Source: Asterochloris sp. CNOR1 (taxonomy: Eukaryota > Chlorophyta > Trebouxiophyceae > Trebouxiales > Trebouxiaceae). From it: a stretch of DNA of 64,000 nucleotides. Shown in pieces: positions 1 through 64,000 of this stretch. Positions within the stretch are counted from its first letter, which is position 1; each line of letters starts with the position of its first letter. Location: assembly GCA_963969365.1 (NCBI GenBank), contig OZ017754.1, positions 1,736,001 through 1,800,000 of the forward strand. Reading direction: 5' to 3'. The translations under genes were made by a program, and so were the position numbers. The notes under the pieces were generated by a model, which was not told the origin of the DNA, ran no database searches, and was given only the letters and a program-made list of their open reading frames with translations.

Positions 1-3000
1 TTATCTGCCTCCTGCCCTCTCCCTGCTGCCCACCTGTTGGGGCTGACATTCTCCACATCTGCTGAAGACGTAATGTGGGCTCCCTCAGCAGCAGGCTGCT
101 GAGACACACCAGCCGAGAAGCTGTGGGCTGAGGGCTGCTCCTTTGCTTGAACACTTAGCTCCAAGTCTGTGATTGAGCCCATGTGCCCCTTCTGCTGTTT
201 TGCACTAGACGCCACTGCCTCAACTGAGCTTTCACCGCCATATTGTCGCTGCTGACCCCCAGAACTGCTGGCCCTGGTTGCCTGTGGAACGCCCAATGGG
301 GGAGCAGCTGCAACCTGGCCAGCCTGCCAGCTGCCTGACCAAGTATTGCTGCTGCCAGGAGCGCCCTGACTGGCCCTATGCAGGGGTTCAACCGCAGCAG
401 GGTGGCTACTGGTGGGTGCAGGGCCTGTAGAGCTGCCGCTGAACATTCCTGCAGCTCCCAGGAGCCCTGCTTTGTGAGCCTTGTCCATTGGCCATGTTTG
501 CTTCTCTCCTGGGCTCTCATCCCAAGTCGCAGACTGCATTGGCCGCTGCGACCTGCCTGAGCGGCGTATGCTGCAGGGAGCATTCAGCAAAGCTACGAGG
601 TCCTCATCATCTACAGCCGGGGGGGCAGCACAAGTCAGCGCTGTTGTCTGCACAGCCCACAGTGGGCTTGTGGGGTCTTGAGAGATGACCTCTACCATTC
701 CCAGTCACAGCCGCGGTGCTGCGCACATGTCTGACATGTTGCAGCTGCACAGTGTGCACTTGGATGAGCTGCAAAGGGTGATGGATAAAGACAGCTCTGA
801 GCGGCAGACCCTGGCCTTGCTGGCATCTGACATGCCAGAAGCAAAATGCCTGTGCAACACAGGAGCTCCAGGTAATATAGCATGCAAGGTAATGCCCTGA
901 GCTTCACGTGGGCTGCACCTGGAAGCAAACGGGCAGCGGCCGCCGTCGTCGGCTCCAGCCGTTTGGGGCTACCTGCAAGGCACCGCACAGCAGAGCTTGC
1001 ATTGCCATCATCAAGCATTGCTTTCTGCTTCAAGCTTGCTACAGTGGCATCCTGGGCAGCCTCCGCGGCTGGTGCCATGGCAGAAGCTCCAGCTTTGCCT
1101 ACACCTTCAAAGGGCACTGGCTGTCAGGCTCCAGGCAGTCATAGGTTCTCCGGTGTTGAGCTTGACCATTGCAATGCAAAAAGTACCCGTGAAATGTTGT
1201 CAAAGGGTTGTGCGCAGGGCTAACTGCTTCAATGGCATGTACTGGGCCAAACTCTCACCTGCTCCTCTGGCATCGATTTTGCCTCTCATACTGTGCCCTG
1301 ATACAAGGTGGCCGCCACTGCTGGCGCCCCGGCGGCCCTGCACAGCACCCCACCAGCTGTCAGCGCAATCTGCAGGTGAGACACCCTGAAACTTGTCAGC
1401 GAGCCTGGCAGCAGGTATCAAGGCTCAGGAAACCTGCAAGAGGTCCACAGCAGACAGACAGCCAGTTGCTCTGTTGAAAGATCATTGCCGCTGGAGGTGC
1501 AGCCTGGCTGGCCTGACCTGGTGCCCCACCTGCTCCTCCTCATGCGCTGCCTGGCGCACCCTGCGTCGGCAGTGGTCTCGCCAGTAGTGCTGGATGATTC
1601 TGGCAGCCACCTCCCTAGTGAAGTCTGCAAACAGCACTGAGCTGAGCAGGTCAGCTCTGCAGGCGGCTGAGGCATGCACAGCAGCCCTCAGCGGCGCTGC
1701 TGCCTCCTGTGAGCTTCTGACTGCCCTGGCTGCCACCGGGGAGGGATGCACTTCCGGCTTGCTCCTGTCGGGTGGGCTGCTGCTACTGCCTGCAGGAGAG
1801 GGACTCTCCTGCTCCTCAATACAGCCCTGCCTAGGCTGCAAGCCTGCGGCCGCCTCTTGGAGCAGAGGCAGAGCAGACAAGCGCCCCAGGAGTGCTGCCT
1901 CCACAGCACCGCCTTGGCTGCAGTTTGATCCCCATGGAGCTGCCGCACAGGCCCCATGCTCTGACGTCTGAGCCCTGCCTGCTTGCTCCACAGGGCTCAA
2001 CGGCATATGGCCACTGTTTGCACTGTCCAGAGCGCTGCTGCTGTGAGCAGTGTGGCCCCGGCTCCTGCTGCTGCGTGCCAGCAGCCTCAGGCGCATCTCT
2101 TCCTTGGCTGCCTGCAGTCCTGGCATTGCAAAAGTATGCCCCTGCTGCTCAAAAGGTGGTAGCTGCTGTTTTGGACGTGGACAGCACTGCGTAACATTGG
2201 CAAGAGGCCATGTCATACCAGGTGGCCAAGACTGCTCAGAGCTGCCAATGCCATGATGCATGATGCTGCTCGAGGCTGCAAGATGCAGCTGCTCGCCTGG
2301 CGCTCAGTGGCCCCGCGCTGCTGGCGGGACTCCTTCTGCACCAGGCCTCTCGGGGAGGCCTGTGCAGCTGTGGCGTCTGATTCCGGGTCTAAGGCAGCAG
2401 TGTTGCCCTGCCGCGCCTGCAGGAAGGCTTGCACATCCTGCTTTGCGGCCTGCAGTATGGCAAAGGACAGGGACTCAGCAGCTGCAGGAGCCTAGCCCTC
2501 ATGGCCTAAAACACGGCCAATAAAGCAGTGCTTGACATGTTCTGGACAGTGTTTTGCTTGCTGACAGAGATGAAGAGCTTTTTGACAACGTGGCTTGACC
2601 TCATCAGATGTTCACGCTGCCTGCGGATTGCTGTGGAATTGCCCAGTATTGGGGTAGCCCTGCAGGTGACGATCATCTGTCTGGAGCTGTTGTGCTGCAC
2701 CAAGGCCACTTGTGCTGCATCTTATGTGCAAACATGGCTCATCTCTGCCACGCAGAACAATCAACATCACGACTGCAACTAAGGCAATCTGCTTTTTCTG
2801 ATGCCATGTGCAGATTGGCTGCCACATAGCCTGATGTCTGACAGCCGTACGCCCGCTTCCCCACACGCTCTGCTCTCCTGATGCACTCTGTCCACCCGCC
2901 ATACAGCGTGGCGTGCAGGCATGGTGGCCCCACTCAATAGAACCACAATTTATCCAGTTTCCTGACACCAGTCCCAAAGGGCCTACCTGGCGCTCAGCCT

Positions 3001-3786
3001 GCCGCACTCTGTACCAGCGCTGAATGCGCAGGGCAGCCCCCTCCCTGTCCTCCCTGTCCTGTGCTCCCGCCCTGCTGCCGAGCAGGGCATCCAGACCCCG
3101 CACCGGGCTGCCAGCAGGACTACCTGCCGCAACCCCTGCAGATGCGTGCTGCGATGCCCCAGGACTGTCTGGCTCAGCGCTGCTGGCAGCGTGATCATGC
3201 GTGCTGCGACTCAGCAGCTGTGGGCCTGCCGGGTCATGTGGCAGCGCACGGGAGTGCTGTTGTCGGTGCCCGGTAGGTGCAGATCCACGCTCCTGCTGAG
3301 TGGCAGGCTGGGCAACAGGTCTGCTAGCCAGCTCAGCCTGGGCACTGCCTGGTGCTGATGCCGCAGCATGACTGCGTGCCTGCTTGCGTGCCTGCTTCTG
3401 CTGTGGCCTGTATGCACCACGTCATCCACATTGACTTTCTGGAAGCACAAAGCAGCACCTTGCAAGGATGTCCTGGCGCTAGAGTCGGCTCACATCTCAA
3501 GAGCAGTTCTGCGGCAGACAGCTGCTCAAGAACCAGCTCAAGACATGACTCACCTGGGCAAGCTGCAGCCTGCAGCCACAGCACTCAGGGACAGCCCATT
3601 CAACACATCACCTGCAGGGGGCTCCTGCCTCTTGCCTAACCAGCTGCGAAGACTAGTCTTGGCCCCTGCAGCACACTGGGTCCAGTCCTATCAGCCCCTG
3701 CAGCTCCACGAGTCGGGCAGCTCACCCTGCTGCTTTGTGCCTGGACCTTGAGCAGCCTTCCCTCCTTTTCGGCTCTTTCCAAACAT
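1..3786 (-). CDS. IQ-motif protein, largely disordered (3' part off the window)
   Basis: Proposed start is the ATG at 3786-3784 (MFGKSRKGGKAAQG...), whose short exon ends near 3725 at a GTGAGC donor. A later exon, ending at 3000-2990 with a GTAGGC donor, carries an IQ calmodulin-binding motif (AALRIQRWYRVRQAERQ). Another, ending at 1530 with a GTGGGG donor, carries a second IQ-like helix (ARIIQHYWRDHCRRRVRQ). The rest is Ala/Ser/Gln/Pro-rich. An open frame from about 640 runs through base 1 without a stop, so the gene leaves the window. IQ motifs bind calmodulin or myosin-type light chains, so a Ca2+/cytoskeletal scaffold role is possible. I do not recognise the family. Exon phases were not all closed, so the single-gene model and the start are inference; the two IQ-bearing exons are the firm part. 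Confidence 0.5.
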
Positions 3787-4237
3787 CACGTGTCACCGAT
3801 GAACAGTAGCGTCAGTGGCACAGCAATCAGTCATGCGTTCAGCTGAACGCAGGTCGTCATAGCCTGGGTCAACGTTTCAGATTCAACTGCACCCTTTGGA
3901 TTCACGCATGGCATGTGTTTTTCAAAGTCAATCCTTGGCTGACACCCGCACATCAGATGACAGGACAAGAGAGGACATGCCAACCCCTGCAACTTAGGAA
4001 TAGCCCCAGAACATTATCAGCAAGTTTCTGCTGCGTTCCCCAGCTTGATGACCTGCGCAACACCCACAACATCCTGGTCCAGCAGCCAGGACAGGCTTTG
4101 GCAGACCACTTTGTCGACCATGCCTTGATGCTGCAAAGTGTGTGCAGCATCAATCGGTACTGTCAATCAGCCTTGACTATCTTTGTCAGTCCCATGCTCA
4201 TTCATTGCTGCCCCCGGGTCTGACACTCACACCTTTC
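3787..4237. other. Intergenic spacer
   Basis: 451 bp between the stop of the upstream RING gene and the proposed ATG of the IQ gene, both on the minus strand. It should hold the RING gene 3' UTR and the IQ gene promoter. I see no conserved motif, repeat or RNA gene in it. Confidence 0.4.
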
Positions 4238-5582
4238 TCATGTTGGCATGTCCCTGTCTGATGCATTTCCAGCTGTCCAGCATTCAATAGAAAATGTCCT
4301 GGAGACAGTTGCACGCACTGGCTCCTGGCAGAGTGGGCAGACGTGTCCCCTGTCGCGTGCATGAATGCCCTTGGGTCCACACAGCCGCTCTGCGCACTCA
4401 AGGCAATAGGGCATGTGGCCACAGGGTGCCAGCATGATGCAGCGCAGGGCAGCTAAGCAGACCAAGCATTCATCCTTGGGGCGCAGCTCGTCTCCTGGTA
4501 CACCAGCAAGCGTGGACGGCACAGTGCTGCTTGGTGTGCCCGCCCGTACCTCTGCCTGCCTGGGCCTTGGCTGCGGCCTGGGCCTCTGCAAATGAGGCTG
4601 CGGAGTGGGGGCAGGCAGCTCTTCCTGCCGCTGCTCTGCACCTGGCTGCCTAGCTTCTGCAGCCGTGGGCCCGGTCTGCACTGCCTTGGAGGTGTGATTG
4701 GCCCGGGACAGTTGCTGAGGGGCAAGGGTGTGGCCAGCAGCATTTGGCACAGGTGGCAGCAGCAGGCCCAGCATGTCCTGCAGCCCCGAGGTGGCAGGTG
4801 GCGCCTCCTGAGCCGGCCCCGGCAGGGGGGACACAGGTGCTGAGCACAGGAGCGACCCCTCCTCAGCTGCTTCTGGCAAGGGGCACTGGGCAACTCTGTT
4901 GACAGACCCGGCAGCCAGTGCGCCACCCTCTGCGCAGCTGCGAGCGCCTTGTGATGGCTCAGCATATTGCTGGCTGGGCTGCTGCAGGTTGTCCTGTAGG
5001 GTGCCTGTCTTGGCCGCTGAATCTGTGGCCGCCACATTTTTGGCCTTGTCAGTGCTTGCTCTGCATGCGTGCTGAGCTGGGTGCGGGAAAGGCAGCGGAA
5101 GGCCGCAGCAAGCCCCGTGCAATGCGCTTCTTGCCTTTGGGAGCAGAAAGTGGGGCAGTGGGTGAGAACCCTGCGACAGCAGCCCCTTGGGCATTGCTGG
5201 GGCTGCTGCTGATCTCACATGCAGCCTGCCTCTCAGTACCAGAGTCAGCAGGCTCCTGCCGCCTTGCCGCGCTTGCCATCTCCTGAGCCACAGCAATGGG
5301 AGCAGCTGTGGCGGGAAGTTTGTCAGTGAGATGCTTCAGCGCAGTCTGGCCGGCAGTCTGCGTCACACTGCGTAAGTGTGCTGTGCGCTGACCAGGGGGA
5401 GGTGTTTCAGCCTGGCGTGGCCGTGCATCTCTGTGCCTGTTGGGCATGCCAGCAGAAACAGGCTTCTCCTGGACTGCAGCCTTCACCTGCTGCTTCCTCG
5501 CCTGTCTGCCCTTGGCCAGCGCTGGCTGCTTCTGGTCCAAAGCAGGTCTTGCGGTTGAGATATTCTCTAGTGACACCACCAT
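4238..5582 (-). CDS. C-terminal C3HC4 RING-finger protein, probable E3 ubiquitin ligase
   Basis: The C-terminal part, 4500 down to the TGA at 4240-4238, encodes a clear C3HC4 RING: Cys pair in ECLVCLAAL, then CGH, then YCLEC, and the last pair in CPLCQEP. It ends with PVRATVSRTFSI and a short tail. RING domains of this kind bind two zinc ions and recruit an E2, so ubiquitin ligase activity is the family expectation. Upstream is about 300 residues of Pro/Gln/Ala-rich disordered sequence. An N-terminal block in a different frame (from the ATG at 5582, MVVSLENISTARP...) must be joined by an intron around 5220-5065, where a CGCATGCAG acceptor precedes AGAGCAAGC; the donor was not fixed. The multi-pass membrane ORFs immediately upstream could belong to the same gene, which would make this a membrane-anchored RING protein. 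Confidence 0.6.
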
Positions 5583-5659
5583 GGGGTGCCTGCAGCCATG
5601 CACAGTTCTGCCGAAAGCGCTTATCTGTGGCTGCACTGGCTCAGGAGGCCCATAGCAGA

Positions 5660-8216
5660 CATAACCCTCACTGCCAGACCCACCTGACTTGCTTTGGCAC
5701 CCTGGCTGTGCACCAGGTCCTCAGCCGTTGCAGACTTTTGACAACGACTGCAGAAGTGAGACAGCCTCTGAGCTCTTGAACGGCACCCAAGTTCTGGGGC
5801 ATGTTTTGCTCTAAGAGGCAGCCTTTTTGGGCGCTGCCAGACGCACCAGACAGGCATGTGCAGTTGCCATGGAGGTAAGCTGTCAGGTTGCACTTGGGAT
5901 AAGCCCAATAAAGCCATGCCAGAGTTTGGCAACAAGCTGCCTTGCTGGGTCTGCGACGGTGGACAGCAGCCTGGCCATCCGTCTGCTGAGGCCGCTGGTG
6001 TCTGATTGGCCTTTTCTGAGGCACAGGCCTGTGGGGAGCGGCAGCAGCAGGTGCAGCCAGCCAAGACAGGCCAGCACCGCATGCGCCGCAACTGAGCGAT
6101 ACAACAGCCTCCGGCTGCAGATGAGGGCCCCAAGTGTAATATACACTGTGATGACCAGAAGAGAGAGCAGGGGGCCATTGCCTGCACCAGGCGCTACAGC
6201 TTTACACAGAGACTTTCGCAGAATGCACAAGACGTAGTTAAAGTAAAGCATAATGGCTGGTAGGCCTGGTGACCTGCTGGTATCACACAGTCAGCTGTTA
6301 TGGCCACCAACAGCAGCTCTGCCTGCAGCAGGCGGCAAAGCTTGCTCTCGTGAGGCCGTCAGGCACCTGGGCTATTGCATACCTGTCCGCAGCACAGGCT
6401 GTGCCTCTCAGGCTTCATGCCCCACAGATGCAAATGTGCAGTGGACATCTCAGGTTATGTGCCCCTTTCTTACCAAAAGCAAGAAGCGGTGCAGCAGTCA
6501 GTACCCCTCTCTATTGCTCCCCTTGCCAGGCACCAAGGCTTTCACCTAGGACCTGACGACATGCCATCGGGCATGGGACCACAGCATGAGCCAGCCGTGG
6601 TGGGGCATGATTGGATGGGCTTGTCCCCATTCAGTTGTGCCAGCTGCAGCTGCCCATAGCTTTCCCTCCTTGCCTGACACACCAACAAGCAGTGCAACGA
6701 ACAGGGTGCAGGCCCACCCCTGCAGGGAAAGGCAGGCGCAGAGGAAAAGCGATAAGCGACCAGGGCGGCTGTGTAGCACAGCAGGCAGGCCAATTGGCAG
6801 ACAATGGTAAAAAGCAGGTCTGCCACTTTCAAGATAGCACTCTCACCTTCACAAGCTGGGGAAATGAAGGGGCCATCTGGGCAAGGGCAGCTTCCCCACT
6901 GGCTGTGCTGATGCTTGAGATCAATGTAGCCAATTGGCAGTGTGGGGCTGAGACCCAGTTCATGATGACTGCAGCGCTGATGGCTTGATAAAGGTTCACG
7001 GCGAGCTGCGAGTCCAGGGACCAGGGGTGGGGGTGCCCAAGGGCAAGGAACTCCAACATTTGTAGTGTGTCCTTGGCAGCTGCCAAGTGGGTGTGCTGGG
7101 AGGCCTTGCTGCCAGCAGCAGCCCTTCGCAGCACGACCTTGTCTGGCTCACTGCTGGCAGGAACCTCCACCTGCTCCAGGGTGTATCGCAGCAGAGTGAC
7201 AACCACCAGGGCCTTCTTGGCCTGTTGGGTGCCCATATGGACATGTGGAAGCATGCAATGTGCAAGGCATGCAGCGCTTGGTCTGTCTGCACCCTTCTCA
7301 CCAGGCGTATGAACTGGTCTTCCTGAAGAGGCAGACCTCCAGGGCTGAGCAGTGGGAAGGTGGTGTCAGGGGTCATTATCAGCTCTAGAACAACAGTCGA
7401 GGAAAGCTCTGGGCTGCTCAGTGAGATGGCGCTGTCAGAAAGGTGCCCAGACCTGCAGCATGTACGCCAACTGGACGTCCTACCCATTCTTAGGCACAGC
7501 CAACAGTCAAGCTCAGTTTGTGACAGCTGAAGCAGACCAGGGACGCAGCAAGCACTACGTACGCCACAGAAGCGGAGAGGCCCACCTCTGCAGATGCCAC
7601 CCTGTGTGCCCCGCAGTCCACTCCCAGCAGGAGTGGTGCTGCGGCCTGCAGCTGCATGTCTCTGGCTGTTTATGATAGCTCTGTGGGGCTGGAGCTGTAC
7701 AGTTCTGGCCCAGCTCCTCCTTCTCCTCTGCAAGGCGCTGCACCAAGGTCACCCAGTGCAACATGGGCTGCTGCTGGAGCTCTGTAGCAGTCTGTGAAGT
7801 GTCTGGCAGGATGGCAGCTGCTGAGGCACTTTTCTTCAGGTCTAGAGGCAAAGGGGCGGCGCTGCAGCTGCCTTGCCCCAGGCCCTGCCAGTGCAGCAAG
7901 GTCAGGCGTGCCAGCAGAGCAATGGCGAGGATGGCCCTGCAGGTAGTGCCAAGTGTCAGGGCAGCCCAGGCAAATTTGAAGTGCCATGGCAGCCTGCTTA
8001 CCAGTGGACCCAGGCAATGTAGCTGGTGCGCCCATTGATTGCAGCAGCAGTTCGACTGCTGCCAGGTCTAGACCTTATCTGCTGCTTTGCCTGCCCAGAG
8101 ATGTAATGCTGCTGCCCTGCACGTTGCCACATGCTTAGAGGGACCGATTGGCTCTTCGAGGGCCACTTCAGGAAAAGTTCTGCTTCTTGGACTGGCTCTG
8201 AAATAGCTTTGACCAA
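5660..8216 (-). CDS. Multi-pass membrane protein of unknown function (partial exon model)
   Basis: I do not recognise this protein. Several minus-strand segments look coding. Around 7880-7700 there is a helix (LHWVTLVQRLAEEKEELGQ). From 7430 to 7302 a segment ends in DQFIRL at a GTGAGA donor; it joins in phase across an 80-nt intron to 7221, which reads AKKALVVVTLLRYTLEQVEV and runs to about 6850. Near 6830 there is a hydrophobic stretch (LLFTIVCQLACLLCYTAAL). Near 6735 another follows a CCTGCAG acceptor (GWACTLFVALLVGV). At 6200-6040 two more occur (LLSLLVITVYITLGALI; LACLGWLHLLLPLP). Four or more transmembrane helices are therefore likely. Start, stop and several splice sites remain unresolved, and it could be the N-terminal part of the RING gene downstream. 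It lies tail-to-head behind the UBP gene. Confidence 0.4.
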
Positions 8217-8243
8217 AATTTGAGTTTGACTTGCACATGGATG

Positions 8244-11200
8244 TCAACTTTGCTGATTTACATGATGCATACCGTTCATTGGCACGTCAGAACTGAGCAG
8301 TGAGCCTTCTGCCTGAGACTGCAGGTCTTCCTTGGCGTAGAACAGCATGTAGCTATGCTCAGCATGATTGCTGTACTCCTGAGAGCTGCCAAAGCAGGTC
8401 TGCACTTGAGCCTCATCAGAAGGCCTGACCTCCTCATCATCAAATGTCAGCCACTGGCCATGGACCTTAATGTTGGCTATGTAGTGGCCTGCAAAAGGGG
8501 CGGCTGGTTTTGGAGGCAGGCAGGCACTCTGGCATGCAGATTGGGGTGGCTTGGTGGTGATAACAGCCTGTATGATGCAGGCAGGGCAAAATCAGCAGCG
8601 AAACGCCAGATTGTACACACTGCCGTTCGGCACAACTCTGCCAACAGGTCCCTGCAGCACTGGCTACATGCCTTCTACCCTGACTCACCATGGTGGAGCC
8701 CGCTGCCAATGTGCACAATGACAGCAAAGAGGTTGTACATAGTGTCTACGTCTGGACAGTCATCGCTGGTGTTGCAGAGTTTCAACTGGAAGGGGAAGAC
8801 TACGCGGTACATCAGCTTGCGTAATCTGCACACAGCAGGCAAACAGACACTAAAGGCTTGCACAGCCAGCACACAACAGGAATACACGAGGTTGACTAGC
8901 TTGCGCACAGCAGGCACACAGAGACTTGAAGGCCTGCACAGTCTGAACTCAGATTGAATTCATGAGGTTGAATGGCAATCGGCAGGCACACAGAGGGTGG
9001 AAAAACTTGTGTGTAGCCTGCACACAGCAGGCACACAAGAGGCTCGTGCAGCCTGCACACATGAGGCTGACAACTTTGCGAGGCCTGCACAGGGGTGAAA
9101 GGCTTGCGCAGCCCACAGACAGTAGGCACACCTCTCCAGCAGGAGGCAAGCAGACTGCTCAGGCAGCCTCACCACAACAGTCTCGGTTCCTTGGTGCTGT
9201 TCCCAGAAAGCTCCAGGCCGTGCAGCAGCATGCGCGGAAGCAGCCGATATGGAGCCCAGCTGGGGGCAGGACAGAGACACCAGACAGACAACAAGCCATC
9301 TCACGGACACAACCCCCTCGATTTCCCCCCTCTCCCACCGCCCCACCCCTCCTATGGCGGTGGCTGCAGGATCACCGGCACAGGCCCTCGATGACAGCGT
9401 CCCTGGCATGCGAGGCAGAAGCGCCTGCAGACCCTCAGCTCACCTCTGCAGGTGTTCAAGGTACTTGAAGCGTTTGAAATTCAGGCAGAGCACGGGCGGC
9501 AGCTCCTTTATTTTCATTCGTTTCTGTGCCTCTTGCAGGCAGCCGCAGGTGTCGCAGCTGAACTTGTCATCGGCATCCAGGGTCTCTGTGGAGCTGCAGC
9601 ACAGAGAGCAGCTGTGTCAGTGCCGACACAGAAATGCAGCAGAGCAGCAGCTGGCATGCTGACAGAACTCATGCTGCGGCTGGCACAAGTGTCCAGGCAG
9701 TCCATGGCAGGACGGCTGTGTATATGCATCGGAGCTGCAGCACAGCAACATGGGGACACTGTTCGCAGGAGGCTAGCAGGTCACCCACCCTGCGCCTCTC
9801 AGTCCTCACATAGCTGGTGCAGGCAGACAGCTGAGGGAGCAGAAGGAGTTGCACCCCAAGGCCCCTGGGTAGCGTTGACGGCCTGATGCAGCCAGACATG
9901 GCATGCAGCACAGCAGGGCATGACAATGGATGCACCTGAAGCGTCGCAAGCAGCTGGTGAGAGAGCAGTTCTGCTCGATTTCTAGGGGGATCTCATAGAA
10001 GTCCTCCTCCCTGCTGGTCACAGTCTCGCACTGCAGGCACTTGGTCTCATTGATGAACTTGCCCTGGAAGAGCTGGTTCAGCCAGACCTTGCCTGCACTG
10101 GGGCAACCTGCAGGATGGCAGCAGAGCGCACGTCAGATAGCTCGGCTGGGAGCAGTCAGCTCACAGTGGGGCGCAACGCCCCATGTCCCTGATTTCAGGA
10201 GCCCGCTGTAGGCTGCAGCATATGGGCAGCAGAAGGGAGTGCTGGGTCGGCCTGCAGGACGGCAAGAGCCCCAGTGCAATGTTTGGCCACACTTGTGCAG
10301 CAAGTTTTGACCAGGACAGCTGGGGAAGCTCAGCAAACAGTGGGCGCCAAATGCATAGGGCAAGGCGCCTAGGCGCCGCACAGCTCTGGGAAGTTTGCTT
10401 TAGCATATAGGAAGCATCCAAGAGTGTCTCGAGGACCCTCTGATGCTACAAGCAGCAGCTCAGGAGATCATCATGCCACCCCAGCATCTTGTCTGCCTTG
10501 TTCTGCGGTGTTTGTGAGCACGTAATGCCCATCCAGGCGCTGCCCTCTCAGAGCTGCACCGCATTGTGCCTGTTGAGTCCTGACATCATCGCCATTGATG
10601 CCTGCTTCCCGGCAAATTCAGGACAGCGACTTGTCTGCAGCAGAAGCTTACCTAGGTTGGAGGCTGCACCCTCCATTGACTGCACGCTTGCAGCTTTCCC
10701 AAAGCTGGCTGCGCTGCCGACCGTTGACATGGAGGCACCGCCAGCCTGTCGCACCTTCTCCTCCCTTTCCAGGATCTCGCAGATATCATTGACCAAGAAT
10801 AGGAAGAAGTCATGTGCGTCCTGTACAAGGAGGGAGATGGCTCAGGACTGGCAAGGAGAGAGGCAGATGGCAGGCTGCAAGCTGTTCCTGAACAGACATA
10901 GCCGCAGGCAAGGACTGTCCAGGCATGCTGTGCTGCGCAGGCATGTTTCCTACAGATCTGGAGGAAGAGTCAATTCACCTGCTGCTAGTACTGCATTGCG
11001 CAGACAGCCTGACTACTGCTTAGATGGCCTGCTACCCTGCCTGCAGATTACTGCTGCAATTGCTGATGCCGTTTGAAGCAGGCCATCTGTTCAGCATCTG
11101 AAGCAATCACACCTCTGCACCTTGATACTGTGCCGCCCCACATGCCTGCTGCATGTGCTGTGGCAAGCAGCGGGACACAGGATACTTTCTGCCTGCTCCA

Positions 11201-11962
11201 TGTGCAACTCTGTGTGGACTCCTCACACCTGTCGCAGATTCTGCCGCAGCGGATTGCAGGCGATCCTCACCTGGTGCATGAAGCTCCTGAAGAGCTCATT
11301 GTCACGCTTGAGTCGCTGCACAAAGCGCTTCGGCGCAAGCACCCCAAGACGCTTCCTGTAGGTGGCCATCTGCAGGCACCATCACCCCTTTCAGCGCTGG
11401 TGTTGGGGTTATCTGTCTCTGCCGTGCAGGTTCTGATTGGCGCCTGGACATGTAGATGGGATGCATGCGCTGTGCCCGGGTTGCAGATGCTTCCTGACGT
11501 GCAATGCTGCAGGTGGATGCCTGGTGTGCAGCATCAGTTTAAGCAGCATTGGCAGCATGCATGTCCCAGCCATAGAATGAAGTGCTGCTGCCCTGCGTTC
11601 GACACGCTGGACGCACTGTTGACATGCGCTGCCTCCACAGGCAGACACCCAGACATGGAGTGGCTGCTGCAGAGCATCCGGCTGATGCAGAAAGCACTAC
11701 AGTCCGTCGCTCAACCAAGATACATGCCACCACTTGCCTGTTGGAACAGATCAGCAAGACAGGTGAGGAGGTTCTCCTCAGAGTCGCTGTGCAGCTGTGC
11801 TCCATACTGCAGCACATGCTCCCGGAAGGGGATGCAGTGGTACAGGGCCTGCAACACCGAGTTGGCATAGCAGGTATTGCCAAAGTTCTCGAGGCCCAGG
11901 TATCGCTCATCAGGGTGCAGCTCTGACAGCTGTTTCTCAAGCTTGCTGCCGCTGCCTCCCAT
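8244..11962 (-). CDS. UBP3: Ubiquitin carboxyl-terminal hydrolase, UBP3/UBP4 (USP12/USP46) type
   Basis: Cysteine protease that removes ubiquitin; close to plant UBP3/4 and animal USP12/46. Seven exons read in phase: 11962-11738, 11369-11271, 10820-10652, 10092-9936, 9593-9444, 8825-8689, 8488-8244 (1182 nt, 393 aa plus TGA). The Cys box is GNTCYANS (Cys31), the QDAHDF motif opens exon 3, and the His box GHY is at residues 313-315, followed by TFDDEE with the catalytic Asp. Two CxxC pairs (CLQC in exon 4, CDTC in exon 5) form the zinc-finger fingers subdomain. The start [10 protein letters not shown] matches plant orthologues and fits an N-myristoylation signal. Plant homologues are about 371 aa; the extra residues are a low-complexity insert in exon 3. 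Intron 1 uses a GC donor (CAG|GCAAGT at 11737). By family knowledge activity needs WD40 partners. Confidence 0.95.
8826..9135 (-). repeat. Degenerate minisatellite in UBP intron 5
   Basis: About 300 bp of imperfect repeats of some 35-45 bp occupy the 3' end of UBP intron 5 (9443-8826). On the sense (minus) strand each unit contains variants of CCTGCTGTGTGCAGG. The last unit supplies the real 3' splice site at 8826. Unit boundaries are approximate because the copies are diverged. Confidence 0.7.
9311..9352 (-). other. G-rich tract in UBP intron 5 (G-quadruplex-capable)
   Basis: The plus strand is a C-rich tract. The sense strand of the UBP transcript therefore carries at least four runs of three or more G separated by loops of 1-4 nt (GGGGTGGGG, then GTGGG, then AGAGGGGGG). 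It lies roughly 90-130 nt downstream of the intron 5 donor. Formation of a quadruplex is inference. Confidence 0.5.
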
Positions 11963-12463
11963 GTGACCTTCAGGTGAGGTGTTGCAGCATGCTACCCTGA
12001 TGAGCCTTCAAGCTGAGCTTTCAAAGTCAATGCTATGGCTGCTGGACCAGGATTGGCAGGTCCTACAGTAAGATTTCAGCGTTCGCTTGAGGTCCCAATG
12101 AAAGAAAGTAACAATCGCTAAGAATGCCAGCTGCTGGAGCAGGTGTGGTGCAGCTCGATGTTCTCTCCTTGGTAGCCTGATCTGGCATTTATGGCAGCTC
12201 TCGTCAAGGGTCTTGAAAGGCCATTGAAGTGCTTTCTCCGGCATGTAACGTCATTCGATCTGCGCACAGGCCGCCCATCAAAGTCCCTTTTGTATGAGTG
12301 CTGCACCGGTTGGTCTGGCCCACCACAAGTAAAGAGTGATCTTGGTGGCAATGACATATGGTGGCAAGCCGATTTATGGTGTGCGGCAGAGGCACAATGC
12401 TGAACAAGCAGATGATCCATAACAGATAGGCGGCCCGCATCCCTCGAGGGCGCCGATACTCAG
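11963..12463. promoter_or_regulatory. Head-to-head intergenic region, UBP / GAF-PAS kinase
   Basis: 501 bp separate the UBP ATG (11962, minus) from the proposed kinase ATG (12464, plus). Both promoters and 5' UTRs must fit here. No TATA element or other motif stands out. Confidence 0.5.
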
Positions 12464-15400
12464 ATGGGAGGCTGCCACAGCAGATTGGATGGCTCCAGGG
12501 ACACCTATCGGAAAAGTGCAGAGCGAAAGCGCAAACAGGCCTTTCAGGAAGACAGTGGTGGCCCGAGCGGCATGGTGGAGCTGGGGTGCTTTGATGGAGA
12601 CAAGGTGGGGTACACTGCGCTGCAACATGCAAAGCACGAGCTGCAACATGCAAAGCACAAGCTGCATCGCAGCTGGAGGGGCCACCTTTGGCTTCATCTG
12701 TGTGACAGGCAACCTCCAGAAGGTGGGTGTCACAGGTTGCCGCATGGACGGGAATGTTGGGGGCACCCATGACCATGCTGCTACATGCCAGTGACGCGCA
12801 GCTCTCCCAGCTCTAGGTTTTCTGTCAGGCAGAGGAAGCCCCCTTGGCATAAAAAGCTCACAACTTTGCGGATGCGCCCACGAAATTGTTTGGACTTCGA
12901 AACAGCATCTTCGTGCGTTTGTGCAGGCAAGCCATGCTCACCTGCCCACTGTGCCAATGGCAGACAGCACCAGCATGCACGGCAAATGGATGCTCGTGAT
13001 GGTGCCATTGTCACCTGCTGCACAGCTCAGTCAGGTGTCCTTTACTGCCAGGTCTTGGGGGCAGGGGGGATCTCACCCGGGCAATCCCAGCTCATCTGAC
13101 TGCTTGCTTGACGGCAGCAGCTTCATGCAGGCAAGCTTCAGACAGTAGATGTGCGCGCAGGCACCCATGGCACTGAGTTTCGTGTTTGGAAGGGGGGGAG
13201 CCATCTGATGCAGGATGGCAGGGCATGACTGCTGGATGATGTGGACTGGCATCTGACACGTGCTATGGGACGTCCACTGCAGCAACAATGGCATGCTGCA
13301 GGGGTCACATGCTGCTACTGAGAAAGAGCAGCAGGCCTCCAGCTAGCCGAGGCCTGCTCAGATTTCCCCCACAGGCCCACAGATGGCAGCAGTAGGGCAG
13401 GCCTCAAGACGCCTGGAGAATGACTGCGTTCTTGAGAAGGCAGCAACCCCCTACTGCCCTGCCTGCAGGATGATGTGATCAGCATAGTGGCAGATGCTGG
13501 ATCAGACACCACCCAGTGGGGGCCTGCCCACACCAAGCACCGCCTGGCTGCGTCCAGCCGCCAAGGGTCGGCAGTGGGGCCCTCTCAGCTCACCAGCGCC
13601 AACATGTCTGTCAGCGGGAGGGTAACGCAATGGCTGCAGAACGGTGAACAGTGCTGCAGCGGCACCAGAGCCCATGGTGGTTCGTGCAGGCAAATGGTCA
13701 ATTGCAATGCACTGTGCTGTTGGTGGCCTGTGGCGGTCACTCTGAGAAGCCCAGCCCATGTTGAGCATCCTGGGCCCTGCTCTGGAGGAGCAGGCAGCCT
13801 GTGCTGGACTTCTCAGCATAGCCTTCAGCGGAGCCTTCAGCATACCAGCTGCTGTGCTGCGTGCCATCTAGACCGTCTGTAATATCCCATACAGGCTGGA
13901 GCAGTCAGGCAGCCTGAGTGCCGGCGAGGAGGGCAAGCAATCTCAGGTTGCCACTGATTCACAGTGCCCTCCCAGCTAGCATGCGCACCAGCGGTTGACA
14001 TAGCACATCCAGGACATGGGGCCACTGCCTTGCAGCAATGGCGGGCCGCCTTGCCCTGCTGCAGGCGAGCTCAAGGGGGCGTCTTGCACGACAATGTTCA
14101 CGCGCAGAAATAGCCTGCTGAGCGCAGGAAGCGTGACAACAGCCCAAACACTGCCAAGCATCAGCTCCAGCACCCTGCGGCAGGACAGCATTGGCAAAAG
14201 CGGAATGTGGGACCGCTACCAGGTGTGCAGCCTAGGGTTGATGCTGTTGCAGTTGCAAACGCTGTCTCTTGTAAGTACAACTGTGCTGGGGCAGTGCTCT
14301 TGTGAGCAGCTCATCAGCCCTGAAGCAGAACAGCACTGAGTGCTGGTTGAGGGTGTCACCAGGTATGCAGCTCAAGGATGCTGATTGGTATGCTGTGTTG
14401 GACGAGCGCTGCTTGTCAACAGCCCTTCTTCTCTGCAGAAGGACACCATCGCCAATAGTAAGAGGTGAGATCACTGTCAGGTGCAGGCAAGGAATCAAAG
14501 GCTCCTGCGCTGCCCAGGGTGGTAAGTGCGACAGATTTCTTGGCCAAGGGCCCGACAAGATCGTGCATAGCTACATGATGTCACAGTCTGGGCATGCAGC
14601 AAGCCCTGTCTGCAGCATGACAGTACACAGGGATTTGGCCTCCTCTGAGTGGGGCCCTGCCCTGCTGCAGGCTGTCTATGTACCTAGCCCCGCTCGCAGC
14701 CTGACAGTGCCCAACCCTGTGCCCCCTGGGGCCCAGCAATTTGAGATCAAGGATGCTGGAGCGCACCCGCGCGTGCATCAGATCGCTCAGCTGTGCACCA
14801 GCATCTTTGAGGTGCCCCTGGTGGTGGCAGCTGTGGCCTCGGGGCCGACCAACTACATCTTTGTTCAGCAGGTCAGCAATGGGTGATGCCGCGGCCAATG
14901 GCACTGTGCAGATACAGGTGCCCTGCACTTTCGCTGCCAGCACCCTACAAATGCAGCAGTTGAGCAGCCCAGCAGGTCCCGTTAGCCCAGTGTATCATGT
15001 GATAGCTCATGCACATTTTGCTGTTTGCAAAGGGTTGGCTTCCTGATGATTTTGTGTGTCCTGGTACTTGCGCCCTGGCTGGCTGGACAGAGCACACTCT
15101 GCTGACCAGGGGCTGGCCCAAAGGGCAGGGGCATGGCGGCTGCTGCGTACAAACCCCATGCCAATGCGTTACAATTTTGGAGTTGCCCTGGCTCGGCGCA
15201 CTGACTAGGAGGTGCTGAGGCTGCAGAAGGGGGACCAGAGGCTGGCCTTGGATGCACAGGTGTGGTGGCAGCTGTGCACATGGTTCAGCATGCCCCAGGA
15301 CCAGGAGGTGAAGGTCATTGCCGACTGCCGCCAGGACGTCAGGTGGGGCTCCGACAATCTTGCAGCTGTAGGAGCTCTGCACGCCACACAGGCTGCCCTG

Positions 15401-18400
15401 TACTACAAGGCCATGCAGCCCTCTGCAAGGGTGCCAGCATGGCTTCTGAGACATTTTTGATTGGCAATAGTGCTCTGCTGGCATTACTCTGCTGCAAGCT
15501 AAGGGCACAGTGTTAGCAGCCTACCACTTGCTGCAGGTAAGATGACAGCCTACTGCTCCAGGCCTGCAAGTCACAGCTCTGTACCATGTATTTGTGTGTT
15601 CCAGGCAATGTCCTGGTTTGGGACCAGTTCGCATGTTTATTCATTTTGACACCCTGCAGGGTTGTCAGAGATGCGTGACTTTTGTCAGTTGCACTGCAGG
15701 TTCGGGGACAGCCCCCTGGTTCAGGGCCCACCGCATGTGCAATTCTTTGCAAGCACCCCCATCCTCAGCACCACATGCGAGCGTATCGGCACCCTGTGAG
15801 TGCCCAAGCTGTCTCCAAGCCTGCCTACTGCTTGTATCATCCATGCCGGAAGGTACAAACAGCAGCATGATGCTGCTGCTGCTCAGCCTCGGGGCTCTTG
15901 CTGAAGACGCAGTGTCTTCAGAGAGAGGGAGAAAACTTATCCCTTTGCAGCAGCTGCATTGCTGCGTCCTGCAGGGGCTGATGGCTGGGTGACAAAACCC
16001 ATGGAGCAGCCTCCTTGTGCTGCAGCTGCCCTGTGTGCTTGTCTGCCGCTTGCAGTGCAGGCAGGGCTATCACCTGGCAGGCATGCATTGATGCCTGCAG
16101 GTCCATCCTGGACTGGCAACCACGCGGCCTGGACGCAGCTGGCGCCCATGTTCTGGTCAACCTCAGCGAGCTCCTGATGAAAGGTGAGTCCACCTTCACA
16201 CACACCAACCTGTTCTGCATGCCAGCAGGGGTCCAAGTACAGTGCATGACCTATGACCCTGCTCAATGTAAACCTTGAGTCTGATGCTTTAGTGGCCTGA
16301 CCCCCCTGGCTGCGAAACCTGCAGACCTCAACCAGGATACTGGGCTGTGCAAGCCGAGCCGGACCAGCATCCACATCCAGGAGAGAAGGAGGCAGGAAGG
16401 CAAGGATCATGCGGTGAGCTGCACTGCCCTGGCTGCACACATACAATAAGATGAGCGCTAGCTCTGCATCTGCCACATGTCATGTCACCAATTGTATTTG
16501 GGGGCAGCATGGGGGGACAGCAGTGAGCAGCAGTGCTTTCCGTTCCGGTTGTGGGCAGCCCTGTCAGTTGCAGAGAGGCCCTGGCATGCGACTGCAGGCA
16601 GTGCCTTGCCTGAGCTACCGCGCATCTTGATTTAATGGTGGCGCTGCAGACTACGCGACTTGCTTTCATTGGGCCAATGGGCATGCTGCTGCCATACTTG
16701 CAGCGCTGAGAGCTCTGTTCTGGTGAGCTGGCCACACTGCCAGGGATCAAAGCTTCAATGTAGCAGTACATGATACAGCAATGTGCTGCATGTCACAGCT
16801 GTGATGTCATCAGGGATCGCATTTGGCTGACAGTGACTCAGCAGTTACTCCTTGGGTGCAAGGGATATGGTAGTGGACTGCCATGCTCCTGCGGGTGTCA
16901 CAACAGCGTGGCTCCGCTGCTCAGTCTCCAACACCAGAGGTCTGCCATGTCGCAGGCAGTCCTCTTCTGCAGCACAACGGGGCCTGGGTGGCCCATCCTG
17001 TATGTGAGCGATGAATGGTGCAAGGCCTGCGGCATGCTGGCCAGCAGCGTGCTGACCCAGCCGCTGTGGATCCTGTTTGAGCCACAGACCTGCTCAGAGG
17101 TAGGCATGCCATGCAGGTCGAGAATGCATGGTGTTGCAAATGCAGCCTGGTGCTGCCGGGATGCAAGGCAGGCGCCATCACGAATGCCGCCAGACAAGCT
17201 GCTTGTGTGCATTGCAGGTGCCTGCTGGCACATTCATACGCAGGTCCGCCCATGGAGACTGCCTCCCATGGACACTCAAGCTCACACTGCGTTGCACCTC
17301 ACAGGGCTCAGGGTCATGTGCATCTGGAAGGGGCAGCCCTGTGTCCTTGTGCAGGGCCTGTAGATCCCGCAGCAGGCAGCTCCAGGGCGCCCAATCCCCA
17401 CAGCAGGCAGGGCATTTGGCACTGCCGCTCAACAGAGGGCTTTGCCCTACATGTCAAGCTGCAGGCAGAGTTCCTGCTGCGTTCTGAGATTATCTCCTGC
17501 CTACTGTAGCCCAGTGCTCAATCTTGCAGTGTCATCTGCAGGGCCTGCACAGCAGGGCAACTGCAGGTGACCTTGGGGCTGCCATCTCCATGCTGCAGCT
17601 ATGTGTCCCTTCTCACAACTGCCCTGTACTTGTGCAGGGCCTGCACACTACGCACCAGGCAGCCCCTGACCGCCCCTTCCCCATCACAGGTGATGCCATG
17701 CTGCAGCACCTGCACCAGATGGTGGCCAGAGAGTCCTGGTTTGAGCTGGTGGCTCGCCGCAGGGACAGGCCAGAGGTCAGCTTCAAGATGACCTTCAAGT
17801 GAGAGCCAGGGGCAAGTCTGGTGCATGTGTCATCTACTTTTGGGCAGAGGCAACTGTCGTTGCGCAGCAGCAAGACACAGTCAGCATGCAGGCAGCACAG
17901 GGGCTGCAGGCAGGGTCAAGAGGTGCACAGCCGGCCTGTCGTCAGCAGGCTGGCTGCAGGGGCCTTCATTTTCAGATACCCTGCCTGGCACATTGAGCTG
18001 CAGCTGATCTGGGGAAGAAGAAGGGCTGTTTGTGATTTTGCACCCTGGCAGCCTCTGCATGCTGTGAGGCAGCCTGCAAGCTCCTCTGGCACTGCCTTCA
18101 CCGCCTGGGTGCACCAGCAGCATCTGCCTTGCTGGTACACCATTGCGGTCCCATGTTCAGGTCTTGCATATGAAGGTGTGGAACCCAGCAAAGGCACACG
18201 TTGGCTCGCGGGGTGCCGCAGCATCTGTCTTGTGACTGTCACCCCTTGTTGCATGCAGGCCAGCTACGCATGAGACAATTGAGGAGCACTCCATCAGCAT
18301 CCGTGTATCTTCAGGGCGGACCCTCACAACCAGGTCAGGCACCTGCAGCAGCCATCAGGGAGCATTGCAGATGGCTGGTTTGACCTGTGTGCCTGGTAGA

Positions 18401-21400
18401 CCCCCTAAACCCTGGAACCTATCCCTAACCCTGAGCCCCTGCCTGGGGGGACATGCTGCCAGGCCTGTTGCTGGGCGCTGCCCGCCTCTGGTGGCCTGCG
18501 CTGATGTTGCCATCAACTTCTGCAATGGGCAGACGTGTGCAGGCCGTTGGCAGGGTCTGCCACATGCTCAGCTGTCTGCTTCTGGACCCTGCCTGGGGGA
18601 CATGCGTGCAGGCCGCTGGCGGGATATGCGCTGTAGCACGTCACCCTTGTTGCCCTGCATCATACTCTTGGATGATGCCAGTCTGCCTCTGTTTGAGCAA
18701 GCAGCCTGCTGCTGACCTCGCAGTCGACCCTAGACACTGGCAGCAGGCCAGAAGCTGCTCAAGCACTGCCACTTCTTAGGTCAAATTTTGGCATCGTGCT
18801 ATCAGCATAACGCTGACTGCACACTGTGTGCTCTGCTGCAGCTACTACTTTGTTACCTTTGTGCGGCTGCCCGCCATCCCGGCAGGCCAGTCAAACCCAG
18901 CCTGGCCACCTTCGTCGTCAGCCGAGGTGGTGGCTTGCCTGCCCCAGGCTTCTGGGCCTTCCCTGCAGGCTCCCAAAGGGGTGAGATGCAATGTCAAGCC
19001 TGTCTTACATATGGTGCATGGTCAAAGGGCTGTTCGAAATGTGGCTCCGTGGATACTGCAGCTGCCAGAACACACCGACGGCCTGGACCTCACTGCCTGC
19101 AGGAGGGGCTGGAGGACATCCAGCTGGGGCGGTTGCTGGGCCGGGGCTCCTTTGGGCGAGTCTACCTGGCCCAGTACAAGGGGAGCCCTGTTGCTGTCAA
19201 GGTATGATGCTGCAAGCTGTGTGTGCAGTCTGTGTGTGGAGTTCTTGCTGCCTGCCAGGTCTGGAGGGCGGGCCGTATTGAGGGGGGTCAGGGTGCAGCT
19301 GCCAATGTGGGGACCTGAGCAGACATGGTGCCCCTCGATCTGTGTGCAGCGCTTATGTCAGTGGCCACGCTGTTGCCTGCCAGCGTCCTCATGTCCATTG
19401 CTGAGAGTTGTGACACTGCTCCTGCAGGTGCTGTTGCCGCTAGTGAGGAAAGCTGCGCGAGGACCTGAGCTGCCAGGCCAAGCCCACGGCACCCCCCCTG
19501 CCCGGCCTAGTGTTCCCAGCTACAAGACAGATATGCACGGTGAATCAGGTGGTTTGCATCTGGCGGCCGTCTGGCTGACTTGTCCTCAGCTGCTTTATCA
19601 AAGCACACAGCTACAAAGGGTGAGGGGTACCTGCCAGCACCTGAGTGCTGCATGCGTGCCTGGGAAGGACCGGCATGCCCCTGTCAAGTCTTTTTTGGGA
19701 GGCAGGACAGCCCTATAGCAAGAGGCATGTGCAGCCATCGCAGCAGCAATGGGATTTAGCCCTTGGCAGCCCTGAGGTCCTGCATCAGCTGCTCTTAACT
19801 GGGCATGATTCCGGTCCTTGAAGCATCCTGGCGGTCTTTGGCAGCATGTCGGCAGCACAGAAGCGCCTGTCTGCTCAGCAAGCAGCCCATGCCTGTGCAG
19901 CTCTCACTGCTGCCAGTCACACCCTCAACCACTGGTCGTCATGCAGTCAGGCTTCTGCAGGCCAACCTGCTGCTCAGCTCATGGCCAACCCAGCATGGCA
20001 TGTTCAGTTAAGTGTTGTCAGAGCTAAACCTCACATTGGTGTCCATGTGCAGGCAATCCTCTGGAGGCCACCCTTCTGCTTAACCTGCAGCACCCAAACA
20101 TTTTGAATATCTTCAAACTGGCCAATGTGATGCAGCAAAAGGTGGGCACAGAGCTTGATGCCAGCTGGGCACAGCTGCATGGTTCCAGCTCACAGCCACA
20201 TGCGCCGCATATGCCTGGCCGTTTCTGACATGGAGCCATCTGTCTTTCACGGGGCTTCTCTGCCTGCCTTCAGAGCCATGCTGTAGCTCGACCGCTGTCC
20301 TGCTGACGGCGGTCCTGCACAGTGTAAGGCTTCACCAGGGCTTGTCATCAGGGCCCTGTGCCCCCTGTCTACCAGGGTACCCCTGCATCATGACATTGGC
20401 GGAAGCTTGCGGGGCAGCCGGGCACCAAAGCACTCATGACTTGCCCCTGCCTGCTTCATGAGTGACTGCCTGACTGCTTCCCCGGGCAGCACCAGCCTGC
20501 TGACATCGTTGCAGCAGTCTGACTGCCTGGGTGCTCACGCACGCGTGCTGCCCGCAGGGCGCGCCCAGGGCCAGCGCGACACCTCACAGCTTGAGGCACC
20601 CACACAGGTATCAGTGCACAAGCTGCCCCCTGCGTGCAGGGTCACCCTCACAACCATGTCAGCGTGGACGAGGGGCCTGCTCCCCCAGGGCAGCACCACA
20701 CCTCTGACAGTGCACAGTCATACGACCTCCAGCCGATGGAGGTGCAGACCTGGATCATCACTGAGTACTGCGACCAAGGGGCGCTGCAGGTGAGGCAGGG
20801 TGTCCCATCCTGTGCTGGCTGCCGCACAGTGCTGGGACACAGACCTGCAGGTGGGGATGCAGGCAGGCAGCGTGTGTGCAGACGTGTAGGAGCACTGACC
20901 CCCGAGCGGTCAGTGTGACCAGGGGTCTCACAGGTGAGGACGCTGTGAGTGAGGCAGGCTGGAGGCAGTGCGCTCACCTGGGGACGCTGCAGGTGAGGAT
21001 GCAGTCAGGCAGTCGGTACACAGAAAATTTTGAAATGGATCCTGGAGGTCCCGGAGGGACTGCTGTGACCATGTCTGTCTGCAGGTGGGCCGCTGCAGGT
21101 GGCGCCAAAACCATTAACGTTCTTTGTTTCTTGCCACAGCGCCGTAAAGTTGTTTGCTTACCCCCCAACCTTGTGTCTGTATATCTGCAGGATGCCATTG
21201 ACAAGGGTAGGTTTCGGAACATGGCTGACAACGGTGCCCCACAGATGGCCCAGATCCTGGAGACGGGCCTGGAGGTGGCCCATGGCATGGCCTACCTGCA
21301 CCAGCACGACATCGTGCACGGGGATCTGGTGAGGCCATGCCCAGTTGACAGCAGCTTGATGTGCAGGATCCTGGTCAGCACTGCATGCAGTGGGGTGCAC

Positions 21401-23188
21401 TGAATGCTCCTGGTGTTGCCACCAGGGTACAGGCCGGCACTTCATTGTGCGGCTCCCCACATCAGGGCTGCTGGATGGCTGTCCTCTGTGGTGTTTGCCA
21501 GCTCATAGCAAGGTTGGACATGCATCTGTGGCTGTGCAAATTGCCTGGTATGTCATCGTCTGATAATGAATGACGGCGGCGACGCTGGCTGGGTTGGGCA
21601 TGTGTCTGGGTTCGCATGACAGCAGCATCTTGAGGTTGTGGGGCTAAGGCCCAACAGGCTGACACAAGGGGAACATGAGCAGGGGCAAGCTACTTGCCAG
21701 GAGCCAACAGAGTCTCTTGTCTACCTGCAGAACGCCAACAATGTCCTGCTCATCAGCTCCAGCAAGAAGGAGAAGGGTTTTGAATGCAAGGTCAGCACCT
21801 TTGTGGCTGAATGGCTGCTTACAGTCAGATGTTGAATTTGCGCAGAGGCTGCTGCACTTTGCAGAAGTTGGAGAGGGCCCAGGGGTCCTCATAATCTGAT
21901 GAGCATTGGCATGCATGAACACTTATCAGTCCACAGGTACTCTGTCCTGGTGCAGGTGGCAGACTTTGGGCTTGCCAGGGATGGATTTGACATGAAGAGC
22001 AAGGTGAGGAGGCCCATCAGCCTGCCTGCATCCCCCCGCTGGCTGCCCTGAAGGGACCATGTGTCACCCAACAACCATGTCCCCAGGCCTTAGCCATGCT
22101 GCCCTGGCCACGGAAGGGTGCCAGCTGCTGGTGCCCTCTGCTCGGGCAGACAAACCAGGGAGCCCGTGTCCAAGCTCAGCCTGCACACCAAGCACCAGAT
22201 GTGTGGCCATGCAGCCCTCAGGGAGGGTTGCGGGTGGTGCTGCCCCCAGGGAGGGTTGCGGGTGGTGCTGCTCCCTGTCAGGCTGTAAGCACTGACTTGT
22301 GTGGGCAGGTGGAGACGCAGACCATGGGCACTGTGACCCACATGCCTCCCGAGCTGCTGATGGAGGGCCTACTGACCAAAGCGGGGGACGTATGGGCCTT
22401 TGGCGTCCTCATGTGGTGGGTGCAGCAGCTGGCAGGCAGTCCTTTGCCTCCCCTGCCTGTGTGCGCGGGGCAGCAGGCCTATGTGATACAGCTCCTTTCT
22501 GGCAGCTGGTGCAGCAGGAGAGTGGGCTGCGGTGCACCCTCAGCGATCTGATGGCCCACCAATCCCCTGGCTGGTGCTGCAGGGAACTTTACACCAGCAG
22601 CAGAGCTTGGGCAGGCATGAGGTGGGAAGCATCCCTTGTCCTACGCTCGCTGCCTCTAGTTGGTCCCTTGTTGTGCTTTCTTAGTGCAGGGTATTGACCA
22701 GCTTGCCACTTGCTGTGCAGGCGTGGCCAGATCATCTCTGCAGTGACCATCCTGCACCAGCACCCCGAACTGCCAACAGGGACACCCCCAGCATTCGTGG
22801 TGAGTGGGCTGCCTGCAGTGCTTGTGGTGGTGCCTCTGAGCCCAGCCTCTGGCGGTGCCAAGCAGGATGAGCCACGGTGTGACGGCAAGGCAGCAGAGAT
22901 TACAGTGTGTAGAGTTGAAATTGACCGATCGGTCTAGGCTAGGAAGGCCCCTGCTGGCACAGTCCCTGTGGTTGGCGAGGCAGGGTTTCTTAAACGCCCT
23001 GATCAGCTTCCAGCTGGCATCCATCCAGGCTGTGTTCTACACTGCAGGATCTGGTGGCAGCCTGCCTGCACGGGGACCACAGGAGCCGTCCCAGCTTTGA
23101 GAATGTCGCAGCAGACCTGCAGGACATGCAGAGCATGGCAGCCAGCGGCAACCTGCAGCCTGAGACCTACCCCCTCAACCTCCTGTGA
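12464..23188 (+). CDS. GAF-PAS domain TKL-type protein kinase
   Basis: Sensor kinase with a GAF domain, a PAS domain and a C-terminal kinase domain. Phase-checked exons include 12464-12604, 13469-13676, 14065-14222, 14439-14464, 14671-14871, 15209-15342, 15700-15795, 16101-16183 and 16325-16413; the join between 14464 and 14671 is unresolved. GAF: VPNPVPPGAQQFEI to LVNLSELLMK, including FGDSPLVQGPPHVQFFAS and ERIGTL. PAS: about 16940-17100 (GPGWPILYVSDEWCKA). Kinase: GRGSFGRVYLA and VAVK (19103-19201), EATLLLNLQHPNIL (20057-20143), ITEYCDQG hinge, VHGDL catalytic loop, NANNVLL, VADFGLARD, GTVTHMPPELL, ending in YPLNLL and the TGA at 23186-23188. HRD is replaced by HGD, but Lys, Asp and DFG are kept, so activity is plausible. 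The start MGGCHSRLD has Gly2, Cys4 and Ser6, fitting dual acylation and membrane anchoring. Exons between 17100 and 19100 are only partly assigned. Confidence 0.85.
12620..12665 (+). repeat. Tandem 22-bp repeat, kinase intron 1
   Basis: Two adjacent copies of GAGCTGCAACATGCAAAGCAC, with a partial flanking copy, lie 16 nt inside the first kinase intron. Confidence 0.7.
18400..18440 (+). repeat. Short telomere-like motif cluster
   Basis: CCCTAAACCCTGG and then ATCCCTAACCCTG occur within 40 bp in an intronic part of the kinase gene. They match the plant/algal CCCTAAA telomere unit imperfectly. Confidence 0.45.
22220..22276 (+). repeat. 28-bp tandem duplication in a kinase intron
   Basis: Two near-identical 28-bp copies (AGGGAGGGTTGCGGGTGGTG plus the following CTGC...) lie just upstream of the exon encoding VETQTMGTVTHMPPELL. 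Confidence 0.8.
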
Positions 23189-23272
23189 CCCCGCAGCACC
23201 TTCAATTCACCGGCCTCAGTACTGCTGCCCGATCCCAGCAGTGACCCAAAGTCTCTCTGTGTGGCTTCTGCG

Positions 23273-23520
23273 GGGCACTACCACTCCAACCAAGCGTCTT
23301 GTCCTATGGTTGCATCTTATCCTATGGTTGCATCTCTCAGTCGAGGGACTGCAAAGTCTGGCATGATTGGGGGATGTCATTTGTTGACACCAATACCTCT
23401 GTGTCGCTCCCTTGGGCACTACCACTCCCACCAAGCATCTAGTCCTGTGATTGCACCTTGTGAACGTCTCTCAGTCGGGGGACTGCAAAGTCCAGTATAT
23501 AGGGGATGTCATTTGTTGAT
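23273..23520 (+). repeat. Diverged direct repeat, two copies of about 110-118 bp
   Basis: Copy one (23273-23390) and copy two (23414-23520) both begin GGGCACTACCACTCC and both end GGGGATGTCATTTGTTGA, sharing CTCAGTCG-GGGACTGCAAAGTC in between. Copy one also contains an internal tandem of CCTATGGTTGCATCT. They lie just after the kinase stop, probably in its 3' UTR. Confidence 0.85.
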
Positions 23521-23702
23521 ACTACTTGACCCTTCCTTCTTATGTTTTGCACTTGGGGAGAAGGCACCAGCTGCACCATATTGTGCAGAGGTCCTCTTGT
23601 ATTGACATTGAGTGACCCCAGAGTGCCTGTCTCTGCGCTTCAAGTGCCACTGTGCAGGCTCGGCACTGTCAAATGACCAATGTTTGAACAAGAAGTACCC
23701 CG

Positions 23703-23707
23703 TTACA
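23703..23707 (-). promoter_or_regulatory. TGTAA polyadenylation signal for eL20
   Basis: TTACA on the plus strand reads TGTAA on the minus strand, 64 nt past the eL20 stop. This is the standard green-algal poly(A) signal. Confidence 0.6.
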
Positions 23708-23770
23708 ACCCAAGCAATTCATAGCTGCTAGTCAACAGCACCTGTGTTGCTCAGGGAGGCTGCCATTTGT

Positions 23771-25979
23771 CTAAAACATTGCAGCATTTGGACGCACTGC
23801 CTTGAAAGTGGTCTTATACTTCCGGTCTGATGGCCTGCGGCAGCAGCAGGAACGCACCTGTGAGCAATGCCGTTGCGGACCACTGCTTGCCAGGCATGGT
23901 GTGAAGCACTCAATGGGAGATGTAGGAGTGGGGAAGGGAGCATGACGGTATGACCAGGCAGCTGTTAGGCAGAGCAAAGGCACAGGCAGGCCACGCACCT
24001 GACCATCTTCCGTGTGAGGGGGAACTTGATTTCACTGTTGTGGAACTGCTTGGTGTTGTCACGCTTGCAGTCCTTAGCCTTGATGGTGGCGGTTTTGATA
24101 ATGCTGATGCAGGGGAAGCGTACGCGATGCCGCGAGGCCATTTCTTGGTACATCTGCAGCCAGGACACTTGTATGAGTTGCTCAGAAACTGCAGCAGGGC
24201 TCTGGGCAGCGAAGCGAAAGCTCAGGACCTGATACTGGATCAGGAGGTGTCCTCAGAGCAAGGTGGACGACAGATGCAATTTGGGCTGTGAGGCGCAACT
24301 CAGATATTGCTGCTGGGCTGGTGTACTGCCCCTCAGTCACGGTGCACCCCAGCAGCTGCTGCAGGGCACCAGGTACATGCTCGCACACAGCCTTGCAAGC
24401 TGAAGCTTGAAGCAGACCCTGAAACCGACTGCAGCCTGCAAGCGCCAGAGGCCGCTGCAGCCAGCCAGCTCTGGGCGCATGCAAGCTCATTTGCAGTCAT
24501 TGCCTCCCCGCAGGTGCATCAACCACACTCTGCTGTGCTGCAGCCAAGCCACAGTGCGGGCCGCAGGCTGCAGCACCCAGGGCCTGAGCCTGTGTCATGT
24601 CGGGCCACCTGCCTAAGTGCCACATGCTAAGCTGATGCCTACCTGCTCAACTGCCCCATTCAGGGTCACATCCCTGTACTCCTTGTACATGTTGTGGTAG
24701 CCCGTGCGCGACTGGAAGCGCACCCAGATGCCAAAATTCTTGATGGTGGTAGGGTGCTTCTCAAAGATCTCGCTGACCGACAGGATCTGGCCGTTGGCCT
24801 TCTTCACCTTACGTAGCTTCCTCAGGAAGTACCTGCAGCAGGGGCAGGCAGGTGTTGTGTCTCAGAGCAGGGGTGCTGCTGTGGCGCCTCTAGAGGTCTG
24901 CATCAGTTTGACCATGTGGTACCTGCAGAAACAACTCTCAGGGCAGTCGAGGGCTGGCATGGCAGGCCGGGCTGATAGAGAGCCAGCCCGGAGACACAGA
25001 TGTGTCTCTGCAGGGGGCTAAGTCTGCAGGCAAGCGGTAGGGCCGACCAACTGGTTTGAGCTTCGCTTCATTGTCAGGAATCAGGGTGGCCTGACGGCAG
25101 GCAGTCGTCCCAGGGAATGCCTGCAGGGAACACACTTGCTGTGCCCACGCAGGAGAAAAGGGCGCCTGCAGAACAGGGCGGCCTGGCTGTTCCAGGGGAG
25201 ATGTGCTTGCAAGGGTGCTACGAACAGCCAGCCTCTGGGTGACTGAGTGCCTGCGGCCGCTTGCAGGCAGTGCTGGACGTTCAGTCATACATAAAGTGTG
25301 CATGGGCAGGTGCGCTGTGATGAAACAGGCAGTGCTCTGCCACCAACAGTCGAGCTGGCTGCTGGAGGCAGCAGCTTGTGCCTGCCAACACCTGCCCCCG
25401 TCAGCCCAATGAGTGCCCAGGGCAGTCTGAGCACAGCAAAAGCTCCAGGGCTGCTGCCACCCCGGCCGAGGCTGTTCATGCTGCCTTGTCAGCTGAAGCT
25501 TGCTCCAAATGCTGTCAGCAGCTGCAGCTTGATTGTCGCGTGACTCCCGACCAGCCTCTGTCTTTACCACTGCCACCGGGCCGCCCAGCTGATGTGATCT
25601 TTGCACTTGCGGTTTCCCCAGACGCCTGGCCAGCCTGTTTGAGGTCAAGACCAAGACTTGGCGTCCAGCCCCCAAAGCGTCCTTCCCTGCTGCAGCAGCT
25701 CACCAGAACTTTGACTTGGCCCGCACTGGATCTGTGGCCCAAAGCTTCATGCGGTAAATAGGTGGCTCTGCCTCATTCTCTGTGGGCAAGTGCCTGCCCA
25801 CCACTTGATACTGGTGGAACTTGTAGAGTCCCTGCACGCAGCACCAAACCCAGCTCCTGACACCACTACCTCTTCTGCAAGAGCCTGATGGCCAAGGCTG
25901 TGCCAGGATCCATACAAGAGGAGGTGTAGGGGTCCAGGCCGCCTGCATACTTGAAGGCTTCAGATCTCACCTGCACCAT
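23771..25979 (-). CDS. RPL18A: 60S ribosomal protein eL20 (L18a)
   Basis: Structural protein of the large cytosolic ribosomal subunit. Five exons, all in phase: 25979-25971 (just M-V-Q), 25831-25704, 24832-24643, 24153-23999, 23834-23771 (546 nt, 181 aa plus TAG; family length about 178). Diagnostic blocks are [70 protein letters not shown] and the C-terminal [11 protein letters not shown]. The three-codon first exon, ATGGTGCAG|GTGAGA, was chosen because its phase matches and homologues also begin MV. The long intron 2 (25703-24833, 871 nt) has a 245-codon chance open frame on the sense strand; I saw no box C/D snoRNA core in the introns. The gene is head-to-head with QCR9. Confidence 0.96.
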
Positions 25980-26308
25980 GGTGCCTAACGGAACCTTCTC
26001 CTCTGTGAAGCCGCCTGATTAGGTTGCCGGCGACATCCAGAGTCCAGAAACCCCCTGAAACCCTGTTCAGCAGAAGGCCTGCCACTTGAGCAACTGTCCC
26101 AGTGACCGCCACTGACTGAGACCCTTGGCAGTGAGGTCTAGACAATAGCAGGAAGGGCATCGGGCCTGACACCTGCAGGCAGCATGGCCTCCCAGCCGGC
26201 ACATGGAAAGACCGCCAGCAGGCTGGCCCAGATGGGTTACAACGTGAGCGGTCAGATGCACATTGCATCAGACAGCCCCCTACATGATTGCCCTCACACA
26301 GTGATTCA
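25980..26308. promoter_or_regulatory. Head-to-head intergenic region, eL20 / QCR9
   Basis: 329 bp between two divergent housekeeping genes, one for cytosolic translation and one for respiration. A shared bidirectional promoter is likely but no element is identifiable by eye. Confidence 0.5.
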
Positions 26309-26937
26309 ATGACTGTCTTGTTCCGCGTGCTGCCTTGCTGCTTCCTGATGGTAAGGCAATGTGCAGTGCTGACCGATGACAACCCTTTCATGTGCAGTTG
26401 TTCATGAAACGCAACAGCACATACATTGCCTTCGTATTCGCTGGAGCCCTTGTCGGCGAGCGGGTGAGCTGCTGCCGCACTGCTCAGCTGCTGCTCCCAT
26501 GTCAGGCTTGCATGGCAGCAGGATATGCTGAGCTGCAAGCAGATGCTGTGCAGTCTCCACAGCTCTATTATCTATGCCCTGTATGCTTGCAGGTCTTCAA
26601 CTCAGCATTTGACTCAATGTGGGAGGCAAACAATAGAGGGGTAGGCACAGCTCTGAGCCCTGGCTGCCCTTGTGTTCTGTGCTGGCCAGTACAAAGGCTG
26701 AGACTGTACTTGGACTGTGTGTGTGGGCAGTGTGCTCAGGAATGACCAGAATGAACCCACAGGCTCTGCATTTGCCGTGCATGTTGCCATGGCCCTGTGG
26801 GACATGCTGAGCTTCGACATTCACGGTGTGTGCTGCCCGCCACTGAGACTGTGCCTTGGCTATTGCTGCAGAAGCTTTTCAAGGATGTAGAAGCCAAGGT
26901 GAAGGCTGGCGGTGATGAAGGCGGAGAAGACGAGTGA
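26309..26937 (+). CDS. QCR9: Cytochrome bc1 complex subunit 9 (QCR9/UQCR10)
   Basis: Small single-helix subunit of mitochondrial complex III that stabilises the Rieske protein and cytochrome c1. Exons 26398-26463, 26593-26640 and 26872-26937 are certain: they read LFMKRNSTYIAFVFAGALVG-ER, VFNSAFDSMWEANNRG and KLFKDVEAKVKAGGDEGGEDE, giving the conserved R/K-N-S-x-Y membrane helix, the WE-NN-GK motif and an acidic tail. All introns start GTRRGN/GTGAGC and end CAG. The first exon is proposed as 26309-26350 (MTVLFRVLPCCFLM, donor GTAAGG), for 73 aa in total. A weaker donor after MTVLFR (GTGCTG at 26327) would place LFR directly before LFMKRN, nearer to fungal and plant forms. The N-terminus is therefore uncertain; the rest is not. 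Confidence 0.88.
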
Positions 26938-27304
26938 CAGCATAGATATGTAGCACAGCAGCTTGGTGCGTCAGTAGAGCCCCTGCACCTGCCCGCCAGC
27001 TGTGGCACTGCTGCGACGCACTCACTAGCGTGCCTCCCGTCAGATCTGACAGCTGGCATGCCCATTACACGAGTGTCTGGCAATTGACCAGCTATGTTGT
27101 GCTGAATAAGCAGACATGTGTGATGAGCTCACAGTCTGTAAAGCAGGCATTTCTGCAAATTTTGCACCTCTTTGGGGGGACCTCACGGTACTGTCGTGTG
27201 CGTGCATTAGTATGGGCCCAAGAAGCCTTGACTTTGGGCTATTGTAGGGCGTTCGTCCTTATTACCAAGAACTCTGCTGCCAGCCTTGGGTGGGTTGACC
27301 TGAG
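26938..27304. other. Tail-to-tail intergenic region, QCR9 / EB1
   Basis: 367 bp shared by two 3' UTRs. TGTAA occurs on the plus strand at 27137-27141 (QCR9) and on the minus strand at 27065-27069 (EB1), so the two transcripts may overlap. No gene is seen. Confidence 0.5.
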
Positions 27305-30300
27305 CTATGTCCCCGGTGCAGGTTGCTGCACATGCTGCATCATGGCCTGCGACATGACCTGCATGTGCAGAAGGTACAAAATCGCACCACAATGTCCACA
27401 GCAGATGCCCAATGCCAACTTAGTTAACCTCAATCCAAGCATCAGCGCAACCCTGACTGCTTCAAGTTGCAGCAGGGAAGCTCGGAAGATCTGGGCCATG
27501 CTCACCTCTTTAGCCTCCCTTTCATCTGCTGCATAGAGGATCTGCTCAAACACCTTCACAATCTGCAATACGCAAGATGTCAGTGCTGCAGGGGCTCTGT
27601 CATGGTAAGCAGTCCCACTAGAGGGAGAGTACGCTTCGCCCCAGCTGCCAGCCGAAGCCCTGCGTCCCATCATGTTGCTGCAACAGAGGGCAAACAGCTG
27701 CCATGGCAGATGCAGCAGGGCCCAGACGCTGCTGTCATGCCGCATGTACGATACCAGGCCTCTGAGCCCAGCCGAGTGTGCGTGTGACTTGTCAGGCAGC
27801 CACCCGTGCGCCTGCAATGTTTGGCGGCTGCCGACACACATGCTGAACACCAAAGCTCATGGTCTTTCATTTGCTTGCATTGCAGGGCACTACAGTACGG
27901 AGTGCTGCCCTTAGCTCAGACATGTCGACATGCAGCATGCTAAGTGCCAATTGCTTGCCAATGCTTGTGCGATTCCTCAGACAGGGCTCAGCAAGGGAAC
28001 GTCCTAGCCCTACAGATCAGCATGCTGTGCAGTGCAAACCAGAGCTGCCCGCACTCCACTGGCTGGCACAGGCTGTCGATGCGCTTTTCAGCACATAGAC
28101 GTCACTGATGCCAGCCCATCAGTTGCTTCAGCTCCTCGAACAGCAAGCTGTGCAGTGCGAACCTGCATGGCCCAGCGCTGATATCCCCGGCAGCCCCATA
28201 TATCGCACAACAAGCAGTGCAATGCGCACCGGGATGGCTTGCAGCTCTGGCCGCTGGCACAGAATCTCGATGTCACGCAGCTTACTGAAGTAGAAGTCGC
28301 GCTCCCGTTCCACATTGTCCACCTTCAGCTTGAGACCAGCCACCTGCACACAAGGAACCCCAAAATTGTGGCTGAGCAAAGCGCAGCACAGATGCAAGCT
28401 GTGCTTGCTGCTTGTTGTCCGTATATATAGTGGCAGGCAGGCAGCGAGGCTGGCCTTTTGCTTTTGGGGTCGGCAGGCATCTTACGGCGGGCACACACAG
28501 CGACAAGGCATGCCTGCTGAGCTGTATGGCACTGCCCTGTGCCAGTCAAAGGGCAAGAGGTGGGACAAACTGCTGCACAGCTGGAGATCCTGCTCCAGAC
28601 TGCCGCTGCAGCGGGTGCTGGCAACCAGGCTGAGGTGACTCCCCACGAGGACTATGTTGCTGGCTGCACTAGTGCAGCCAACCAGGGTCTGGATGCCACT
28701 TGTCACAGAAGTCTGAGCTGGGCTTAGGTGAAATCTAGGCTGGGGAATGAGCTAGGCTAGGAACGGGCTAGGCTGCGAATCATCTGGGCTCAAAGGTGCA
28801 ACACGGATGCGGCTGGAGCTTGGGTCCTGAGTCACGACAGCAGCGGCAGGAAAGGGCGTGCAGCAGGAGAGCTTGCAGTGCAGGTCTGCTGGGAGCAACA
28901 CCAACCAACACCTGTTCATTGGCTTCCCGCAGCTGCCCCTGCAGCTGTGCCACCTCCTGACTGCTGCCTGCCAGCTTGCCAGAGGCAGAAGTTGTCTTGC
29001 GCAGCACGGCTGCCTTGGGAGCAGCAGGGGTTGTGTTGATGGATGCAGAGGCCGTCGCCAGAGGGGCCCTGCAGGTGTCAACAGGGACGCAGCTCTGAGG
29101 GCCTGTAGTCCTTTACTTGCAGCTGCCTTGTTAGGCATACTCTGCGGCTGCCACAGGAGAGAGATTGTGTTGTAGTGATTGCTAAGCATCTCATATGGCT
29201 TCGCACTGCCTTGGCCTGCATCATTGGCAGCTGCCTAAGCCAGGCAGCCAGTGTACCACAGAAGGTGGGCCCTTTGCCCCAAGTGTGGACGCAAGTGTGC
29301 CTTTGCCCAACCGAGCCTCTTCTGTTGCTGCAGGTGACTGATGATTCAAGCCTCTCAGGCTGTCCCCAGCCCACGACAAGCAGCTTAAGTAGACCTTCGA
29401 AAGGCCTCCTTACTCACCACCCCCCCCCCCCCCCCCCCACACACCCCTCCTTTCCCCCACATGCTGCAGCCTTCCTCACCTCTTGGTGACTCCCCCCTCT
29501 CTGCTGCGTGCTGTGCTGGCCCCACCAAGCCCTGTCTTGACGCTCCCTGTCTTGCTCAGCGCCCTCCGTCCTTCAGCATCATATTCTAGGCCCTGTCCTG
29601 CAGCGTGTGTCAGGTCCTCCTCTTTACAGCAGGCGGGGCTCATTGGGCGACCCACAGCAGGCATCCAGAGCGCAGAAGCAGCGTCATTCAGATAGAGGGG
29701 GTTTTCAAGGCAGTCCAGCAGCCTCCCTTAAACATGCTGGGATCATTGACGCTGTGCTTCAGGCATACAGATGAGGCAGGAATAGCAAGATGCCTCAACC
29801 ATGTCACCTGCGTGGGAGTCGAAGTAGGATTTCATCCACTGCATAAACTCTATGTTGTCAAGGGCCCGACCCTTCACCAGTTTGCTGACCTCAATCATCT
29901 GCAGTCACAACACCGGGGGCTTGAAGCTGGAAGGGATGCTGAGGATGCTGAAATGCAACAAATGGGGACTTGCATAGCTTGGTGGACACTTGCTGCCTCT
30001 TGTCAGACCCCCTCAACGGAGGAGGGCACGCCGCATGTGGCTGAGAGTGTTAGAGCAAGAAGCATTGAACTTCAGGACCACAATTGAACATGGGCTAACA
30101 AATTCACCAATTGCCTCACTTGCATCTACTCGGTGCCCCACCAGTGTCCTTCTAGGCATGTGTGCCAGGCTTGGAGCTGTGCAGACCAGGATCCACAGGG
30201 CACAGGCAGCTTGCCAGGATGACAAGTCGTACACTGGCCAGATGGCTACTCTGGCCGGTCATGCACTGCTCACCCGCTCAATGCCCAGCTTGGTGAAGGC

Positions 30301-31415
30301 TGCCTGGAGGACCTTGTAGTTGTTGATCATCTCATACTCACTCTTGGCATTGAAGTCCACCTGCAAGGCCAACAGAAGAAGTGTACCAGATAGCCAAGCC
30401 GCGGATGTTGCTGACCCGTGCTGCCTTCGCATACTTGGTATGGAACTTTGATGCTGGTATCCGCCAGGAGGGGCACCAACCCCAGCAGGTAGACCTTGGA
30501 CTTTGCTCACCACTGCTCCTTATAGGGCAAGGGTGGCTTTGCCCTGGAGGCACTGCATGCCCTGCAGGGCCCATTGCCTTTGCACAGCAGGGATGCGCAG
30601 ACACCAGCCTTTGACGTGAATGCTGCACTACGCCTGGGCCTGCCACCCATGCATCTCATGCCCTGCAAGCTCATGGCCCTGCTGTACGGGGTTGACTGGC
30701 TCACAAGTCATCAAGTACAGGTCCCAGGGAAGAGCTTGGCCCACAGGCCCTCCCAGCTGCAGCCTGGCCCTGCCACTGAGGCACACACCGCATGAGCCAC
30801 ACATGGCACACAAGGCATGAGGCAGACCTGAGGCACGCTGCCAGGCTGACTGCGGCAATGTCAGCTGCAGACAAATCACGGTTGCGCTGCAGTGTGGCCC
30901 TGCCATGTGTGCTACGGAGCACACTATCTGCTCTCAGACAAGCCTTGAAGGGTCCTCTTGCAGCCCACAGAAGCCGAGCTGTGTCCACTGCCCTATTGCC
31001 CAACAGCTTCACCGACTGCCCCAATGGTCTGCAGCTTCACGTGGGCCAACAGCTGGGCTCACCCTGGACAGCTGCACTGAGCCTGGATGCAGCGCGTCCA
31101 GTAGCTGGCAGGCCACAGCTCCAGACGCAGTCTGCATGCCATCCGCACACAGAGGACTGCCTGTCTGGTGGAACGCTTGGAAACTGGAGTGCAGGTGTGT
31201 ATACAAGCAAGTGACCCACCTGCTCAATCTTGCTGAGCTGCAGGTCGAGCGTGCTGTTGATCCACTGCAGCAACTCATTGCGCCCCACAAAGTACGTACC
31301 TGCAGAAGGGCCTCACACATCAACAAGTCAACAATCACTCTGCGGCAATGTGACGATGAGACTCAAGCCACTGCCACAGCATGTCATCAGTTGCATGGAA
31401 CTCACCATCCATCAT
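27305..31415 (-). CDS. EB1: Microtubule end-binding protein EB1
   Basis: Tracks growing microtubule plus ends. Ten exons close in phase: 31415-31406, 31299-31220, 31131-31063, 30360-30274, 29898-29808, 29597-29480, 29068-28912, 28343-28230, 27562-27506, 27358-27305 (837 nt, 278 aa plus TAG). The N-terminal calponin-homology domain (about residues 1-115) has [44 protein letters not shown] and [16 protein letters not shown] basic Ser/Ala linker follows. The EB-homology coiled coil from about residue 205 has [20 protein letters not shown] and [13 protein letters not shown]. The last exon gives [17 protein letters not shown], so the animal/fungal EEY/F tail that binds CAP-Gly proteins is absent, as in several plant EBs. 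The tiny first exon encodes only MMDG. Confidence 0.94.
29420..29438 (-). repeat. Mononucleotide run, 19 C (19 G in the EB1 transcript)
   Basis: Uninterrupted C19 on the plus strand, inside EB1 intron 6 (29479-29069), starting 41 nt after the 5' splice site. Confidence 0.95.
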
Positions 31416-32091
31416 GGTCCCCTGCAGGCATAGATCATGTAGGTGGTGGTATGCAGCAGGCAAGCAGAACTGGGAGAGATACTGACCACCAGCAATGGCT
31501 CTGCACCTGCTATCCTGGGCTGAAGCCGTGCTGTCCAGCTCCTCCTCTATCGGGCAAGGCTCAAGTCTTCCAGCCAGGACCTTTGAATACCTCTCACAGG
31601 GTGGGATCTGCGTCTATAGCTCTCAGGAGCTACCGGCACTCCAGTGGTGAGTTGGAGAGATGCCCCAGCTCTGCCTCAAGTCCAAGTGAGAAAGTCAAGA
31701 TTGGAATCAGGACACAGGTCAAGCATGCCGGATTTTGGCCACTTCAGGCTCCATCTGCTGACGCGCAGCCTCACAAGCAGTCCGGGCAACCTCTTCATGC
31801 GGTGAGCCAAGCTTGTCAGTTGCCGTAAGCCCACAGACCTGAAGTGATCTGGGTTATGTACCACATTATCTACTGCTCCCGTTAGCAAGTCAGACCAGTT
31901 CTCTGCTGCGATCGCCACAGGTCGTACATGACTTGTGTCGATTTTCTGCAACCACTCGATGAGGAGCCTGAATGAATTGCAGGAAGCCTCTATCCAGGAG
32001 CAGCTGGCCTCCTCCCAGGCTGTATCTGGGCAACACTTGTTAAAACGAGGCAAAGTTACCTAAACGGCCGTGCAACTGACACAGTCACCTC
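31416..32091. promoter_or_regulatory. Head-to-head intergenic region, EB1 / SMP-C2 gene
   Basis: 676 bp between two divergent ATGs. It contains an unexplained minus-strand open frame (31676-32053, listed separately). No promoter element is recognisable. Confidence 0.5.
31676..32053 (-). other. Unexplained open reading frame without ATG, possible gene fragment
   Basis: 125 codons open on the minus strand between the EB1 and SMP-C2 starts. The predicted sequence has a balanced, globular-looking composition (LLIEWLQKIDTSHVRPVAIA, WSDLLTGAVDNVVHNPDHF, GLRQLTSLAHRMKRLPGLL), unlike the Cys/His/Ala-rich chance frames that fill this genome. It opens at a TTG and has no in-frame ATG near the start, so it is not a simple gene. 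It could be a remnant of a larger or mobile gene, an exon of an unannotated transcript, or chance. I do not recognise it. Confidence 0.3.
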
Positions 32092-35000
32092 ATGGGGAAC
32101 TCCTCAGGGCTGCGAGATGAGGATGTGGAGCGCATCCTGTCTGCTCTCAACGCCAGGTAAATTGTGTCTGCTTTTGAGCCTGCTGCAGTTCAGCTAAGAT
32201 GACAGCAGCACAGCAGCACAGCCTCTGGGCAGTCAGCGTTTCCCCTGAGGTGGTGCTGATCTGAATGCCATGCTCTGGGGCAGTGCCATGCAGCAGTGGA
32301 GCCTTGACTGCTGCTGTAGGGTCAGGAAACTTTCCAGCAAACAATGACTTGCAGAGAGGCTAGCAGTGCTGTACTCCATCCCTCCCTGGCTTGCAGGAGT
32401 GCCAGCGGCCTCCACTACTTCGACATGATGGTAGGGGGCGGCATTGTCCTTGCCATCATAATGCTGGTCTACTTTCGCTACCGAAGCACAGCCCTGCGCC
32501 ATCTCATGCGCAGCCGCCAGGCCTTTGCCTATGATGTGAGTGTGGCACTGGGGCACAGCCTGGACATGCATGTCAGCCTGCTTGGCTGACATGTTCAAGA
32601 CCCGTCAGAATCATAGGAGCCCTTCAATGTTGGAGACTCAGCTTTTGCCTACAAACCGTAGCAGCTGGGTTCATGCTGTCAGCTGTGTGAGGTTGATATG
32701 ACGCAGCCCCAATCGTAGATGTGGACCATCCTGCAGTGGAGAGTGGAGGTTCGACGCTAGTGTAGTTGTGCACCTGACTGAGCAGCTGAGACCCCGCCTT
32801 GTCTGACTGCAGGCTCTGAAGGAGGCAGATCCCAAGCTACTCAAGGAGGTCTTGGGCAAGGTGGGTGTACATTTTTGCAGAGGGTTCTGGGTGCTTGTAG
32901 GTGTCTGGACATTTTCCTGCAGGATTGAGGCATTTACTTCACTTCAGCGCAGGCTGCAGGCACTGTTATGCTGCCACAACATGACCACAGAGGCTTAGCT
33001 GGGCCGACCGTCTTGCTGCTCTTAGCGTATCCTGCGCGCATGTCCTGTGCACAGACGCAAATGTGCCTGCTGCACCTCAGGGTCCTGACCCGGCTCCCTG
33101 AACAAGATGTCTGATGCAAGCCAAGCACTGGAAGCAGCATGACCTGGTTGATGATGCAGCAGCATGCAAGACCAGCCTGTATTTTTTGCAATGGCCAAGG
33201 GGTGTGCGCCTGAATCTTCTGGTGCAAGCAACAACATCATAACCTCACCCACGGCAGGTAATGGGTGCAGGCAGACGTGCCCAGCTGGATGACCATGCCA
33301 GATTGGCAGAGGGTGGGCTTCCTGAACCAAATCATTGGTGAGGTCTCTTCTGCGCAGCAGGGCATGTATGGAACCCCAGTGTCTGCTTGGGTGTGTGGGC
33401 ATGGGCAACCTGTTGGACTTGTTGAGTTCGATGCACTGAGCTACTCTGTCTCTGTTACCCACCACTGTGCCAACATGCTTGGGTCTCAAAAAAACGTGGG
33501 GCATCTGGCACTGAATATTGCCTGGCATATGGCACCTTGCATGTCCCTTCACGGTGCAGCCTTTGCTTGCTGCTTGCACAACATGAAGCAGCCTGGACAG
33601 CCACGGCAATGCTCTGCACATTTCACGAAGCAGCTGCAACCACCCTTGTCTGCTGATCATTGCAGTGCTGGCTGCACTGCAGACCAGCTGTGGCCTCATG
33701 TCAACCAGGCGCTGTGTACGATGTGCCGCGCTGAGCTGGAGCCTGTGCTGAAGGACCAGAAGCCCTCATGGATTGCCTCAATCAAACTCAGCAGGTGGGC
33801 GCTCTGTCTTCTGCTGTGTTCAGTGACCGACGTCATCAGCAGGTTAGGCCTCTGCCATTGCGCACCATGGATGCCTCGATGTAGCTGAGCAGGTGATGGC
33901 AGCTGCAAACTCAAGCTCGGATCTCTCCCAGAGTCCGTCAAGCTCAGCAAGTAAGTGCTGCATCATGAAGTTCTGCTGATTGCCAGACACCTGTGCTGTG
34001 CACGACTCCAGCTGCTGGAGCGGACATAGCTGAGCCAGTGCTGAATGCTTGCGCAGCCAGGGCAGCTTCCATTGAGCGTTGTTAAGCATGCTTCTCCGTG
34101 CAGGACGCCCGCTGCCAATACGTGGCTAAGTTGCTGGAACCCCTGCAGGTTTGACTTGGGCAATAGACCGCCCCAGATCAATGGCGTCAAAGTCTACCCC
34201 AAGGCAAGCAGCTGCTCTACAGCATGTCTCAGCTTTACTTTCTCTCCCCTGCTGACGGGACATGATCCGCAAGGCACGACCTCTAAACCTGCTATGCAGC
34301 ATATATAGTCAGGCATTGTTGAACGACAACACCCTGTGCCAAGCTGCGTGCATCACACGTGCAAGGCCTGGCAGTCCCCGTGCATCGTGGCATGCATGTG
34401 CGCTTGCTGCCTCGCTGCCTTCACTGTGCTCCCCTGCCATGCTTTCAGCACTTCTGAATGACATGCTTCGCCGTCCCCTCAGAGCAGAACTCCAGGGGAT
34501 GTGCCATTGGGTCAGGACTGCATTCAACTCAGGCAGCCTTGAACTACTTCGCATACAGCTGTGCGCTGCTGTGCACATAGCACGCCTGACGGTGTTCAGT
34601 CAAAACATGACTGGTGCCCCGGAGGAGGTGGACACCCAATTGGACATCCCAGGCAGGCATGTGTTAGGGCCCCTGCTGACTTCTTGAAACATGTTGTGCA
34701 GAGCAGCACCCCTGAGGAGGTGGACATTGAGCTGGACTTCACATGGGCAGGGCAGCAAGAGGTGGCTCTAGTGGTCAAGCCCATCCCCAAGCACCTGAAT
34801 GTGGCCACTGTGGTCACTGAAGTTTTGTCCAGCATAATCATGGTCAAGGTATGTGAACAGGGCTGCTGCCATGATGATGACTGTGTGGAAGGCGGTGGTG
34901 ATGCTTTGATCAGGCAGCCAGGCAAGGCGGGGCCAGGGCAAGGCTTGCAGCGCTGCTGGCAGGCTTGAGGAATGTACAGATAGCCACATGTGCAACCACC

Positions 35001-38000
35001 TGGACATGTTGCAGGCATGTCATGTGGTCACTGTGCCTAGCTACATCCGTTTTCATCAACTTGATGGTCAAGGAAGGTGCTTATGGTGGGCTCTTTGGCT
35101 GCGTGGAGGCAGGCCGCAGCCTGCAGCATTGCTGGCAGGCCCAGGGACTTGACATCACCATAGTCATGGCAGGTTCACACATGCAAACTGCCCCTGGTGT
35201 GCAAGCCGAGGGCAAGCCCTGCGTCAGCAGTTGCACCACCCAGCATTAGCGGCCGAGCGGGTGGGGCTTCTGAATATTGCCTGGTGAACTGGGAGTGGCG
35301 TGCAGCAATGCCGACAGGCTTCATGGTGGGCAGACTGTCCATTGCCCCGCTTTGCCTGAAAGGGAGGTGGGCTTAGTCCCCAAAATAGAGCTTGTTAAGA
35401 GTCTGTATTGTACAGCACAAGAGCAACACCTCAATGCAACATTTGATAGATGCAGCACAACAAACGTCATGACTGTAGCAGCTGGTGTCCTGTGCACTTG
35501 CGCATCTGCACCGGCTACCTTTCCTTGCTGCAGGCTGGAGTCCAGAAGCTCATCATGAATGGCCGGCTACGAGTGTCCTTCAAGCCGCTGCTAAATTCAG
35601 TGCCCATTATTGCCGCCATTCAGGTGAGGGCCTGCCTGCTGAGAGCAGTCTACAGGACCTGCACCACTGTGCAACCTTTTTCACTGCTGCTGCATACTGT
35701 ACTTGACTGGTGCCCCACACCCCTGCCAGCCAGCAAAGGTTGTGGCGGCAGATGGTGCAGCCTGAACAGATGGCTGACAAAAAGCTTGCTCCCATGCAAC
35801 AGGCTTGCTGCCTAGCATATTTCTGGACCCCCAAGGCCCCTCATGGGCAGCAGCCCTGCTGCCAGACAGAGGGTCCATTTCTGCACTGCAGTTTGCGCTT
35901 GTAGAGATGCCCAGCTTCAGCTTTGACATCACTGTTTATGGAGGAGACGCCACATTCCTTCCTGGCCTGGAGGCTTGGATCAACTCCCTGATCAAGGAAA
36001 CTGTTTTGAGGTGAACCCACCAAACACCAGGGCGTCATGTGCCCTGAGCTCCAGCACAGTCTGGCCTGCATGTCCCAAGGTGGGGCAGGCAGCAGCAACG
36101 CAGCGGCAGGTTGGACTGCATCTGCAGTTTTCTCTCAACTGTTTGGCTGCTGCTGTCAGCGGAGGTAGCATTTTGTCTCACCTGCTGGCGGCATCGAGCA
36201 TGTTGTGCATGCACACTGCTCCTGCAGGTGACCTATCCATGAAGCATTGACTGTCTGTGTCCTTGTCATGTGCAGGCCCTATGTGCTGCCTGAGCGCTAC
36301 ACATACCCCCTGGTGGCTGGTGATCTGGGGCAGATAGACAAGCCAAAGGCCATGCTCTTTGTGACTGTTGTCAAGGTAAGCCACTGTCAGCTGTGATGCA
36401 TGCTGAGAGCATACATGCCTGCCTGGGAAGCACCTGGTCAACAGTGGCCTCTGCTGGGTGCATGACCCCGGGCAACAAGGAGCAGTGTCCTTGTGGCTGA
36501 GGCAGCGGCCAGGAGCACATCTGCTCACTTGCCGGACACCAGCGTGCTGTGCCTGGCCCAGACTTGTCCTGGAGCAGGTTGTTGCCTCCACACACCCTCA
36601 TGTGGCAATGGCAGTGGCTGCAGGAGCTGAGAGCAGGCGTGCTCGTTCTGGTGTGTCTGCCCTGCAGGCCACAAATGTACCCAAGATGGACATCATGAGC
36701 GACTCAGATCCTTTTGTTCAGTGAGTCTCTCAACAGGAGCTGTAAACTATCTGGTACCTGCGGCCCTTTTGCTGGCCCCAGCTGCCGTCTGGAAGTGCCT
36801 GTGAAGCCATGGCATATGCACTGTATGCCTCCTGCATTTGTGCTCAACTGCGCCGGCTGCAGCTTGGCCTCCCTGCCTGGTGACTGCGTCCCTCAGGCTG
36901 TACTGCTCGTCCTCTGCAGCCTCATGCTCAGCCACCCTGGGCTGCATCCCTTGAGTGTCCACTCCTGACACCAGCCATGAAGTGGCCACTGGCCGCTGCC
37001 GTGCATCCTGCAGCCTGATGCTGGGCTGGCCTGGCTGCCCTGCCTGTGTGCAACAAGCCACCATGCCTGGCATGTTTGTCACCTGCAACTGATGCTGGGC
37101 CGTGCTGGCTGCAGGTTGTTTGTGAGATACACTCGCAAGGTCAAGACGCAGGTCAAGGACAACTGTGCCAACCCAGAGTGGAATGAGGAATTCCAATTTC
37201 TTGTGCATGAGCCGGACAGCCAGCAACTGACCGGTGAGCTTTCTGCAGCGGTACGTCATCCTGGGTCATGGGGTTATGGTAGCGTGACTGGCTGGCCAGC
37301 GCTAGGGATCTGATGGCATGTGCCGGTGCATGCTTCCAGCAGATGACAGCTTGCATGTCCCCACTGTGCTGCGGTGTTCGGACAAGTTGGCTAGCAGCTG
37401 ATGATGCATGCATGAGCTGGACAGCTGGCAGCTGACAGGTGAGTGTGTGCTCAGCGTGCGGACTGCATGCTGGCTGCTCAGGTGGGACAGGGCCATTGGC
37501 AGGCAGTGGAGAGATGTGGCCACAGCACTGCAACACACATTGGCCGAGAGCCAGGAGGGAAGCTGGATTGGGCGCGCTACGCAGCGCCTGTTTCGTGGCG
37601 ATGTAAGCAGATGATGCCGCCTGGCTCCAGCCCGCCTGCAGAGGCACATTACACAGCTAGCTGCAGTCAAATTGTGGGTGCGCACTCCTGCTGGAGCTGC
37701 AGGGTCACCCCACAAATCGGTCTCTTCTCAAGGGTGTGTGTGTCTGGCCTGCAGCTGTGCTGTACGACTACGACCTGCTGAACGAGGACGATGAGATCGG
37801 GCGTGTCTCCATCCCTGTGAGGGACCTGGCCAATGGTGAAGAGGTGGAGCGCTGGATTGAGATCAAGCAGCCGGAGAAGCCCAAGTCGGACCACGGGCTG
37901 GTGAGGCTGCCCAATGGCCTGTGTCTCCCGCAAGCAACCCAGCGCTGCTTTGTGGTTCAGCAGCGGCACAGGGTCAGAGTCAGCCAGCAGGCTGGCAAGT

Positions 38001-41000
38001 CACAGGGATGACATGCAGCTGCCATGCATTGCTGAACCGCCTTGGTGAGTGTCCAGTGCATGGGAACTATAAGGTAGTTGGAGCAATGCCGAACGGGGAA
38101 ACCTGCAGCAGAGCAGAAGCTCATGTGCCCTGTCGACAGCACCTCACCCAGCACTGCTTCCTGATGCGGCGCAGGTGGGTGCAGTGACGAGCGCCCCAGG
38201 GAAGGGCCTGGACAAGTTCAGGAGCGCGGCGCACAAGATGCACCTGGGCAACCACAGCAATGAGCCGTGCCAGCTGCTGCTTCGGGTGAGCCCTCAGCGG
38301 GTGTGCAGTACCAAGTCCTTGTGGGCTCAGTCCTGTGCTTTGTGCCCCGGCGCGCCTAAGCACACTCAACCTGGGTCATGCCCGCTCCTGGTGTGTCTGG
38401 CAGGCGGCATTTGCACTGTAGGTACCAACATCATGTACCCCTTTGGACTACCCATCCCTTGTTGTCTGTCGCTGCTTGCCCCCGTCTTCTGTTTGGTGCG
38501 CTGCTTCCATATACCAGGCACATGAGTCTGCTTCTGGGTGCACCCAAGCATTTGCAGCCTATAGCACAATACTCAGCTAACATGATTGGTCCCGTTTTGT
38601 GGCATCCAAGCCATCTGCATTGGCTGTGCAGGGCCACAGACAGGATGTGTGTGCACAGCAGGGTGAGGCTTCAATTGACTTCAGACTGTGATGGCTGCAG
38701 TTGAGCTACTTCGAGTTTCAGCATGAAGAGCTCGAGGCCCTTGGCATTGACGCAGGCCCGAAGGCTGCCTCAGAGGAGGAGCCTGGCGAGCGAGACACCG
38801 AGAAGCAGAAAGCAGCTGTGGCTGCCCAAATAGAGCAGCACAAGGACAGGCACGCAGGGGACCCTGACAAGCCAGATGAGGTAACTCTCGATGACCCGCT
38901 ACGTGACGCATGCAGGACGCCTAGGTTGAGGTGGATGCCTGCCTGGAGCATTTTGACAGCACACACGGGACTCTTCTAGGCTAGATGGAGAGAGCATTAC
39001 GTCTGCTGCTCAGCTGGCTGGCTGGCCCATGCCAGGCTGCTTGGTACCTGCTGCCAGTCTGTGAAGAGATGGTGACAACAGCACCAGGACATGCACAGGG
39101 TCAACTTCAACCAGCCGGACTGTGGTATGTAGGCGCCTGCTGCCTGAGTGGCTGCCCGACATAAGCTGGTGCATGGTACGCTCAGAGACGCAGGCTGCTC
39201 TGCACAGCTCTGCAAATCCTGACTCGTCTGCAAGGAGCAGCAAGCTGGCGAGCCCTCTTACTCAAAAATGCATGTATGAGGGGCCCTTCCTGCAATGAGC
39301 TGCAGCCCAATGTGTGGGCTGTGGTGTGCACGCCCCTAACCAACACAAGCCATGATGGCTCCAGCCCAGTGGTACAGCTGCAGCACCCTGCAATGTACAG
39401 CTGCAGTGTACAACACTGCAATGTCAGCTTACCAGGGCCACTATGCTGAAGACTCAAACTGCCCACACCCCTGGCCCTGCAGATCCCTGACCCAAGGAAG
39501 GGCAACGACAACTCTCAGCATGGTAGCAGATGGCACAAGGGCAAAAATATCCACCAGAATGGGATTGAAGATGATGGTCAAGCCAGCATTGGCGAGCAGG
39601 CTGGGCAGGAGCAGGAGGTATGTGTGCCGCCTGTACATCAGCTGGCATATTCTGTTTTGGCACCAAGTGAGGCTTATACTGTGTGCAGGATTGGCTGCTG
39701 CAAGGGTGCATGATATGTGATGTCTTGCAGGCAGAATGTGCAGGAGCAGCAGGTCGCTGTCTGGAGCTGTGCTGCTTGGTGCAGGTCACATTTGAAGCCC
39801 CTCACAAAGTGTTTGCAGGCTTGTGAACGCATTCCCTGCAGCTTCACGGCTGGCAACTACATCGTACGACAGGAGGCTTAGGACAAGGGCACTAGCTCAC
39901 GACGTTGTTGCCACATGGCTGCACCAAGCCTGCATTGGGTTCACTGTTGCCAGCTGGCCTGTGGTGCAGGAGGGGCAGGGCAAGGGCAATGGTGACCTTT
40001 TAGTCGACGGCAAGGATGGAGAGTACCCAGGGGCTGGCGGGGAGGTCACAGAGCAGCAACAGGAGCAAAGGAGGAAGGCTGAGAAGTGGGCTATGGCTTG
40101 TCTGGCTCGCACCTCACTGTATCCTGTCAGGGGTTGTCCTGGCTGCACCATGCACACCACTGAGGCAGCATGTGCAGCATGCGCAGGCCGCAGGCAGCAA
40201 GCAGTCCAGCTGCAGGCAAACATGCCATGCCTGCCTGCACAGGTCCACCACATGCTGCCCACCCAAGTGCGGCATGAAGCACTTGGGGTTCACTGGTCAC
40301 CATGGCCACTCTGACTGACTATATATAGCAATGCAAGCATGACACACGGCTCCCAGTGCAGCGGCACACAGCCGCTGCTGATCTCAGTAAGAGCTCCCAG
40401 TGCAGGGTCTCAAGCACTCAAATGACATCATTGTGTGCTGCAGGCGGCGGCGGCGTGTCGAGCATACGAACGGGCGCTACAGCTCCCGTGATCTGGACAG
40501 TGGCCAGGGCCCACCAGAGGCAGATGGTGATGAAGGTGACTCTTGCAACCTTGTGCAATGTGGTCAGTGGCCTCAAGTGTTGCCCCATTGTGTTGTGAGC
40601 CCACTGCATAAAGATGGCAGGGAAGGTAAAGATGGCCAGTCCGGTGGTACTTGGGATGGGGGAGAATGCACTGTCGGCCTGGCCTTCAAACTGCACAAGT
40701 GGGAGCTGGCAGCGTACATGCAGCTCATGCGGGTGATGCTCGGGACGTGCAGCAGCAGGTGGTGCCAGGCATTCCCAGTACCTGTCTGCAGGAAGCTTTG
40801 CATGCTGCTGCTGCGAAGCAGCCCTGCAAGACAGGCCTGATGTGCTTTGCAGCCTTCCGTGTGCACAGCACGATGTCTTGACATGTCGATATGCTGACGA
40901 GGCCAGTACCAGCAGGGCAGGCCAAGACCTCTCTGCAGCATGAGAGCATGCAGAGTGTGCAGGCGTGCCTGCAGCTGCTGCAGGCCAAGACTTGGCACGG

Positions 41001-42916
41001 CCGGCCCCCATGCAGTCTGCCTCTGCGATCCTGCGACTGTGACACCAATGCACAATCAGTGGCTGACAGAGATGCCTGCTGCTGATGTCAAGGACCACGA
41101 GGGCCATCAACATTGGCACAGGCCTTTTGCAATCCAGGCGCTGACAATTGAGCTTGCTGCTGCTGCAGGTGCGGCCCCAGCGGGCGGGGCGGGTGTCCTT
41201 GCTGCCTGTTGGGCACAGCTGTGGCACACACTTGTTAGCAAGTGACCGCGAGGGCCAGCAGCGCAAGCAGACAACTCCTTGCAGCATAGGAGGGCACATT
41301 CAGGGCCTGACAGGGATGCATGCTGCTTCAGGTGCTGCCTAGCAGTGGGGGCTCACCCTAGTGGGGGCCTTAGTGTGCATGGTCTGGGGCTGACGGGTAG
41401 GCCTGCTGTCTTGTGGCACAGCAATGGGCTGACTGGTGTGTCTGTTCATCCATTCAGGTGACCGCGGCATGGGTGGCTCAAATCAGGGTGAGGGTCACCG
41501 TATAAAGGAGAACCGGATGCAGCGCGGGGACAGCGGGCGCAAGAAGGTCATGGATGCCCTCAGAGTGAGCACCGGTCTGCTCAGAGCTGCCATTCAGCTG
41601 AACTCTTGCACCAGCAGTGGGGGCTTGTGCGTGTCACACACCTTGATCTCCAGATGTAAAGCATTTCTGTCCAGACCTCATTGCCTGAGATGACGTGGAG
41701 CCCTCAGCATGCACCCTTGCTGGTTGTGCATGTTCACACTTGCCTGCCTCACTGTTGGTGGGCTGGTGGCTTTCAAGCTCTACGGCTGCTGTTGAGTGGC
41801 TTGCAGCAAACATGATATGCTGGCAGGCTGCAGGTGCACAGCAGCTGTAGCAGCAGTGGGCCATTACAAGCCCAAAGCAGGCCCTTTTGAATGTGGCTAG
41901 TGTTGGTGATGCTAGCAGCCTAATCTGCTGCCTGCGGACATGTTGATTGTGAAGTAGGAGCAGCCCTTAAGGTGCATGCAGTATTGACCAAGACTGCTGA
42001 GCTGAGCATTGCACACCGCTGGAGGCATGTCCTGCCTTGTGTGCAGGGTGGAGTGCTGTATGTCAGAATCACCAAGGCTGTCCACCTCATACACAAACCA
42101 GTCTACAAGGGCAACTTCACAGGCAGCCTAACGTAAGCAGGGCTCTCAATTTGCCCAGCGGCCCAATCTGCTTGGCCTGCTGCCAGATATGGCTGCATCT
42201 GTTGCCCCGAAGCACAAGCTGGGCAGGTCTCTGGGACCTCAGCTGGCTTGACAGAGACCAGGACAGAGTCAGCAGATGCTTTATATAGCCTAATGTTACA
42301 CTGCCACCGCCATGCACAGGAAGGGTGCAGAATTGCCTCTTGAAGCACTGCAGGTTCCTGCCCTGGCTGCCAAGGGGCTGGGCTCAAGCCTGCAAACGCC
42401 ACATGCTCCCCTGCTGCAGGACGTGCAAGGTGATGGTGGGCGGGGAGGAGAAGTTCACAGTTGCAGCTAAGGGCAAGGAGCCTGGCTGGGATGATAACCT
42501 GGAGTTCATTCTGGGGCACTCTGCCACCAGCAAGGCCAACGTGGACATCGTCATCGAGCTCTGGGACTACAAGTACTTTAACCATTTCAAGGCAAGTGTC
42601 CTCTGCAGTGCATGAGTTGGACGTGGCCATGGCAATGCTGCATGTGTCTTTCCCCGGACACATCCACCATGCTGCCGGCCCCCCCTGGTACCAGTCATGC
42701 ACAGTTCCTGGACACAAGTAGTTCAACTTGAACAACATGCAGGCTGGGGTGCCAGACTGATCTTTTTCTCCAGAAGTGCAGGGTCGCTATAGCCTGCCTC
42801 TGGCTGAGGTGATCAGAAGCAAGCAAATGAAGGAGACAGTCACTTTGAAGGACGTCCGTCATGGCCAGCTTTCATTCGAGCTTGCCTGGATGGGCATAGC
42901 AGAGACTGCACGGTGA
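32092..42916 (+). CDS. Extended-synaptotagmin/tricalbin-like protein (TM-SMP-C2-C2)
   Basis: Membrane-contact-site lipid-transfer protein by family. Twenty-two exons close in phase from the ATG at 32092 to the TGA at 42914-42916 (2394 nt, 797 aa): 32092-32156, 32397-32535, 32813-32860, 33271-33337, 33683-33794, 34149-34203, 34702-34848, 35534-35623, 35892-36010, 36276-36375, 36668-36720, 37115-37233, 37755-37900, 38175-38285, 38701-38880, 39483-39617, 39970-40085, 40444-40535, 41458-41564, 42047-42132, 42420-42591, 42782-42916. One N-terminal TM helix (GGGIVLAIIMLVYF, about residues 33-49); SMP domain about 85-285 (WQRVGFLNQIIGDQLWPHV; PPQINGVKVYPK); C2A about 300-420, with Ca2+-site Asps in DIMSDSDPFV and DYDLLNEDDEIG; an acidic/basic disordered linker of about 245 residues; C2B 668-797, lacking those Asps. 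Introns 6 and 21 use GC donors. Confidence 0.93.
34614..34650 (+). repeat. Decayed copy of an exon 5' edge (SMP-C2 gene, exon 7)
   Basis: GTGCCCCGGAGGAGGTGGAC resembles the start of exon 7 at 34702 (AGCACCCCTGAGGAGGTGGAC), about 90 bp downstream, and the similarity continues into TTGGACAT versus CTGGACTT. It lies in intron 6 and lacks an AG acceptor at the matching place. Confidence 0.55.
37402..37446 (+). repeat. Decayed copy of an exon 3' edge with donor (SMP-C2 gene, exon 12)
   Basis: TGCATGAGCTGGACAGCTGG and the following CAGCTGACAGGTGAG match the end of exon 12 (37204-37238, TGCATGAGCCGGACAGCCAG then CAACTGACCGGTGAG) at 30 of 35 positions, including the splice donor. It lies 200 bp into intron 12. 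Confidence 0.75.
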
Positions 42917-43061
42917 TAGCACTTTGCTCTGGGCTGGTGAGTCCACATCTGGACTGCCTCAAGGCTACGCCCAGTTTTCAGACCTCAGAGCAACACAGAC
43001 ATTGTACACAGCCACTTGAATGAAACTAGATCAGATGAAAAGGGACAGCAGTGAACATGTA
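42917..43061. other. Short tail-to-tail gap
   Basis: 145 bp separate the stop codons of two convergent genes, so their 3' UTRs probably overlap. No clear TGTAA is seen. Confidence 0.5.
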
Positions 43062-44303
43062 CTAAGCAGCAACTGACTTGTTCAAGGCTTGCATGAAGAA
43101 GTTCTTCAATTGCACAGGCATACTTGCAGCCAGGGCCCAGGCTTTGACTGTGACAGAGGTGGCTAGAAGCTTGGCCTCGAAAAACAGCTTTATGACTTGG
43201 AATTGTGCCCATCTCAACACCTCATCCACAGAATACACAAGCACAGCAAGCACCAGCAGGCTGATGAGGACTGTCCGGGTCCTGCTGAACAGCTCCCCTG
43301 CAGTAGGGTAATTGAGCTCACGGGGGACTTGCATCAGCCTGGGAGTGTTCAAGTGGTGCTGCACCCCGCTCAGATGGCGCCTGACTGACAACAGAGTTCC
43401 AGTCCAGACATTGCGCTCAGGCAGATCATTGAGCGCTTCACGCAGCTCAGACAACTTCTTCGGAATTGCTATTAGCTGCTCAGCCACTGTGGCACCATAT
43501 GGTGGGTTTCTGCAGACCCGTGCTGTGTCCTTGGTTAGGTCATCGAAAGCCTGGTCTCTGTGCAGCATAGTCAGCGGCTGCCAGGGCTTCACCTTACTCC
43601 TGCAGTGCAGCGCATGCAGAGCAAGCCAATCACTGCTGGAGCCCATGCATCTTAAAGGTTTGCTTGCAAAGCTGCTGAGGTCTGCAGTGCAGATGGCGGA
43701 GCATGGTAGCACGCCATCATCATGCTGCAGCGGGCACCTCATCAGGTGCAGTCGAGGCGGGCTGAAGCTGTGGTTTGGCCAGCAGCAACCTGTTTCTCCA
43801 GCTTGGAGGCGACTGAGAATGCCTTGACCCCCATCTGACACTGCTGCTCGCACAGCCTGTAGGCATCTGAGACTGCTTGCTCACCACAGCTTGAAAACTT
43901 CTTCTTCAAATCTTGCCCTGAAGCGCTCCTCTGTGTCCCCGGGGAGGTATGCTATTCCCTTGGCCGCACTGCGTACGTCGCTTAGACGCTGCTCCAAGAT
44001 CACAATCTGAAATTCGATAATGTCATACTGTACATCCTTTGGCAGGTCACTCAGCCACTGTGAGGAGCTCACTGACTCCCCACAGAATTCGTCAGCCCTG
44101 GCAGCAGCAACACCATCAGCTGCCCCAGCAGCAACTTCTGCTGGGGCACTGCGCTCGCTAGAGGTCTTGAGACTCTGTGAGCTCGAATGCGGCTTCAGGA
44201 GCGCATGTCTGCCGCATGCTGGCGGGGGGCTCCTGATGGCATTTAGGCAGCCCTGCTGCCGTGCGGTGAGAGCCCAGTGTGGCATCAAAGCACAGCCTGA
44301 CAT
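43062..44303 (-). CDS. Unrecognised protein with C-terminal membrane helix, possibly organelle-targeted
   Basis: I do not recognise the family. Likely exons are 44303-43885, 43856-43790 and about 43592-43062 (338 aa plus stop if these are right; the third acceptor, AAG at 43593, is weak). The N-terminus (MSGCALMPHWALTARQQ... rich in Ala, Ser, Arg and poor in acidic residues) looks like a transit peptide. A conserved-looking helical block follows (WLSDLPKDVQYDIIEFQIVI then [20 protein letters not shown]), then a second helical part (LIAIPKKLSELREALNDLPE) and a single TM helix near the end (TRTVLISLLVLAVLVYSVDE), followed by an amphipathic tail ending NKSVAA. The arrangement suggests a plastid or mitochondrial membrane protein; this is inference. 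The start lies only 103 bp from the divergent EF-hand/CNBD gene. Confidence 0.65.
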
Positions 44304-44406
44304 GCTGGGACCTGTCTCATGGGCTTGCCAGCTCTTAGGTCATGTCCCCACATCTGGAACAGCCAAACAATGGGGATGTGTGAGCTATGAATGTGTAAGT
44401 GCCACT
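44304..44406. promoter_or_regulatory. Very short bidirectional promoter region
   Basis: Only 103 bp separate two divergent ATGs (44303 minus, 44407 plus). It must carry both 5' UTRs and the core promoter. No motif is evident. Confidence 0.5.
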
Positions 44407-47400
44407 ATGGAGGCATCATCTGGCATCCCTCCTGAGCTTCATCAGGCCTTGCTAGCAGCATTCCACTCCTATGATGAAGATGGCTCTGGCTCGATCAGCC
44501 TTCACGAGCTAATCACCTGCTTGAGGTTGGTGGTCCCCTCCAGCATCTTCAGCACTGTGGCTAGAACCAGTGAAGTCACAGACATCCCCACATACGGCTG
44601 CAGGGAGCTGGGTGTCAAGCATCTGACAGACACTCAGATTGAGCGCAAGTTCCATGAGGTGAGGGCAGGGGGAACACCTGCGAAGGACTGGGCGTCAGGC
44701 AGCGTCCCTGAATGCAGTCACCTCACCATGCAGCTGCCTCGTCTCCTGGTGGAGTGTCAGGCGATCGCTTGCCGATAGCAACGCCCGGCAGCCCATTTCC
44801 TAGGCAGCACTACGGCCGTCAGCAGCGCTTGCCTCTGTGTGCAGGCAGACCAGGATCGAAGCGGAGTCATTGACTTTCAGGAGTTTGTTGCTCTCTTCTT
44901 TGCCCTGACCAAGAAGAGTGCTCTGGGCGTCCAGGAGGCCAAGACTATCCTGCTGCAGAGGTGTGCACCCTGCGGCCCCATACCTGACCTGTGGCCTGGC
45001 CTCCCTGCCCAGCAAATGCACGCAAAGCCGCCCCAAAACTTCCCTCTCAGCAGGCAACAGCCAGGGCCAGGCTTTGACTTCACAGTCCCCGGCTGCCCCG
45101 TTCGGCCGGTCAACAGGACGCCCAACCAGCCCACGCTCTGTTCAAGGTCACCCCAGGGTTGCTAACCTGCCTGCTGCTGCCCCTGCAGGCCGGTGGACAG
45201 GACACCCAACCAGCTCAAGAGGCTGTCCACCTACCTCATCAGCACGCAGCCCTTTTTCATGCAGCTGCAGCCGGCAGTGGTTTATGATGTGAGTCCCACA
45301 ACTGGCGCTGCGCAGACCCCTGCAGCTGCACAGATGCTTGTTGCAGTGCTGCACGGCAGGCTGCTGTCTTGCTATCCAATGTGCATGAAGGTTGGGCAGC
45401 TGCAGTTAGCATTCTGCTGTCATGCCCGCTTGCACAGCAGCCTGCTGCTGCTACACAGACACCTGCTACATGCAGTAAAACAAAGTGCGTGTGCTGCAGC
45501 TGCTGGCAGCCAACATGGCCCACAGCAATCTGTTGCTTCCAGTGTGCGCTCCAGTGTGCAGGCCGTGCCAGGCAGTGCAGTGTGTTGCGCTGTTGTGTAG
45601 CCGCCTTGTGTAGCTGTCCTGTGGAGTCCACGCAGTGGGGCTTGTTCATGGCCCAGACTGCTGTGTGTACCTGACCAGATGCCAGCCAGATGGTTGTCAA
45701 GACCAGTAGTCTGTCATGCTTCGCTCCTCCCTGCTGCAGGTGTCCCGCTTCCTGCAGCACGCTGAGTTCCAGCCGGGGGAGCTGTTGATGCGCCAGGTTT
45801 GCGAAAGTATCCACATCATCTCTTCCATCTGGGCTCATGTCACCCTTCAGAAATTGTAGCGCACCATCAGGATGGCTGAAATGTGTGCTGGGTCATCATA
45901 GTCGTCACCGACCTCTGCCAATCTGCTTGCAGGGGGAGCGAGGGGATCACATGTTCATCATCCTGGCGGGCACCTGCAAGGCAAGCAGTGCAGCAGGCGC
46001 AGACAGGCTCTGCACATGTTGCAAATGGCGTTACTGTGAGAACAGGCCAGGCACCTGCAGAGAGAGGAGTGCGGGGCGCACTAGGTTGCATGGGAGCTTG
46101 TTCAGAGGGGCTGGTTTGCTTTGCATTGCTGCAGACAGGCACTGCCCACCTGGCAGCGACACCGGTCATCGCCTAGCCCAAAGGGCTTGCAGAGCCAAGG
46201 AAGTCTGCTGTGCATCACTCAATGCTCCGCAGCTGATAAGCACTGCCATGAGATAACACTGCAGTTGCAGTGTCGGGTCAGCCGCTGAATTGCAGTCTGC
46301 CCTGGTGAACTAGGTGCCCTGTGCAGCCTCAGTGCTGACACTGCAGGTGTCTGGGAGGCTTGAGGTTGTGCCAAGGCTGACAATGATTGCACTACCTGCC
46401 AGGTGTGGGTGGATGCAGCCATCAGATCTGAGAACCTGAGGGAGTCCCTCAAGCGCATGAACACCTTTGCACGGCAGCCCACCCTAGGGCCGCAGAGCAG
46501 CAGGGTTGCCACCCTTGGTCGCACACAGACCAGGACTGGGACTCGCAGCATCAGCTACAAGCAGGGATCTGTGCAGCCTGGCTCAATCAATGGGTCGCAG
46601 GTGGGTCCTCTGCTATGTCTCTGCTAGGTCCTCTGCTAGGCCCTCTGCTAGGCCTGCCTTGCCGGGCAGCAATTCCCAGCACCACCTCCAAGCAGCCACA
46701 GGCCAAGCAGTGGCTTGCAGGGCAGGTCTCACCTTGCAAAAAGCTGTCCGCCTGTGACCTTAGACACTGAAGCTCCGCAATGAGTTGCAGGCAGGCGCTG
46801 CAGGGTGTTGTTCATGTCAGAACAGCAGTTTGCAGGCAGCTTCAATCACAAGTGGGCGGCCTGGACCCATCTGTGATTGCATGCAGGTGCTGTGCATGGA
46901 AAGTTGCATCAGTTGTCCCCAGCATGCCAGCCTGTGGCCTTCCTGCAGACCTGAGCGCTTCTCCCCAGCCCTGCATCGCAATGCAGTGCTGACTGACCAT
47001 GGCTGCCTCCATTGCAGGACGACTATGAATGGGAATCAGCGCTGGGGAGGTCCTTGGATAGCACTCAGGCTCAGGGATTGGGGGACTTTCAGGCAGCGTC
47101 GCCGCGCTTTAGTCTGAGAGAAGCGTTGCAGAGCAGCGTGCCTGAGGAGGAGCAGAGTGGCAGCAGGGTGCACAGCAGGAGCGGCACTCCCGAGCAGGGA
47201 ACGGGGCAATCGCAGGAGGAGGCAGGGGGAGTGCAGGAGAGTTGCACTGGGCAGATGCCTGTCAAAGCCAGGTGCACTGGTACCCTTGATGAGTGCACAG
47301 CACGCAGCAGCAGCAGCAGCAGCAGCAGCCAGACGGGGTGCAGAAGCCTGGCACTGGACTGCAGACAGCCAAGTTCAATAGGGAATGGCAGCCTGAATGA

Positions 47401-50400
47401 AGAAACAGCTCTTGATGTGTGCAACATGCCAGGCAGTGCTGCAGCCAGGCACAGTGCATATTCTAGCTGTGCAGTTACCTCAGCAGGACACAGCTCTTGT
47501 GTGCTCAGAAGCATGTTTCTGTGCCTGCCACACCAGTTGAACCAGAAATAGTGCCAGCTGTGTTGCCTGCTCGCTCCAGCAAAGCTCTGGCTTCCCAGCA
47601 GGAGGCACATGCACCGGGGTTACGGATTCTGTCAGGTGCGCCTGTCACCCCCTCAGGAGCTGGAGGACGCCTTTTCCCAGCTGCATCGACATCGTCAGCC
47701 TCACGCCTTGACAGACACCACCCCCCTCATCCCTGCAGGAGTACATAAGTGGGCCCAGCTCAGGCATGGCTGCATACCTGCAGGAAGCACACGCGCTGGG
47801 CCAAGGCCTGCGTCACATTGAGGGCTGTCCAGGAGCTCAAGGAGGCCCAGCATGATGCCCAGATGCACGGGGAGTATGCCAAAAGGAGCATGAATGAGGG
47901 CAGGGGCCTAGATGCTGAGCAGCGGGAGGCAGATGAGGTGGAGGAGCTGCTGATGCAGCCCAAGGAGGAGGGGCTGGGCAAGTGAGGCACGCGGCCTGCT
48001 CCCTCAGTCCAAGTCGCAATCCTGGTGTGCGGGATCCCTGCCAGAGAGTTGGGTTTTGCAGATGGTGGCTCCCCACCAGCAGTCCATCATTAGCTGCACA
48101 CCGGTTCTGATGCTGCTCATGCAGCCCTGAAGAGAAAACAGGGTGGGCAACTGATTGGCTGGTCTGCACTGAATGGTTGCCTGCAACTGGGCGGCAGGAA
48201 GGACCGACTAAGAATCTGGCAGGCTGGGTTTGGTGTTGAGTGAGTTGTTGCAGTGTGCCTGCACTGCCTCATGAGCCTCTGAAGCTCACGGCAGTGCTTG
48301 CTGGCTGCAGGGTGGTGGCCCACCTGGCGCCAGGAGACTGTGTGGGAGAGGCAGCCCTGTTGGCGGAGGGCGGCACCCGCAGCGCCAGCATCCAGGCGGA
48401 GAGAATGGTGCAGGTATGCACATCTCAGTTGCTCAGCAGATTGCTCTGCTGCAGCCCATGGCATGCCCATCTGCCCCGTCTGCCCGTGCAGCTGTTGCTG
48501 CTGGGCCTGTTGCAAAATGCAGTGGCAGAAGCATCCACTGCTGCACCTGTGTTGCTCAGCATCACGGGCAGCTGTTGACCGCAGGGAGCGGCAGTGGCAG
48601 CACACCAGTCTGGCTGTGTTATTGCCACACAGGTTATGCAGCCATGCCTTCCATCAATGAATCATTTCTTGCTCTGCAGACTATTGTCATGCACCGAGCC
48701 ACTTTCGCTGCCATGGTCAGGTCGATGGGCGGCAACCTGCTGTATCACGCAGACTACCTTGTGAGGTGGGATGGTCGGACCTGCTCACTGTTCTGTGTGT
48801 ATTGCAGTCATCGCTCCCTTGTCTGAGGCCGTGACTATCAACCTCATGAGTACCTGCCCATCAGCATCTCTGCACCGCTTGTTGGCCCATGGCCCTTTAG
48901 AAGGATCCAGCAGCATTAAGCAACCCACCAGTGCATACTGCTGTATCCCTGTGCAAACCATGTACAGTGAGGCTACCCTTTCTCTTGCTCCTGACGGAGC
49001 CTGCAAGTTGGGGAGGCTATGGTCACTGCAGCGGCTTACTCTGTGCTTAGCTACACAGGCTGCTGCACAGGCTCCTGACGGGCAGCAAAAGCTCCGCCCA
49101 GCCTGGTGTGTCAAGCCTGACCTTGTCTATGTTGTATAAGCTGCAGGCCAAGACCCCTGAGGGGCACAAAGATAGCACGTTGACTTGGTCACTTTGTCCT
49201 GAGGCATTGCTTGATTTCAAGCGCATGGAAAGCATACCTGGCAATCAGGCGCTGTGTGCTGCTCAGGACAGAATGGCTGCTCGCGAAGCCCCAGGACTGC
49301 ACAGAGCCAACAGTCAGTCAAGCAAAGCCACATCCTGAAGAACCCTGATAAGAGACTGATCTAGCTGCCTGCAACCCATCACAATGTCTGCAGACTGTGC
49401 TGCAGGCTGCTGGCCACGGCCCCTAGCAAGTGCGCAGACCATGAGGGTCTGAGCTGCACACCTTGTTATTGCTGTTTAGTGCTAGTTCTCATGCGCTGCA
49501 GGCTGCTGGCCAAGCCCCCTGAAGAGCGGGCAGAGCCTGAGGTGGCCAAGCTGGCGACCTACATGTCTTCCCTGCCCCGCTTTGCGGAGGTGCCGCAGGC
49601 AGCCCTGCTGGCGCTGGCGCGGGAGGCCATGCACGAGCACCACCCTCCGGGCAACATTGTCTGCAAGCAGGGTGAGCAGGGTACTGCAGCTGCTGCCAGG
49701 CAGAGCGAACAGAGGTTTTGAGAGCCGTCAAGCCACAGAAGGGAGCGGCTCACGGCAGCGGGCATACGAGATGGTGCCACGTCGCGACCAGATGAGCAAG
49801 TTTGGAGTAGAGTGGGGTAAGCTGCTGATGGGATGGCAGGCAGGGTGGACAAGCTGAAGCGAGAACGCATGCTCGACTGCAGCAGAGGTGCCCCAGCTCA
49901 CAAGCTCCAGCGTACACATTGAGGCATCCTGAACTGTATGCCGGTCCTGTTACCTGGCGCCTGCAGGGGTCAACAAAACAGGGCATGTGCGTCACTGTGC
50001 AGCATGATGCACAAGCTTGCCAAGGCAGCAAGCAGCAGCGGCATGTCAGGGCCAGTGCCCATTCTTACCTCTGTCCCCTGCAGGGGACGATGGTGACAGC
50101 ATGTATGTCATCCTGCAAGGCAGCTGCAACGTGCACGTGGATGCCGGCTTTGACGACTCAGCCCAGGCTTCAGCCTTGCAGCGCGCCTCTCTTGCGTTGC
50201 ATGCCAAGCCCTCTGCCCAAAAGGGCAAGGTGGTCGTGGCTGCCAGCGCTGACAAGGGTGTCCAGCAAGTCAGGAGAGTCGCCAGCCCCACTCCTGCCAC
50301 GCCAAAGGCTGTAGGTAAGGGGCTGGACAGCACAGAATGCTTCTGAAGGCTGTGAAACACGACCCAGGAAGTCAGCCGTTCTTATGTACCCTGAGCACAG

Positions 50401-53400
50401 ATTGCTAGTCTCAGCAGGTGGGGCAGCCAAGCTGGTGCATGCGCCGTGTAGGCAAAGTGGGGGAGACATAATATGGCTGCCCTGCACTGCTGGCTGCCAC
50501 ACAGACTCGTCAGATGCCTGCAGGGACTTCCCAAGGCAACGTGAAGAGCATAGAAGCGCAGATTGCAGCCAGCCTGGTGGGCGACAACCCTGCGCTGACC
50601 CCTGAGATGGTCACGCTGCTAGAGCAGAAGTGGGGACCAGTAGATCGACGCCTGGTCATGGGGACCAGCTTTGGTAAGCACCTCCTCTTAGTGCTGCATG
50701 CCTTGCCAGTGCATCTCTAGAGGGGTCTGAGACCGTTGCCGTACCTCGTGCTAACTGCCTCTGCTGGCACTGGTTCTTGTAAGCACCCTGGGCTGGGGCG
50801 AGCATGCTCAGGTGGGTGCCGGTGGTGCTCAAATGATGGACGAATGGTTGTTCTTGACTTTCCATAATTTGTGCTGGTTGCAGGGGAGCTGGCACTTGCA
50901 GATTCGCGCCCTGCTCGCCGCAGTGCAACCATCATTGCAGTGGAGTCCACCCACTTTCTCAAGGTCTCCAAGCCATTATACCGCCGCACTCTGCTGGAGC
51001 TGCAGGTACGACAGCTGGCAATTGCTAGCCTCAAGCTTCTGCTGCCGCACTCTCCTGGAGCTGCAGGTGTGCCACTGCAAGCTGCCGCGAGCAGCTTCAC
51101 GCACTGGCTCGGCCGCAACGCATGCACTGCAGGTTCCACCATGTTGCACACTTCTGCAGTCTCTGGCAGCTGCCCTTCAATTGGAAATGGATACAGCCAT
51201 ATTCCTTGTCCCCCTCAGCACCTCCGGCTTGGATCCCTCTTTGATGTGCTGAAGCAGGCCCTGCTGCTGGACACCACGCTCAGATCTTGCTCTACAGCAG
51301 GAAGGACACGGCTCAGTCTTAGCTAGACTGCCTTGCTGTGGCAGGCTAGGCACCACCAGACCCCAGCCTGCACTCCATCTGCCCCCAACCTCCCCTTGCT
51401 TCAGCTGAAGAGCGCCATTTGGACAAGACGTCTGCTGTCCTGGTGAAGCATGCACTTGGCAACAAACAAGCCATGCCTCCTCTCTACCTGTATCCCCTGC
51501 AAATCTGCATCACAACACTTTCTCTGAGACTGCTGCAGCTGAAGAACACTGCGGAGAAGGTCCAGTTCCTGCGGCAGGTGCCCATCTTCTGCGACACCCC
51601 CTCCCGTGTTCTGACTCAGGTGAGCTGCACAAGGCGGAGCTCTCCGTGTCTCTGCGCTTGTGCAAGCTCAGCACATGCTCTACACGCACGCATCATCCCT
51701 TCTTTCCTACGTTCACCCAGATTGTCAACCTGACCCACAGCAGTGCACCTGACCTGCAGTTGCAGTGGACAAGACAGCAGCAGCATGCCAGAGACCTGCA
51801 TGTGATCCTTGCAGTGCACCTCCCTGCAGCCCAGCCCTGTCACTGCCTGCACAGTACTGCACCTGCAAAGCAGTCAGGTTAACTCAGACATCAACGACCC
51901 TGCAGCTGCACTACGTGATGGACAAGCAGGCTGTCAAGCGGGGGCACATCCTGGCCGTGGAGGGGCGCCCCTGCATGGGCATGTACTTCATTCTGGAGGG
52001 GCAGGTGTGGTGGCAACTGGTGCTACTTGCATCCACATGCTACTTGCATCCTAGGTCCAACCGGCCCATGTGGCCGGTTGCTGGTGCAGCTTCATGGCTG
52101 CACCATTCTGTGCATGCAATAGGGTACCTGGGTGCAGCTCTGCATGGGCAGACAAGTCATGATGGACGAGCAGCTGTGATCTGGTGAGCAGCGAGCTAAC
52201 TGCAAGGCGCATGATAAGGGGTCTCATGCATGCCTGACACGCAACAGCTCCGGCCTGTCCTGCTGCAGGTGGTTGTGCTGCAGCGGGTGCACCAGACCAA
52301 CAGGGCTCCTCCTGCGTCCGACACGGCAGACGCACAGAGGACCACCCCAACGACTCCCCGTCTGAGGCTGTCTGCCAGGGACCCGTCGCAGAGCACTGCC
52401 GCTGCCAGTGAGTGGCGGACGTCATGTTTGGCACCGTACCGCTGCCCACTGGGGTCTGCTGTGTGTGGCACACTCTTGTGCTTTGGGTGCTAAGTGCGAC
52501 AGAGGGTTTCGGCACACGGCAGCTGGAACGAGGCATGCAGACCTCAACGTCAGGTACAGCAACATCAACCATTTTCTTTGAACCAGGCTTTTGCTGACCA
52601 GTCCTAGCAGTAATCCCATTCAAGTCACGGACCCACGTAGCTGGTGCTCTGCAGAAGAGAACAAGGATGCTCTGGAGCTGATGCGCAACCTTCTGGACGC
52701 TGAGCACAAGCTGATGCTGGCGGCTGGTGGCATGGCGGCTGTGCACCGCCTGACGGGGCGGCTGCAGCAGGTGGCGCTGGTGGGGCCCACGGACTATGTG
52801 GGGGAGGACTGCCTGCTTACAGGTGGGCAATTGCTTTGCACTGTCATTAGCTGCCCCAGTTGAGGCTGTGGGCCGGCAGCAGACAGACCCGGCCAAACTG
52901 CCTGCACATGTTCACAGTCCTGCACATGTTCACAAGATGCACACAGGACAGCAGGTCTTCCGTGCCTTGTACATTACTGCCTGCAAGCCTCTGCAATCTC
53001 ACGGCCACAACTTCCACGGATTGCACAGCTTTCACTCATCCTCCCAGCCCACTGCTTGCAGGCCTGCACAAGTTCACAGCAATGGCAGACACCGACTGCA
53101 CCGTCCTGTGGCTCAAGCCCCATGAGATGCACATGATAGGGCAGCAAGCCCTGCAGCTGGTGCTGCGCTACACAGCCATTAGGAGGGAGAGGCGAAGCCA
53201 GGACCGGCACATTGCGCGCCCCACTGCACAGCCGGAGGGTTCCATTGTGCTGGGCAGTGGGGGCCACAGAGGGGATCCAGCTACGCCGCGCCAATTTGCG
53301 CTAGACAGCAAGGTGACCACTCTGCTGGGGTGTGTGCTCAGCATCGCTATGAGTGGCATCATGTTGTGCTCAGCAGCACGGGCCACGAAAAAAGGCTGCC

Positions 53401-55020
53401 ATGCAGTGGCAGTCTGCATTGGGTGGTGTGGTGTACTAGCTGCTAACACTGCATGTTCAGAGCGGGCTCAGCAGGTAGGCAGCACAGCACCCCCTGCCCA
53501 TCCCCTTCCCTCCAGAGCAAGGTGCTGGATGAGGCATGCTTTATGAGCTGCTACAATATTGGCAGTCCTTGCCCTCAACACATCAATCTTGTGGTGGTTG
53601 CAGTCAGCCTCAAGGAGGGCTGCGCTCAACAGCAACATGGCGGCCGGACATGAAGCGGCATCACTGCAGCTGCCCCTGCCCTGTTGCAGAGTGTGCGTCT
53701 CTGGCTGTGCAGGGCAACCTGGTGACGCGACAGGAGGGCGCCAACCCCAGGCAGGAGGCAGGTGACAGTCAGACTCAGCATCAGCAGGGTGCAGCAGCAC
53801 AGCCCCCCCCTGCAGCCCAGCAGGCATGGCCAGCAGAGGTGTCAGGTGTGCAGGCGCCTGTGTCAGCCCACGGCAGGCCAGGTGGTGGCCCCCAGGCCCC
53901 TCAGGCTGCCCTTTGGGGGGCTGCGCAACCGCATGCAGCAGGACGCCCACAGACAGCCCCCCTGAGCTCCCAGCGCCCCCTCTCCAGGGCAGCTGCGCAG
54001 GCTGGCAGCCAGACGCATCAACCAGCGGCAGCCGTCAAGCAGCAGAAGGAGAGTATGCTGGACGACATGGACCTTCAGAATCTGGGCTGTAATGGGTGGC
54101 TGGGCATCAAAGACGTCCTTGGCAGCCGCCCGGCGACGGCAGCAGCAGGGGTGGGCCGACAAGGTGGCTCTGCAGCTCAACCCAACAGTGCCAGGCGGCG
54201 GCCGCGGCCGGCCAGTGCTGGGGCTCAGTGCAGGAGTGGGGGCAGCCGTGTGACTTATAGTCCCAGGCTGTCGGCAAGGCAAGGCGTGGGCCCAGACCAG
54301 CACTGGCAGGCAAGCTCTGCTGTCCGCTACTTTTGCTGCAGATCTTGGCAAAGGCAGCAATACCACACTGTCAGCCAGAGAGGCTTGCTTACTGACACTG
54401 GGGCAGCGCTTGAGCCTTGCAGTGCTGTGGTCTGCCATCCCATATCTCAAGCACATGTGTGAATAAGTCTTTGGCACCTGCACAGCGCCAGAGTTGACCT
54501 CCTACCCAATGCACGAATAAAACTTACTAAGGTTGATGCACTCCATCAGACTCACACATTGGCCATCCTGCAGGAAGGAGTCCTGGGCCGGATGCAGTGG
54601 CTGCAGGCCCAGCTTGAGGGGCCTGCACAGTGCAGTTTCGGTGCCGCCAAGATGCACAGGCGCCCCACTGCTGGCGCACAGGGAGCCTGTCCCCGCTCTG
54701 CAGCGGCCCGCCCCATAACCATCGTGAGTGCCGATTAGCAGCAGTTGGCACCAGTGTTTGTGTTGAACTGCAGCTCGTCCAGACATATTCTGGCTGGCCG
54801 AGCATAAGCAGACTTGCAATCAGGGTGCACATGATGCTCTCTCCCCTTGCTGCCAAACTGCTTCTCGCTGACACCCTCCTGAGCCAGCCAGGCACATGAG
54901 GCTGAGGCACAATCGCTGCAGGTTGTCCCGCAGGCGCTGCCGGCCTGGTCAGAGCCCATACAGCCCGAGATGCGCATTGAGCATGTCTGGAGCGGCCGGC
55001 ATGCCTCTGTGCAGGAGTGA
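44407..55020 (+). CDS. EF-hand protein with three cyclic-nucleotide-binding domains
   Basis: Putative sensor of Ca2+ and cyclic nucleotides with no catalytic or channel domain visible. Phase-checked exons: 44407-44525, 44604-44658, 44845-44960, 45189-45288, 45740-45796, 45933-45980, 46403-46600, 47018 onward, and the last two at 54574-54723 and 54922-55020 (TGA); middle exons partly assigned. EF-hand 1 loop is DEDGSGSISLHE and EF-hand 2 loop DQDRSGVIDFQE, both canonical. CNBD 1 starts in FFMQLQPAVVYD (45189-45288) and has its phosphate-binding cassette GDCVGEAALLAEGGTRSASI (48311-48414). CNBD 2 starts near 49500 and has GELALADSRPARRSATI (about 50884). CNBD 3 starts near 51538 (VQFLRQVPIFCDTPS); its cassette YVGEDCLLTG lacks the Arg, so it is probably non-binding. 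Disordered inserts include a Ser8 run from CAG repeats. Introns at 45981 and 54310 use GC donors. Confidence 0.83.
47305..47329 (+). repeat. CAG/AGC triplet run in coding sequence
   Basis: Eight consecutive CAG units, read as AGC (Ser8), in the disordered insert of the EF-hand/CNBD protein. A candidate for length polymorphism. Confidence 0.9.
49138..49430 (+). repeat. Two decayed copies of an exon 5' edge (CNBD gene)
   Basis: CTGCAGGCCAAGACCCCTGA (49141-49160) and GCTGCAGGCTGCTGGCCACG (from 49402) both resemble the acceptor and start of the real exon at about 49501 (GCTGCAGGCTGCTGGCCAAG then CCCCCTGAAGAGC), which opens CNBD 2. Confidence 0.6.
51041..51068 (+). repeat. Decayed copy of an exon 3' edge with donor (CNBD gene)
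   Basis: TGCCGCACTCTCCTGGAGCT plus GCAGGT repeats, with one mismatch in about 25 bp, the end of the CNBD 2 exon at 50983-51008 (CCGCACTCTGCTGGAGCTGC then AGGT), donor included, 57 bp downstream. Confidence 0.75.
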
Positions 55021-55441
55021 TGTTTCTGATTGACAACTTTGGTCTCCCACCTCCCTTGTCTCCTGGCCCTGAGTTGGTTACTTATGTGGAGCAAGCTCGA
55101 CATATGTGCATCTGGTGTTGAACACTGTCAGCATACATAAATTGCCCCACGAGTCTCAAGTGATGGTCCTGCTGGCCCACAAGATTTGTGCAAGTAGATG
55201 CTGCTTTGTGACAGGCAAGGGCTACATCTTTGTCCTCTATCTCAGTAATGTCATGTACAACAGAGCTTGCATGCATCATCATGCAGCGTAGGTCTGCTTA
55301 CAATCTGTGTGACAGAATCAGCTTGTGATGTGTGTGCACAATTTTTATTGATTGATGGTCCAGGATTTCATTTTGACTGCAACTCAAAGGATCCGTTCAA
55401 AAATTTGTACAAACTCCAGGGCAAGAGGCATCATGTCCTCA
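55021..55441. other. Tail-to-tail intergenic region, CNBD gene / NTF2-like gene
   Basis: 421 bp containing both 3' UTRs and the minus-strand TGTAA at 55298. No gene is seen. Confidence 0.5.
55298..55302 (-). promoter_or_regulatory. TGTAA polyadenylation signal for the NTF2-like gene
   Basis: TTACA on plus is TGTAA on minus, 140 nt after the stop of the NTF2-like gene. Confidence 0.5.
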
Positions 55442-58400
55442 TTATGCTGCAACACCGGCCTTCTCAGGAACTCTTTTGAGGTACTTGACACGCTCAGAAG
55501 GCAACAACTGACGGAAGCCCAGCACAGTCTTGATTTGCTGAAAGTCATCTGCACCACCAGACAAGCAAGTCACCGTGGATGCACAAGTGAGAGGCTTAGA
55601 TGAATGCTGAGCAACAATATGGTACAGACAAAGAAAGCTCAACACAGCTCACCAAAGACCAAGAGGTTCAGACCATACAAGGATACACCATCTGGACCGC
55701 TGCCCTCCATTTTGCCCTGCAACCAATGGAGACTCAAGGGCTGTACCACTTAAAAAGCATGCTCCTGCGCAATGCACCACTGCGCCTGCGGTTCCACACT
55801 TTTCAGGGTTGCCTGAACCCCACAGGCTGGACAGCTGCTGTCAGCCATTTGGAGCTCAGTGTGAGCCTCACCTTACTCTCCCAGTACACAAAGGCCTTGT
55901 TGGCATGCCGGTCAACGGCAAAGGCACTGGAGCCGCCTGTCCGCTCATACTTGCTGTACAGCCCCTCAATCTGCAAGCAGTAAAGAGCCACATGTCAGGA
56001 GAAAGCACTTGTGAGGACAGCAGTTACCCGTCACAGCAGCTCAGCAGAAGCCTTGCCATTTGCTTGAAGCTGTCCCTGCCCTTGAGCTCCTGACCCACAA
56101 TAGGCGATATCTCACGAACATCCTTGCTCATGATTTCGTCAGCAGCCGCTGGGTCGCCTGCATACATACAGCTACTGTCACCACCAGCCGTAACATAAGG
56201 TGGCCGCTCGAGCCAAAGGGCAGGCACCGTCTCAACTGGGAGCAGCTACAGCGTGAAGGAGAGTTGCACTCTCAAAGCTTCAGGCTTCATCGCTGAGGCG
56301 CCGTGTCAGGAAACTTGAAACTTGAGGAGGGCACCCCATACTTTGATGCTCAGCCCCTATGCAACCACCAACAGGACTTGCACCTACCTGTCTCCCAGAT
56401 CTCAGAGAATTGCTGGGCAGACTCCAACAGGTTGGCTGCTCTGTTGTCGTCCTCCTCAATCTTCTCCTGTTTGGCCAGGTCCATGACATCATAACTGATG
56501 CCTGCAATTAGGGCCAGATGCTCAAAGGCCTGGCACAGACTATGTTCCTCATTTGGGGTGGCTGAGCTAGTACCTGCATATTATGCTTACAGCTTGGGGT
56601 GGTTGCACATGTAGACCATGGAATGCACCTGTACACACAATGCACTGCACAGGGCAAGCTTGAGCCCATGCTCATAGCAGCGGGCATTGGGAGTTGCTGG
56701 CACAATCAGCATCAGTTTAGGTGGCTGTCACAAGCATCATGCTGTGGTGCTTCAAGACGGCCTGGGACCGCAACAGCTGACCTGTGCCCATGCCAGGATC
56801 CTTGAGCATGACCTGCTTCTCCTCAGGTGTCAGCTGAGTCAGGAAGTGGATGTCTGAGATTTTGCCCTCTGGGTTGATCACATACCTCCAGATGGAGGCC
56901 TTGCTCTCATTGCTCTCAGCTGCCTCGCCTGACTTGGGCTTCAGGTCCTGCACAAATCACTAAAGAGTTTTCATGACCAGCCACTACAAGTGAATAGCCT
57001 GGCAAGCTGCGCTAGACTGCACATCAACCAACTTCAGAGTTTCAAAAGCAGCAAAGCGACACTGATGTGCCTGCCATGGCCCGCAAGCTTGCACAGCAAT
57101 CCATTCCGGAGCTTGAGAAGCACCCATGGTGGGGAAGACATGTGGCTGTGCAGGTAGATACCTGGTGCAGCCAGCAGTGAAACATGCTGCTTCCCGTCAC
57201 GTCATCACCCTTGGCAATGGTCTCGTGGTGGTAGTCATAGTTGTCAATGTACATGCGCAGGGTCTTCTTGACCTGCACAAGCCACCAGCCAGGATGAGTG
57301 TGAAACTCAATTCCACGCAGCACTCTGCTTCTGCCACCCTTTGGCTGCACGCCAAATCTGCTGCACCACTGAGCACAAGATGTGGCTGGGTGTCAATTTC
57401 TGAAAGCACAGTCCATGTACGCCCTGTGGCTGTGCAATGTGCATTGATGCCTTCTGAATGGCAGGAAGCTGCCAGGCTGTGCATGCTTGGCTGCTGCCTC
57501 ATTGCTCCTCCAGCACATCCTGAAACAGGCGGGCTACATCATTGGGTTGGAGGTACCTGCACTACCTACCACACTCACTTGCTCTACCCTAAATCATGTC
57601 CTGCCCGACATGTTTGGACGACTGTGCACAATACGTTGCAACTGATGCGTCACTGCCAGCAGAGACCTGTTGCAGAGACCTGTTGTCAAAATTCATCTGC
57701 TCAGCCCGGTGCAGTGCATATGTCATCTTGCAGCTGGGCTGCACCTGCTGGCATGCAACCATGCAGCTGCCATTCTCAGGAGGCCCCTGCCCAGCCCCTT
57801 GCACATCCCTATCTAGCATGCTCTGAGTGCTACATCACCCCACCTCCTCAGCTCCATGCACGTCCTGGTCCAGAATGAGCAGGTCCTTGTGCAGAGTCAC
57901 GTTGGGGTCCACAACAGCGTCAAAGCTGCTGTAGTCCTTCTGCCCAAAGAAGGTGTCCATGCTCTTTGCTACCTGTAGGGAGCAGGGTGGCAGCATGCTG
58001 ACAGCTGCCAGGGTTGAGGTGAGGTTGCAAGCTGTGATACTAAAGCACAGGGCTGCCTGCTCAGCAGCTCACAGGCGGTGGCAGTGATGACCGGCGCACT
58101 GGGCTGCAGGGTAGCAGCCTTTGGCAGTGTGCAAAATGCGCACCCGCAGGCACGGCCAAGCATGATGAGGCCGTGACACATGGCATTGGGTGCCACAGGA
58201 GATGCCCTGCCAGCTTCAGGGGGGCCAGGCATGCTGAAAACAGGACAGAAACAGTAGAACATGACAATCCGCCAATGAGGCTGCCATATGTCCATGTGAA
58301 TGCAATGCAACTGCTTACAGCCAATCATTGCACAGCCCAGATGGTTGCTGCCTCACCTCATGCATTCTCTTCTGCTTTTCAGGCTCGGCAACTGGAAACT

Positions 58401-58769
58401 CCCCCTTGCCAATTGTAGTGGCCTGAACAGGCCGCATTGCCCGGGTGGATCTGTTGGACACATGCCTGAGTGATGAGAGTTGCACAGGCCGCCAGGTGAT
58501 AGCCTGCAGAGCACACGCATATTCCAGAGCCACAAGTACCCACATGGAGTGAAGAAGCCTGCAGGGAAGTGCAACCACATTGTATGGCCACTGATGTGGC
58601 CGCCTCAGAGTCCAATAGCATGATGAATAAGCATGCAACAAGTCTTTCACAAAGCCAGGCACACCTGCTTGCCACCCAGACCGAAGTTGGTATTTGCAGG
58701 GGCCTGCCTCTGTGCCAGAGCAATTCTCTGGGAGCATGCCATCCGAGTGCTCATCATGGAAAACGCCAT
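55442..58769 (-). CDS. Transit-peptide protein with two NTF2-like (SnoaL-type) domains
   Basis: Ten exons close in phase: 58769-58665, 58503-58357, 57972-57844, 57272-57162, 56947-56782, 56501-56388, 56157-56057, 55970-55872, 55716-55653, 55548-55442 (1143 nt, 380 aa plus TAA). The N-terminus MAFSMMSTRMACSQRIALAQ then Arg/Ser-rich sequence with few acidic residues up to about residue 65 is a plastid-type transit peptide, with a plausible cleavage site near PVQA. Domain 1 (about 80-220) has AKSMDTFFGQKDYSSFDAVV, VHGAEEVKKTLRMY, FHCWLHQ and INPEGKISDIHFL, the helix-strand order of NTF2-like folds. Domain 2 (about 230-360) has ADEIMSKDVREIS, GRDSFKQM, AVDRHANKAFVYWESKGK and VSLYGLNLLVF. These folds may be enzymes or binding modules; function is unknown. 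The intron at 56056 has a GC donor. It ends tail-to-tail with the CNBD gene. Confidence 0.88.
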
Positions 58770-59124
58770 CCTGACAGCGTCAGGAGTGAAGCGGCAGGCT
58801 GGTTCTGATGAATGCAAATTGACCGTGTGATGTTGTGGCTTCACCAAGGGCAGTCAAACCTGATCTGAGACTTGCTCTTAGACCTACTCAGCACCGATAT
58901 AAGCATGCAGGAATGACATAACAGAGGCCGCAGCAGAAGAAGCTCACTGGTGGATCTCGGCAACCTAGATGCGAGCAGAGAATTGACCTGTTCAACAGCC
59001 TTGCAAAGGCATCGACATGATAGACATAAACGAGAAAATCAAAGTGGACGAGCTTTGCCACAATGGGTTGGATGCTGCTGTCTCTCTTTCACCTCCCAGC
59101 TGAAGACCCCAGTGAACGTGAAAC
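58770..59124. promoter_or_regulatory. Head-to-head intergenic region, NTF2-like gene / unrecognised plus-strand gene
   Basis: About 355 bp upstream of the NTF2-like ATG. It would act as a divergent promoter if the plus-strand ATG at 59125 is real. No motif is recognised. Confidence 0.35.
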
Positions 59125-62100
59125 ATGTCTTTGTCTGTGGGCTTCAGTGAGGCCACTCAAGTGCTGCAACAAACTGCAAGCACGCCGCAAGCCTGGCTCT
59201 CTGACCTGTGCTGGCCCTCAAGGTGGCCCTGCTGTAGCAGATGCTGCCTGCACAGTCCGCATAAGCTGCTGTGGGCAGCGGCTGGGCTGTACCTCCTACG
59301 TCTCAGTGCGCAGAGGCTGCCACAGCCTGAGTGTCAGACACCACCGTCAGCTTCAGAGGACTCTCGACTCCTACTGACTCCCCGCTGCTTGAAGCTGGGG
59401 TAGGTTGTGACAGGATGGATGGGCGCCCAATCAGTTGCCGCCACAGTACAAAAGCCACTGCTTGCTGCAGGCGGCACAGCTAACATGCCAAACATTCAAG
59501 CACAAAATGTGGATGGATCAAGGACAGACCAAGCCCTTGTGCACAGTGCCAGCCATGCTGAGCGGCCCACTCCAGGGTCATGGCCAATGTCATGCTTGAG
59601 AGCTGCAGGCGGCACATCAACCATCATCAAGACATCCAGCCGGGGAGAGTAAGGAGATCAGCGATGCTCTGGTCAGAGCACTGTCCAGGTTGGCGGCAGG
59701 CCCACGACAGGGGCCCATGTGCTTTCATATGACTGTGGAGCTAGTCAGCATGAGGCTGCAGGGGCCACCTGGCAGAGAGCCCCTGAGTGCTGAGCCTAAG
59801 AAAAGTCGTCTCCCTCCCTGCAGCTATGCCGGCCTTGAAGAGGCTGGCAGCTGATGCGCGAGCAAGCTGCTGCTGTGCAGCGCAGCTATGACTGCTGTCT
59901 GCCTGCACCTGAGTGCAATGTGGCTTGTGACGGGCAGAAAGGCGGTACTTCCTACTTTGATGTACAAGTGCAGGCCAGGGGGAAGCTGCTGCTCTCCCAC
60001 GCATCCATCACTGCTGCAGTCTGTGCTCAGCAGTGGCAGCCTGCATGGGGCAGCGCTGCACTTTTACATTGCAGGCACTGGCAGATACATGGCGCGTGTA
60101 CCCATGACACTTGACGAGTGTAGTCAGCGCTCTCAAGAGATCCTGAGGGCCTCGGGACGGTGCTCAAGTCCCACATCACTGCCAGCCATGACACCAGCCT
60201 GTCCAGGGGTCTGCCTTGCTGTAGCCATGACAGTGTCACCTCTGCAGCCCCTCAGTCATGCAGCATCCCAGGCAGGCGCTGCCAGCTTTCCTGCTGGCCT
60301 AGGCCTGCCAGCTGCTGGGGGAGGCAATTCTGAGGCCCTTGCCAGCAGGAAGTGCACCTAGTGCAGCACGCAGGTGGGCCCAGACTGCCTGGCTGCCAAC
60401 ATGATCAGCCTTTGCCTGCCTTGCTCCCCACCTGCATGCTGTGCGGCATAAAGGGCAGTGATGGGGAAACGGCTGAAAGCGCAGCCAGGCAAGCTTACCG
60501 CTGCAACCACTTCAGATGCTGCGCGTGAGGCTTGGCAGCACCCCGTCTGACAGGTGCACGCGCTGTGTCACGGTGTCCATTGGGGCGCCTGAGCGCCTGC
60601 AGCACTGTGCACCCCGGCAGCCCACCTGATGCAGGTTGCCTCAAGCCAGTAATCAGGTCCCTGAAGTTGTGACTGCCAGGTGCCTGACCAGCCCAAGTCG
60701 TTCCCTGCTGCCTGCCACAGGCTTGGTGAGCAGCATGCAGCACGCTGCTATGTCAATGGGGCTGCTGTCCACAGCAGGCATTGAGACTGCACAAGTGAAC
60801 AGCAACTCGAAAGTGCTTACCTTGGTCTGCAGGCCCCTAGGTCTGTCAACAGCAGCAGCTTTGCCATGCCGGCAACACCATCCTCCACCAGCAGCAGTGC
60901 CGAGCTGCAACAAATTTCTCAGCAGCATTTCAGGCAGAGCAGGGGCACTGGCAGGGTCAGGTCCATTGCCAGCACAGGGCCCTCAGAAGTAAACAGGTTT
61001 TGATGCAACATATCTGTACAAGGTCTGAAAGCACAGTCCACGACTGTGTGGCATCAGCAGGTCTCCCTGTATCCTGGACATGGCCTGACAATGCCTCAAG
61101 GCGCATTCAGCCTGGCAGGCATGTTGTGAACATCTGCATTCTTGAAGTGTGGGGTACCAGTCACAGTGCACTTGTCATTCCTAATCAAGTCTCCGGCCAT
61201 GGCCTGGGCGTGGCTGAGCCCACAATTGTGCAGGGCGCCCGTCACCATGCACCTGGCAGACCTGCTGGGCAGGAGGCAGGAGGCAAGCAGCTGCAACAAT
61301 GGAACTCTGCCATCAGGACAATCCTATCAACCGTCAGCAGCAGCAGCACTAGCCAGTCAGAGGCAAACCCCAGGTGAGTGGCTGGAGCCTGCTGTGTGCC
61401 ATGCAAACAATCCCGAGGCCCAAAATTGCTGGGGCAGTGCTCAAGGCTCAGATTTGCCTCCGTCTTGGTGTCAGAGCCGGCCACCTTGCGCATTCCCACC
61501 TGGCAGCATGTACTCCTCCGGCCGAGGAAGCCCAGTCAGTCGCCAGGTGATTGAAGTTTACACAGAGTTCCTCTGCTGTGCAGAGCAGACGTTGAATGCC
61601 TCAGATGCGCTCCCTCCAAGCTGCAGGCGCGCAGCGTCATCCCAGGCAGCCAAAGCACCCAAAGCAAAGTGAGCTCCTCTGTATGCTCTGCATGCCCATG
61701 ATGAGAAGCTGCTGCGCTTGCTGATGCTGCGGCCCAAGAAGACGGCAGAAAATGGTCAGCTATATACCGGCTGCTGCAGAGGCGTGCATTGTCAGCCAAC
61801 TGAATGCCTTTGCCTTGTCAAATCCTGTATAGTCACTCCCCAAAGGGATAGCGCCCACGCTTTGGACAGTCTTTGAGACACATGATGCTGCCCCCGCGTC
61901 TGCCCTGTGTGCACTTTGCAAACATGATGTACTTCAACCAGCATAAGCACAATCCAACCAGCATAAGCACATGCACGCATGCACAGCCTAAGCCACCAGT
62001 TCCATTGGATACTCTGAAAGTTCTTAGAATGCTCAACACAGACTCTAAAAAGTGAATTTAGAGCAAGCAGGATTTTGACAAGGCAGACTGAGGATGTGAA

Positions 62101-62177
62101 GGTTCTGTCTCCTCACAGGTTTCGGAGCAAAAACAGGCCAGGGAGGGACAGCGGGCGACGCTGAAATACGGTCATAG
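59125..62177 (+). CDS. Candidate multi-exon gene, function not recognised
   Basis: Several plus-strand segments look coding and are bounded by plausible splice sites, but phases were not all closed. An ATG at 59125 opens MSLSVGFSEATQVLQQTAST and a Leu/Ala-rich stretch to a GTAGGT donor near 59398. Segments at 59470-59575 and 59612-59650 both begin with GCTGCAGGCGGCACA. 60072-60210 reads TGRYMARVPMTLDECSQRSQ. 60721-60990 reads GLVSSMQHAAMSMGLLSTAG and ends at GTAAAC. 61190-61372 ends in SSSTSQSEANPR at GTGAGT. 61675-61756 reads YALHAHDEKLLRLLMLRPKK and may join a last exon at 62120-62177 (GFGAKTGQGGTAGDAEIRS, TAG). The helical, Leu-rich character recalls large repeat proteins of the VPS/HOPS kind, but this is not evidence enough to name it. 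Strand alternation also predicts a plus gene here. Confidence 0.35.
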
Positions 62178-62266
62178 GCAAACACCCACTGAGTTCAGCG
62201 TTGCATGGGAACAGACTGAGATTGGGTTCTCGAAAACAGAATGCTGAGGCTGACAAGTACATTCAC

Positions 62267-62271
62267 TTACA
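62267..62271 (-). promoter_or_regulatory. Possible TGTAA signal after the lipase gene
   Basis: TTACA on plus (TGTAA on minus) 10 nt past the lipase stop. It is closer to the stop than usual, so only tentative. Confidence 0.3.
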
Positions 62272-62280
62272 AGGCACTTT

Positions 62281-64000
62281 TTAAAGGGGCGAAACAGCTG
62301 AAGGATCCTGCCTCAACTTTGCAAAGCCCTCAGGACTCCTGCTGCGACCGAGGCTGCTGCTGTGCCCAAGGCTCCCGCTGCGACAATTCTCGAGGCTGCC
62401 GCTACTGCCAAGACTGCCGCTGCGGCCGAGACTGCCGCTGCGACGCCCGTCCTTGGAGGGGCGGTCTTTGCGATAAAAGGCCAGCTCTGGCGCATGGGAG
62501 TTCTTGAGGTGCACCTTAGAGGGATGGGAGGTCGCCCAGCGAGCTGCCTGCAGCAAACCAGACACGGCTGTCAGGAAGCTGCAGCTTGCCAGGGTAGGTG
62601 CGTCAACACTGCGGGGCCCAGCATCAGCCCTGCAGACCTTCTAATGTTGTCCAGCAATCAGTTGGAGCAACAGCACTCAGCCGGTGCATCTCCCCAGCTC
62701 CCGTACTCCCAAAGTCAAACAGCTGGCTCAGGGCAGAGGCGGCACAAGCCTCATCCTCAGATCGGATCATGTGTTACAAGCACCCTAAAGTCAGGTCGCA
62801 CTGTTTCAAGATATACACCTGGCAGAGATCACAGGCAGTGCTAGGCCTCATCCTGGACACCACCCGTGCTCGAATCAACCCTGGGGGGGGACTCACCCTG
62901 CGCATCTCCCCCAGCTCCATCCCCAGCTGCTCCTCAAAGAGCTGTCGCAGGGCAGGGCTCTCTTCAGCCATGCGGACGACCCCCTTCATGCCGCCCCGCA
63001 CCCGCTTGCAGCGAAACTGGTTCAGCACTATGGTCAGCAGGGACTGCCAGTACCTGCTCAGCAGGTGGTCCGACACGCTGTGACCTGCAGGGCCAGGAGG
63101 GGAACCAGCGCTTCAGCATCATAGGTTAAGTACTCTGACAACACCCTGCAAGCACTTGTGGTCCCCGCAGCCAGGTCTTGCCTGCAGTGCAGCATTTCGC
63201 TTTGCAGCCTGGAGCGCTGAGGCATGATTGTGAATACTTCAAAGATTTTGTTGGAGGAAGCTGCCGCATGGCACGGCTGCATACGCAATGGACTGTATGT
63301 ACGACAAGGGCCACTGCACAAGTTCCCAGACAAACGGCGGTCCAACTCAGCCCAAAGGCAGCCGTGTTGCTGTGCACAAGGCCGACGTCAACTACGTTTG
63401 CCCACCTGCCAGGGTGCGCTGCAGGTTGGCCTCTGCATACGAGGGGCGCACAATCAGGTCACCCTTCACATTGATCATGACCCGCTGGCCTGGTCTCTTG
63501 AACAGGAGGACAAACTTGGCCGTCCTCGCCACAGCGTCCTGCAGACAGTGCTCCACGTACAATCACTTTCTGAGGAACGCAGCCCCAGCCCTTGTACATC
63601 AAATTAGCCCAGACTGCTGGGGCCCACGCGAACGTCACCAGCATCACAAGTCGCAGCCAGGCGTGTACTAGAAGCTGCAGAGAGACCGCATCCAGCTTGC
63701 CTGATTGTTGATGAGGCCCCAGGTATCTGGGACCATACGGTTGTACTCCTGGGCAAATGCGTGGTTCCCTGCAGGGGCCATGCCAGCGCAGCCATGTGAG
63801 CAAGGCGCGGGGTGTTGCGGAGTATGGGTGTCTCCAGCCAGCAGCAAGAAGCGGCCCTTTGCAGTCGCACAGTCAAGTGTGTAGTGCTTACTGACGAGCG
63901 TGCACAACTGAATGGAGCTCAGGTCGGCAGAGGTGCAGATGGTCACCAGTCCTGGGAGCGCCGAATGTGTAGCAGTTGACCTCATGCTGGCTGGCTGAAT
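62281..64000 (-). CDS. Class 3 (fungal-type) lipase, C-terminal part; 5' end off the window
   Basis: Phase-linked exons 63768-63701, 63538-63406, 63084-62897 and 62547-62281 (TAA). The first two read GNHAFAQEYNRMVPDTWGLI then NNQ-DAVARTAKFVLLFKRPGQ, and then VMINVKGDLIVRPSY. This is the region after the nucleophile elbow in lipase class 3 proteins, where (V)GN..F...YN..VPDTW..IN..D is conserved; the Asp in NNQDAV fits the catalytic position. The GXSXG serine motif must lie in exons beyond base 64000 or unassigned near 63800-64000. Next comes a helical HSVSDHLLSRYWQSLLTIVL segment. The last exon is a Ser/Arg/Gly-rich tail with repeats of RSGSLG. The intron at 63700 uses a GC donor. Substrate (acylglycerol or polar lipid) cannot be told. 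Confidence 0.8.
62330..62450 (-). repeat. Imperfect coding repeat (RSGSLG units)
   Basis: About six imperfect units of 12-18 bp (CGCAGCGGCAGTCTCGG type on the minus strand) encode an RSGSLG-rich, low-complexity tail in the last lipase exon. Confidence 0.7.

Follow-up and report, generated by a model that had tools for sequence, protein, structure and literature searches.

About 3–4% of the predicted introns of Asterochloris sp. CNOR1 seem to begin with GC, approximately three times the plant mean (1.2% of introns, as given in PMC6310983), and these are very probably ordinary U2-type GC–AG introns, accounted for by a strong donor context and base composition. The lineage thus seems to tolerate GC donors, as suggested in the original prediction, which had listed seven of them in one window, namely, the 64,000-nt stretch of contig 9 analyzed here (1736001–1800000; 58% GC). 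The computed evidence consists of the donors themselves, their rate in 314 kb, the homology fit at nine sites, and the canonical 5′ end of U1. All donors considered below belong to introns predicted by a gene finder, with or without protein homology, rather than derived from transcripts.

The genome comprises 56,383,464 bases in 21 contigs, and the sample consisted of the window and five 50 kb blocks, positions 600001–650000 of contigs 1 to 5, with coordinates fixed ahead of any inspection; all rates hence refer to 314 kb out of 56.4 Mb. The two-strand gene finder with explicit lengths was written anew and is independent of the gene models behind the original prediction; its training was seeded with eight pieces matched to the Pfam UCH family and continued as self-training on the window and the sampled blocks. 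The resulting models have approximately ten introns per gene (587 in 60). When GA, GC, and GG were given equal starting weights in the first 264 kb, the trained model settled at 467 GT, 40 GC, six GA, and two GG donors; the corresponding GC share, 40 out of 515 introns when a single donor matrix served all dinucleotides, was not kept as an estimate in view of the decoy tests described below. Donors of the form [AT]G/GC[AG]AG, where the slash marks the cut, are referred to as strict, or consensus-type, GC donors. AG at the 3′ end of introns is imposed by the model and hence provides no independent evidence on the acceptor; the learned acceptor word is TGCAG. The 3′ splice site in the window and blocks is very fixed, the positions before AG being T in 93%, G in 95%, and C in 98% of cases, with C in 61% ahead of TGCAG.

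Strict GC donors account for 24 out of 602 introns in the whole 314 kb (4.0%, 95% interval 2.7–5.9), 16 out of 467 in the five blocks outside the window (3.4%, 2.1–5.5), and eight out of 135 in the window (5.9%; window versus blocks, p = 0.21). Thus, the originally claimed rate, four out of 52 introns and far above approximately 1%, was correct in that the share is raised, to 3–4%, but overstated its size. By block, the counts are 1/90, 4/97, 2/90, 2/91, and 7/99. Counting only donors with support above 3 leaves 17/602 and 11/467, which after division by 0.69 gives 4.1% and 3.4%, respectively. Against the plant mean of 1.2%, as given in PMC6310983, the binomial p-values are 5e-7 (24/602), 0.001 (17/602), and 0.03 (11/467). 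In the paper passages covered by a literature search, no GC–AG rate was given for a trebouxiophyte alga. Six strict GC donors out of the 24 belong to one USP9X-like gene model of 49 exons, on contig 5 (613247–637558), a possible case of clustering.

As a decoy test, the gene finder was trained on GT only in the 314 kb, after which the 15 other dinucleotides were admitted one by one, each with a matrix learned for it. GC yielded 45 calls among 602 introns, 23 of them above support 3 and 15 above 5, with a gain of 165.5. The decoys yielded between 0 and 20 calls above support 3 and between 0 and 5 above 5; the top decoy, CA, gained 136 with 81 calls, of which 20 exceeded support 3, followed by TG and CT. 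The calls of these three decoys may, as it seems, be carried by the acceptor word TGCAG. Under a matrix fixed to GT, in 264 kb, GC had 24 calls (nine above support 3, four above 5) and the decoys two to 32 (0 to 3 above 3, 0 to 1 above 5), CA outnumbering GC in calls, 32 versus 24. Restriction to [AT]G/xx[AG]AG retains 24 GC calls, 17 of them above support 3, and at most nine and two, respectively, for any decoy. The GC calls outside the strict form number 21, with six above support 3 versus 0 to 3 per decoy; a few of them may be real, and hence the true rate may be slightly higher. GA calls are no higher than those of other decoys (two above support 3).

When all dinucleotides were treated on equal terms, with the GC weight and the GC-learned matrix imposed on each of them in words [AT]G/xxAAG, GC gave 22 calls from 284 words, 16 above support 3, and 14 decoy dinucleotides pooled gave 22 calls from 1373 words, three above support 3. 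This is an approximately 25-fold excess of GC per word above support 3, and, given the pooled decoy call rate, false calls are expected to number about 4.5 among the 22 for GCAAG and 0.6 among the 16 above support 3. Across five training variants, there were 23 to 25 strict GC donors and 54 to 69 GC calls in all. Sensitivity was estimated by in silico conversion of 130 random GT donors: 119 of them were called after conversion to AG/GCAAG (90 above support 3), and 66 after the T-to-C change alone (39 above support 3). A genome-wide search with the pattern CAGGCAAGTN{20,50}NTGCAGG gave 150 matches, compared to zero for the reversed pattern, a control not matched in composition; it was dropped, since by a rough estimate nearly all matches at such short distances are due to chance.

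In the window, GCAAG is indeed present at all seven claimed places, at 34204, 42592, 45981, and 54310 of the plus strand and at 11737, 56056, and 63700 of the minus strand. The title of the original prediction gives AG/GCAAG for all of them, and its text has AG or TG before the cut; six sites read AG/GCAAG, and the donor at 56056 is TG/GCAAG. The main setting called six of the seven, all except 54310, and the same six window sites were called in each of the five training variants; the stricter setting, which applies the GT donor matrix, retained five, with 45981 replaced by the GC donor 45997. The site 54310–54311 (plus strand) is not supported as a GC donor, being called in none of the main, variant, and GT-matrix sets, and forcing it costs 4.83 log units. 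Hence, five or six of the seven claimed donors hold up, 45981 being weak and 54310 failing.

Several of these introns can be compared with homologous proteins. In the minus-strand gene for a USP12/46-like ubiquitin protease, intron 1 (11370–11737) begins at 11737 with ACAG/GCAAGTG (support 9.05); the spliced junction aligns to USP46 without gaps, and the Pfam UCH match scores 90.6 bits with the GC donor versus 63.6 when the best path avoids this donor by using CAT/GTGCTG. Two UBP loci on different contigs have near-identical protein stretches, which suggests a recent duplicate. An extended-synaptotagmin-like (SMP-C2) gene on the plus strand contains two of the introns: one in the SMP domain (34204–34701; CAAG/GCAAGCA, support 6.67), with a gapless junction relative to E-Syt2 and 62.3 versus 53.1 bits for SMP_LBD, a second SMP family being indifferent (48.2 versus 48.2), and the other in a C2 domain (42592–42781; CAAG/GCAAGTG, support 5.0), where Pfam C2 scores 27.9 bits and the GT alternative at 42596 gives no match at E 0.1. 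The intron of a SnoaL/NTF2-like gene (55971–56056, minus strand) begins with AATG/GCAAGGC at 56056 (support 3.36), and SnoaL_2 scores 31.4 bits with GC versus 15.1 without it.

Close to the right edge of the window, a minus-strand intron (63539–63700) begins with TCAG/GCAAGCT at 63700 and has support 9.65 from the gene finder, which is its source of evidence; neither version matches Pfam, and a PDB search yielded no credible match. For the candidate in an EF-hand/cyclic-nucleotide-binding gene (45981–46134, plus strand; CAAG/GCAAGCA, support 2.32), both the donor position and the acceptor are doubtful: alternative paths take GC donors at 45985 or 45997, and the cNMP_binding score is 29.7 bits versus 31.2 for the alternative, itself another GC donor. 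Two calls were absent from the original prediction, an intron at 2112–2296 of the minus strand with CCAG/GCGAGCA at 2296 (gene-finder support 6.6), and a weaker candidate at 16400–16649 of the plus strand (GAAG/GCAAGGA, support 1.67), whose acceptor varies by run (16703 or 16649) and which is not called with the GT matrix.

The GC-donor model and the best path lacking that donor could be compared by Pfam at six sites, four of them in the window, and the fit is better with GC in six out of six (UCH, C2, SnoaL_2, SMP_LBD, Pescadillo_N, B56), the alternatives being GT donors at five sites and exon skipping at one. The two sites from the random blocks are those of Pescadillo (157.2 bits with GC versus 133.0) and B56, which has a GCGAG donor (211.9 versus 159.7); both junctions are gapless. 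So are the GC junction of WDR33 and two of the USP9X-like gene, also from the random blocks, bringing the number of gapless junctions, together with USP46 and E-Syt2, to seven. A second Pescadillo GC junction falls in a poorly aligned tail, and a third one of the USP9X-like gene lies beside an unmatched stretch. Altogether, nine of the 24 strict GC donors are supported by homology, four, namely, 45981, 63700, and the second Pescadillo and third USP9X-like junctions, were examined without a verdict, and the remaining 11 are outside the comparison; as the compared genes were chosen for holding GC calls, this is evidence for the reality of the donors and not for the rate. At one GC donor of the USP9X-like gene (contig 5, 622656–622740, minus strand), the model places a microexon of 45 bases, with no homology, after an intron of 40 bases, and a longer intron skipping the microexon is equally likely.

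These comparisons make it extremely improbable that the GC donors are an artefact of gene modelling, with the true introns using nearby GT donors or skipping exons. Such alternatives can be constructed: when the GC donor was forbidden at 11 sites, the path moved to a nearby GT alone at seven, skipped an exon at two, took another GC donor at one, and a GT plus a GC donor at one; moreover, 54310 is unsupported, and decoy dinucleotides yield calls too. However, the alternatives lose or add residues that homologues retain, with the Pfam score dropping at all six comparable sites, the substitute donors are poor, e.g., the CAT/GTGCTG mentioned above and AAA/GTCTAC, and the GC calls above support 3 exceed the pooled decoys about 25-fold per word.

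The original prediction also considered that GC donors could be regulated weak sites. Their retention for alternative splicing or intron retention is very unlikely in our data, although alternatively spliced genes are described as enriched for GC donors in human, nematode, and Arabidopsis (PMC2490688, PMC7242645), and the strict GC introns are shorter than the GT ones (median 198.5 versus 278 nt, p = 0.02). In-frame retention, requiring a length that is a multiple of three and no stop, is possible in none of the 24 strict GC introns versus 28 out of 557 GT introns, which lends this idea no support, and several GC introns interrupt conserved domains, those of Pescadillo, WDR33, and B56, so that their retention presumably would break the protein. 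Phase 0 is found in 18 out of 24 strict GC introns and 297 out of 557 GT introns (p = 0.04).

The 5′ end of U1 snRNA, whose inspection had been proposed together with the original prediction, is canonical: ATACTTACCTG is found in five out of five full copies, and a sixth, degraded copy retains ATACTTACCTG. This favors ordinary U2-type splicing, helped by a strong donor context, as the best explanation, and speaks against an altered spliceosome, in which U1-associated proteins (e.g., LUC7) or other components would actively accept GC. Such an alteration is unlikely, despite the single LUC7 locus and the fact that GC accounts for 23 out of 49 GNAAG donors. Among splicing proteins, the search covered LUC7, and the only locus it found in the genome (two matches) is on contig 1, 1789301–1791408. 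The search for U12 and U6atac gave no match, and such a search does not show absence. Approximately 55–70 bases before U1, the three copies whose upstream regions were read have a common stretch, ACCC(A/G)TACTT(A/G)AGG, perhaps an snRNA promoter element.

The donor context of GC introns differs sharply from that of GT introns. At position +3, GT donors have G in 410 and A in 76 out of 557 cases, and A occupies this position in 22 out of 24 strict GC donors; the GC share is 23 out of 49 in GNAAG donors and two out of 195 in GNGAG donors (Fisher p = 1e-16). Detection bias does not explain this: when 560 GT donors were mutated in silico, the 392 detected ones included 149 GAG and 19 AAG, and the 35 real GC calls obtained with the same matrix included three GAG and 16 AAG. 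Outside positions +2 and +3, the 35 GC calls (some of them false) pair with U1 better than the 392 detection-matched GT donors, 5.54 versus 4.89 positions out of 7 (p = 3e-4). In this respect the donors do have the strong-pairing form ascribed to them in the original prediction, except that A at +3 largely follows from base composition.

Indeed, intron cores contain 402 GCAAG and 61 GCGAG words, and the excess of AAG among GC donors relative to these background words is not significant (p = 0.13). Before A, the C/T odds in intron cores amount to 7.0, and before G to 0.42, yielding an odds ratio of 16.8 (9.0 in intergenic regions), and the corresponding ratio for donors, C/T at +2 by the base at +3, is 85 (95% CI 19–383), or 69 (15–312) after correction for false calls. 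Throughout the window and the five blocks, CpG is depleted, its observed/expected ratio being 0.49 for coding and 0.33 for non-coding regions, and this strong depletion may reflect cytosine methylation.

Base composition on its own, with C and T at +2 almost neutral and the GCAAG form mirroring word frequencies, is a somewhat unlikely explanation. It agrees with the non-significant deviation of GCAAG versus GCGAG from background words and with the core odds ratio of 16.8 set against 85 (19–383) or, corrected, 69 (15–312) in donors. At the same time, C at +2 is still approximately seven-fold under-used, with 23/26 GCAAG- to GTAAG-type donors versus 402/66 in the background, and the better pairing of the GC calls with U1 extends to positions beyond +2 and +3. 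As a related and tentative possibility, on balance somewhat doubtful, the spliceosome might hardly tell C from T at +2 in predicted donors of the GNAAG form. If so, the GT rule would hinge on the third intron base, the penalty for C would be only about five- to nine-fold versus background word odds, and the overall rarity of GC–AG introns would stem mainly from that of A at +3.

Taking the pairing and composition data together, we favor tolerance of C in strong donor contexts, shaped by base composition. U1 would tolerate the single mismatch at +2 because the remaining donor pairs well, with AG before the cut, a purine at +3, and AG at +4/+5. Two forces would then decide which GC donors persist. 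Regarding composition, CpG depletion and the rarity of GTA would leave GCA as a frequent word, and a donor with GCG would be prone to decay toward GTG; regarding selection, the pressure for pairing would retain C at +2 mainly in strong contexts. There is no need to invoke special machinery or regulation of GC donors.

GC–AG introns with strengthened donors are an already established U2 type (PMC2490688): in the mammalian GC donors described there, which make up under 1%, the rest of the donor is nearer to the consensus, compensating for C at +2. The remainder of the Asterochloris GC donor is close to the consensus as well, but here base composition visibly shapes the donor context. U2-type GC–AG introns of plants likewise combine the GC donor and AG acceptor with an otherwise consensus donor (PMC6310983, PMC7072748), the GC and its consensus context being found in the predicted donors here as well, although their mean share in plants according to the former source is 1.2% versus the predicted 3–4% in Asterochloris sp. 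CNOR1.

Among algae, the account of Emiliania huxleyi reports GC–AG at 56% of 241 manually mapped junctions, its authors pointing to the genomic GC content of 65% (PMC4028052). Both are GC-rich algae with raised GC–AG use; however, GC forms the majority there, whereas in Asterochloris, with 58% GC in the window, GT still dominates (24 strict and 45 total GC calls among 602 introns). The GC–AG share of Asterochloris sp. CNOR1 is thus between the plant mean and E. huxleyi, as these sources give them. Dinoflagellates, for which G(C/A)–AG and other borders of non-GT introns are described (PMC5029490), are also an algal lineage using donors other than GT, but in Asterochloris sp. CNOR1 GA is called no more than other decoys.

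The coupling between positions +2 and +3 provides a simple genome-wide test of base composition versus selection in splice-site rules. For Asterochloris sp. CNOR1 itself, gene finders restricted to GT would misplace approximately one donor in 25 to 30, and such misplaced donors delete or add conserved residues, e.g., in the ubiquitin protease and B56 genes.
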